Origin: Polytrichum commune
Taxonomy: Eukaryota > Streptophyta > Polytrichopsida > Polytrichales > Polytrichaceae
Assembly (NCBI GenBank): GCA_950295325.1
Contig: OX485808.1
Coordinates: 29,468,527 to 29,532,526, forward strand
DNA: 64,000 nucleotides
Direction of reading: 5' to 3'
Of this stretch, positions 1 through 64,000 are shown one piece after another (positions within the stretch are counted from its first letter, which is position 1; every line of letters starts with the position of its first letter). Below the pieces are notes generated by a model. The model saw nothing but the letters and a program-made list of their open reading frames with translations. It had not been told where the DNA came from and ran no database searches. Position numbers and translations under genes: made by a program.

Positions 1-654
1 CCGTTCCGGTTAATTTATTAGGTCTTCTGTATTGCATGAGATCATCCTTTGAGTGATGTGAAGTTGAGAATGCTTTAGAGGAAGCTTGTAAAGAAATAGC
101 CACCTTGCCCTCAAGAATTTTGAGCTCAAAGCATGTCAAAACCATGTCAGTGGATGCTGTCTTCAAAGCTGTTGGTCTAAAGAAAACTCAGTGCTAACAA
201 CAAAGGCCTCCAAGAGGTCACAAAATTCATGATTGTAATTGTCTTTCCCAATTCCTGTCAGCTTCTTCTTTTGCATGCACATCTATGTGATTCAAATCCA
301 TCTTGCACTTTCATGCCAATGCACATGTAATGCTAATTTTTGTGACAAGTATCATCATGAGAAGCGTTCGATAGTGAAGCATTGAGAGTGACTCATAATA
401 TCCCTACTTTACAAAAGACTCATATGGAGGATGATATTGAAGAGGCTCATCTAGGTAGAGTTCCAACAGTAGTTATATCCCAGCACACTCATGATACATC
501 CTTACACTCAGTTGGCAGTGTGCTCTGAAATCAGCTTCCACAATAAACCATGTTTTGTCATATTCCAAGGTTGCTTATGTGACTTTTCCTAGCTCCAGTA
601 TACCAACAATGATGAAGAAAAATTCATTCCTTAGCACACTTACATTCGAATCCT

Positions 655-1120
655 CACTGCTGTCCACTTGAGAATCAACTGCAAGCACTTGAATAAAAAT
701 GAAGAAAGTCTTTTCCTCAAAGGAAATGCCTTTTGTGGTGTCTCCCAAAGTTGACATGAACAGAAAACAATATCAAAGTTACAATTCTCAGATAACTTGA
801 ACCGGATGATTTTCACCCTAGTGAGTCAGGCCTATCTGCCTCCTTTCTTTCTGCCTCGCTCCTCCTCTTCCTACCTTCATACAGAGAAGATTGAATCTCT
901 AAAATGTGAGAAGATACATTCTACTGTGGCACACCATCTGGTATCCCTCTCAGCACCGGTCTCGACATTCCCAAAGGCAAAGTTGGGAGGGTTGTCTTCC
1001 AAGTCATTGACCAGGGGACGGTTGGGAACAGTGCTGTTGGCCTGCCAAGAACATGACTCAATGAAGGACTTAGCTACTACTTGATGTATCATGGGTTGCC
1101 CGAGCATGTGAAGGCCAGTA
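655..1120 (-). pseudogene. Decayed tandem copy of the SWI3D 3' end
   Basis: This segment repeats, in the same order and orientation, the last coding part and 3' flank of the SWI3D gene at about 1150-1600. Shared blocks include the CACACCATCTGGTATCCCTC stretch near the stop codon, the GACATGAACAGAAAACAATA block in the flank, and the region coding for the C-terminal MLGRPVMHQV motif, which reads MLGQPMIHQV here. The longest open frame (877-1152) keeps the order of the parent but has lost the Gly/Pro-rich pattern and most of the C-terminal sequence. It has no splice acceptor context or upstream exons, so it is a dead partial duplicate. Bases 1-650 further downstream hold nothing I recognise. Confidence 0.85.
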
Positions 1121-1414
1121 ACTAGTGTGCAATATCCACTAGGTGAGACCAAATCTCCTTGTGAGAATCAACTGCCAAGCTTTTGACTGAAAATGGAGAA
1201 GAACATTTCCTCAAAGGAAGTGCCTTTCGTGGTGTCTCCCAAGGACATATTGACATGAACAGAAAACAATATCAAAGTTACAATTCTCGGATGACTAAAC
1301 CTGAATTTCACCCTAGTGAGTGAGAGGCCTCTCTGCCTTCTTCTTTCTTTCTGTCTCCCCTCCTCCTACCTTCGTACAGCAGAGCTTCAAACTAAAAATG
1401 TGAGAAGATTAAAT

Positions 1415-4400
1415 CTACTGTGGCACACCATCTGGTATCCCTCCCGGCACCGGTCTCGACATTCCTGAAGGCAACGGTAGGGGGGATTGTCTTCCAAGCC
1501 CTTGACCAGGGGCAGTTGGGAACGGTGACATTGGCCTTCCAAGGACTTGACTTGGTGAAGGACTAGCTACTTGATGCATCACAGGTCGCCCAAGCATGCG
1601 AAGGCCAGGCATCTGCGAATGTGTTGCACCAACCATCATTTGTTGTCGTCCGGGTTGCGGCTGCTGCCCTTGCCCAAGCCCTTGAATTGGTGGTGTCAAC
1701 ATGGGTCCTGGAGCAACTGGTCTTCCAAAACCTTGTAAACCTGTTGGCAATGGAGCGGAATTGGGTGGAAGACCACTGGAGGAAGAAGCACCTAAAGGAT
1801 AGAACCCTGAATTAGGGTTGTTGGGCCCATATACGAAGTTGTTGGCACCAGGAGGCCTTTGAGCCATCTGTGCGGCAGCAGCAGCAGCGGCGGCAGCCAT
1901 CTGTTGTTGTTCTGCAGGTAAAATTGTGGTGGGTGGTGGATTGGGACTTGAGCTTGTCTCCAAGTGCGTAGTAGTAGCAGTAGCAGTAGCAGTAGTGGTG
2001 GTGGTGGTGGTGGTGGTGGTAGTAGCAGTAGCAGTAGCAACAACTGGGTGGGAATGATCGGCAAAGATTTTTTGTCGAGCACGTTCTATGGTCTCACATT
2101 CCTTTCCTATCAAGCTCTCCAATTCATTGAATATCTTCAATTTCAGCTCCAGCTTTTTCAACTGTGGCACAGGATAATCATCATGTCCACCATTAAAAAT
2201 TTATCATGACAAAGGAACTTAATCAAAGCATCATCAATATCGACACTTTGACCGTCAGCAACATATAAACGACTCAGAATGTGAGGTTCTATCTATCAAG
2301 TTACTCACGCTTTAACTTCATACCGATAGAGACTACAATTCTCTGCCCTGTCAAGGTTGCATACGCATCTCACAAATACAAGTAATGATGTGTACATGGA
2401 AGTCTGCTGTAAAAAGTCAAATCACAAATTGGAGAATAAATAAACTCACTGCTTGCTCTACCCAACAATAAACCTATCATTATATCCGTACTTATATAGA
2501 GTATACTACCTGGTTCTCAATTACAATGGTGACTAAACGTTGCATGTCACGCTCCTCCTGATCAGCCAGAAACTTAGCCTTTACTGCAGCAGCTGCCATT
2601 GCACTTGCTGCTGCCTGCTTTACATAGCCTGCACTTACACTTTCCTCTAACAAACTCAACTTCCCATCAACCTCTGCTTTTGGAACAACTTCCTTACCTG
2701 CAAAAGCCACAAACCCCACTCAATGATGAGTGCAAGCAAGAAGGGGTGTTGACACACAACTACTAAGGTAATTGTAGTTGTGGCTTGAGCCCACTTTCAA
2801 CCACAACTACACTTTTTTTCGTTTACAAACAACTACTACTTGCAGTTGAAGAATGGCTTTGACCTCAATGATCGTCCTTCCTATTGTTGCAATCTGTGGG
2901 GTGGAGAGAAACCATTTAATCATAGCGGCCTCATGATGAAAGTTTTAATTTGTATGAGCTGGTAACTACAACCACTTTATTTCAATAGTTTTTGTGGCTG
3001 AATGATTCCCTGTGATTCCCTTAATATTCTAGGGTAGCTGATGCAAACCCAAATCCCCAAAAACTAAAGTGTTTGGTGACTTTCAATCCTTCTTGTGACT
3101 ATCTTGATCCTCTCTAATACATTAAAGTTATCCTCTAACTCAACATGACTTCACTTGGGAGTTAGTTGTTTTGCGTACAACAGCTTCTGAATTCAGTAAG
3201 TTTTCAGTTTGAACGAACAACATTCTACATCAGTTTGTTGAGGGACAAACTCATTTTGGCATGCCAGGTGCTCAATAGAGTTTGGCCCTCAATGGACCGA
3301 AATAGTTTTCTCTTTGTTCAAATTCAAACACCCCTCCGAGCATGCCACACAAGTGGCTGGAAATTTTAGAAATTGTATGCAAAACAACCAATGGAAAACC
3401 ATAGGGGACCAACTCCCAACAAAAAGTCCCATTGAGTTAAGGAATAACTCTAGTGCAAAAGAAGAAAATGTGCAAAATCACAAGAGTGCTGAAGTACTCG
3501 TCATCAGATATTTGTATCATTTTCCAGTGCAGAAATCCCTCTTAAGAATTATCCCTATGAATCTACAGTCATCAATCCAGCTGGAACACAACCAATAAAA
3601 GGTTTGCAGGTTACCCAAATTGGAGTCTGGTTTAAGGAGAACAGCCTCATCCTTTGGAGCAGAAGAGTTGCTGTCTGCTGACACAGGTGGCACTGTGATG
3701 CCACCTGATGAGCATGGTTCACCACTGCCAGGTTGAGTGGCCTCACCTCCACTTGTTTGCACTTCCCCGTCTGTTTGATCTAACCTGCAAACTTCAACAT
3801 CCCAACTGGTTGGGACTTGCTAGTTGACTTCACTTTCTGGTGCTCACATTTTGGTGCCAACTGAAAGTCATGAAAGAGTAGAATAAAACAGGAGCAACAC
3901 GATTACATCCAAAAGACTAATCATTGAATGCTCTTGCTGAATGATTCAGTTGAAACTTTCAAATTGCTAAGTGCATGGCTCCCACAAATGAAGTAACCTG
4001 AATTGTGCATTTCTACCGTGAACACATAGGAAAGCCACTTCTGAACCTTTAAAAAAAGGTGCAGGCATTCCTACCAAGATGGTTCAACAGACGAAGCCCA
4101 AATCATTGTTGTGAGGGACTCTCCTTGTGATGTAAGGTAGTTTGAAGACTGCAGCAACACCTATACTAGAGGTTTTGTTGTGTATATACATGTATAAGCA
4201 AATCTTTTGATAATGAATATATTAAAAAAAGGTGTGAAGGGTCAAACAAACAAATTAATCGTTGGGTGCCAAGCCAAAAACCTGTCAGGTTGCGGTGCAC
4301 TAGGTGGAGGCATCTCAGTGGCAGGCGGCTCCTCCAGTAAAATTGCAGTGCTTGCTGCAAGGCGAAGCCCAGGGTCCTTCTTCGTTATTGCTGTTAATGC

Positions 4401-7400
4401 TTCTGCAGCAACAGCAGAAGCCACTTCTGGACCAACCATGGCCGCAAGAAACGCCACCTACAAGGAAAATTAGACAGGATGTCACAGTAACCCACTTGCC
4501 ACAGAAAGTGATATGGCTTGGCATACCCACAAGTTTACTCAGAAACTCATATAACACTACCAAAAGCTTTAAGAGATGATGGCACTGCCACTGAACATAA
4601 TACCTTTTCAGAACACAAACCACTCCAACGTTACAGAAAGTCAGATATGTGCTTCTTTCAGTCCTTCAACAGACTACTCAACATTGCAGCATTTGAAGAA
4701 CATGTTATAATAGCATGTGTAAACACATACTTGAACAACTTCTGTAGTCTTGTCATTTGAAATGACTTTGGGTGCATACTACTCATTACAAACTTCACAG
4801 GACACTCCACATCATAAGAACGAGAAAGTTGCTGAAATAAAATTCAAAAAAAACAAGAAAGTTATTGAACAGTCTCTATGTACCTGAGCCATGACAGGGT
4901 TGCCAGCATCTGCAAATGCCACAAGGCTTGGAGGCAGTGACACAACACCATTTGGAGATTCCAGACCAGTGTGGGTGCTTGGTTCATTCGCAACACTACT
5001 TTCAGGTGCTTTTTCTGTAATTTCCTCCCCCTTTTGTTCACCCTGAGGTGTACTATCTATTTGCGGAGGGGTTGTTGATATGGGGGCCGACGACGTTGAA
5101 GGACCAGGAGTCTCCAAGTCCTCTAAAAATGGGTCCTCGACAGGGAGCCGTATAAAATGCAAAATGCACTGAGATTTTGACTTAGTAGCGACATGCTCAG
5201 CTATTTCGTTCCAGTTATCTCCATAAAGCTCTAACGCCTCAAGTAGAAGAAGTGTTTCTTGGTCTGTCCAACCCCCACCATTTGCATTGGCTGCCTCTGT
5301 GACATCCATTCGCATAAAATCTGTCGATACCATGTCAGGCCCAAATTGCTCATCCTCATAGCAATTAGGGCACAAATCAAAATCGGCCTGTCATCACCAT
5401 CATACAAACTTTAGTAAATCATTGTGCAAAGGATCGAAAAACTTCTGCTTGCCTAACCCTCATTGAAAAAAAGGTTCAGCAGACACAGAAGTAACAGGAT
5501 CCTGTGAATTACAAGTCTGCTTTAATATATATAGGCCACCTGACTTGCCACCATCACAAATTCCCAGAGGGTGGTGTATAATTATATTATAGTATAGTAT
5601 ATAGTTACAAGATTGTTACACAATAGCATAGAGTGGCACATAATAGAAGACAATAGGAAACCAATGCAAATATCACAACATATATTGGTAATTTATGACA
5701 TTATTTCAACATTTTATTGTTTTTACAGGATAAATTGCTCCAGAAGTATGTGATGACCCACCTGCTTCTGGCAATGATAGCGTTGTTTACTACAATCTGC
5801 TGCACAAGAGTTACAATGATACTCCACTTCTGGACCTTCAGGAAACGCAAGCATCTCGGAAATGACAGGATCTATTATTCTTGGGGTCACCGAGTTCTGC
5901 TTGGGTACAGGAGCATTCGATGTGTTGAAATGGTATAAACTTGAACCTTTTTGCGGTAACGCCTGCAGCATGCTCGCCATATCCGCTTCAAGGACAGGAG
6001 GAGGGCCTCTCCACAATGAAACATATTCGGAGGGTGCTTGGTAGTTGATGATACCCCAGTGATCCAAAAACTCCACAATTCGACCAATCGCCTTTTCATC
6101 AGATTCACTAAGCTGCTCTTGCACATCAGCAGCAGTGATTGTCTTTCCTAGGTCCTCCCGGTATTTTTTGATAATTACATTCCTGTATTGCAGATAAAGC
6201 TCTGGCGTCTTTCCAGGCACCCTCCCATTGAAAAACTCAGGCAAACCCCTTTTCTCCAGTGTATGTATTTTCGTCCATGAGAACCAACCTGTGATAGTAG
6301 CAGCAAGAGTAAGGTAAAGGAAACAAGAAAGCCCTCCTGACCACCAGAATCAACTTCGTCTTCCAACATTTCTATGTGACATTCTAGAGTTATGCATATT
6401 ATCAGGTATTTCTGTGTCTTCAAAAAAGTATACTTGGGAGGTTTGCCATCATGCTACTTTTCTGAACTGCAAAGTTTTCAGAATAGAGGTACAAACTAAT
6501 CCTACAAATGTAAGGCTTGAAAATAAATTTATATTTCACAATGACTGCTGACACTAAGGAATGCACAACAAATGCTGAGAATTCTACCAAGGCAGTTTCA
6601 ATGCATGAAAGCAAGGTAATGTTCGATTGAGAAATTACAAACTAATCCTACATATCTAATGCTTGCCAAAATATCTCTATGCCACAATGACTGCTGACAC
6701 TAAGTTGCTACTCTCGCAGTAGATAAAAGGACAGAAACATTTGATGTCATTTGAGACAAAAAAAAATTGCAAAGACATTGACTGTCTAAACTAGGGGATG
6801 CACAACAAATGCTGAAAAATCTTCTTCTCCTTCTTCGACCAAAGCAGTTTCAATGCACAAAATGGAAGATGATGATCTCACCAGCATGACTGGGAATTGT
6901 GTGCAGTTTTTCTGCATCATCCTGTGTCCTAGGACTAGGTGTCGCCAAAGAAGATGATGCCGCCACCAATTGCTTCTGATCATCAGATTCTGGTAACTTA
7001 GCATCTGTAGGAACTCCATGTTCATCTGGAGTTGCCACAGAATTGTTACCCTGTGAAACATGTTCCTGTGAAATATTTGTTTCTAGGATCGGGGTACCCT
7101 TTTTCCCTTCCTCATCGTCTTTGTTGTCAGCCCCTACATGTACCCCTTGTTCTTCAGCTTGAAGTGGAGTTCCCTCTTGCTTGACAATGTCATCATCAAC
7201 ATCAAGGCTATCACTTCTGCTGAAGACTACTTCCACTGGCTCCCCATTCGCAGCCGAGGGTAAAGGTAAAGGGGATTCCTCTCGTGGTGGTCTTTTGCTG
7301 GGAGGCGACGATGGAGGGGACGGTCGTTTCCGTTTCAGCATATTTTCTTTAATTCCTAACCCGCCGCCGTCACCTGGGTCAGCACCTATGTCGTCCCCGC

Positions 7401-9557
7401 TCTCTTGTGGTGGACTCCCTTTCACCGGTTTCGTTCCTCCACCACTCTTCAACTTGATCTTCAAACCTAAAATTGCAACAAGAGGTGTAATTAAAGATTA
7501 AGTGGCGTCTAGAGGAAATCACAAATCCAAGTCTGCCTCTTCTTGTCCCTTTTTGTTGACCACCCAATATTGGTTGGCCACTTGGTTCATCAGCACCACC
7601 ACTAACTGCCCTAGATCTTAGTCAAATAGGATGCACCCACAAATAAAGTTTTGGGAAAAAAGTTACAATAGTCGCACACTATAATGGTAGGGAAGAACAA
7701 CAAGCAGCTGGGGAAGAATAAAAATGTTTCAGATCCCCTCCATCTATAGAGAAGTTTGAATAAATGAAATCACAGATCCTAGTCTGCCTATTCTTATTGG
7801 CCATTTTTGTTGACCACCCACTACGAGTTGGCCACCTGGTTCTTCAACACCCACTGACTGCCCTAAATCTCAGTCAAAAAGGATGCACCCACAGATTAAT
7901 GATGAGGAAATAGTGACAATAGCCACATGCACACTGTAATGCTAAAGAAAAAGAACAACAAGCAGCTTGAAATAAATGTATTCTGGGATCCCATAGTTCG
8001 TCTATAGAGAAGTTTGTTTAGAGAATGAGCACCCAGAACTGGGCCTAGTTTAGTCAATTGCAGTCTGAAGATTCAAGTTTCCCTCCCAAAATACACCAAT
8101 GCAACTACCTGCTACATTCTAGAGCACAGAAGAGTTTCTCAGGTCCTCTGTGTACGTTTTACTAACAATCCACTTGGCCCTGGCCCTTTTTTCTGGCTTG
8201 TTTTCTTTGTCCATCCCTAACCTTCCACCAACACTCTGCAGTGTAAGAAAAAATACGGATGTCCAGTGCAGGAAACTGATCCTCCCCAAATTCCAAATGA
8301 GGTGCCTGAAGTGATGATTGATCCTACTGGGTATGAAACGCCTTCATCTCCCAGAAATCTATAGACTAATGTATTGCAAACTGCTTGTTGGTTTGGTTCA
8401 TTCTTTCGAGATCATAATGCAGACTCTCTCACAAGGGTATTACCATAACTTTGAGCTCACTCTTGGAGCACATATGTGCATAGAAAAATAGAACCCCTTA
8501 AGAATTCATTCCTTTCTTCATCAGTCAGGTGGAGAAACACCTGATAATCATAAATTTATTGGGGAGTATACATCTCCCCAACTTTTCAGCTTCCTACAAG
8601 AGCTTTGGATTCCAAGATATAACGTCCAATAATATTTGTTTCCACTCCCGGAAATTTTGGTATTCCCGACCACTACAAAAACGCCTTTGATCCTCCACCT
8701 CCACCTCCACCTCCACCTCCACCACCACTCTCTACTTTGTTTTCGGTTCCATAATTCACAATAGATAAATAGATGTCCCTGGGAAGTTGTTGCAACCTAT
8801 ACATACACTCATATAGTTGGTAGTAGTAGTGGAGAGGACAACATCACCATCTCCGCTTCCATGTAAAAAATCTCTTCAATGCCTGCCCTCCCTATTTCCA
8901 CCCTTTTGTTTAATTCCACCCATTTTTGAGCTGTCGGCCCCACGGTATTGCATTTGTCCCGGATGATGAGGCAAAGCAATGATCTCCCAAGTGAAAGAGT
9001 GACTCAGTCCACTTGAAGAGCTTGTATCTGTTTTCTATAAGAATGGGAGTCCAGCACCAGGTTTGCATGACTGTTCTGATAATTTTGAAAAATCCAGCTG
9101 CATTGTCCCACATGGTGAAAATGCGAAGCTCATCCTTCCCTACCGGCTCAACAAGACCAAACAAAATTGGGGCACAAACCAAAACAACTAAGTCCATCCT
9201 CATCCAACACACACAAACCCTCACACACACACATACATACATACACAACCCTTCTTTGAGGATGCCATCAATCCCACCCAAACCTCATCATTATCGTTAC
9301 CCTAACCTCTTCCATTCCGCTCCCTAGGTTTCTCGCAATTCTCCAAACCCCACAACCTGCGAAACCTCCACACCCCAACCCCCACACAACTCACAACCCA
9401 ACCCCACGGAAATGCACAACAGAACCACCATTAACCCCAGACAGACCCCACACTACATCATCACAACAACCGCCATCAGTAGCAACAACCAAGGAGGGGG
9501 TGACTACCACTAACCGGCGGGAGCGGCAGCAGGAGCAGGCTGGCGCCGCGCAGCCAT
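1415..9557 (-). CDS. SWI3D: SWI3D-type SWI/SNF chromatin-remodelling subunit (SWIRM, ZZ, SANT)
   Basis: This is a core scaffold subunit of the nuclear SWI/SNF remodelling complex, of the plant SWI3D class (BAF155/170, Moira relatives). Exons by splice site and phase: 9557-9515 (tentative), 7466-6882, 6288-5762, 5387-4884, 4457-4282, 3784-3615, 2697-2510 and 2161-1415. Phases close to give about 979 residues, close to the usual SWI3D length. Domains: SWIRM about 209-292 (GWFSW to WGIINYQ); a ZZ zinc finger about 366-401 (YHCNSC, YHC, LCPNC) split by an intron, a feature of the SWI3D class; SANT about 424-475 (GGWTDQETLLLLEALELYG). A C-terminal Ala-rich coiled coil (about 680-765) includes LKKLELKLKIFNELESLIGK. 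The tail is Gly/Pro/Gln-rich with a Thr/Ala microsatellite. The family identity is firm. The first exon is inference. Confidence 0.95.
1960..2042. repeat. Trinucleotide microsatellite inside SWI3D last exon
   Basis: On the plus strand GTA, GCA and GTG triplets repeat for about 80 bases. In the SWI3D frame this encodes a run of about 25 alternating and then homopolymeric Thr and Ala residues in the C-terminal linker after the coiled coil. Nearby, 1870-1900 encodes a nine-Ala run. Both are length-variable low-complexity tracts outside the conserved domains, so they should be tolerated. Confidence 0.9.
3120..3455. mobile_element. Foldback MITE, family B, in a SWI3D intron
   Basis: A 336-bp element has long inverted ends. 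The left arm reads AGTTATCCTCTAACTCAA, then GGGAGTTAGTTGTTTTGCGT. The right arm reads ATGCAAAACAACCAATGG, GGGACCAACTCCC and ATTGAGTTAAGGAATAACTC. The same family is seen at 17357, 41485 and 63243. Two family ends run to CACTAGAGTTAT, which resembles CACTA-type termini. It lies in the intron between the 3615-3784 and 2510-2697 exons. Confidence 0.8.
6440..6860. repeat. Tandem duplication in a SWI3D intron
   Basis: Two diverged direct units of roughly 200-220 bp share ACAAACTAATCCTACA, CACAATGACTGCTGACACTA, ATGCACAACAAATGCTGA and GCAGTTTCAATGCA in the same order. The second unit abuts the 3' end of the exon ending at 6882, so the intron appears to have lengthened by local duplication. Confidence 0.8.
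7500..8035. repeat. Tandem duplication in SWI3D intron 1
   Basis: Two direct units of about 275 bp (7500-7775 and 7776-8035) share TTTTTGTTGACCACCCA, GGATGCACCCACA, AACAACAAGCAGCT and TCTATAGAGAAGTTTG in the same order, with moderate divergence. The rest of the intron, 8036-9514, has a short CCTCCA repeat at 8695-8725 and a CACACA/CATACA tract at about 9218-9245. I see no other gene in it. Confidence 0.85.
9515..9557 (-). other. SWI3D: Probable first coding exon of SWI3D
   Basis: The second exon opens in phase 1 directly after a TTTTAG acceptor at 7467, and its only in-frame initiator-like codon is TTG. An upstream ATG exon is therefore needed. At 9557 an ATG opens MAARRQPAPAAAPA and ends in phase 1 at a G|GTTAGT donor. 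Joining it gives a clean GGT codon and restores the frame. The choice rests on phase and donor quality only. Another small exon in the 2-kb intron could replace it. Confidence 0.5.
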
Positions 9558-9559
9558 GA

Positions 9560-10440
9560 CCAGGGGAAAAAACCAAAACTCAAACCCTCCCTCCTAGTCG
9601 CTGGCTTCCCCTCCTTCTCCTTCGTCACCTCCACCAACGCCAAAACCTCCCACCCGTGTTCTTCCCGCACACCACCATGCTCTCCTCATTATTGCTCCTC
9701 CTATTCCTATTCCTATTCCTAATCCTCCTAATCCTCTTAATCCTCCTCCTTCACCAATCTTCCACAGGCTCAACATGCTTCGGATGCTTCGGATGCTTGT
9801 TCTTCTCCTTCCTCAACGAGACTACTTCTTACTCTGTTCCACCTAGTCCATCCGCCCCTTGAATCTCCCCAAACCTTCTTCAACCCTCCCCACCCTGCCA
9901 TCTTTCCACCCCCTTCCCCACTCAAGGCACCAACAGCCACCAAGGATTCGGGCCCAAAGTTGCAGCCCAGCTTTCCTTGTCGCACGCCACAAGCTCCGAT
10001 GCGTTTGGTCGTAAGTAGTCCCGCCTTTGCACTTAATTTACAAAAAAAGGGTGGCGATGGCGATGGTGAGAGGAGAGAGCGTTGCGGGGACCCTGCCCTG
10101 CCGGAGCGTGAAGGCGGGTTTGCTACCTACCTACTCACTCTTCTCTCTCCACTCTCTCTCTCTCTATTGCGCCCGCCTACCTACCTGGTTGGTTGGCGAC
10201 CCATCACACTAGTTTCCTACCTACTGTGTTGATTTCCGACCTTCTATGCTAATCTTCCTACCTACCTATAGGCCTACGCATGCGTTCACTGAGTGCGCTG
10301 AGGTGAGTCGTGGGTTGCGCGACTGGGTGACGGGCTCCGTGACGGAACGGGCGTCGCCGGTGACGTGTCGTGAGGCTGTCGTGGTGGGGGGAGGGAGAGG
10401 AGGAGGCGCCAAATGGTTTGAAAAGGCGTTAAGTTTATAA
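9560..10440. promoter_or_regulatory. Leader and promoter region of SWI3D
   Basis: This block is richer in G+C and pyrimidine tracts than its surroundings. It has CCTAATCC/CCTATT repeats near 9700-9750, CT-rich stretches near 10140-10165, CTACCTAC repeats near 10180-10270 and a G-rich end near 10385-10410. Its position upstream of the probable first exon suggests promoter and 5' leader. I did not find a convincing TATA element, and the open frames here look like compositional artefacts. Confidence 0.45.
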
Positions 10441-10800
10441 CCTTTTAAAGGTAGGTGGGTCTTAAAAGGTTACTTTTTCCGACTAGCCCACTTCTCTTAG
10501 GATGCAAAACACCAAGCTCGTTAACGAATCCAAATTGAGGCCGAGGCCGCTCTCCTCATAGTTTTCGGAGCTCATATGAATATCTTATTCGATATCAAAG
10601 TGAAGATTATCATGCTCGTTAAATGGGTCATGTAGGGTTCTCCAATTATATTGATTGTTGAGTCTAGAATGATTATTATATTTTGAGCATGTAGTCCAAT
10701 CTCTTTTGAACACATATCCTTTGGGTACCCATCCTTTAAGCCACTCCTAACCATATACTACTCAATTGTAAGTGTCGGACTAAGATAAGTAATTGAATTA
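10440..10800 (-). mobile_element. Dispersed family A element, copy 1
   Basis: This is the reverse-orientation copy of a family of about 380 bp recurring at 22195, 49470, 60612 and 62560, with fragments at 11270, 46085, 57665 and 58170. Shared internal blocks (family sense) include ATGCTCAAAATATGATAACC, TCACTTTGATAATGAA, ATATTCATATGAGCTC and GAGAAGTGGGCTAGTAGGAA. No open frame is conserved, so it is non-autonomous. The better copies show weak inverted ends of the form CTAAGGnAnGnnGGCC. Confidence 0.8.
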
Positions 10801-13800
10801 GGCATGTCTAGCTCGATGTTTTGTTTTGTTGTTTGAGTTGCAACGACTTGGCCAACTTGTCATGGCGTGACAAGCAGTAGCGGTGGTGGTGATGGTGGTT
10901 CATAAGGGTTGACATGTGACTTGGGAGGGTAATGTTTGTCCATTTAAGGTATGCGCATCTCTTGTGGGCAATAGAAATGTCATAAATGATGTCCTATTTG
11001 GGTACATTGTCCATAATAGGTCCACACACCTTATGTGCATCCACTTTTCTTTTTCTTTTTTGTAGATGTTGGGTTTTTCTAATTCTAAACATTTTTAGAA
11101 TGTACAGGTGATGAGTTGAGTCCATTTTTTTATGGAATTTAAAGTAGACATGGTTATCTAATGTGGACAATTCCAACTCCACAAACATTTATTCCCATTG
11201 TATTTGAGGGTCGGAATTGTTTCGTTTAGTTAGCAATTAGAAACTACAAACACTTTCATTTCAAGGAGATGAGATGCAAAAATTTCACGAGGTCAAAGTG
11301 ATTTTTCCTTTATCCTTGAACAATTACATAGGTCTTCCCCAATATGCTCATTGTTGACTCTAAAACGATGTCTTTATTCTGAGCATATTGTCCAATGTCA
11401 TTGGAACACATGTCATTGAGGTGTCCGTTCATCACTCAAGCAATCATGCACATACCACTCGAATATAGGTGTCTTGTATTGGATGAATGTTTGGATTAAC
11501 CGTGTCTACCCTAGAAGACATGGATTTGGACACACTACAAATTGTGTAAAGGTAAATCTTGTACTCCATAATATTTGAATATATCATACATTTGTTTTTA
11601 GCAATTATTAATGTTTAATGACTCTCACAAAACATTCCATGGTGTTTTTGTTTGCTACAATTAACCACTTGAGTATTTGAGTTTAGAGTCTTGGAGTTGG
11701 AGGGCATTACAAGCATGGGTAGTGCATTATGAGCTAGTGGAATGCACACTTGGCATGTCCTCACCGTTAGAGTACGTTGCTCCATCTTTTATTTGTTGAA
11801 GAAAACTTCACATGAGGATTTAAGGAAACATAACAAGAAACTTAGGATTGTCATGTTGTTCAAGGGGATTTAGGATGGAAAATGTCATTGCAAGTTTGAA
11901 GATTTTGCCATCCAAAAATTTCAAGTGATTTCTTTTAAATAAATAAATTAAAAAAAAACAATTCGTACAAGATCGTGATGAATGAATGTCAATTAGATTA
12001 TAATGTTTTGCAATATAAGATATATGATCAAAGAATGTCATCTCAAAATCTTATCTACGTATGTAACTATATTCAAACTATATAAAACATTCACATGTGG
12101 CCTTTACCCTTTGAAGTAATCCTTGATAGTTATACAACCTCAATTGGTTATGCGATGTGCAGTGTGATGTTATAATTTTGCAAGTGTGATCAATATGAGT
12201 TGAGGAGGGTTCCAAATGTTGCGGTAGAGAACAAAGTTGCCTTTGGGCTATAGTTTTGGCTTCATTGAACAAAAAATCCAAGATCCAATAGAATTTGGAG
12301 AGGTGTGGCTTGGAACCACATGCAAAGGAGATTATTGTTTTTCACATGGAAAAAACCAATGGTGGTGAAAGCTCTATACACTAACCCTAATAGGCTCTTT
12401 TTGGGTGAATTACATCTTTGTGCAATCGGCATAAAGTCCCTAGAAACATTAGGACATGAACTTGAATTTGCCTTCAATCATGTGTATGTTGGTACCATAA
12501 AAATATGCACATAAATGTTGTTGGTACCAATATTCGATGACAAATCATGAAACACATGAGGCGCATCGGTAGTGGATTTCACCAGAGCACTAGAATAGCC
12601 TGGCACATCAATAGAAATAATGCATCCATTGCCTTGTTTAAGTGTTTCATAAGTTGTAAGCTCTTGTGCATGAACAACTACAAAGGTGATTTGTTTGCCA
12701 TCGAGGCTCAAACCTTATGCACTAGGACATCCTTGTCCACCGCGAGTGCCTCCAATCATTTAATTGATTTATGTAAAGCCCTTTCCTCATAGCCTTATCC
12801 TATACATAACTTTTATTTATCAATAAATGGTATGGAAAGAGGTGCATGTTAGATGGTTTGATAAAAACATTGATCGATTTTAATATTATTGTTTGTTTTG
12901 CTTGTTAGTTTTATGAAGTGTGAAGAGGGATGGACTAACAAGCCTAAATTGTCCCTAAATCCTAAACTCTATGATGGAGAGAGGGCCTTGGAAGAAGTCA
13001 CTCGTCCATACTCATTGGGCAGGTTGTAGGCGAGTTGCAATTAGTGGTTGGGTGGTCAATATATGACTTGATGGGCTTTGTTGTGTCCATGTGTTTGTGT
13101 ACTTGTTGATGTTGTTCAACTTGGGGAGTAATGCTAAATATATTTTTATCCTACATTGTTGTTGGCTTTTTACATGATTGATTTTGATTATGAAAGCCTA
13201 TATTTCTAAGAGCCAATTATTGAGGGTGTTGTTGAATCATCTATGACATTTTCAAATTGGATTGGTTTGCCATACGCTTGTCTAAATTGACCACAACACA
13301 CGGCATTCTTGATGCTTGGAATGTAAGGGCCTCAATTTTGGCTCTTACATTCTAGTGGTTACACATGTAGTTAAGTACCTACATGTGTTACGAATATATA
13401 CTATGTGTATTAGGGTGTATCCATGTATGTTGTAAAATATGTAAACTACACTTCAAATATACATCACAACTACCATGAAATAATAATAGCTTGATAGTTG
13501 TAGTTGAATCTAATACAAATAAGACAATAGCTTTCATGGCGTGTGGCATTGACAGAGGAATGGCATGACTAATTATACTTTGCAGTCCACCTATGAAAGC
13601 ACTAAGCCACCTCTACCCCCCATGACCATGCGGACATAGCCTAGAGGCGGTGATCGGACATTGCATGTTAGTGTAAAACACACATTGATGTTCCTTTTCA
13701 AATTTCTTTTATTTCCAATAAGACAATGTTTTGACACAAGTATGAATCCAATGGTGCGTGTTCTTCAAGAAGAGATGTTTTTGTATAGGATGCCTTCTTG

Positions 13801-16800
13801 AACTCAAGGAATTTAAAGTCCAAGACAAGAGCCCAAGACGAGGCCAAACCTCCTAGCTCTTTGGGCTCCAAAATATGTTGGCCAACCCAAAGTGTTGTTT
13901 GGCCGAAGTAAAACCAATACATTCATTACGTGTGTTACTTGGGAAGCTTGATCCAAAGCCCCCCCCCAACCACCACCACCCTAGTGACCTTTTTGGTTTG
14001 AATATGAAGGTTTTAAGTAGGACACGAGTGTGGGTACAAAGTTGAGCACTTACAAAACAACCCCGTGTGTATTGAATTTAGGAAAGTCCACGAGATTGAG
14101 GATTTTGAAGACCCAAGGCGGGAACCTAAGGTGCGGGTCCATATCCTCGGATAGCTTTGCACGAGGACACTTTCACAATGCAAGAAGGTCAAACCGGTTC
14201 CCTTTTGAAACAATAGGTATTCGAGATGTGGATTTCATAGTATAAAAGGGGTGCATTTACGAAGATCTACAAGGTCTACTACAACCTTGAGGAAGATTCT
14301 TAGAATTTCATGAGATCAACATGCAAATGGCTCGGCATGTGGTGGTTTCTATGACATAAAGAAATCAAATGAAACAAGTTACTTGTTGAATTGTGTGTGG
14401 GGGGGTTTCATGATGTTTATGCATTATCATCATGAAATGGACGATGCTTTTATATATCTATTTGGAAGGGTGCATTGTGGGATGGCAATGTGAGAATTGG
14501 ACATCTAAATGCCATTCAATAAGAATGGACGTGTTTTCAAAACCTAGACTTTTAGCTAACTCAAAAGTTCCATGAGCATATCTTTCAATGCATATTTCAA
14601 TATATCTAAACTTCAACTGAATCCTCGATTATTATGTGAATGTTATGTGAATGGTATTGAAATCTGATTGGTAGAGAATGAAGATCTTGTTCAAACATCT
14701 ATTTTGATAATAACATGTTGAAGATTTAAACCATTCCTAACAACACACCAATTCAACATGGATCAAGAAACACGAGCATTCCGATTAGATCCAATGGATA
14801 GCCTCGCTTTGGTGTTATAACGACAGAATAAGTTGAATCGTGATCAAGAGGAGAGTCTATAATGTCATGCTTTTTTTAAGCAATCCCTAGTTGTTCCTAA
14901 GACTTAAAGCCTTGCCCTAGGTAATTATAAATATCCATTTGAACTCACAATGTGTTAAGTTGTAGAACAATTTTTTAAGTGTATGCAATACACATGTGAG
15001 TTGAATGTCACGAAAGAATCACATAGCTAGTCCAACACAAAAGTTATTTGGAAAGTTGCGATCATACAATATCAAAGTCCAAGATAAATCACACCAAATT
15101 GTTCTTAATTAACATAACACTACACAACTCCTTCATTGCGTCCTGAGGGACCATGCATCACACTAACATAATTACTCTTTAATTACAAGATTCCCGTTTA
15201 TGAGAAGCACTTGGGTTGTGTATTATGAATTTTTCCCCAACAAGGGACCACAAGTTATATAAAATTAAAAAAATTTGAAAACCTCTTTATTTGGAAAAAA
15301 CCCATCATGTAGTTGCTTAATAATAATATGAAGATTTTAGATTGTTTGAATTACTGTAGACACGGGCCCACACATTTGTCTATATTTACTTAAATAGTCA
15401 TTGAAATCGACGGGCTCTCAACCAAACACTGTTCCCTTTCTAATTCTACTGAGCGTGTGAGGCTCGCTCTCCATGGAACACAATACAATAATAAAAAGGG
15501 TTGTAGTAAAGTTACTTACCTCAAACAAGTGGGCCTCACAACCAATCCACAAGACCACGAAACATTATCCATTTGGTGCCATGTAGGATTTCATGGGACT
15601 TCAAATCCATTCTATATGTGTTTCCGTGTTGGTCCCACGAGGGAAAATTTGAACTTGGGAGCATCCCCACATTTTTCCACCAATGCCAAATCATTAATCC
15701 CATTGGTCGTAGGCCCTCAACCCCTAGTATGAACGAGTACTAGGGTCTAGTTCTAGACTACAATATAAGAAGAAACAACTCCTCCTTGTCACCACGCGAT
15801 TGGCCAAACTTACAAATGACTAGGTAAATACTAACTCGAGCCTTTGTTAATTATGGGAAATAAAAGTCACACATCTACACTACTTATTGCACTTTGTATA
15901 TAGTATATAAGGGAAACTACACTAGACATCTTATTTAGTGAGGCCCACACTAATCATCATATTGACCTACAATAAATGTCTTGCAATCATTGGGTGGCAA
16001 CTAGAAAGGTTGTCACATGACACCTCAGCACTACATGACAAATCACGAAGACCATCATATGAATCACCATGGCACACTATACTAAATCATATTTTGAGTG
16101 TAGTGTTGGGGGGAAAATAAATAAGGCCAGCAATATTCAAGTAGTGTACACTAATATGTGCAAGTAGGTTGTCTTTCATGAATAGGTTGCCTCTTTACCC
16201 ATGCAAATTACTTCTGCTCATTGTTCATGGTTATTATTGCTCATTGCTCACATGGCATCATTCCCTTGTCCAAGTCACATGACAAAACATATAACTTTAT
16301 TTATTTATCCCTACAACAACCACTGCAATTTGTATTATTTGATTGTGGTAATAAATACTAAAAATAGTGTGGAATGCTGATGAATTCATGTGGGGCAACT
16401 GAATAGCACATATCGGTGTAGGACGGTCTATATCAAAGTCTAAGTAAGGGATAATTAGTGTACCTTCATGTATATAATGGGCGATAGTTAGTGCATGATA
16501 TACATTATTATTTGTGGTACTTAGTGTGGAGGAAAATGCATATGCATATTGGGGTTAGAAATCACATTCTTTGTATCAAGGAATCAATCGTAGAATGTTC
16601 AAACACTTGAAAAAAAATTTGCAATTGAAGAATGGGTCGTTATTGGGATCTACACTAAATCCCCAACGTCTCCAATTATGTTAGGAGGGACTAGTATGGT
16701 CCACACTAAAATTCCACTGCAAGAAATTAGTGTAGTCCATACCAAATCCCTTGGATACTTGTAGAAAACCTTGCTCAAATTACTTTCAAGACATTAACTT

Positions 16801-17340
16801 AGGCTACCTTAGTACCGTACTTAGGCCATTCAGACAAGCTTAATTAAATTAATTATTAACGGTAGACCCATCCCAGCCATTCCATGCCTCACTTGATATC
16901 CTGATTAAGGCCCTCGAGGTCCCAATCCTCGGCCTTTGAGATCTCCAGTATTCCATGTCCTGATCGAGGTTCCCATTATCCGATCCGAGGTCCTATTATA
17001 TGACAAACCTATAGATCCGTATACTCCAACATTGACTCATGCCCTGCTCACACCAAACTTTCCGTCCGGTTCTAGCTGTGAAATTGTTGGGGATTATGTT
17101 CAGAAAGAGATGTTGGCCCACCATTTTTCACACTATTATAACCGGAGATGCTGATGGATGGTGCCAAAAGTGGCTGGTGTGATCGGCCCCTCGGTGACAC
17201 TCTGAAACATATCAGTTAGAGTTTTAAGTATTTTTGCATGTACAAAACCTACAAGGACGACGAAACATGAGTCAAAACAATGTTGAATGAAACATTGATT
17301 GTATGTTGAATTAACATTGTAAAGGTGTGTATTATAACAT
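10800..17340. other. AT-rich intergenic region with repeat fragments
   Basis: No gene with recognisable domains is visible here. A reverse fragment of family A lies at about 11270-11480. Segments near 15530-15730 and 16900-17000 share phrases with 31300-31450, 53400-53660 and 18350-18510, such as GCCATGTAGGAT and CGAGGTCCC, and so look like old dispersed repeats. The short open frames across this stretch have no domain similarity I recognise. Confidence 0.6.
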
Positions 17341-17356
17341 GAAGAGTAAGTAACAA

Positions 17357-17665
17357 CACTAGAGTTATCCTTTGACTCGATAGAACTTTCCATAAGGAGT
17401 TGGTCCCTTACAATATTCATTGGTTGTTTTGCATACACTATCAATAGTTTGTTGCCATCGTGGTGCATGCTTGAAGGTAGTGTTTGAATTTAAACGAAGA
17501 GTGGCCTATTTCAATTCATTTAATGCCTCTTGGCATGCATGAAATGATATTTCAAATTTTTTTGGGGTTCAAACATCTACATTGTCTCCAAGCATGCACC
17601 AAAAACCTCACCAATCATGGAAAGTTTTGTTTGCAAAAAAACCAACTCTTGATAAGAAATCATGT
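17357..17665. mobile_element. Family B foldback MITE, copy 2
   Basis: The left end reads CACTAGAGTTATCCTTTGAC followed by GGAGTTGGTCCC and CATTGGTTGTTTTGCATAC. The right side keeps AAGCATGCACCAAAAACCTC and CCAACTCTTGA but the outer right arm is decayed. Internal sequence matches the copies at 3120, 41485 and 63243. Confidence 0.75.
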
Positions 17666-17959
17666 TGGAGGTGGGTTGAGATTCGAGTTTGGGTCCACAA
17701 AAGACCGGATTCTAAACATGTTTCTCAACCTTGCTTTCGAAGTCCATATTGGACCCAAGCTCAAAGATTGATTTCTTGGACTCAGGAGCAATATTTTATT
17801 GAGCGGGGATGGTTTATAATTGGAGGAATGTGATGCCACATCAACACCACTTCACTTTTCATACCTGGGGCCCATACCCTAGTAAACTCTCGGGATCCAA
17901 AATATTGCTTGACCAATAAGATGCCTTGGTTTGAAGTTTCTTTGGTATTGGACTCTAGT

Positions 17960-18310
17960 GTAAGATATGCGATTGTTATTCAATTAGTTTTCTTAATTGA
18001 ACACTTACATTTGATTGGTGTGTGGGCAGGTGAAGATTGAAGATCAAACTCCATAAAGACCCCTAATTAAAAGAGATTTGACTATGTCCTCGTATTTTAT
18101 CAACTACTCCACACTCAATAGCAAACACAATCTAGAGGACTTATGTATCTAGTTACAAAAATCAACAAACATACACTTCTGATAATCATAACTAAATCAT
18201 TGGAGGCCCTATTTTCAATCCGTTTTTTTGCTAAAGCAACACAAGTTTCATTGTGTAAATCTAATGGATAGAATTCGGAGAAGACGAAAACCGAACCGCT
18301 CAACATCCAT
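17960..18310 (+). mobile_element. Dispersed family C element, copy 1
   Basis: This AT-rich segment recurs in the same orientation at 28940-29275 and reversed at 41826-42125 and 45600-45905. Shared blocks include CAACTACTCCACACTCAATA, AATCATAACTAAATCA, GCAACACAAGTTTCATTGTG and AATCTAATGG. Its left edge, ACATTTGATTGGTGTGTGG, resembles the left part of family A, so the two families may share an end. No coding capacity is visible. Confidence 0.7.
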
Positions 18311-18349
18311 GCACCTTAAAACTACCCTAAGTGTTAGTCACTTTGCATT

Positions 18350-19481
18350 TTGAGATGTACTCCAAGGATCGCCATTCCGTATCCCTATCAAGGTCCCTCC
18401 ACATACGATCTGAGGTCCCAATGCTATGAGAACCTGCAATTCGCGTCCCGATAGAGGTCCCCATTATCTGGTTCGAGGTCCCCATTATCTGGTTCGAGGT
18501 CCCCATCTCCTGGCTGAGGCAGGCGAGAGAGACAGAGAGAGAAGAGAGAGAGAGAAGAGAGAGAAGAGAGAGCGAGTTATGGCGGAATCCGCTACCATAA
18601 TCTCATCACTCTTCTCTCGAGACTCTTTTGCGCCGTCTTTAGCTCGCCTTTCAATAATCGCAATGCTCACAGACCGGTGAAGAATTGCTCATTTTTGGCC
18701 CGTTTTCTCGGGCTATGTAACCGTGATTTCTGTAAGCTTGGGTTTCAACCTTGTCGAGGTCGTTCGAGGCTGTTCTCTTATGTATTTAGCTTAACTGCTT
18801 GTGCTTGGATTGAGGATTTCGATATTCTGTTTCGAGAACACGTTTCTGTGGGTTAGGTATTTGGGGCTGGAGGTTTTTATTGGGATTTTATTTATTTATT
18901 TATTTATTTATCATTTTCAAGGGAGATTTTTTGGAGCTACATCATCGAGTGTGGGTTTGGAAACTTGGACGTGGGGAATTCGGCTCGGATTTTTACGAGT
19001 TTTCTTTTCTGCTGTTACGAGATTTCATCGGTGTGGGGGACGGGTGTCTTTACTGGGGCCATAATTTTGTATCTCCTATTTAAAAAATTGGATGAGAAGA
19101 ATGTTTGGATGCATATAGAACCATCTCGATGGTGAAGAAGGTGGGGGTAGTTTGTGTAAATTATTGATCTTGACGGTGTGCTTGTTGAGTTTATCAGTTA
19201 GTCTTGGTGGAGATTATGAGGGTTTAAGGGTTAAGGGTTTAAGCGATTGCTTAGACTCCATTCAAAAAGTTCTGAGCATTATCTGAAGAGAGTTAAATGT
19301 TTAGGTGTGTTTAAGTAGAATCATCTCGATGGTGAAGAAGGTTGGGGTAGCTTGTGTGGGTTGATCTTGACGGTTAGTGTGTTGAGTTTTTAAGTTAATC
19401 TTGGTGGAGATAGGGTTTAGGGTTTAGGGTTTAGGGTTTAAGGTTTAAGGTTTGAGGGGTTTGGTACACTCTGAATCGGGG
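18350..19481 (+). promoter_or_regulatory. Promoter and 5' leader of the MYND/PDCD2 gene
   Basis: The stretch contains a direct repeat of ATTATCTGGTTCGAGGTCCC (18466-18506), a GAGA-rich tract (18525-18577), a possible upstream open frame of 33 codons beginning at 18579, and an AT-rich TTTATTTATT tract (18887-18911). Two leader units (about 19105-19310 and 19315-19440) are tandem duplicates sharing ATCTCGATGGTGAAGAAGG and GATCTTGACGGT. TTTAGGG repeats close the leader. The transcription start was not determined. Confidence 0.55.
19412..19455 (+). promoter_or_regulatory. Telomere-like (TTTAGGG)n tract, a telo-box, before the PDCD2 start codon
   Basis: About four TTTAGGG units, followed by degenerate TTTAAGG units, lie 27 bases before the start codon. 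In plants, short telo-boxes (AAACCCTAA) upstream of or in leaders of ribosomal-protein and ribosome-assembly genes are a known regulatory feature. That fits the proposed role of the downstream gene. A second short tract lies at 21356-21374, after its decayed copy. Confidence 0.7.
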
Positions 19482-20807
19482 ATGGGGAAATTGGAAGAGG
19501 TGGAACAGCAGGAGGAAGGGGAACAGGGGGAGGAGCTCGTGAACCGGGTCTCCGACCTTCATGTGAACGATGTGGTGGAACCCGACGTTGGGGAAATAGA
19601 AGAAGACGAGGCAGATGAAGTGTTGGTAGGATTAGGGTTTGTGCAGCCGGTTGAGTATTCATGGAAGGTTTTGCGACAGCATTTTCCGAGCAAAGTGGGT
19701 GGATGTCCAGCGTGGTTGGCACCGATTAACATCCCCTGCGGAGCTCAAAGCACATGTGGAATCTGTGACAGCCCACTTCAGTTTTTGTTGCAGGTTTACG
19801 CCCCTGTGGATGAACAGGACGATGCGTTTCATCGAACCATGTATGTTTTCATATGCCCTAACTTGGCATGCCTGCAACAAGACCAACATCATCAATCCAA
19901 GCATCAGCAACCATCTTCATCATCATCAGAGAAAATCTGTCGGAGTGTGAAAGTCTTCCGCAGCCAATTGCCTCGCACGAATTCCTTCTACTCCTTTAAC
20001 CCTCCCATAGGTGAGGACGATTTGCCCAGTTGCGAGGGATCCCCGTTGTGCACTTGGTGTGGGACGTGGAAGGGACTCAAAGCATGTGCTGCCTGCAAAC
20101 AAGCCCGGTATTGCTCGCGAAACCACCAAGTGGAGCATTGGCGGGGTGGCCACAGTGGGTTTTGTCGACAGGTTCAAGCTGCGAGGAAAGAAAGCGGTGT
20201 GAATGACTCTTTATCCAACAAGCAGGACGATGCGAACGACTTCTCCGCCGCGGCCATTGGACCTGTGAGTGATAAGTTGTGGCCAGAGCTGGAGCTTCTT
20301 GTAGACGAGGAGGACAATTATGCAGCGGATGTGGATGGAACCATGGGTACATTGAATAATGAATCATTGTCGAGGAGTAAGGCACATGTGCTCTTGGAGG
20401 ATTATGAGAGGCGACGCAAAGATGGTGAGGAATTCACGGCCATGGACATGCAAGATGTACAGGAAGCATCGCAAGAGTTGCAACAGTGGGCAACTTTTCA
20501 AGCAAGGATTGCTAGAGCGCCAGCACAGGTGCTAAGGTACTGTCGGTCCATAGACGCAAAGCCCTTGTGGCCTTTGCTGGAAGGGCAGCCGAAGAATGGC
20601 CACATTCCTCCATGCCTTCATTGTGGAAGCCCCCGGACGTTTGAGCTCCAAATCTTGCCCCAACTTCTTTACTTTCTGCAAGTTAAGAATGAGCCGAGCT
20701 CTCTCGACTGGGCCACAATCGCCATATATTCGTGTGAAAAGTCGTGTGCCGAGGGAGTTAGTAAGGGATATGCGGAGGAATTTGCTTGGGTTCAGTTGCA
20801 GGGGTGA
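19482..20807 (+). CDS. MYND-finger PDCD2-family protein (TSR4-type chaperone)
   Basis: This intronless gene encodes 441 residues. The first ATG in frame is at 19482, and the open frame upstream has only a TTG. The PDCD2 family (yeast Tsr4, fly Zfrp8) comprises cytosolic chaperones that bind nascent ribosomal protein uS5 (Rps2) during 40S assembly. The sequence shows an acidic N-terminus, a CGICDSPLQFLLQVYAP zinc-binding segment (about 92-106) with a paired CPNLAC, and a MYND finger (about 190-228) with the spacing CTWC, CAAC, YC, H-W, H-C. A PDCD2 C-terminal domain (about 300-441) has PLWPLLEGQP, PPCLHCGSP and YSCEKSC. Family assignment is firm; the uS5 role is inferred from other eukaryotes. 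A decayed C-terminal copy follows immediately. Confidence 0.95.
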   Translation: MGKLEEVEQQEEGEQGEELVNRVSDLHVNDVVEPDVGEIEEDEADEVLVGLGFVQPVEYSWKVLRQHFPSKVGGCPAWLAPINIPCGAQSTCGICDSPLQFLLQVYAPVDEQDDAFHRTMYVFICPNLACLQQDQHHQSKHQQPSSSSSEKICRSVKVFRSQLPRTNSFYSFNPPIGEDDLPSCEGSPLCTWCGTWKGLKACAACKQARYCSRNHQVEHWRGGHSGFCRQVQAARKESGVNDSLSNKQDDANDFSAAAIGPVSDKLWPELELLVDEEDNYAADVDGTMGTLNNESLSRSKAHVLLEDYERRRKDGEEFTAMDMQDVQEASQELQQWATFQARIARAPAQVLRYCRSIDAKPLWPLLEGQPKNGHIPPCLHCGSPRTFELQILPQLLYFLQVKNEPSSLDWATIAIYSCEKSCAEGVSKGYAEEFAWVQLQG

Positions 20808-20824
20808 AATGCGGACGCCAAGGT

Positions 20825-21342
20825 TTTAGGGTTTGGATCTTCTTGTAGACAAGGAGGAGGATTATGTAGCTGATGTTGATGGAAACATGGGTTTGGTGAA
20901 TAATGACTTGTCACTGAGTATTAAGGCACATGCGCTCTTGGAGGATTATGAGAGACGGTGTAAAGATGGTGAGGAACTCATGGCGCGGACATGCAAGATG
21001 TGCAGGAAGCATCTGAAGAGTTTGGACAGTGAGCAGCTTTCCTAGCAAGGTTTGCAAGGGTGTCAGCACAGGTGCTAAGTTACAGTTGTTCTTTTGATGT
21101 AAACCCCTTGTGGCCGTTGCTGGAAGGGCAGCGGAAGAATGTCCACATTCCTCCATGCCTTCATTGTGGAAGCCCCGTGATGTTTGAACTGCAAATCCTG
21201 CATTAACTTCCTGCAAGTGAAGAATGAGCTGAGCTCTCTTGACTGGGTCACAAGCGCTGTATATTCATGTGAGAAGTCATGTACTGCGGGATATAGTAAG
21301 GGATATGCAGAGGAGTTTGCTTGCAATCAGTTGCAGGGTTGA
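20825..21342 (+). pseudogene. Decayed tandem copy of the PDCD2 gene C-terminal half
   Basis: This matches the parent from about 20290 to its stop. It begins with a block translating as LLVDKEEDYVADVDGNMG (parent LLVDEEDNYAADVDGTMG), continues through ALLEDYERRCKDGEEL, and ends at the GTTGCAGGGT(TGA) stop context. A frame break and deletion occur near 20975-21045, and a second deletion removes part of the LPQLLYFLQV region near 21200. It lacks the MYND finger and start. It starts only 18 bases after the parent's stop codon, so it may sit in the parent's 3' UTR. Confidence 0.93.
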
Positions 21343-22194
21343 GATGTGGAAGCTAAGGGTTTAGGGTTTAGGGCTTGAAGTTATCATTTAGGGTTTAAAC
21401 TTAGTTTAGTTTATTGTGATTAGTAAAGCTATTGAAGGATGTGATTGGAATTATGAATTCCAGCTCAGCATCTTTGCCCCTGTCCATTCCCTGGAGTCAA
21501 AGCAGACACTTCAGAGCCAAAACGTATTACTTCGATGGTGAAGTAGTGCTGGTGATATGCATACTGAATGTATCCCTAATCAGTGACGCTTGAGGTATAT
21601 CCGTCAATTTTCCATGGTCCTAGAGGGGCCAGGTGCTGGTAGTTCATCTCCACACAGTTTCTAGTGGAAGTTTTATTCTGAAGCTGGACCTAGTGGAAGT
21701 ATTCTCAGAGGCGCAGTAGTCCTAGTCAAGGCGTGAAGAGATGTGGCAAGTTGTTGTTTTTGTCTTTAGTCGGTTCACAAACTGTGTATGTTTCACTCCC
21801 CTACTTAGGAATCCTTATTGTGGTCCTCATCAAGCTGACCTTGGCCGAGTGATTGTGCAGTAAATCCTGATTGCTATTGCAAGGATACACTGAAGAACTC
21901 ACTTTGCAAATTTCTTCAATGTAAGCAACCAAGTGATACAACTTGGAGTAGTTGGAAGAGAAGTCCTCCTGTGTCTTATTGCATGAAGTGCATTCTTTTA
22001 GTGCAGTTAACTCCTTACTTAACTTTCTCTGGTAGTCATTGTGGTCTGCCTCATGTTGGTTGCTGCTTGCTTTATCAGCAATGTTTTTTGCTCTGTATTT
22101 AATAATTGCCAGATGTGATTGAGCATAATTAGTGAAAACAAATTCTGAAATCTAGCTGAAGGCATCAAAATTGTATGTGCATCAGCATAAGGTA

Positions 22195-22560
22195 GACAGC
22201 CCTTATTTGGTTACTTTCTTAATAGGACACCTAGATTTGAGTGGTATGTGGTTTGGTGTGGCTCCAAGAATCGATACCAAAAAGAAGTGTTTAAAAGGAA
22301 TTGGACTGCATGCTCAAAATATGATAACCATCCTAGGCTTGATAGCCACATAACTGGGAGGGCCTATATGACCATTTAATGAGCACATGATTTTCACTTT
22401 GATTGTGAATATGATACTCATATGAGCTCTGACATTATGAGGAAAGTGACTATGACCTCAATTTGGATTTGCTGACCATCTTTGCACTGATTGTGTGTTT
22501 CATATCTTAGGAGAAGTGGGCTAGTAGGAAAAAGTAATTATTAAAGATCTTAGCTGAAGC
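22195..22560 (+). mobile_element. Dispersed family A element, copy 2
   Basis: This forward copy contains the family blocks TTGGACTGCATGCTCAAAAT, ATGACCATTTAATGAGCACA and GAGAAGTGGGCTAGTAGGAA. Flanking sequence at 21380-22190 and 22560-23430 shows no gene. From 22790 to 23170 it is AT-rich with recurring AAGTGTCA and GTGACACTA motifs, suggestive of an old foldback element. Confidence 0.75.
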
Positions 22561-23689
22561 ATTACTTGTCTAGCTTCCTAGGTTGCTACATTGACACATT
22601 AGGTTATATGAAGTTTGATACAGTAATCAGGACAAACCAATCTTGGTATAGGAATGAGTCCTATGTGTCCTGGTGAGGAAGATGCCTCAGGCAAGAATCT
22701 TCTATCATATTTGTTATAGCTATCAAAAATCATAGTCTTGTCAAGTTGAAGGTGTCCTGTGAAACTAGACTTTCTCATCAATTATGACAATGCATGATAT
22801 TTTTATCTTTTAGTATACAAAAAGATATTATTAAGCATACTTATGGCAAGTGTCATGTGTATAAATTTTAATATGCAAAAGAAAGACATTATTGAGCTTA
22901 TTAATGCCAAGTGTTATTTGTGTACACTTTAGTCAATATGTAGACCATTGTGTAACATAGGCATACACCTCATAACACTATTGAACATACTCATGCCAAG
23001 ATATTACTATATTAGTAAGTGCACTTGAACATCAAGTGTCACAAGGTGACACTAATGAAGTTATTGATCATTAGTGTAACCTAGCATATGCCTCAAAATA
23101 GGGTAAGTGACACTATTACACATGTGACAATAAATACCATAAACAATGTAGTTTTAACAAAATCCTTCAAAATGTCACCAGAATCTCAGCATGTGCAACT
23201 CAGAATCAGATGCAGAGGAGATTGCTGTTTTTTCACATGGAAAAATCCAATGATGGTGAAGAACTATCTGCAACTAATCCTAGTAGGAGCTTTTGGGCGC
23301 CTCGCAGGAGCTCCACTTCCACATGATAGGTTCCTCCTTCCCAGTGTCCAGGGTATTTGGGGCAAAATCAGTCGAGATCCAAGTGTTACCAAAGTCCAAC
23401 TGGTTACATGTTGATATCTTTTGGTTATTCTTTGATAATTTAAGGTACATTCTATATATTCCTCTAAAATGATCGGGGATTTGCCTAAAGTCCTGAACTT
23501 GAAACGGTTTTTCTCAAACTCAACCGGCTCATCTGTAACTACAGGTCGGATCTCCCTGTTCGTAGCTCCTTCCTCATTGGACAAAATTCAACTTGATCGA
23601 CTGGATTTTCCACGCCAGGGGTGCGCAACCGCCATCCCTACTCCGACAACAGCTTGAGACAATGACCTGCTTACAAAACCTTTGTCGAA

Positions 23690-24640
23690 GAATTGAATGT
23701 GCACACTCCACTAAGGTCACAATTACTCATATGACAATTGCTTTTTTTTTTGAGAAATATGCTTCTCTTTGCACATGAAAGAAGCGGCAACAGAAAGATT
23801 CGCCCCAATTGATGAGAGTTTAATACATGATGAAGTGCTTGAGCATCTACTGGATGTGCACATCCACGAAGACCACAATTGCTCTTATGACATTTGTTTT
23901 GGGAGAATGTACTTCCCTCTACACAAGAAAGAAGTGGCAAAATCGAACGACCCCTAAATTGGTGAGAGTTTGAGGCACATGGAAGTTACTTGAGCACCTA
24001 TTGCTTCTATCTGATTGGACGGGACAAGCTTGCTTTTCTATTGTTGCGCAAACTCCTCCCTCCCAGGCCAAAATAAAAACACTCGAGATATCAAACCCCT
24101 GCTCCGAAGAATTGGACGTGCACATCCACTAAGATCACAAATGCTCCTACGACATTCTTCTTGTAAAAATGTACTCTCTGCACAAGGAAGCGGCAACAGC
24201 AAATTCGCCTGAAATGATGAGGGTTTAGGGCACAGCGAAGTACGTCTATCTGCACACCTAATCGGGTAAAATTGGACCTGGACAGGCTTGCTTTTCTATT
24301 CTTGCGCAAACCCCTCGCTCCCAGGCCAAGAACAAACGCGAGACATAACCTGTTTACATAGTCCCTGCTCCGAAGAATTGGACGTGCACATCCACTAATA
24401 TCACAATTGCTCCTATGACATTGTTTTGGGAAAAAATGTGCTTCTCTCTGCACAAGAAAGAAGTGGCAACAGCGAATTCGCCTGAATTGATGGGGTTAAA
24501 GGCACATGGAAGTACTTGAGCATGTATTGCTTCTATCTGCACACCTATTCAACTAAAAATTGGACGGGATAACCTTGCTATTCTATTCTTGCGCAAACCT
24601 CTCGCTCCCAGGCCAAGAATGACAGAAGCCATTTCTCGAG
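23690..24640. repeat. Tandem array of four 260-bp units beside the elongase gene
   Basis: Four diverged direct units begin at about 23690, 23855, 24117 and 24382. Each has, in order, GTGCACATCCACTAAGATCA, CTCCTATGACATT, CTCTGCACAAGAAAGAAG, GCAACAGCGAATTCGCCTGA, GGACGGGACAAGCTTGCTTT, TCTTGCGCAAACC and CGCTCCCAGGCCAAGAA. The minus strand keeps partly open frames (for example 24091-24453), but frame is not conserved between units, so I treat it as non-coding. It lies downstream (3') of the elongase and its decayed copies. Confidence 0.88.
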
Positions 24641-24689
24641 GCCCCGACACGTGATTCGTCAAAAATTTGCAAGCCTCAATCTAGTTTGT

Positions 24690-25178
24690 TCGACATTGAC
24701 CCTTGGAGCCAATACTAGTACCCCTACCCTTATACCCCTTCACTCCGTATTGCTTACCATGGAAGTTGAGGAAGAGAAATGCAACCCCAAAGTGGCCATG
24801 AAGCTGAGCATGAATTGCACAATCTGCATGTTGGCGACCATCTTCTTCTTCCACGGATTCCTCAATAATTGCAAGCGTCTCAATCTCGCTTGTTACACAG
24901 TGCCCATTGGAGGCCTTTACAACCACCCTTTACCCTTAGCCCCTTTCACTCCGTATTTGCTTGTTATAGAAGTTGAGGAAGAAGAACAACAAGCTGGCCT
25001 TGAAAACGAGGTTGAACCAGAATGCAACTTTTCTCATAGACATAGAAATGCAACCCCAGGGTGGCCACCCCGCACATGAAACTGAACATGAACTGGTCAA
25101 TTTGCACATTGGTGACCACCTTCTTCCAAGGATTCCTCAATATTTTGCAAGAATCTCAATCTCGCTTGTTAGGCAGCG
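24690..25178 (-). pseudogene. Two decayed tandem copies of the elongase 3' end
   Basis: Two direct copies (about 24690-24905 and 24893-25178) repeat the last 80 or so codons and the 3' flank of the elongase. They keep the segment for FLNFHGKQYGVKGYKGRG (parent FLNFHSKQYGAKGAKGRG) and the region for the KKVVTNVQIVQFMFSF segment. Deletions, stops and frame changes break both, and neither has the upstream catalytic histidine region. Together with the true gene end they make three successive units in the same orientation. Confidence 0.9.
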
Positions 25179-26025
25179 ACTCTTGAATTCCATTACTACG
25201 ACCCCTACCCTTAGCCCCTTTCGCTCCGTATTGCTTGCTATGGAAGTTGAGGAAGAGGAACAACAAACTCGCATTGAAAACGAGGTTAAACCAAAACGCG
25301 GCCATGCCGGCACACCCTGGCCCATAGTAATGCAACCCCAGGGTGGCCACCCCACACACGAAACTGAACATGAACTGCACAATCTGGACATTGGTGACCA
25401 CCTTCTTCCACGGAGGCGGCCGGTTCACACTACACAGGAAGTAGTATGTGTACATAACCACATGCACCGCCGTGTTAGCCAAAAGCCCTATGATCTGTAA
25501 GCTCTGTGCACCTTGGAGCCAGAAGAAGCACATAAGAATCACCGTGGCATGGTGAAACACATGTAGGAAGCTCAATGGCCGTTTCTTAAGGATGAGGATC
25601 ACTGTGTCCAGAAGCTCATAGAACTTGCTGAGATAATACACATATGACCAGAAGAACACAGGTCCGGTAGCTCGAGTCCCCTTCGGAAAACACAACATCC
25701 ACTCCACCCCCTTGCTTCCATTTCCCTTTCCCCTAACCTCCAACAAAGTTGCGTTTGCACATCCCACGAACATGGTCAATGACCCGAGGGCTAGCACAAC
25801 GTTGTGCAAAGAGGAAATGTGACCTAACCGCACAGGCTTCTCCTTTAACCGGAGCAGCTGTCGAAGCACAAACACGGAGAGCAAGTAGACGGCTACCGCA
25901 GAAGCCACGAAACGTTGCGAGCCGACCGAATGTGTGTGTTCCGACCATTTGAAGTTGCGGATTGCAGGATGGCCAGCGGTCCAAAAGTCGAGAAGTGATC
26001 TAAGATCGCCCAAACGGAGCTCCAT
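25156..26025 (-). CDS. ELO-type very-long-chain fatty acid elongase
   Basis: This intronless gene of 289 residues starts at an ATG at 26025. ELO (GNS1/SUR4) proteins are ER-membrane condensing enzymes that join malonyl-CoA to a fatty acyl-CoA in very-long-chain fatty acid synthesis. All hallmark motifs are present: KFYELLDTVILILKK, the HVFHHATV histidine box, HVVMYTYYF and TNVQIVQF. About six to seven hydrophobic segments surround them. The C-terminus is Lys/Arg-rich (KQYGAKGAKGRGR, ending NKRD). Length agrees with plant ELO-like proteins, which are also usually intronless. Substrate chain length cannot be read from the sequence. The last third has been copied twice downstream. Confidence 0.95.
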   Translation of the reverse strand: MELRLGDLRSLLDFWTAGHPAIRNFKWSEHTHSVGSQRFVASAVAVYLLSVFVLRQLLRLKEKPVRLGHISSLHNVVLALGSLTMFVGCANATLLEVRGKGNGSKGVEWMLCFPKGTRATGPVFFWSYVYYLSKFYELLDTVILILKKRPLSFLHVFHHATVILMCFFWLQGAQSLQIIGLLANTAVHVVMYTYYFLCSVNRPPPWKKVVTNVQIVQFMFSFVCGVATLGLHYYGPGCAGMAAFWFNLVFNASLLFLFLNFHSKQYGAKGAKGRGRSNGIQESLPNKRD

Positions 26026-26164
26026 TGTGTCGGAGACTATGTTCGGAGGAGCTTATTGCGATGACGATAGTTGTTATGTTTTTGTGGCCTCTCTCGGAGG
26101 TTGTGGCTTTTGTCTGCGTTGTTGTTGGTGTCCCTGGAATCTATACCCCGTATAGATATCATAT

Positions 26165-26243
<79 letters not shown>

Positions 26244-26745
26244 CTCGAGATAAGATCTACGACACGCGGAGATATCGGTATCGTCAGGTGTCTCTTCAGC
26301 GCGAGCTTTCAATAGACTCTATAAAAGCGGTAGATTTGAGGCTCCGTTGTGTCGGAGACTCCTCGCACCTTCGGAGCTTGCTGCTATGAATGTCGCCGTG
26401 TTTTGTTGCATTTCTCCCCTTTCCCTCTTGAATTGTGTGTTGTTGCTTCCTAGGATAAATTTCACCAGGCCTCTCGATCTTCTCTGTCTCTCTGTATGGT
26501 GTATAGATTTTAATGGGCTCCTCGCTCCGCTTGCACCGTCGATGAATAACAAGCTAAAATATCGCCGCGTTTTTGTTGCCTCTCTCTCCCCCTTTGTGTG
26601 TGTATTGCTTTTCCTGAAATCTACTACCGTTGTAGATCTAGTTCCCTTTTTCTCGCTGCCCCCATCTGTGTTCTCGCTAAACTCTACGACAGGTATAGAT
26701 GTGGGAATCGTCAGGTGCTTTCTCTGTGAGCACCTCGTCAGTGAC
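26015..26745. repeat. Tandemly repeated 5' flank of the elongase gene, with (CT)n tract
   Basis: Three related direct units (about 26015-26310, 26330-26530 and 26540-26745) share CTCC(A/G)TTGTGTCGGAGACT, TGTTTTTGTTGCCTCTCTC, ATCTACTACCG/GTATAGAT and ATCGTCAGGTG elements. The unit next to the gene contains a pure CT tract of about 75 bases (26166-26240), which on the gene strand is GA. The array covers the promoter and leader, so the gene may carry stacked core-promoter copies. Confidence 0.75.
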
Positions 26746-29700
26746 TCTCAGTTAGTCTGTCTACACTAACTATTGTATTTGATGTCATATTATGGTGTTT
26801 TTATGTCATTGCCACTAGCTTTCTTTTTTAAATGACACTTCTTGTGAATAAGTTTACAAAAATGGTCATCTCACTTCACTTTTACATAAACAAAGTTTTG
26901 TATATTTTGTATCCTGAAGTTCATGTAATGAAACATTGTCATGGATGACTAAAATTTGGATGAAAAATCACTTGGTAAGTGACAATAATTGCAACATTGT
27001 AAACCTATAATGCTCAATTTTTATTAAATTTTTATTATTATTCAAGCAAAAAATGACAAATAATGTTAGGTTTACTCTAGTGTCCGTGACAATACACGGG
27101 CGATTTACAACTAGTATTGAGCAAGCATATAGAATTGGTGACACTAAATACAATCATTAGTGTAGTTTTGGTTCCTGAAGAATTGGCTGTAGATCTTAGG
27201 GGTCCCTTTACACTTGAAATGTAATCAACCATGAATATGACATAATAATTTCACACTTAGAAGTTTTTGTATTGTAGGGGGTGACCCATGTTAGCCTAAG
27301 TTAAGTCTCAACAAAATGTTGGGTACTAGGATGAGAAATCAAAATATTTTTTCGTCAAAATTGCAACAATTCAAGTGTTTTAGAATCACTTGGACACATG
27401 GAGTACAAGATGTCTTCGGTCTAAGTAACATCCCTACGAGGATCACCCGGTTTTTCTCCCACTAGATGGTTAGAAAGTCTATGCATATGAAACCAAAATC
27501 TACAACCTTGAAAGATCAAATGGCCATCTAGTCATCCTTAGAATGGCTACCTGATTCATAATCTATGAATGTAGGATCTATGAATCTATTATCTTTGCGG
27601 GTCATAGATCTATCTAGTGATTAGGAACCATTGGTAGGACCGTGGGATCCGAGTAAGCTAGTGCATGGGGAGTTTCAAATTGTACCGAGCCGACATGGAG
27701 GTTTGTTTCAAATAGGATTGGAATTAATGCATGGGACACATGGGCCTAGTGACGGATTTCTACAGTAATGGAGAGTGATTGAGAAGAGATCGATTAGAAT
27801 AAATAGATTTTTCTTTGGCAAGTAACGTACATACACACCACTATATAGTAGTATATAACAACAATTGGGCATGCATGTTGCACTTGAAGCTTTCCACCAA
27901 TTGTTTCACAGCCACAAACTACAGATGCTTCCGTCCAAGTTGCACCTTTCGAATATAGTATCGAGGACCGGTTCATGTGGGTCCCAACTCATAAGTCTCG
28001 GTTCACTTTAGGTCAATCCGTGCAATCTCAACCGTTGAGAGCATGGAAGCTGGGACTTACCACTTCACATGGGGTCCTAAGTTCTAAGTCTCCAATACGA
28101 CATGGATGTCTGCATGGCAACACATTTTGGAGGTGAGTCTCGGTACTTATGTTGAGAGTCAAGGTAGGTATATCCAAAACCATCACCGAACTTAAAACCA
28201 TCACATTATGTTGGAAGCAACAAATGTATGCATGTGATACATACTCTAGTGGTTTTAGGTTCAGTGATGGGTTTGGGCATACCTATCTTAGGTTGAGCAA
28301 AAAGTTGGATCCAACTCGCAACATGTCCCGAGAAATTTCTTGCATAAAACTATCATGATCTCATTTAATGGACATGAACCATGCTTTAATGGCTTCATGA
28401 GGCTCAAAAGGTTGGGATTCTGCCTCCATGTCGGGACTTGTTGACATGAGTGGGACTTGGGACTTGGGACACTATGTGAATTGGCCCTTAGTTTAGCAAC
28501 TTGTGCCATGTATGAGAGTATGCAGATCCCAACAATGCCAACTTTTGTATACTCTATGCTATTACTAAGTTATGTAGGTTTCATAACATTATTCAGCCAC
28601 ATGGATCGGTTCCATGATCCTGGAATATGTCAATTATATTTTGTGTGGCCCCCAAACAAAGTAAGAATATTTGTTTACTATTCATACATTCAAGTTGACA
28701 CGTGGAAATTTGGGCGGAGTTATACTCCCAACACTATTCATAGGAATTAATGTTCATCTCGGCAATTGTTCACATGAAACACTATTCATCCTAGTATTAT
28801 TCATTGAAAATATTATTCATGACAACACTACCACTAAAAACATCAACACTATTCACAATATCCTTGCTATTCATACCAACACTATTCGTTATTCGTACTA
28901 GTGTAAGTTTCTTCCTATTTTCTAACTTTCTTCCCATGAAGGTAAGATAGTGGAGGCCCATGTCAAAACAAACACCAAACAACACATCCTTGAAAGAGAT
29001 TGCAATACATCTTCGAATTCATTAACTACTCCACATTCAATACTGAACACGGCTGGGTGGACTTAATATGTATTTGGTTAAGAAATCATCAAACATGCAC
29101 TTTCAATAACCATAACTAAATCAAGGAGATTTGATTTTCAAATCAATTTTTTGTTTTTGTTTTGAGGCTTCATTGTAGATTAGTAAATGCAACACGAGTT
29201 TCATTGTGTGAATCTAATGGGTAGAAGTTAGAAAACATGAAGAAAAAATTGAATAACACTTGTATACCTAAAGGTAGCACCGTAGGAATGCCTAAAAGCA
29301 ACACCTATATTTGATCTTTACATTGTAAACAAGTGAGTGAAATGGTGCCATTAAATAAGGTTTTGTTAACTTAACCAATTATGTGGCATTAAGTACAAAA
29401 TAGTACCACTTTGGTCAATTATAGTGGTAGTGTAAGATGGATGTAAAAACACTTTAGAGAGAACACCAACTTTGGCCAATCACAATGACTAATTTGGGAT
29501 ATGTCTACTCAATGAGGTAGTGTAAGAAGTGTATACAAAAGAGGAACAACATCTTCATTCAATAAAAGACTCTCACTTGCAAAAAAGTTGGCTTTGTGGT
29601 AATTCTCACCTAACAATTCAACATTGATAGCCCCCCCCCTCTTGTGGATAGTAAAAGGCTCGCTCTTTTAATGACTTTGCAAAAATATCTAGGATGCATA

Positions 29701-31140
29701 TGAATTTACTTTTATTTTAATTATTCTAATGTAGGATTTTCATAGATTTGCTTATCTATGGAAATGTTTGAAAATTTCCCAAGCTATTTTACATGCACAA
29801 AGTGTAAAAACATATGGAAGTGTCCCTTATAGGCTCAATTACCTTACAAAGGCACATGTGATGGACTTCTAAAGAGTATTTGGGCCTTTGTCCATTTTGG
29901 GGCCATCACAAATTAGTTTGGAAAGCAACAACAATCGAGAAGAACAAGCATAACATTCTTCAACAAGGTCTACATGCTTTGTGGGCCCCCAAAACACAGT
30001 GACTGTTGATGCCCAAATCACTCTCAATCATGCATGACAATATGTGTGTTTCGTCTTAATCTCATTTAGATAGTTGCAATGCCAAGATAGTTGAATGGAT
30101 CTATGAGAATAACCACACATGTTGTGGTCACTTAGAAGAATTTAGGTACTTATAGTCATCCAATTTATATTTTGATTATCTTGTTGGAATAGCAATTCAC
30201 AGTGGATCTAGAAGTCATGCAACTCAAACCATTTGAATAGTACATCAAGTTTTATGGAATTTCTAAGTGAAAAGTTCCCATGGTTCATTGTGTTCATATA
30301 GGCGCTACTCATCTTGGTCACACCCACCTTTTGCATGGTATAAAGTGCTTCTTGAATAACCTATTATGATTTTGCCTCATGATCGTGAGAATGTGGGACC
30401 ACAAGTTTTATGTTACTGTACCCTTGATTCATGTGTCTTACATATACAGTTCATCAATGGGTAGATTTGGTAGATCCATGGCCTTACATATGTTGGAGCC
30501 TTGACTCACATGTTTATGTCATGTCATGCTGCACACTATGGCCCCAATTGGTTTTCAATATTTATAAATTTGTTTTTTTTGTTTTTTGTTTTTTTTTGGG
30601 AGGCGGGAAGGCTTTGGTGCTCATTATACCCCTTGATTTTAGGTGTCCATGATAGGTCACAAACTGAAATTGGTGCACCTACCTTAGATTCACAAATGTC
30701 AATGGCTAGGCGCTTTCAATGTACAAATGGTGTGACCAAATGATACGACTGGTGATGGTATGGGGGATATACTATTGGAGGCATTGGTGAACATAAGTAT
30801 TGTGGGGTAAGCCTTGGGCCTATACACATAGAAATGACAAAGTCTTTCTAATTTTGTTCATAATTTATTTGAAGGATTATTTTCAGTATTTATATTCCCA
30901 AAACAAAATGAATTTTCACTACACTTAGAAACACAACCATTTACTTTTGATAGGGGCTGCACCACCCAATATATTTATGCCAATATTGATGTTACAATTA
31001 GTTTTCTTTATACCAAACCTTGGTGGTCACGAACATTACGCTAAGTTGACAACATCATGGTTAGTTAATGGCATCTTGGTAAATTCTACATGGAAATCCT
31101 CCTTGTATGCTGGTAAATCAAGATATTGGGGAGAAGAGCT
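26746..31140. other. AT-rich intergenic region with repeat remnants
   Basis: No gene is recognised. The segment 26760-27180 has motifs also found, inverted, at 33590-34080 (TTTACAACGTTGCA, CACTTACTAAG and matching reverse blocks). A family C copy sits at 28940-29275. The stretch 28730-28900 is dense in ACACTATTCAT motifs. The short open frames show no recognisable domain. Confidence 0.6.
28940..29275 (+). mobile_element. Dispersed family C element, copy 2
   Basis: This is the same-orientation relative of the copy at 17960, with the shared order AACTACTCCACATTCAATA, CAATAACCATAACTAAATCA, ACGAGTTTCATTGTGTGAAT and CTAATGGGTAGAA. It is separated by insertions and substitutions, so it is an old copy. 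It contains no coding capacity. Confidence 0.7.
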
Positions 31141-31143
31141 TTA

Positions 31144-31641
31144 GGGCCACTTCACACATGAGACTGAGAGCCCGTGTCCATTACACTTCAAGCACTCTCA
31201 TTGGTGGAAAAGGCGGAGCCGGTCCAAGTTCACTTCACACTACACTTGAGGGACCAACGGAGTATGTGAATGCAAGATGGATGTAAAGTCTACATGGATT
31301 TCTACGTGGCATTGCATGGATCATGTTTCATGGTCACTTGGACTATTTTCTAAAACCACCTCTTGGAGGTAGGCTTACCACAAAACCGGGAGACCATGGC
31401 ACTCCGAATGCTCACAACCGTTGGTTTATTCTATCTTGTCATGTGTGAGGACCCGCATGAATAAAAATTCATTGAAATAGCATTTGATTGAGGACTTGGT
31501 AACATACGGCTTCACACTACACTTAGGGTCCGCGACCATACTACATGATTTTGAAGGTGTCTTGGGACGGCCTTTGGACACTTTCTTTTGGGCTCTCACA
31601 ATTTCATGGTCATGGTTCTTGGCTCGTGTGTGAAGCGGCCC
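31144..31641. mobile_element. Harbinger/Tourist-like non-autonomous element with TTA duplication
   Basis: The 498-bp element starts GGGCCACTTCACACATGAG and ends CTCGTGTGTGAAGCGGCCC. These are 19-bp inverted repeats with two mismatches. TTA flanks both ends (31141-31143 and 31642-31644) as a direct repeat. A GGGCC start and a TTA target duplication are typical of PIF/Harbinger-derived MITEs. It has no transposase frame. Internal phrases recur at about 53400-53660, where the ends are less clear. Confidence 0.8.
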
Positions 31642-32117
31642 TTAGCCTCCACTAGGGGGATGATATTGAGGTTAGGCACGACAAATGGGCACATCAAACC
31701 TAATGTAGGAAACATATAATTTCATGATAGCATTGATGTGAAGCGTTTTTTTTTATTAAAGGTAAGTATAATCTACCATGTGGTGTGAACATAAAATCAT
31801 GTTGTGAAGTTACCATTAATGGTGAAGTTACCAATGAAGACGGTAAGTTATAACATAATTAAAAATTTAGTGGGTGGTGTGAACCTTGCCATAAAATTAT
31901 TCAATAGTACTAGCTTGTTCCATTTCCAAATTTGGCTAAGCAAGATTGATTGTGGGCGGGAGGGAATAATTGGAGAGTAAACACCGGGTAGGGTGAATTA
32001 GGTCGGGCACCACCTACAAACCACCCAAGATATCAATTCGACTAGTAATACCATACAACTATTCTACCAAAAATATAAACATTTTGTGAGGTGGCATTCT
32101 CTTGTTTTGTTTTGACA

Positions 32118-32276
32118 TAACATTATTGAGATTCATAACAATGTTATGTGGGACTGACAATATTCTACAGAAAACCGAGGGGGAATATTTCCGGATATTT
32201 TGTGCATTCCACATCCATATTCTTTGGAATATTGTCAGTCCCACATGACACTGTTATGGATCTCAACACTGTTATG
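32118..32276. mobile_element. Foldback MITE, family G, copy 1
   Basis: The left arm has CATAACATTATTGAGATTCA and TGTTATGTGGGACTGACAAT. The right arm has ATTGTCAGTCCCACATGACA and GTTATGGATCTCAACACTGT. The arms are nearly the whole element, so the transcript would form a long hairpin. The same structure recurs at 33338-33486. Confidence 0.8.
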
Positions 32277-33337
32277 GAATCTCCATGTTGATAGTCTATC
32301 GATGTATGAGCCACCCTACTTTTCAAACCCACACCTAACCCACAATAGACTGCGGTGTTTTCTACTTGCACAACTCTCCACCCCCACATACACGATGCAA
32401 ACGGTGCAGACCTTAGACAACTGCCAAAATAACTATATTTAACTACACTAAATAGGATATTTAGTGTTTATTACACTAAATACAAACGCATATACTAAAT
32501 ATCAATAACCCTATGAAAGTAAGTAACATTAAATGTAAACTCAAACATTAAATATCAACTATGGTAATATGTGGAAGTTACATGTTTGAATTTAGTGTTA
32601 GTAAGGATATGAATTTTTTTAACATTGATAAAAGGAGAATTCCAACATATCTTCTAGCGTTATCTTCTAACACTAATTGTTAAAAAATTGAAAATTAGTG
32701 TTTAGCATGGTAGGGTGGTAATAACATTAAATATAATCAAACTAAATATCCTATCTAGTGTAGATTTTTTCAATACATTTTTGGGAACAACTATACTTAA
32801 CTAGAAAAAATTAAGACCATATTCAAGAACAACTATGGTTAATTATTGTCAAAATCACCTCTTGATTTGCTTATGTTTAATATGCTCGGGTCACTAAGGA
32901 TCATCAAGAAATGCCTTTACATGATCACTCACAATGTTGTGCTCCGAAACAACCTCCATGTACATCACCAACACAAATAACACACTAGTGACACAACAAT
33001 ACTACAACGGAATTCCGTGAACAAGTTGCGCTCAATTGTAGTTAACTAGATATAACTATACTTAACTAGATTTTACGGCAGGTCAAATCCCGAACAACTA
33101 TAGTTATGGAAGGCAACTAGTTAACTAATAATTGAATGAGTTGGTTAGTTGTCCAAGGTCTGAAACGGTGTAGTAATGGCGACTCTTTTTTCACCCATCG
33201 CGAATTCTATATTCGAATGGTGTGTGGTGAGGTGAGGCTCCATGAACGGTCACTGGAAGGACACGTGTTGAAAAGAGATTGGAGGACGTGCTCGGGTTGT
33301 GATGACCGTGCTAGCCTCGACAATTGAACATGAGGGG

Positions 33338-33486
33338 CATAACATTATTTAGATCCGTAACAATGTTCTGTGGGACTGACAATATTTCACAAAATATTCC
33401 CCAGACTTAGACTGAGTGTGGGGAATATTCAGTGGAATACTATCAGTCCCACAAAACACTATTATGAATCTAAATAATGTTATGAG
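33338..33486. mobile_element. Foldback MITE, family G, copy 2
   Basis: The arms run from CATAACATTATTTAGATCCG and GTGGGACTGACAATATTTCA to ACTATCAGTCCCACAAAACA and GAATCTAAATAATGTTATG. The two arms pair over about 55 bases around a loop containing the short palindromic GGGGAATATT. The outermost 16 bases are perfectly inverted, so this copy is better preserved than the one at 32118. Confidence 0.85.
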
Positions 33487-34379
33487 GTGTGTGAGCATTT
33501 AATGAGCACAATAATGTCCAGTTCGGCAATGGACAAGATATTCATATGAATTGCAAACACATTGGGTGGAAGGTGGTTGTGGCCTCTATTTAAACTTGCC
33601 AACCGCCTGACACTACACTTAGTATTTGTATCTAATGTACCCCATTGTATTTGTCTTGCACTGACACTAAATGCAAACTTAATATTATTGATAATTCCTT
33701 GTAATTTGAATCTTAAAAAATTGAAAAATAAATCGGGGTGTTATAGATTTACAACGTTGCAGTTATTGTCACTTACTAAGAGGTATTTCATCCAAATTTT
33801 AAGCACCCACAATAATATTTTACTACATAATCATTGCGATGCAAAACACACCAAATATTGTTTTATTAATTGGAATGGATTTCATCCAAACTTCAATCAT
33901 CCACAGCAGTACTTGTAGACTTGTTTTTGAGAAGTGTCATTAGAAAGGTTACAAAGGTGACATAAAAGACAATGATATGACGCTCAATACATTGCAACCT
34001 AACTGCAATAATATGACACTTCGATTAGACAATGCATTTTTTGTCGATCACACTTTTTAGTGTTAATTCACCATGATAAAGACAACTACAAAAAAGTTTA
34101 GGTATGATTTGTCATATAATAGAGGTAATTAATGCGTGTAGGTGGTTGGACCCGCATTAGGATTTGGGTTAACTTGAGTTAATTCAAGTTAATTGTTTTA
34201 AACTTTGGTTTCTAAACATACATGATGTTTTTGAGTCTTTGGGTTTAAAGGGAGGTTGAAGGGTTTAGGGATTGTTGGATTTGCAAACTAGAATACGAAG
34301 TTGTTGATTTCTCTTCTTGATTTGAAATTTGTTCTCACACCTGGATCTCACATCTCTTTAGATTGGAAATTTTAGTCCT

Positions 34380-35600
34380 CGTTGACTTGTACTCCTAAAT
34401 ATTCTCATGCCACTCTTCAATTTCTTGGCTCCAAAGGTGATAGCAATCTTGAGCAGTGGATGCTTTTCATTTCAATTATATTTTCAACAATTTCGGTGTT
34501 GATGACCACGTCTCTACACAAAACAATTTGTACACAATTTGGTAACCATTCACTTCCCCCACATTGGTTATGGCACTAGAAGATCTTTACAATATGGATG
34601 AGATTGTTTTATTTTAATGTGCCCAACCAAACAAGACACTAGCGTAAGGAAAAGTTCGTGGGTGCAAAATTCAAAAGGACCGTTGCACTCTTGCTATAAA
34701 CACGACATGCACTAACAAGTTGAAACCTACGATTAATTACAAATCTCTACACCCAAGATGCTTTGGAAGGTGGTTGCCAACAAATTATGTGTGGTGGTTT
34801 GCAAACTAAATGGCATGGATGACATCAGATGTATTTGAGGGTTGGATGATGAGCCTCGATGTAAATTTCAAACTTCAAAAGTTGAAGATACTTTTGATTA
34901 TGGACAAATCTGCTACTTGATTCCTTGACCATGTTGGTAGGAGTGAATCATTTGGTTTTCAACCTTGCAGTTGAGCAATATCACTATTGCTTTCTTATTA
35001 ACTAATGATACACGTTTGGTACAACCCTTAGATTAGGGATTATTGCTTCATTCAAAGTTCAGTTGAAGAAGAAGCTTTTGAAATGGGTTCTCTCTCAGTT
35101 TTATTTTTCTACTATTCATTGGGACTTGAGGAATATATATATATATATAGCCTAATGTAAGGCATGCTATTGTGTGGTGCTCTCAAGTGTGGAGAGAGAT
35201 GAATCCCCAAATCATACAAATCAACTGGAGGATGTCCAAGGTTATACTTGTAGATTGGAGTGCCAATTTTGCTATGGATCATGAACATGAGAAATCGAGA
35301 ATGAAAGAAGCAACAAATGAATTGACAAGTCTCATTTCCGCTTTGAATCTTGGAAGTGAAGAAATGCCTATTAAAGAATACGTGCAATTGGTAGGAGAGG
35401 AAATTGTTGATGGAGAGCATAGCATGGTTGAGTTGGTGGGTTTGGCATGGGGTAGAGAAATCCATTTGGGTTTAAATTTGAATGAAGAGCCAATGAAGAG
35501 GAATGATGTGAATGACCAACCAACACCAATAGTCAAGCTTCCTCAAGCCCATGAGTATGCCCAATTACTATCAAATCTAAGCACCCTTCAGAGTTTTTAG
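34380..35600 (+). pseudogene. Broken pogo/Tigger-type (CENP-B-like, DDE) transposase
   Basis: Several frames read in order give motifs of plant Tigger-like DDE transposases. These are LEDLYNMDEIVLF (about 34577), HPRCF followed by MAWMTSDVFEGWMMSLD (about 34750-34860), FKLQKLKILLIMD (about 34870), TNDTRLVQPLD (about 35005), IIASFKVQLKKKLLKWVLSQ (about 35039) and NVRHAIVWCSQVWREMNPQI (about 35156). The last runs into an open C-terminal frame to 35600. Stops and frame changes interrupt it at least four times, for example a TAG after VQPLD. It can no longer make an enzyme. The transposon ends were not located. Confidence 0.85.
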
Positions 35601-35976
35601 TTGTAGATGTGATGAACATGCAGTCTTTTATGAATATATTGAACAAACATCAACAAACATCAACAAACATCATTAGAAGACAATAAATTCTTACTTTCAT
35701 AGCGTTTGATATGGTGAAGATATCATCATGGGACTCTCTCTCTATATATATAAAACTCCATATTGTGTGATGTTGTGAGCATATTTCTCTAATAAAATGT
35801 CCTTTCATACTTATGTATCTTCATTGTGTATAAAAAATGACATTTTACATTGCAATATGTCATTTTTTTTGAAATACCTCGATAGTATGACATTTGAGTC
35901 CAAAATGTCATTTTATGTAGAATATGACATTTAGATAGTATGACACTTTCTTACATGACCAAACGTGTCATATTAA

Positions 35977-36287
35977 GGTAGCGGGGCACATTCCTGCTCG
36001 AATTTTAGATTGGCATGTTCATTGGGGAGTTATTAAGGGGGAATCAATCTTGGAAGATGTGCAAAGTACATTGGAAATTGGACCAATTGGAATAATTACT
36101 TTTGGATTAATATTGAACTAGTTATGAATTTTGGAAGGAGAACTCATAGGGGTACCCAAAACCACTCACCCCAAAAATGTACACCATGATTACATAGAAA
36201 TTTGAGGTTGGAAGCTATAATGTATCTCTTGTTTGGATAGGTCTAGTGAGCGGTTTAAGGACCCGAGCGGGAATGTGCCCCGCTACC
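35977..36287. mobile_element. 311-bp MITE with 24-bp inverted repeats and TTAA flanks
   Basis: The left end begins GGTAGCGGGGCACATTCC and the right end closes GGAATGTGCCCCGCTACC. The inverted repeats extend to 24 bases with one mismatch. TTAA lies at both borders (35973-35976 and 36288-36291), which fits a TTAA duplication (piggyBac-like) or a TA duplication with one more terminal A/T pair (Tc1/mariner-like). It has no coding capacity. Sequence at 35790-35960 upstream is an AT-rich block repeating ATGACATTT. Confidence 0.85.
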
Positions 36288-37029
36288 TTAATGGGGGAGA
36301 ACAATATTTGGTGTACTTAATCGCGTGTTCCGGATTCTAGGAGAAGTGGGATGGCAGGAGGAAGCAAGCATTTAGGAGGCCTCTACATTAGAGATCCTAT
36401 GATGAACTTAGACGTGAATTTGTTTAAACATTCATCGTAATTACAATTCTATTTTTAACAAGATACTTGATATTTTGGTTGAAATTATGACTACTATAGA
36501 GCTGGTGGAAGTTGCAAGCATAATATGATCTTGATGTGATGAAATTGTCAAATCTTCTCGAGATGTGAACACCTCATGAAGTATAATGGGTAATTATGCG
36601 TCATTTAACGATCAACATTTTGGAGGTAATAGACGATTTCAGTAGCCACTTAGTGGGGAAAGAATGGCTAAGAAAATACATATTTCTAAGCAAGATCCAA
36701 GTGACATTTATGTTTTGGGCAAAAATATTCTCATTGACTTTTAAAGATTGCATTATATGACAAGGACTTTCACACTATGAGCTTTAATTGCTTTTGCAAT
36801 GCATGCCCACCTATTGGTTAGTCAATCAAGCATCCTCACTTTTTTGACACTTGGTTGAACTAGGATTTTACACTTGGCTTAAAACAACAACCACCATTTG
36901 GAAGCAATCATGGCACATGAGACACAATGGGAACTCCATATCATCCCAACACCATCAAAAATCACCTTTGATGCTCTCAAGCATGCCTTTCTAACTTAAG
37001 AATGAAACTCTTTCCATCTTGACAGACAA

Positions 37030-37760
37030 AATTGCCCACCTCTTGCAGCAAGAATTGGCATTAATTGGTAGGGGATTTTATTCTGTGCACTTTGATTGCT
37101 TCTGCAATGCTGCAGCTGTAAAGAAAATGTAATTCCTTCCTAAGTATATCTTCCACAAATGCAATTGTCACTGTATTAAAGGGAATATATGCACTTTGAA
37201 TGCACTTGCACTCTAATAAATGTTGAAACTTGTTCCAACATTCACTTCTCGTCTGCTCTGCTGCTAAACTATGGTGGGTTCAATGCAACCATAATTTTCA
37301 CTCTTGATCATATTTTAAAACAATGAACTGATTAACAATGGCAGTTTGGTGGACACACATAATTGCTCAATTGGCAAGGGGTTTTCATTCTATGAACTTT
37401 GATTGCTACTTTGATGACTTTTCATTCTTTAGTAAAAGAAAATGCAACAATTCCCACCTAATGATTTCTTTCTTCAAATATGCAATATTCTCAGAGATAT
37501 ATACTGTAACTGTATAAAGGCAAGTTAATACGGTTCGAGTGAAGGTTATGGTACTCCTTGCACTAATAAATGTTGAATCTTGTTCGAATCTCGTCTTCCC
37601 TGCCACTAAACTATGGTGAGTTAAATGCAACCTTGTGGCATTCATCAACACCTGAAAAAGAGACTGTATCAACCTTGCGCCTGATCTGATGTGTTTGTCA
37701 CACAATCATGACTTCCCACAAATTTTCCTCTTGATCAGATTTGTGAAGCAATAAACTGAG
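37030..37760. repeat. Two tandem units downstream of the permease gene
   Basis: Two direct units of about 350-380 bp share ATTGGCA-GGGG-TTT, ACTTTGATTGCT, GCACT-TAATAAATGTTGAA, CTTGTTC-AA, CTCGTCT-CC and ACTAAACTATGGTG in order. They precede the 325-bp array at 37830-38830. Region 36300-37030 shows no gene. Confidence 0.75.
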
Positions 37761-37829
37761 AGGATGTGTTGCTCACCCAAGTCTTGCAGTATGATGAATT
37801 GGGTCCTTCATCAACCTTCCCTGCTTCAA

Positions 37830-38830
37830 CACCTGATTTCGTCTGCCCTCCGCATTCTCCACCCTCTAATCCTCATCTTGCATTGTAAGGTGAATGTAAT
37901 TTGGTGGGTTGACAGTAAGACCAGCCCATGCAGCACATTTCAATGTCCTTTTGTAGCCTTCAAAGATCAATGTCTTTTTTTCGGTTCCAGGGTTCCAGAA
38001 TTCTCTCCGTTAACAGTAGATTTGCTCGACCACTTGAACAATATCACATTCTCATCCTTCACGAAAAATCAAAACCCCATTTCACATCTGCTTCCACAGT
38101 AATAAGATTAAACAGTGGCTGTTGTTTACATGATGTTTCAGAGGTTGATCAAGAGCATATACAGAAGGATGTAGATTACAGGTCTCTCACTTCAGAGGGC
38201 GAAATATTTGGGGTTTAAGAGGTGTGTTACTCTACATGGTGCTCCAATTGTTTAGCCCAAGCTAATCTCAATATCCTTTGCCACCTTTAAGGATCACTGT
38301 CTGAATCTTTCCTCATGACCCCAGAGTTCGCTCAGGTAACTGCAGGTTTGCGGGACAACTTGAAGAGAACTACATGCTTATCCTTCAAGAGGACTTGAAA
38401 CTCCATCCATCCAGGTTCACATGTGCTTCCACAGTGGTGACATTCCACAATTGTCGTCTAAATGATAATTCAGGAGTTGATCAATAGTGTATACAGAAGG
38501 ATGTAGAAACTTCGGAGGGGCAAAATTTTTTAGGCTTGCTCCAGTTTCATGGAGAGGTTCAGTCGTCTAAACTTCATCATCTTGGGCTGGGAGGCTTCAG
38601 ACCAAGGAGAAGAGGGCGACAGGGAGCAACAGTATTAACAAGAGTTCTCTCAGTCAACAGCAGATTGGCCAACCGCATGAAGAGATTTGTATGCTTATCC
38701 TCTAGGAGAAAAAGAAACCCCATCCATCCAGGTTCACATGTACTTCCGTAGTGGTGAGATTCAGCAGCTGCTGCTGCTGTTGTTTACAAGATATCTCTGA
38801 AGATGATCAATAGCTTTTACAGAAGGATGT
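37830..38830 (-). pseudogene. Three decayed tandem copies of the permease 3' end
   Basis: Units of about 325 bp (about 37830-38220, 38221-38520 and 38521-38830) repeat the permease gene end and 3' flank in direct orientation. The unit nearest the gene keeps, at 38571-38640, a segment reading GLKPPSPR then stop, matching the true C-terminus GLKPPSPRG. Flank blocks ACAGAAGGATGTAGATTACA, TCCATCCAGGTTCACATGT and CTCTCAGTCAACAGCAGATT recur in each unit. They have no start or membrane domain, so they are non-functional. Confidence 0.85.
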
Positions 38831-38907
38831 GCATACAGGTCTTTCACTCCGGAGGGCAAAAGATTTCAGGGTTACTCCAGTTCCGTGGAGCTTCAGTTGT
38901 GCAAACT

Positions 38908-41900
38908 TCATCCTCTTGGGCTTGGAGGTTTCAGACCAAGGAAAAGGGCAACAAGGAGCAACAGTATCAACAACAGTCTCCCTCCAGGTAAAAGCGTAGT
39001 AGTAGTAGTAGGAGAATTTTGAGAAGCTCTGTTATCAATTTCCGGTTTCCAGTAACGGTAAGCCCACGCCATGATGGGAGGCAACACACCAAACAAGAAG
39101 CAGTTTGCATAAACCCCTGCAAAATTCAATGCAGATGCAAAAGCAGTTGGAGAAGTCATCGCCATCGCCACTGGAGGACCAACCGCCAACCCAAGCGCTA
39201 ACATTCTCCTGCTATAGCTTTCATGCCCATTCTCCTCTACCTCCTCCTCCACCTTATTCTTTTCAAGGGATGAATTCGAATTTTTCTTTTGGGATGATTT
39301 CAGGAACAACGCTGATGTGTCGATGAGCTGTTTGGGGAAACTGAGAGCATAGCCTATAAGAGTTGTGCCAAGGGCTGAAAATGCAAATGCTTGCACTGCA
39401 GGAGCAGCCATACTACTCATGGAGAGGAGAAGTTTAATAGGGTCGATTGACATTGAAGAGCTCGCTCCTGACGATGAATGGAGGCTTAGAATCACTGCAT
39501 TCCACGCTAACACCATAGCCAGCGGCACAGCTCCCCCACACAGAATTGCCTTCCTTGCTGCACGTGGTTTGCCTCCAACCACTTTGCAAACAAGGGGCGT
39601 GATGACATGGAACCCTAATGTGAGCACAATCACAGGCAATGCACGCAGGGAAGCACTCGGTGACCAGATTGCATAACTCACGGATGATGAGGCGAGGGTT
39701 AAGTTTCGGCCGAAGTAGATGCCAATTCCCACCAGAATTGCAATGGCTGCCAACATGATCCCGCAGAGAGCTCTGTTGAGACCGTCCACTGCTTCGAAGG
39801 ATGTGAAGGCCAGCATGGAGACGACGACGGCGGGGCTTAAGATGCAAACGATAGCAGAGGGGAGAGGTAACCAGCATGCCAGAATTGAGTGGAGCCCAGC
39901 AACGCAGGCGACCAGAAGGGCGTAGTTGAGGAGAGCGTACACTACTGCAACCACGCGGCCGGTTGTGTTCCCGAGTGTGCGCACGGCTAGGCCGGTGAAA
40001 CTCACTTCTCCCCCTCCTTGCTCTGCCATCACTGCAGCCATGGTTTGTTTGCAACGAAAATATCAGTATGAACATGAGCATCACCATGCTATGTCAATGA
40101 ATGCAAAATTGTGGGGGCAAATTCAAGGTAACTCTGAATGACTAGTTGCGGTGAAATGAGGAATGATGAAGCTTTGGGTAGATAAGGAATAAATAAAAGC
40201 TAGTCCAGAATATCAGTTGTGATGAAATGAGGAAGGTTGAAGCTGTGAGGAGAGGAGATCAGGAACCAATTCAAGCTAACCAAGAAAAATAGCATGGTTT
40301 GCAAGGAAAACATCAGCATCGTCTTCACCACGATGTGCGAATGAATGCAAAACTGTGGGGACAAATGCAAGGTAACCCCGAATAATTAATTGCGGTGAAA
40401 TGAGGAAGGTTGAAACTTTGAGTAGATCAGGAACAAATTGCAAGCTAACCAAGAAAATCACTTGCTGCGAAATTAGGAAGTTTGAAACTGTGGGTAGGTC
40501 AGGAACAAATGCAAGCTAGTCCAAGAAAATTAGTTGTGACGAAAAGAGGAAGGTTGAAGCTGTGGGGAGGAGATCAGGAACAAATGCAACCCAACCAAGC
40601 AAAATGGCATGGAACAAATGCTATGGTTTGCAAGGTGCCATCATCAGCACCACGATGTGTGAACGAATGAATGTATGAATGTGGGAGGTTGAAACTGTGG
40701 AGAGAACAGGAAAAGACGCAAGCTAACCCAGAAGATGTTAATTAAGATGCAAATGAGAATGTCTGAGTTGAGTTAACCTCAACTGTATAGCACATTCGAA
40801 CAAATTCGGAGGTGAAGCTCACCTCCATAGCTGAGTTCGGCCACCAGCAGAATGGACGCCATCACATACGCCCAAGCAGCGAGGATGGTTAAAGTTGAAG
40901 GAATGAGGCCTGCTTGGAGAGTGGCAGCAGGCAGGCCGAGGATGCCAGGGCCGACGGCAGTGCCCATGATCAGACCCATGGCCGAAGCCAGCTTTCCATT
41001 CTCTGCATCATCATCGTCTGCAACCGAATCCCACCGTCCGCAATTAATGTGAACATCTTCACCCTTCTTCACCCACAGGAAATTAGGGAATTTGCATGCG
41101 TCAACTTCATGTGACCCTAAGCGAACTATAACGTGTATCCTGGAAAGTATTATTCCCTTAAACATCAACACTTAGCACATTAAAGTAACCAGTAAACCAT
41201 ACAGTAAAAATCACGAGAGCTAGTCAATCCAAAGTTTTTAAAGTTGCATACTGAATACAAAGCAATCAAAAACTAAATTAAACTAAAATCAAAAGACACA
41301 TGTGGCAATAGCCAACTGGTGCAAGCCATTTGACCAGGGGGGCATCAAAACTACAACAATCTCCATTGAAGAAGGCATCTTCCACAACATCCCCTCTGAC
41401 TTCATCAACAGTTTCCAGTCTTGACGGGTTTCGGCTACTGATCTCCAGAGGTTAGCGAACACTCAGGAGAATTATTAGACTTTTCTTTTAACTCAATGGG
41501 CCTTTTATCAAGAGTCCAGTACCCTGAGATTTTTCCACTTGTTCTTTGCATACAATATCAATAATTTTCTTTCCTCTTGAGACGGTGCAGGGTGGGAGGT
41601 AGTGCCTGAATTTAAATGGAAAGCAATCTATCTCAGTTCATGGAGGGTCAGAAACTCCTTTTAGCACCTTTTAGGATGCCAAAATGAGTTTGACCCTCAA
41701 TGAACCGATATCTAATTGGATATTCTTCTTCATTCAAACCTCCATACTATTACCTCCACGCATGCACCAAAAACTTACCAACCATGGAAGGTGTTGTATG
41801 CAAAACAACCAACTCCCCACCAAACATTTACACAACAAAACTTGTGTTGCGTTAGCAAAACCATGCTAAAGCGTCAACAATAATCAAATTGAAAATTGGA

Positions 41901-42672
41901 TCTCCCCTTATTTAGTAATGGTAATCAAAAGTGCATGTTTGTTCGTTTCTTGACTGAATTCATAGGCCCTCCCAATGGTGTTAAGTATTAAGTCTGGAGG
42001 AGTTAATAAAATTAAAAGACAACGTCCAATCTCTCTTAAACATGTGACTTTATGGTGTTTGTTTATTGATCCTCACCTCACCACACACCAACCAAATGTA
42101 GGTGTCCGATGAAGAAAGTAACCGTATAACACCCGCGTACCTTAATCCGAAGAAAGCCTCCATGAGATTATTCCACTTTTAGTTTCAACCGCAGGACAGT
42201 GAGGAGTTGGTGGATAAGGGGTAGCCATCAAAGTTTTCAAAAATGCTTCCTACCACAAAAACTTTAACACAACATGGCAAATTCAGTTCCTACCTGTTTG
42301 TAAAAGATAAGGTGGGCTATCTGCCAGGAGTGCCTGGTCGTCTGCTTCCCAGGGTTGCGACTGCAAGCTGGCTCGAGTCACCATAGTGGGTTCGGTTCTT
42401 CTGTTCTTCGAGCTCATAGAAGCGAAAGGAAGAAACCTTTTACCCACTTCGCCTTGTCGACATGTTGCATTGAACACCCTCCCAGAAGGAAACAGGCCAC
42501 GACAACACCAAGTTGATGACAACTGCCATGACTGCTTAAAATCTACACTTTTGGTGTCAAAATTCCCACTGCTGCGACATTCGTCTTCTTTGATGCTGGC
42601 AACACGAAGGAATCCTTTGAACTCTTCCAGTGATGACGAAGAAGACACACAACCCACCCTGGAGAGCTGCAT
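38908..42672 (-). CDS. Plastid-targeted tryptophan/tyrosine permease-family transporter
   Basis: Three exons (42672-42294, 41017-40823 and 40031-38908) join in phase to give 565 residues. The family (Trp_Tyr_perm, related to bacterial TyrP/Mtr aromatic amino-acid carriers) consists of membrane symporters; plant members are predicted to act in the plastid envelope. Residues 1 to about 120 are hydrophilic and rich in Ser, Arg and Thr with few acidic residues at the start, as in transit peptides. The core opens with GLIMGTAVGPGILGLPAATL, the conserved first membrane helix. About ten further hydrophobic segments follow, with a charged loop (KNKVEEEVEENGHESYSRR) and a C-terminal Leu-rich helix. 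The substrate is not determined by sequence. The introns and both flanks contain tandem duplications. Confidence 0.9.
40041..40740. repeat. Permease intron 2 built of tandem units
   Basis: Nearly the whole 791-bp intron (40032-40822) consists of direct repeats. A subunit of about 70-80 bases carries GCGGTGAAATGAGGAAGGTT, GAAACTGTGGGTAG, TCAGGAACAAATGCAAGCTA and ACCAAGAAAAT. A higher-order period of about 244 bases is set by the GTGGGGGCAA (40111) and GTGGGGACAA (40355) blocks. The array even reaches the acceptor, where CATGGTTTGTTTGCAACGAAAA-type sequence is repeated at 40292. Confidence 0.88.
41485..41826. mobile_element. Family B foldback MITE, copy 3, in permease intron 1
   Basis: Central blocks CAAAATGAGTTTGACCCTCA, CGCATGCACCAAAAACTTAC and ATGCAAAACAACCAACTCCC match the copies at 3120, 17357 and 63243. 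The left arm is partly eroded. It directly joins the family C copy that follows, which suggests nested or adjacent insertion. Confidence 0.75.
41826..42125 (-). mobile_element. Dispersed family C element, copy 3
   Basis: This is a reverse-orientation copy of the elements at 17960 and 28940. It contains AACTTGTGTTGCGTTAGCAA, AAAAGTGCATGTTTGTT and ends in CACACACCAACCAAATGTAG, matching the family end in reverse. It lies in permease intron 1. Confidence 0.7.
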
Positions 42673-42849
42673 TTTTCGTGAGAGGTGGTGGTATGCTTCC
42701 CTCTCGCTTGCTTTGTTCCAAAATTGTTACCTCAAGGACACCAACAACACCACAGGATACGTTGGCGGCCCTGTTTATAAAGAGAGCATCTTTTGTTACA
42801 AATGCATTCGCAAACCGGTGATTAAACGTCAACTGCAATAAAATTTCGC

Positions 42850-43405
42850 CCGCAATCTTCCACTTAAGCCTTCCGAAAAATCCTATTAAAGAAAAAAATT
42901 AAAAAATCTGCACAACGGATTGATGTTTTGATATAGCCTGCAGGCACGCTGCAGCATGAATCTCACATTCCCCACCTGCACGAAGCTCCTCGCTCACTTA
43001 CACAAGAGAGAGAGAAAAGCGTTCGCAAACCTAACTCAGAAAGCCTATCTCTTCAGGGGGAAAAAAAGTCTACCGCAATCTTCAACTTAGCCTTTCGAAA
43101 TATCAACGAAGTATCTATCTGCACAAAATACTGATGTTTTGATGTAGTCAAGCACGTTGCAGCATGACTCATCACATTCCTCACCTGCACCCACCTAGCT
43201 CCAAAGTTACACAGAAGAGAGACTCCCCACCCACTATGACTTAACTTACCAAAAGTCTCAACGACATATCTAAATGATGTTTGCACAAGAAAGAAAGAAA
43301 AAATGATGTTTTGATGTATTCAGCAGGCGCCAGCCCTGTGCATGGCTCATCACATTCCCCACGTGCACCAGAGAGGAGGAAGAACCGGACTCCCATCACA
43401 TGTCT
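42850..43405. repeat. Tandemly repeated upstream region of the permease gene
   Basis: Three direct units of about 210 bp (about 42850-43065, 43066-43265 and 43266-43405) share CCGCAATCTTC-ACTTA, ATGTTTTGATGTA, GCAGCATGA-TCACATTCC and CACCTGCAC. They lie directly upstream of the start codon at 42672 and probably cover the promoter. The region 43406-44050 has a GACG tetranucleotide run (43853-43873) and no gene. Confidence 0.8.
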
Positions 43406-44049
43406 CATCAGTGTCCAATGTGACCAACTTTACTTTATGTGCCATAACTTGCTCACATGTGGCTCATGGTATGCTGTGGAAAGAAATCAGGAAGCATGCA
43501 GTGAGAGCCTAGCCGAACTTGTGCTAAAATTTGAAAGTCGTACTCGCCTGTAACCTGTGTTTTTGATGTGATCCGGAAGACCATACTAAGAGAATAAAAT
43601 ATGTGAGGCCGGGAGCTCCGGAGTCCGTATCTGCAAAGGCAGCCCCTGCCAACCTGCGGCGAACAAGCAACGCTGTGATATAAAAGTTAAAATGGATGAT
43701 GTTAAAGTTAAAATGGAGGGCTGGGCTGGCCGCCACAGAGAGAGAGAGGGCACCAGTGGCTCTGCAAGATTGGCGGCCACAGGGGCCACCCTGTAACAAA
43801 TCTGAATAGCTGTGATGTTCTGTAATCATGTCGACAGATCATCATACTGCCGACGGACGGACGGACGGACAGGCAGATAACAGACAGATTGAAGTCGACA
43901 ATTGTAAATAATTAGGTAGTACTGTGTTGCATTAGTAGTAGGTATTCTTATTGAAATTTTCGGAAGAGGCAACGAAATTGAGAGCATTACTTAAAAAACT
44001 GAGTCATGCCATATGTATTATGTCACTATGCTTGAAAATTTGATATTTA

Positions 44050-45600
44050 TATTAAATTTAGGACTTTACCTCCAGATTTGGGGTGCATGCTGCACAGTGG
44101 ACGGCGGCGCTTGTGGGTCAGTCATTGGAATATTCACATTCCCGAAAAGTGGTGGGCCTGCACCCATTTCTAAATTCGCGTGCTTTTTGGGGCCGTTATA
44201 ATACTCATGGAACTAGGTACAAGCTATTGATAGGTCGATGAGTCCGATATTCGAGAGTTGTTAAACATTATGTTGTCCAATCACTACGTACAGTGGCCAA
44301 CTTCTCAAGATATATCTTGATGCCGTCCATGCCTCCTCAAATCCGCAGAGACGTTAAACAAGTGAAATTAATTCACCGGTTCTCCAGATGCAACATGGTT
44401 CTCCGTAAACCTTAAATTTTAAAGTTTAAAACCCTAAACCCCTGCACCTGTGACCATGAAACTTTGAGCAATTTTTTCTGGGCGGAGAGGTATCACTTCG
44501 AGAAGGGGATCGGCGGCCATTTCCGATTCTCTTGCTCCTTCCGTCATAAGACTCGATTTATATAAAGAAATTGGAATTACGTACAGCCTTTGAGAGGTCG
44601 ATGAGTCCGATATTTGAGAGTTCTTAAAACTTCATGTCATTCGAGTATTACCGTGTACAGTGGCTAATTTCTCAGGATATCTCTTTGATGCCGTTCAGGT
44701 CTCTTCAAATCCGCAGAGAGGTCGCACAAGCGAAATTGATTCACCGGTCCTCCAAATGCGATTCTCCGTAAACCTTAAACCCCATATCCCTGCACCTCTT
44801 CCGAGCTAACTAATGGTGCCCAAGAAAACTGTTGGGCAAAATTTGGGTACTTACATTGATAGGTTGATCATAGTTGAGAGATTACTTAGATACTTGTGCA
44901 AGTCATTCAAGTGCAGAGGCTAGGTTCTAAGGATATCTCTTGATGCCGTCGATGTCTCTTCAAATCCACAGAGACGTCAAACAAGTGAAACCAAATCACC
45001 GGTCCTCCAAATGTGATCATTCTCCGTAAACCTTAAACCCTAAATCCTAAAACCTCTGCACCTATGCACATGCATCTCTTCAGAGCTATGCTGTTATGGT
45101 ACCCAAGAAAATCGTGGGCAGATTTTTTTGGGCGGAGTCGGCATCACTTCGAGAAGTGGGTCGGCGACCATTTCCAAATTCACTTGCCCATTCCGTCACG
45201 AAGTTGGAGTTTTATAAAGAAATTGGAACTAGGTACAGCCAATGATTGATAGGTCGATAATATCTGAGAATTGCTAAAACTTGAGTCATTCGAGTTTACC
45301 TGCTAACTTAATTTATCAGGAAATCTCTTGATGCCGTCCACAACTCCTCAAATCCACAGAGACGTGACACAAGCAAATTTCACCTCCAAATGCAATTCTC
45401 GTTAAACCCTAAACCCTAAATTCTAAATCCCTGCACCTGTGCAGATGCATCTCTTCAGAGCTGTGGTTCCCAAGAAATATTATGAGCAAATGTTTTTGGG
45501 CGGAGTAGGTATGACTTCGAGAAGTGGGTCGGTGACCATATCCAAGTTCATGTGCTCTTTTCCATTACAAGCCGCATTCTTGGAGCTGGGTACTTCAGGT
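44050..45600. repeat. Array of about five 270-380-bp tandem units
   Basis: Recurring blocks in order are ATTGATAGGTCGATGAGTCC, TCTTGATGCCGTCCA, CTCAAATCCGCAGAGACG, TTCACCGGTCCTCCAAATGC, GTAAACCTTAAACCCTAAA, CTGCACCTGTGCA, GGGCGGAGT, CACTTCGAGAAGTGG and TTTATAAAGAAATTGGAACT. Junction blocks lie at about 44211, 44572, 44846, 45226 and 45581. Each unit has a telomere-like ACCTTAAACCCTAAA motif and a TTTATAAAG (TATA-like) motif. Frames differ between units, so no protein is conserved. Its origin is unknown. Confidence 0.85.
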
Positions 45601-45905
45601 ATGTGGGTGCTATTCAGTTCATTTTTCATGTTCTCCAACTTCTACCGATTAGATTTAAACAAGAAACTTGTGTTACATTAGCAAATCTACGATGAAGCAT
45701 CAACAAATTTCGATTTCAAATTGAAATCGGACCTCCCTTGACTGAATACATATGTCCTCCCAATTTATGTGTCACTATTGAGTGTGGAGTAAACAAACTT
45801 TTGAAGACGTTCTCCAATCTCTTTTGAGCATTTTGTCTTTATGGTGTTTTGTTCCTCACTGAACCACACGCCAATCAATATAGGAACCGTAACCAAGAAC
45901 ACCCA
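45600..45905 (-). mobile_element. Dispersed family C element, copy 4
   Basis: A reverse copy with AGAAACTTGTGTTACATTAG, AATCTACGATGAAGCATCAA, GTGGAGTAAACAAACTTTTG and CACACGCCAATCAATATAGG. It abuts the end of the preceding tandem array. A separate short family follows at 45915-46080, sharing TTTCTCAAACTCAACCGGTT with 23440-23650 and 59470-59620, and then a family A fragment at 46085-46205. Confidence 0.7.
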
Positions 45906-46209
45906 CATATCTTAGAAAAGTGATGATTCCTCTAAAATGATCTGTAATCATTTTCCTGAAGTCTTGAACTGGTTATTTCTCAAACTCAACCGGTTCATCT
46001 GTAACTAACGGTTGGTTTTCCCCGTTCATTGTGAGGTAGATGGGTCTTAAATGATTGCTAGGATATGAAACACGCTATTAGTATGAGATGGTTAGCAAAT
46101 CCAAATCGAGTTCAAAGTCAATTTCCTCATAATATTTGGAGCTCATATGAATATCTTATTCGTTATCAAAGTGAAGATTCTCACATTCATTAAGTGGTCA
46201 TGTAGAATT

Positions 46210-47227
46210 TTGGACTCCCCTAGAATTTTATAAAGAACTAAAAGATGTCAACATGTAATCAATTGGACTTGGAAACACTAGGATCTCAACTGATTACATT
46301 CAAAAATCTCCCCATAAACTATTGCCTCATATCATGCAAAGTAGAGGCAACCAAAACCGATCACTTAAGAGATTTTGTGCCAAGTCTAGAGAAGTATAAG
46401 GCGGTGCAAGTTTTTTCCATGTAGGAAGATAGAAATCAAAAGGATTACAAATTTTTTGGTAATTTATACTTTAAATTAAAGGTACTGTGAATTTTTAAAA
46501 CCAAAATTTGGCCAAACAACATTAGCAATGTCTACAGTCTACCATAACCGCTCATTTAAATCACTCATTTCTCCTCACTTTAGCAATCAAAACAAGAACA
46601 TGTGTCATGGCACTATTGGTTCCAACCTAATCGAAATTGAGTCCCAGCCTAATCAAAATTGAAAACCAACTTGATTGAAATTACGGTACCCTCTAGATTG
46701 TCAACGAGGTCCTCATTAGGAATAGGCACCTCTATTATAAATAGATTCCATATTGCATCTTTCATACTTTGAGTTTTAATGTCTTTATCCAATCGTCGTG
46801 CTTCTGCCAGGTATCAAGATAACAAATTTCAATCCTTTGCAAGTAAAATTCGGATCCATGGTGATATTTTCTAGGTTTACCCAAAATTGGAATAAATTTA
46901 CATTGTTTATGGCATTTAGTGTCACTTAACACTAAATTGCTTAGAGACCTAGCAACACCACATTCAATTTGTGTCGATTGTATGACATTTTTTTGCCAAT
47001 ATGAGTAATTTGTTGAAGTGAATGTTTTTTTAGTAATATGATATTTAGCATAGCACATTGGAGTACTATGAGATGATAGTTTTATGCCAAGTGTCATTTG
47101 GTTATAGTGTTAGTCAACTTTTACAAGAAAAAGTCATGCAAGCAAGTGTCACACGGTTCCACCAATGCAACCAACCATATGTGATTGAGTGGGCCATTAC
47201 TTTACCACTACGCTTCATCCAATCATA
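46210..47227. other. Intergenic region without a recognisable gene
   Basis: AT-rich sequence with scattered old repeat phrases, including AAGTGTCAT-type motifs near 46910-47110. The end from about 47150 is the left half of a repeat that is also present, uninterrupted, at 61590-61860 and is split here by the hAT-like element. Confidence 0.5.
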
Positions 47228-47235
47228 GTGGGCAG

Positions 47236-48313
47236 CATGGCTGTTTTTTCACAAAGTTTTTACCCGTCCACGTCCCAAAACCTCGAATTGAAAGGCAAAA
47301 AAAATTGCAACCCGTCCCAAAACCGGTAATTTCAAAACCAACCCGTCCATGGAAAGGTTGAAGAAAAAACAACCTGTCCCAAAACCGGTAATTTCTAAAC
47401 CAACCCGTCCATGAAAAGGTTAAAGGAAAAAACAAATCGATAAAGATAACCCGAAAGATGTCGGCATGTGATTGGTGCACTTGCCACTTGGAAACAATAG
47501 TATCTTACTATCTTCGTTCATTTCTGTTTTTTACATTATAATTACCGATTTGCCAGCCTGCCACTGTCCCATTTTGTCTGTTTGTCCACAGACTAGTTCA
47601 GAGAAACTGAACTAGACTCAATCACTCAAACTCAACCGGTTCATTTGAAACTAACTCGAATTCAAGAAGTTGGAGAGTGCTGCTGGAACAATCTCCTCCT
47701 GCAATCTTGAACTTCAACAGGTGTTTTCTCAAACTCAACCGGTTCATTTGAAACTAACTCGAATTCAAGAAGTTGGAAACTTTGGATGCTTTGATGCGCA
47801 TTTCATGTGCAAATATTCCAGTTGAAAACATCGATTGGAATGCAGTGATGCTTGTTTGGAGAAACATGAAGGATAGGAGAATTCATCCACTTCTTTGAAG
47901 GGTAAGTAGCTCTTTATTTTTAAACTTTTTAACATGTTTATATATACTAATTCTTATTCAATTACTAAGTTTACCTTCAATTGTAATCTTTGACATTATG
48001 TTAAAAAGGTTCTAAATCTTGTGGTTGATGAATTAATGTATGCAGGTGAATCAAACACTTCAAGATTGATAATTTGATTGGGTATTAGTGGTTTGATTGC
48101 AGTATGCTTATATTCACATGTCATATATGATATAACGTAATTGATATTTGTACCATTTTTTTAATTTAAAAAATGTTATTTTTAGAACCCGTCCAAAGTG
48201 AATTTGACACGTCCCAAAACCAGTTCATTTTCTAAGAACCCGTCCACTGGAAATGTTTTTTTTTATGAACATGTCCCTAGACATGTTAGGGACCTTGTGA
48301 AAAAACACCCCTG
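47236..48313. mobile_element. Non-autonomous hAT-like transposon with perfect 8-bp target duplication
   Basis: The 1078-bp element begins CATGGCTGTTTTTTCACAA and ends TTGTGAAAAAACACCCCTG. Read inward, the right end is CAGGGGTGTTTTTTCACAAG, the CAGGGGTG start expected of hAT elements. GTGGGCAG flanks it exactly on both sides (47228-47235 and 48314-48321), an 8-bp duplication as hAT insertions make. Both subterminal regions carry many direct and inverted ACCCGTCC motifs, like transposase-binding repeats. The middle has a 95-bp duplication containing TCAAACTCAACCGGTTCATT. No transposase frame is present. Confidence 0.88.
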
Positions 48314-49084
48314 GTGGGCAGTATGTGGATGAACATGATAACTTTGATGGAATCTAGGGGCCCTTGGGTGAGATTACTTGGGTATGGGCCGCATCATTTG
48401 CGGGTGTGCAAATTGTTCACCTTTAAAAGGAGACAACATTGGTACTCTTCAAGGCCCCAATAATTCTCATGATGTCCATTTCATTATTACATATAGAATT
48501 AAATTGACTTGAGAATGAAGCAACACCATAATTCATGCCAAGTGGCAACATCGGAGTCATCCCTCTAGCTCCCCACTCTCTTATGCCCGGCTCTCACAGC
48601 TAGGAAGTTCACTACCTATAGAGGTTTAGCAACCATTTATGTGCAAGGGGTGTTTTAGGAGGGACTATAATAGAATGGCATACTATGAAAATATTCTACC
48701 AATTTAGAAGATATGATTCAAAATTTGTAATTCATTTTGAATCACCCAATGACACTTATGAGCACCTTCATCGCATTGTTGAGTACCTATATTAGAAGTA
48801 GATTTCTATAATGTTTACATCCAATCATTTCCAGGGACCTATATTTGATAGTTGATAACTTGTAATGTGCAATCACAGTGACCTCTCCTATCTCTCACCA
48901 CCATTTCTAAGAGGAAAAATGAGCACAATTTTGTCTAGGTATGAGGATTCTTGCATGGTAAATAGAAAAAATAGTGTCAAAACAAAAATATTGTCAGATT
49001 CTCATACCGTGCTAGTATCAAAAAGCATGAAATCCTCATTATAAATTCTCAAGTGGTATGAAAAAAAGAAGATACCAGACAAAC

Positions 49085-50410
49085 AATGGAATAAAACTCA
49101 TGGTTAACATTCCCTAACCCCCAATCTAATACTCATTTGCTTTGTAAGAGACAAGTGAACCTTCGCTTTCTTCTCAATTAATCGACCAGCAAGGTTTCAT
49201 GAGTCCTAAAAGAGGTGTCCGGAGGCCATAGCCCTATGAACAACGGATGCATAAGTTGCTATTGTTTGAATGGGTACATCTCTTGAGAATAGCGTCATGG
49301 TTAACATTCCTAACCCCACAATCTACTTCTCATTCATTTTCATCAAGACAGGTGACCTATTGCATTCTTCCCATTCAATCAACAAGCAAGTCTTGAAAGA
49401 GGTGTTTGGAGGCTTCAGTCCTGCGACAAATGGTTGCACCACTTGGTGTTGATTAAATATGTAAGGAAGACGACCCTAATTCAAATACATTTCTTATTGG
49501 GACACCTATAGTTGAGTGGTATCTGGTTAGGTGTGCCTCCAAGAACGGATACCAAAAAGACATGTGTTTAAAAGAGGTTGGACTACATGCTCAAAATATG
49601 ATAACCATTCTAGGCTCAATAGTCAACATAGTTGGATGGAAACTATATGACCACTTAATGAGCACAAAAATGTTGAATTTGATGATGAATAAGATGTTTA
49701 TTTGCACTCCAATAATTACGAGGAAAGTGGCAAAGGCCTCTATTTTGGATTTCTAGACATCTCAAACTAATTGCATGTTTCATGTCCTAGGGGAAGTGGG
49801 CTAGTCGCAAAAAGTAACCATTTAGGGGTTATCTATCTTGCATCTCTTGAGGAAAAAACTGATGGTTTTGTGCAAGACAAGTGAACCTTTGCTTTCTTCT
49901 CAACTGATCGACAAGCAAGGGTTCAGGGGTCTTGAAAGATGTGTCTGGAGGCTCTAATCCTGCAAACAATGGATGCATCACTTGGTGTTGATTTAATGGG
50001 TTCATCTCTTGAGGAATAAACTCCTGGTTAACATTTCCTAAGCCTTCAAACTACTTCTGATTCGCTGTCGGCAAGACTGAACCTTTGTTTTCTTCTCATT
50101 GAAATATTCCATTTGAGGAGTACATTACTTGAGGATGGATCATGGTTAAACATTCCCTAAACCCCCCCAATCTGCTTCTCATTCGCTTTCTACAAGAAAA
50201 GTGAGCCTTTGCTTGCTTTGCATTCAATCAACAAGCAAGATTTGAGGGATCTTGAAAGAGGTATCTGGAGGCTTCCATCCTGCAAACACCGGATGCGTCA
50301 ATTGCTGTTGATTTCGTGGATACATCTCATGAGGAAAAAACTTAGGTTGACACTTCCTAACCCCCCAATCTACATCTGGTTTTCTCTTTGCGAGACACGT
50401 GAACAACCAC
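49085..50410. repeat. Tandem array of about 190-bp units downstream of HEMB, split by a family A element
   Basis: Five to six diverged direct units begin near 49102, 49299, 49860, 50028, 50147 and 50345. Shared order: GGTTAACATTCCCTAACCCC, ATCTACTTCTCATTCGCTTT, GTGAACCTTTGCTTTCTTCT, CAATCAACAAGCAAG, CTTGAAAGAGGTGTCTGGAG, GCTTCAATCCTGCAAACAAT, GGATGCATCACTTGGTGTTG and TACATCTCTTGAGGA. One unit is interrupted between its TTGATTAAATA and CATCTCTTGAGG parts by the family A element at 49470-49845. The array therefore predates that insertion. Bases 48620-49084 show no gene. Confidence 0.88.
49470..49845 (+). mobile_element. Dispersed family A element, copy 4, inserted in the tandem array
   Basis: The neighbouring array units show what the empty site looked like, so the borders can be placed near TATGTAAGG on the left and ATCTATCTTG on the right. 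Internal blocks ACATGCTCAAAATATGATAA, CACTTAATGAGCACA and GAAGTGGGCTAGTCGCAAAA match the family. This is the best copy for fixing the element ends. Confidence 0.8.
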
Positions 50411-50629
50411 TGGACATTGAAATGTCCCAAATCAAGGTCCGTAAGTCACAGGATCTGTGTTGTCAGTTCCAGTTGTCGAGCTCTCATACCTCCGTTGCCA
50501 TAAGGTCTTCTAGAATACAATGCTGCCCATACCGTTCTCTGCGCTCACTACAAAACCTCACAATCGACGACGGCTGCCACCAAAATGACAACCCTCCCTA
50601 AACCCTAAACCCTACCTTCACCAAAATGT

Positions 50630-57243
<6,614 letters not shown>

Positions 57244-57660
57244 AGCAAACCCCAAGCGCAACTCCAACAATCCAAAAACTGCCAGAAATCGAAGAAATCG
57301 AAGAAAACACACACACACACACACCTACGGACAACACTAAAGAAAACGAAATCGAAATCGAAATCGAAGAAGGGAAGGGAAGACAAGAGTAGCACTGAGA
57401 ACAGGGGAAGACTAAGAGGGAGGTCGTTGAAATCTACAAAGATGGTAGATCCTGAAGGAAGCAGGACAGGAAGGTGTAGGAGGGGAGAACAGAATCTACG
57501 CGTGGTGCAGATTTTAGGAAATCTGCGACAGGGAAGAGAACCTTATCCCTTTTCCACTTCTTTTGTAATTCTCAATCTTCTTCGTTTTTGTCTTCTTCTG
57601 ATCATCCTATTCTTTCAGATTTTTTTAATTTTTTTTCAATTTTTTTCCAAAAAACATTGA
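57244..57660 (-). promoter_or_regulatory. HEMB leader and promoter region with simple repeats
   Basis: Directly upstream of the start are an ACACAC tract (57308-57325), a CGAAAT hexamer run (about 57344-57368) and purine-rich sequence to about 57420. The position suggests leader and core promoter. No clear TATA box was identified. The open frames on the plus strand here are compositional. Confidence 0.5.
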
Positions 57661-57664
57661 CCTT

Positions 57665-60600
57665 GACCCAGGCTAACTTGATATTTGGGCCTAAGGTAAA
57701 CGTGCCTAATTCTGTCACCTACATTTGGGTGGTGTGTGGTTAGGTGTGGATCTAAGAATGGACACCATAAAGATATGTCTTTGTAGAGATTGGTTATGTA
57801 CATGTTCATGATTTGTTAACCATTTTAGGCTCGATAGTCATCATAATATCTTATTGTTTTATGGCTCTGACACTTTTGACTTTGAAATATCATAGCAACA
57901 ACATGGGGCATCAAAAAAACTCCACAGATGTTGCGAAAATCTCAAATCACATTTGCAAATCCAAGAAAAACCCAAACTCTAAGATCCAAGTTGAAAAACA
58001 TGGCAAACAACAAAAAACTAATCGTTTCATATATGTGCGCGGGCATATAACACACACACACTGAAATCCACATTACACACTTTTGGCCATTGGATGGGAT
58101 TGGGGAGATGTTTCATCTTGTTAACTAGGTGTTGTGAATCATGAAGTTTGTCGTTGTAAGAGTCAAAATTGGAGTTGAGATGCATAAATTATAAGAGGTC
58201 AAAGTGAAGATTCTTCATTTCCTTCGAGTGATCACATAGGATCTTGGAAACCTCTTGACTATAGTAATCTTGTAATGATTACCATATTTTGAGCACACAT
58301 TCCACTCTCGTCGTAACACGTGTCTTTTTGTTTTGTTTCTTCTACCTACAAGCCTTGCCATATACCATTAAAATTTTAGGCATTTGCATCAAGCACTAAT
58401 CATCCCAATTAGTGACAGAGGGCTAATAGTGCGTGTGGGAAGTAAGCAAAGGTGATACTAAATTTCTTCACGTTATGAAACTAGTACCACCAAAAGATTT
58501 AGAAAGCATTGTTCATCTGGACATTATTCATTAGAAACACCACATAGCAACACTACTCACTAAAGCACCGATGTTTCACTCTTGAATATAATCTTATTTC
58601 ATCACTCCATAAACACCTTATGACCACGCATTAATTTTCTTGAAATGCATGGTAAATGAGCATGTATTCATGAATTTAGTAGTGCAAACTTGTTCATAAG
58701 AAATGTCATAAGAAGAGCTACCACATTGACATAAAACACCATAATATAACACTCAAACACAACATTTTCGTTGACTATATCGCGTGTTTTAGATCGTAAG
58801 AGGAGTGGGATGGTGGGAAGAAGTGGCCATTTACGAGGGCATCTATATTATTGGAGAGGCTCCAACAGTGCCCAGGGAGATTTTGGGGGACAATCGGTCC
58901 AGATCCAAGTGTTTTAGAGACCGACCAGTGAAAAGTTGTGGATAGACTTTCGGTTATTTTTCATTGAGTTGGGGTATGTTTACGGGTGCATTTATTTTTA
59001 TTTTAAAAAGAATATGCATTTTAAAATACTTTGCAAATTTTGAGGCATTTTTTTATGTTTCTAATTTTAAATTCACTACTACAGTCAATCCACACCAACA
59101 GGACAAATACAAACACACTCAACTTTGTCAATTGTTCCATCTTACCATATAGCATTAGTGAATTCAAACTCAACAACAATGCCGAAGCCATGAGCCCTAC
59201 CACACGGACTGACCAATACCCCAGAATACAGGTTTCGCATCAAGGGACGATGCATGCATAGTCTTGGATCAATACTTGGGCGGAGAAGGGCTCGAAGAAT
59301 TGATCTTGGAAGAGGGGAATGGTTATCGACAATGATTTGCCATAATAGACCTCACAGATTGATGTCTTCAATGATTTTTAAAAAAAACATCAAAAATGTT
59401 TTGAAATATTGTTAAATGTATTTTATAATGCCACCTCCGACCTCTAGAATAAAATATGCAACACTAGGTATGTTGCATACATTCTTGTACAACGATCGGT
59501 AATCTTCCTGAAGTCTTGAATGTCAACCGGTCATCTCTCAAAGTCAACCAGTTCATATGTATCTAGCAATCAGATCCCCCGTTCCCAAGTAGGGCGGCCA
59601 CCAGTGTTCAAGATTGAAGTCTTCAATGCCCTTCAAATAATACCTCTCAAAATAGCCCATCTTAATAGTCCATCTTTGGTTTTAGCTAGCCTGATCCCCC
59701 AGGCAATTAGGTTAGATTTTAAACTGGCTAAGCATCACCTTCAGGGCCGCAGAAAGAATAAAATTACTGCCTCAAAGTTTCCTATTGATGCATTAGTACA
59801 TACTTTGAATATCCAGAACAAAACTACACTGATTATCCCAATTAGTGAGTGTTCCTATTGGGAGTTACACAGTGCAATAACATCTTATTCAGGAGTTCAG
59901 TTTTTGCTAACTAAAGTTCAATAGGTTATTTGGACATTATAGAACATGAATGACCTTGATTGGTAAAACACTACATTCTCATTAGATAGTTTTAGCACTG
60001 CGGAACTCCAAAGAGTAACACGCACTAATTGGGATAATCAGCGTAGTAGCAAACGACTGAATAGATAGATTGTAATGTTGGAAAACAATGGTGAATACAG
60101 ATTCTTTCAATGATGCTTCCACCCAACAGTAGAATTCTGGAGGCCAAAATGCTGATCCAAGAGACCTTCACTCTTTTCAATTCTGATGCTGGACTCCACA
60201 AGAGCCTCTAAATGCATAAGCTCTGAAGAAACTTCCCATTGCATAATTACTGTCCACAAACTCCCGCTTTAGCTCACTTTGTCGATAGAATAAAATGCCA
60301 TCACAGACCCATTCTACTCAGAATTTGAAGTGCATACAAACACCTTGATATTGGATTGGCCAACTATCCCAAAGTCATGTCAACTGCACTGCCAGAAATC
60401 AGCAAAACACCAGGTTAGTACATGAATCCATAATCACCCAAAGCTCCTGAACAACAACAATTGTGAACTAATGGAATTTTCCTTCAATTCATGTAAAGTG
60501 TTGTATGCAAAACAACCAACTCCTGACCAGAACTCTGGTTGATCTATTGTCTATTCCTCATACTGCAAACGCCTCACCACAGCCCTTGACCATTACAAGC
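57665..60600. other. Intergenic region with family A fragments
   Basis: A partial forward family A copy (57665-57900) and a partial reverse copy (58170-58370) are present. A repeat sharing CAACCGGT and CCCCGTTC blocks with 23500 and 45990 lies at 59470-59620. A fragment of the family B right arm (GTATGCAAAACAACCAACTC) lies at about 60490-60540. No gene was recognised. Confidence 0.6.
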
Positions 60601-60611
60601 AATATGTGCAC

Positions 60612-60995
60612 TAAAGTAAGCAGGCCTAATTCAGTTACTTATCTTAATCAGCGGCCACCTATATTCGAGTAGTGTGTCCTTAGGTGTAGATCTAGGACTG
60701 GTCACCAAAAAGACATTTGTTTAAAAGATAGGAAAATGTGCTCTTAATGTGTTAATTCTGTTAGGTTCAAAAGCCAACAGAATTTAAGGACCCATATGAT
60801 TAATTAAGGAAGAAGAGAATCTTCACATTGAAAATGAATTAGATATTCATAAGAAATCCAATGATTATGAGAAGACTGGCTACAGCCGTGATTGACGTTT
60901 GCTAATCATCTTGTATAAAACTTGTGTTTAATATCTTAGGGAGAAGTGGATGCAGAGCTAAAAGTGTCCATTTCAGGGCCACCTCCCTTAGTGCA
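60612..60995 (+). mobile_element. Dispersed family A element, copy 6
   Basis: This copy shows both ends. The left is CTAAAGTAAGCAGGCCTAAT and the right GGGCCACCTCCCTTAG. Read inward these give CTAAAGTAAGCAGGCC and CTAAGGGAGGTGGCCC, imperfect inverted ends. Internal blocks match the other copies, although this one has more substitutions. Confidence 0.75.
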
Positions 60996-61384
60996 AGCCA
61001 AATGCAGGGTTCATGAACATAATAAATATTAGTAATTCCAATAAGAGTGTTTGAAGGTGATACAATAGTAAACTTATTTTGAACTGCTGGTAAAAATTAG
61101 TGGCCTATGCCAAAACTGAGTGACCAGGTTTGGCAATCAGGCATACCTTGAGCATGTACGCCAAGTTGAGTTCCAATGTCTCGGTGTTTGAAAGTGTGGG
61201 CACCAAGTGGTCTATAACAAGACTTCTCAATCTCACCCACACATGTCCAGCAATATCAGGCATCTTCCACCAAACCTTTCCAAGGATCGAGAGCTAGAGA
61301 TCACTGCGGTCTTGATTATCCAATAATCTGATGGTATTGCAACAAGAGATCAAGTATGTTGAGATGAGGGTGGCTAACACCCAA

Positions 61385-61595
61385 GGCCTTAACACACATC
61401 ACATGGGATCTCCAAGGTGAAGCCGCCTAAGGCTGGAATAGTGCTTGGATGCACAATATTCTTCTAATTCTACATAAGAATTGGGGGTTGGCTTAAACCC
61501 AAAGCCTTTTAACCCAGTTCCCATGGGAACTTGAGGTCAAAAAGACTGTAATAGTACTTGGATGGGTGACCCTCCCAGCACTTGATTTCCATTCC
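61385..61595 (+). pseudogene. Decayed 5S-rRNA-like sequence, two partial copies
   Basis: The block at 61510-61590 matches the plant 5S rRNA internal promoter region. It has TTCCCATGGGAACTTGAGGT, where 5S has an ATCCCATCAGAACTCCGAAG-type sequence, and TAGTACTTGGATGGGTGACC, where 5S has TAGTACTAGGATGGGTGACC. A weaker copy lies about 115 bases upstream (ATCACATGGGATCTCCAAGG, TAGTGCTTGGATG). It is not a functional 5S gene. It could be a degenerate 5S array piece or a 5S-bearing retroelement end, such as a Cassandra-type TRIM or a 5S-derived SINE. Confidence 0.65.
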
Positions 61596-61860
61596 AGTGA
61601 ACCCTACCACCTATGGTCCACCCAATCATAATGGAATTATATGGGTGATCTTGATATTTTCAACCCACCATGTTGGAACCTATGGGCTTGCCCTTGGGTG
61701 CAGGCCAGCTTGTCCACACCCGTTCAAGGTGTTCACCTTTAGAAGTAGGCAGCATAGCGTTGGACCAACTCGAAGATGAAGTAACAGCATATTTCACACT
61801 GGTGGCAACATCAGAGTCATCTTTCTTTTCTTTCTTCTCACTTCAGCCTGTGGGTTGGCA
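61590..61860 (+). mobile_element. Dispersed family D element, uninterrupted copy
   Basis: This relates to 47150-47235 joined to 48314-48600, the site where the hAT-like element landed. Shared blocks include CCAATCATA-TGG, CCCTTGGGTG, GGTGTTCACCTTTA and GTGGCAACATCAGAGTCATC. It gives the empty-site order. It adjoins the 3' end of the last gene. Confidence 0.6.
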
Positions 61861-61919
61861 GAAAATATCTGACCCAAAATGCAGTAAGAAACCATTGCTC
61901 TGGCAAGATGACAAATACA

Positions 61920-64000
61920 TCACCATGATGCAAACAATATAGGGGTCTGATCATCAATTTCTGTCCCATCATCTTCAGACTCAGCAGGACCTTTGTCCTC
62001 GGTCTCAGTAGGACCTCCGTCGTCTGCCTCACAAGGGACCTCATTCACAGTAACTGTTTCCCGACGTGCCAGAAACTCTTGAATATTCTTCTCTGTCTTT
62101 CTGAGACCTCTCTCCAGGTTAAGGACACCCAAATGCAATGACCGTGGGTCCACATCGATGATCTTTGAGCACGCGAGTAGCACAATATAATAGTCCTCGT
62201 GCACGTATCGGATCTGACCCTTGGACACAAGAAACTGGAAGTATTTGTCATCTCCAAGCACCTCCTCCACAGGATCAATGAGGACAAAACCCAAGCTTTC
62301 CATACCTCTCAGCAAAGGATCTCTGGATTTCTCTGCCGATCCACCTTTCATTTTGAGCTTCTTACGCCTGATTGATTTATTTTCAGGCTTATCTTCTGCA
62401 AGAGCAACAGTATCCTTTAGACCTTCATCTTCTACATGTTTTGACAGAGAAAGTTCTCTCATCCTCCTGGTCGCCGCATCCTCTTCCAGAGCTTCTGCAC
62501 TTGTAACCTTTTTATTCCCTGCAGTATCCTGTGAAAGATTAAAAAGGGGACTTGAGAATGGAACTAAGGTTAGCAGGTCTAATTTGATTACTTGTCTTGA
62601 TCAGACCCCTATATTTGAGTGGTATGTGGACCTAAGAACAGGCACCAAAAGACTTGTATTAAAAAGTAAATGGACTACAAGCTCAGAATTTGTTAACTCA
62701 TCTAGGTTCAAAAGTCAACATAATTTGGGGGACCTATATGATAATTTAAGAACAATGAGGAATTTTCACTTTAATAATGAACAAGATATTCATATGAGCT
62801 CCAAAAATCATGAAAACAATGGCTATGGCCTTGACTCCGATTTGCTAAACACCTCGTACAAATCGTGCACTTAATATCCTATGCAAAGGGGGTGCAGAGC
62901 TATGCAAAGAGAAGTGTCCATTTAGGCTCACTTGCTTTGCTCTCGTTGATGGGGCTAAAAAGCAAAGCTCAAGGGTCAGGGTCAAAATGCAATTATACCT
63001 GTTTCAAAGACTCCTCATACAGCTTCCAGAAGTACTCAGACAGAGTCTCCTCTTCCCGAGACATGTTGTGACCTGAAAAGATGACTTCCCGACAATACTT
63101 CAGGTATTCCATCAGCTCCTCCTTGTCATCTGCTTTTAAGCTCAGCATGAGGATTTCAGTCAGATTCATATCAATACTTTGATGAACAAATACTCTATAT
63201 ACAAGCCAGGCAAGGTTGCCCTTTGGAAGGTATTGAAGGTATTGAAGGTATCCCTCAACTCAATAGGACTATTCATCAGGAGTTGGTCCAATATTCCATT
63301 GATTGCTTTGCATACAAAAACGATAACTCTTTCTGCTTGTGGTGCATGCTCAGAGCTTGTGTTAATATTCAAATGAGCAACCTATTTCGGTTCATTTAAG
63401 CACCTCTTGGCATGCCAGAATGAGTTTGACCCTTAATGAACTGATATAGGATGTTCTTTGATCAAACCTCCACGCTACCTCCAAGCATGCACCGAAAACT
63501 TACTGAACATGGAAGGTCCTGTATGCTCAACAACCAACCAAAACTCCAGACCAAAAGTCATGTTGAGTTAGAGAAAAACTCTATTGCTAGATTAGAATCT
63601 ACCAAATTCTGAGCAAAAGCAGCTCACAAGTGTGCACCAAGTATGGGAAAGAAGAAGACTCACCAAATTGGTGGGACTCTTTATGGAGTACAAGCTTCAT
63701 CTTTGCCACAAAATCCTCAACATCCCACCCAGTCTCTTCATCTTTCAATCTCAAGACCTCCTCCACATCTATGGCATTTTTGGTCACTTTCTTACGCCTA
63801 CCATCAAGCTTGTAGAATGTTCTAAAAACTTCTATCAGCATGGCCATCACATAAACACGAGTGGGAAGGCTGGCTACCTGAGTGGAGAGCCACAACCCAG
63901 AACTAGGATACCATTCATATATTCTACAGACATATGGTGCAAACTTTGCTTCAGGAAGACCTAAGTCTTTCAAGAGACGTCTTGCGATTGCGTGATAATT
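61920..64000 (-). CDS. 3' part of a TAF1B/RRN7-like RNA polymerase I factor
   Basis: The gene enters from beyond 64000. Visible exons are 64000-63664, 63129-62999 and 62528-61920, joined in phase (phase 1, then 0) to a TGA at 61920. The first encodes a helical segment with LLKDLGLPEAKFAPYVCRIY, SSGLWLSTQVASLPTRVYVM and AMLIEVFRTFYKLDGRRKKV, resembling the cyclin-like core of TAF1B/Rrn7, the TFIIB-related factor that places RNA polymerase I at rDNA promoters. Next come DDKEELMEYLKYCREVIFSG and an acidic, Lys-rich tail. The zinc ribbon would lie upstream, outside the window, so assignment is moderate. The open frame is certain as a gene, since the exon composition and splice phases agree. Both introns consist largely of transposon copies. 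Confidence 0.6.
62560..62935 (+). mobile_element. Dispersed family A element, copy 7, filling the last intron
   Basis: The intron 62529-62998 is about four-fifths this element. It keeps CTACAAGCTCAGAATTTGTT, TCACTTTAATAATGAACAAG, ATATTCATATGAGCTCC and AGAAGTGTCCATTTAGG. The element is antisense to the host gene. Confidence 0.8.
63243..63598. mobile_element. Family B foldback MITE, copy 4, in an intron of the TAF1B-like gene
   Basis: The left arm is GGTATCCCTCAACTCAATAG and CAGGAGTTGGTCC. The right arm is CAACAACCAACCAAAACTCC, AAGTCATGTTGAGTTAGAGA and AAACTCTATTGCTAG. It fills about two thirds of the intron 63130-63663. A short GGTATTGAA triplication sits at its left border (63228-63249). Confidence 0.8.

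Follow-up and report, generated by a model that had tools for sequence, protein, structure and literature searches.

The question raised by this locus is why several genes that lie near one another should each be followed by degraded pieces of their own ends. In a 64-kb stretch of Polytrichum commune DNA (64,000 nucleotides of contig OX485808.1, hereafter the window), an earlier note had reported partial copies of the 3' ends of four genes (SWI3D, PDCD2, an elongase, and a permease). Decayed tail copies were indeed found at all four genes near the coordinates reported, and each is in direct orientation and downstream of its parent. The parent units and copies, in window coordinates, are as follows.

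1162-1608, minus strand: SWI3D parent unit, final 194 bp of coding sequence (CDS) followed by 253 bp of 3' flanking DNA; stop codon at 1415-1417
669-1118, minus strand: decayed SWI3D tail copy, downstream; identity 82% across 459 columns, E 2e-117
20290-20833, plus strand: PDCD2/TSR4 parent unit, final 518 bp of CDS plus about 26 bp; stop codon at 20805-20807
20834-21369, plus strand: decayed PDCD2 tail copy abutting its parent; 81% identity, E 6e-149
25131-25414, minus strand: ELO elongase parent unit, final 259 bp of CDS plus 25 bp; stop codon at 25156-25158
24648-24851 and 24852-25130, minus strand: two decayed ELO tail copies; 79% identity, E 7e-85
38641-38977, minus strand: Trp/Tyr permease parent unit, final 70 bp of CDS followed by 267 bp of 3' flanking DNA; stop codon at 38908-38910
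38323-38645 and 37923-38217 (37923-38645 in total), minus strand: decayed copies of the permease tail and 3' flank; three pairs, 69-74% identity

In each of the four genes, the stop codon is spanned by the unit of a direct tandem duplication. The coding part of the parent unit is just 70 bp in the permease; in SWI3D, the last exon holds the SWIRM-assoc_1 domain, with the SWIRM and Myb domains upstream. The PDCD2, ELO, and permease copies abut, and the ELO array was resolved by TRF as 2.2 copies with a period of 282. Since the four tail arrays consist of 2-3 copies of a unit of approximately 280-544 bp, a minisatellite, which would have many copies of a short unit, was rejected. In the PDCD2 copy, every reading frame is broken, and it differs from its parent by 44 nonsynonymous and 25 synonymous codon differences, with gaps in 7 codons. 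When the differing sites (n = 44) were compared with 12 chosen homologs, the parent was favoured at 30 sites and the copy at 9, with 5 ties. The decay of the PDCD2 copy is neutral-like, and its parent is conserved.

The window contains 16 local tandem clusters (four wider pairs were dropped from this count), of which four cross a stop codon, six are intronic, two lie in 5' flanks, and four fall elsewhere. The 12 clusters without contact to any stop codon, which were overlooked in the first reading, are listed below.

55553-55799, minus strand: ALAD parent unit, final ~30 bp of an internal exon plus splice donor and intron
55323-55551, minus strand: intronic copy of this internal-exon end and donor, 1 bp from its parent
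52330-52687, minus strand: young tandem duplication in an ALAD intron, 2 x 179 bp, 99.4% identity
56641-56954, minus strand: tandem array in ALAD intron 1, period 86
40047-40612, minus strand: tandem array in a permease intron
7515-8016, minus strand: tandem duplication in a SWI3D intron, as placed from open reading frames (ORFs)
6490-6704, minus strand: short duplication in a SWI3D intron, likewise placed from ORFs
19116-19433, plus strand: tandem duplication in the PDCD2 5' flank/UTR; its end lies 48 bp ahead of the inferred ATG
42850-43222, minus strand: permease 5'-flank tandem duplication, lying ~180 bp ahead of the inferred ATG
23656-24619, no strand assigned: second array past the ELO tail copies, period ~260-290 bp
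37205-37632, no strand assigned: short duplication 1.3 kb beyond the permease stop
44208-45550, no strand assigned: large intergenic tandem array
49098-50381, minus strand: tandem array starting 249 bp beyond the ALAD stop, with no CDS and a dispersed repeat inside

The sites of the 16 clusters include stop codons, introns, exon-intron borders, 5' flanks, and intergenic DNA, with no fixed sequence or gene position; according to our own exon models, none of the 16 lies entirely inside coding sequence. Their best-pair shifts range from 86 to 726 bp, i.e., inside 10-1000 bp, and the copies of the best pair abut, overlap, or are at most 10 bp apart in nine clusters and are 43-488 bp apart in the other seven. 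The junction of the young duplication at 52330-52687 shows 0 bp of microhomology; this is the single young event examined, and it speaks neither for nor against any particular repair path. We compared 15 clusters (all except that at 6490) with 323 kb of sequence. Eleven had no match there outside their own arrays; among the remaining four, two match only nearby extra units (at 40676 and 43298), one has a single 32-base match, and one holds the dispersed repeat (19 matches).

Similar structures occur elsewhere in the genome. Twenty-five random 10-kb stretches (250 kb) yielded 33 tandem clusters, including 15 with a period below 120 bp and two with a shift above 1 kb, whereas 234 kb of Markov-1 control sequence yielded none, which excludes chance similarity. 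For clusters with units of 120-1000 bp, 15 were kept in the 64-kb window versus 16 in the 250 kb of random stretches. We also examined ten gene ends outside the window. Four genes with a readable stop came from the random 250 kb (L002, L003, L009, and L020), and gene pieces in L001, L005, and L018, whose stops could not be placed, were excluded from the count. Family searches for further genes, in which 92 of 376 and 12 of 90 candidates were scored, added six gene ends: five aldehyde dehydrogenase genes, chosen from the 14 matches listed because they extend to profile position 459 or further, and the top P450 match of 98. The E threshold for these six (1e-3 or 1e-2) was laxer than the 1e-8 applied to the others. 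One aldehyde dehydrogenase gene (L027) carries a stop-spanning duplication with the same anatomy as in the four window genes, and the P450 gene (L031), like ALAD, has an array 250-330 bp beyond its stop. Eight of the ten genes showed no tandem duplication across or past the stop in the sequence examined (0.45 kb for L020, ~1 kb for most), with one weak 35-base pair in L028 as the sole exception; for L009, with 7.8 kb of past-stop sequence, the nearest tandem duplication is 3.5 kb beyond the stop. In this EB1-type gene (L009, 1856-2078), the acceptor and the 5' start of the last exon are copied, with the copy upstream. Two intron clusters were found in random-locus genes.

We consider it likely that the tail copies are ordinary local tandem duplications that crossed gene ends and were then filtered by selection, and the striking tail pattern is probably one outcome of a general, already known process. 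The tandem structure, the neutral-like PDCD2 decay, the occurrence in random stretches, and the copies at one donor and one acceptor are established, and the steps that would connect them are as follows. Tandem duplications of ~90-700 bp may arise at many sites in the gene-rich DNA of the moss, where staggered nicks or breaks followed by overhang fill-in and end joining, or replication slippage, could produce a head-to-tail copy, and some arrays may expand later to at least three copies. If the unit runs from the last exon to beyond the stop, the first copy would preserve the whole gene, and the second would be a free downstream direct tail copy, which together with its 3' flank would then decay neutrally. 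The geometry of a stop-crossing unit would thus account for the orientation, position, and decay of the tail copies. Likewise, units across a splice donor or acceptor would survive because the spare piece falls in an intron. A start-crossing unit, by contrast, would leave the gene preceded by a truncated reading frame, and a unit internal to the CDS would break the gene, so that both would presumably be removed by selection. In accord with this reading, a tandem duplication crosses the stop or lies within 1 kb past it in 7/15 genes and lies within 1 kb upstream of the start in 3/8 genes.

According to the earlier note, a 3' bias would point either to a mechanism coupled to transcription termination, R-loops, or cleavage sites or to selection removing 5' copies. 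The part on selection fits the data, given that none of eight start codons is covered by a duplication and no window cluster lies wholly in CDS. The mechanism found no support: there are internal copies in ALAD and the EB1-type gene and duplications in introns and 5' flanks, and nine of ten outside stops are uncrossed. The copies are also not confined to gene 3' ends, as 12 of the 16 window clusters are off stops and internal-exon copies exist, nor are they present at most genes, since a stop-spanning copy occurs in four of five window genes and one of ten outside genes, a small sample. Internal copies as common as tails, or absence of copies at most genes, had been named as observations that would speak against the claim, and they were made here in that small sample only. 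A literature search found nothing on 3'-biased gene-tail copies, which is no proof of absence, and nothing about this genome was found in PMC12454661.

It is unlikely that gene 3' ends are true hotspots, at which DNA breaks near termination sites, caused by a stalled polymerase, by R-loops, or by conflict between replication and transcription, would be followed by duplication. In favour of hotspots, duplications cross 5/15 stop codons in total and cover 0/8 start codons (one-sided 0.09, calculated by hand), and the arrays shortly beyond the ALAD and P450 stops point in the same direction. Under a null of uniform placement, run in four versions with the unit of the ALAD array at 49098 set to 330 bp by hand (its best-pair shift is 726), four of five window stops were crossed at a frequency of 0.0026-0.0052 when cluster span was used and of no more than 0.0001 when unit length was used, and the excess persisted when placement in coding sequence was barred. 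This excess over uniform placement counts against the general-duplication reading, though the pattern was chosen post hoc. However, the intron clusters (six in the window and two in random-locus genes), the 5'-flank clusters in 3/8 genes, the internal-exon copies at a donor and an acceptor, and the eight outside genes free of such duplications across or past the stop, in mostly ~1 kb of sequence, all argue against a 3'-end hotspot. Retroposed or transposon-captured gene fragments, which would explain the coding tails in the copies, were rejected as extremely improbable on the anatomy and the lack of matches: the copies adjoin their parents in direct orientation and carry 3'-flank DNA, no A-tract was seen at the array edges inspected, and 323 kb of sequence contains no match to the four tail arrays beyond the arrays themselves.

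The window is itself unusual, as indicated by its 4/5 crossed stops against 1/10 outside (one-sided 0.017, by hand), and a single event, or a brief phase of defective replication or repair, might have made most of its duplications together, hitting several tails. Twelve dated window duplications, 12-21% diverged at gap-free sites, are homogeneous in divergence (pooled 0.170, P 0.37; P 0.24 for the noncoding sites of 11), whereas 16 duplications elsewhere are heterogeneous (P 4e-12). This common divergence is contrary to the prediction of a steady random process; the window is also denser in such duplications than the random stretches, and young duplications are few (K < 0.15 in 7/29). Nevertheless, the argument is post hoc, the recent 99.4% duplication at 52330 was left out of the homogeneity test, homogeneity and density may mirror old DNA free of transposable elements around genes, and the shortage of young duplications depends on which detection limit is assumed (P 0.006 to 0.095). 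We regard a regional episode as improbable, and we are doubtful that 3' ends are real initiation sites and that one 64-kb episode duplicated most tails and introns at about the same time.

Ordinary tandem duplication, the reading we favour, has counterparts in known systems. In rice, insertions 10-1000 bp long can represent tandem duplications (PMC7407515, citing Vaughn and Bennetzen 2014), and the plant natural tandem duplications described there, which are ascribed to break repair, resemble those of the moss in being direct and of similar size range; the moss ones differ in being mostly old and dense around the window genes. Single-strand breaks adjacent to one another are also reported to give rise to tandem duplications (Schiml et al. 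2016, as cited in PMC7464560), and fill-in by CST/Pol alpha-primase at complementary 3' overhangs is described for small duplications in mouse and human cells (PMC8355091). These nick-based systems share with the moss copies the head-to-tail duplication of a segment, there between staggered nicks; no junction chemistry was legible in the old moss copies. In grape VvmybA1, a 408 bp promoter duplication (PMC7464560) is similar in unit size and later copy gain but constitutes a promoter allele with a colour phenotype.

Taken together, the gene-tail pattern can arise without a tail-specific mechanism, from tandem duplication with the stop codon as a tolerant border. Tail copies matter for annotation, where they can appear as false downstream genes or odd 3' UTRs, and they supply a large number of datable pairs. 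Should the window duplications prove to share one age, regional bursts of tandem duplication would become testable in plants.

Four genes in the window had been described as carrying decayed copies of their own 3′ ends just downstream, and this was borne out: the stop codons of SWI3D, PDCD2, the ELO elongase, and the Trp/Tyr permease are each crossed by a direct tandem duplication whose spare copy lies downstream of the gene. The PDCD2 copy adjoins its parent, and all of its frames are broken. Between parent and copy, 96 codons are identical, 25 differ synonymously, 44 differ nonsynonymously, and 7 contain gaps; at these 44 nonsynonymous sites, twelve chosen homologs agreed better with the parent in 30 cases and with the copy in 9, while 5 sites were tied. 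These differences, together with the homolog preference, indicate a decaying copy next to a conserved gene. A telomere-like TAGGGTT repeat (6.7 copies, 19411–19458) lies just 5′ of the PDCD2 ATG, and TTTAGGGTTT likewise occurs at the end of both PDCD2 units.

The window (C6:29468527–29532526; C6 is contig OX485808.1) is nuclear moss DNA from an assembly of 407.8 Mb in 64 contigs, of which seven large ones (42–78 Mb) make up 406 Mb; seven is a fitting chromosome number for Polytrichaceae. The PDCD2/TSR4 protein has a best match of 98% identity, followed by Sphagnum (63%) and Physcomitrium (61%). The other named genes are SWI3D (SWIRM, Myb, and SWIRM-assoc_1 domains), the elongase, the permease, and ALAD/HemB. 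Start codons and exon borders were placed by means of splice signals and open reading frames rather than transcripts, and the ends of an additional gene (~61.6–64 kb) were left out of the counts. A pure CT repeat of 75 bp (26166–26240) lies ~140 bp 5′ of the inferred ELO start.

At one setting throughout the window (E ≤ 1e-8, length ≥ 60, shift 40–2000 bp), 20 clusters were found and 16 kept. The four gene-tail duplications are a subset of these; the others, named by start coordinate, are as follows.

Intronic (six): SWI3D, 6490 and 7515; permease, 40047; ALAD, 52330, 55323, and 56641
5′ flank (two): PDCD2, 19116; permease, 42850
Other flank or intergenic (four): 23656, 37205, 44208, and 49098

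In the ALAD pair 55323–55551/55553–55799, the intronic copy comprises an internal exon's final ~30 bp together with its donor; thus, an internal gene part was duplicated within the same window. Another ALAD intron duplication, adjoining an exon, is recent (52330–52687, 2 × 179 bp, 99.4% identical), and its junction, the only young one examined, has no microhomology. The neighbouring arrays 23656–24619 (~260–290 bp period) and 24648–25414 (~280 bp) have nearly equal periods and no mutual BLAST matches. Three dropped clusters (10638–11417, 45954–47758, and 60610–62902) are part of dispersed repeats, and the fourth (32217–33484) consists of two matching 60-base segments lying 1.2 kb from each other, with inverted matches as well. 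One dispersed family of ~350 bp occurs in both orientations (10463–10802, 22188–22537, 49475–49827, 60610–60960, and 62565–62902), with one member inside the array downstream of ALAD.

Tandem clusters are found elsewhere in the genome too. Twenty-five random 10-kb stretches contained 33 (24 in L001–L017, 9 in L018–L025), and 234 kb of Markov-1 controls contained none. By size, 15 had periods <120 bp, 2 had shifts >1 kb, and 16 fell in the gene-tail class (120–1000 bp), to which 15 of the 16 kept clusters in the 64 kb window belong. The window is denser in such duplications, with a cluster span of 18% vs 7.4% of L001–L017 (shifts up to 1 kb). In L024 (416–9951), a 2086-codon open frame, possibly retroelement-like, is flanked on each side by a 63-bp-period array with equal statistics.

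Stops were readable in 10 genes outside the window.

Random stretches: L002, methyltransferase; L003, auxin-responsive protein; L009, CH-domain gene, which we take to be EB1-type; L020, 570-codon frame
Chosen by family: L026–L030, aldehyde dehydrogenases; L031, P450

In L027, a duplication spans the stop (at 422, counted in gene direction): its pieces, 74–449 and 539–911, are 82% identical, and the tail copy is broken. The P450 gene L031 is followed by an array that lies 327 bp beyond the stop and includes no coding sequence. The remaining eight had neither feature, bar a weak 35-base pair in L028, within the downstream DNA covered (0.45 kb for L020, about 1.0–1.2 kb for most, 7.8 kb for L009). 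The nearest pair past the L009 stop begins at 3.5 kb with LTR-like spacing; within this gene, the acceptor and first ~25 bp of the last exon were copied, the copy lying upstream of the parent. In L002, one cluster ends 84 bp before the ATG and a second is intronic.

Overall, duplications cover 5 of 15 stop codons (4/5 in the window, 1/10 outside) and none of eight start codons (PDCD2, ELO, permease, ALAD, L002, L003, L009, and L020); they cross or lie ≤1 kb past the stop in 7 of 15 genes, and lie ≤1 kb upstream of the start in 3 of 8. Under uniform placement, four of five stops would be covered at a frequency of 0.0026–0.0052 (cluster span) or ≤0.0001 (unit length), a point against a plain general-duplication reading, although these values are too strong because the window was picked for the tail-copy pattern; the stop-covering pattern is still denser in the window than outside (one-sided 0.017, by hand). 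An older regional episode of duplication may have contributed, as suggested by divergence: 12 window duplications (669–55799) are homogeneous around a pooled value of 0.170 (P 0.37; P 0.24 for 11 of them at noncoding sites), whereas 16 elsewhere are heterogeneous (P 4e-12). The window set omits the 56641 array (period 86), two pairs with <90 sites (6490 and 37205), and the 99.4% pair at 52330, whose inclusion would make the set heterogeneous. Young duplications are scarce (K <0.15 in 7/29; P 0.006–0.095 depending on the assumed detection limit).

A mechanism directed at 3′ ends, as the earlier note proposed, is unnecessary and, in this small sample, unsupported, given the internal-exon copy and the nine of ten stop codons outside the window that no duplication spans. 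Copying a stop-crossing stretch head-to-tail would leave the gene intact with a spare tail downstream, and since this geometry keeps the gene whole, no tail-specific process is needed. By the same logic, donor- and acceptor-crossing units would persist; those that span a start codon or fall within coding sequence should be eliminated. In plants, duplications of comparable length are already known: rice insertions of 10–1000 bp can be tandem duplications (PMC7407515), and a 408 bp duplication is described in grape (PMC7464560). In mammalian cells, small duplications arise via fill-in at staggered breaks (PMC8355091). Taken together, a general duplication process combined with selection probably accounts for most of the tail-copy pattern.
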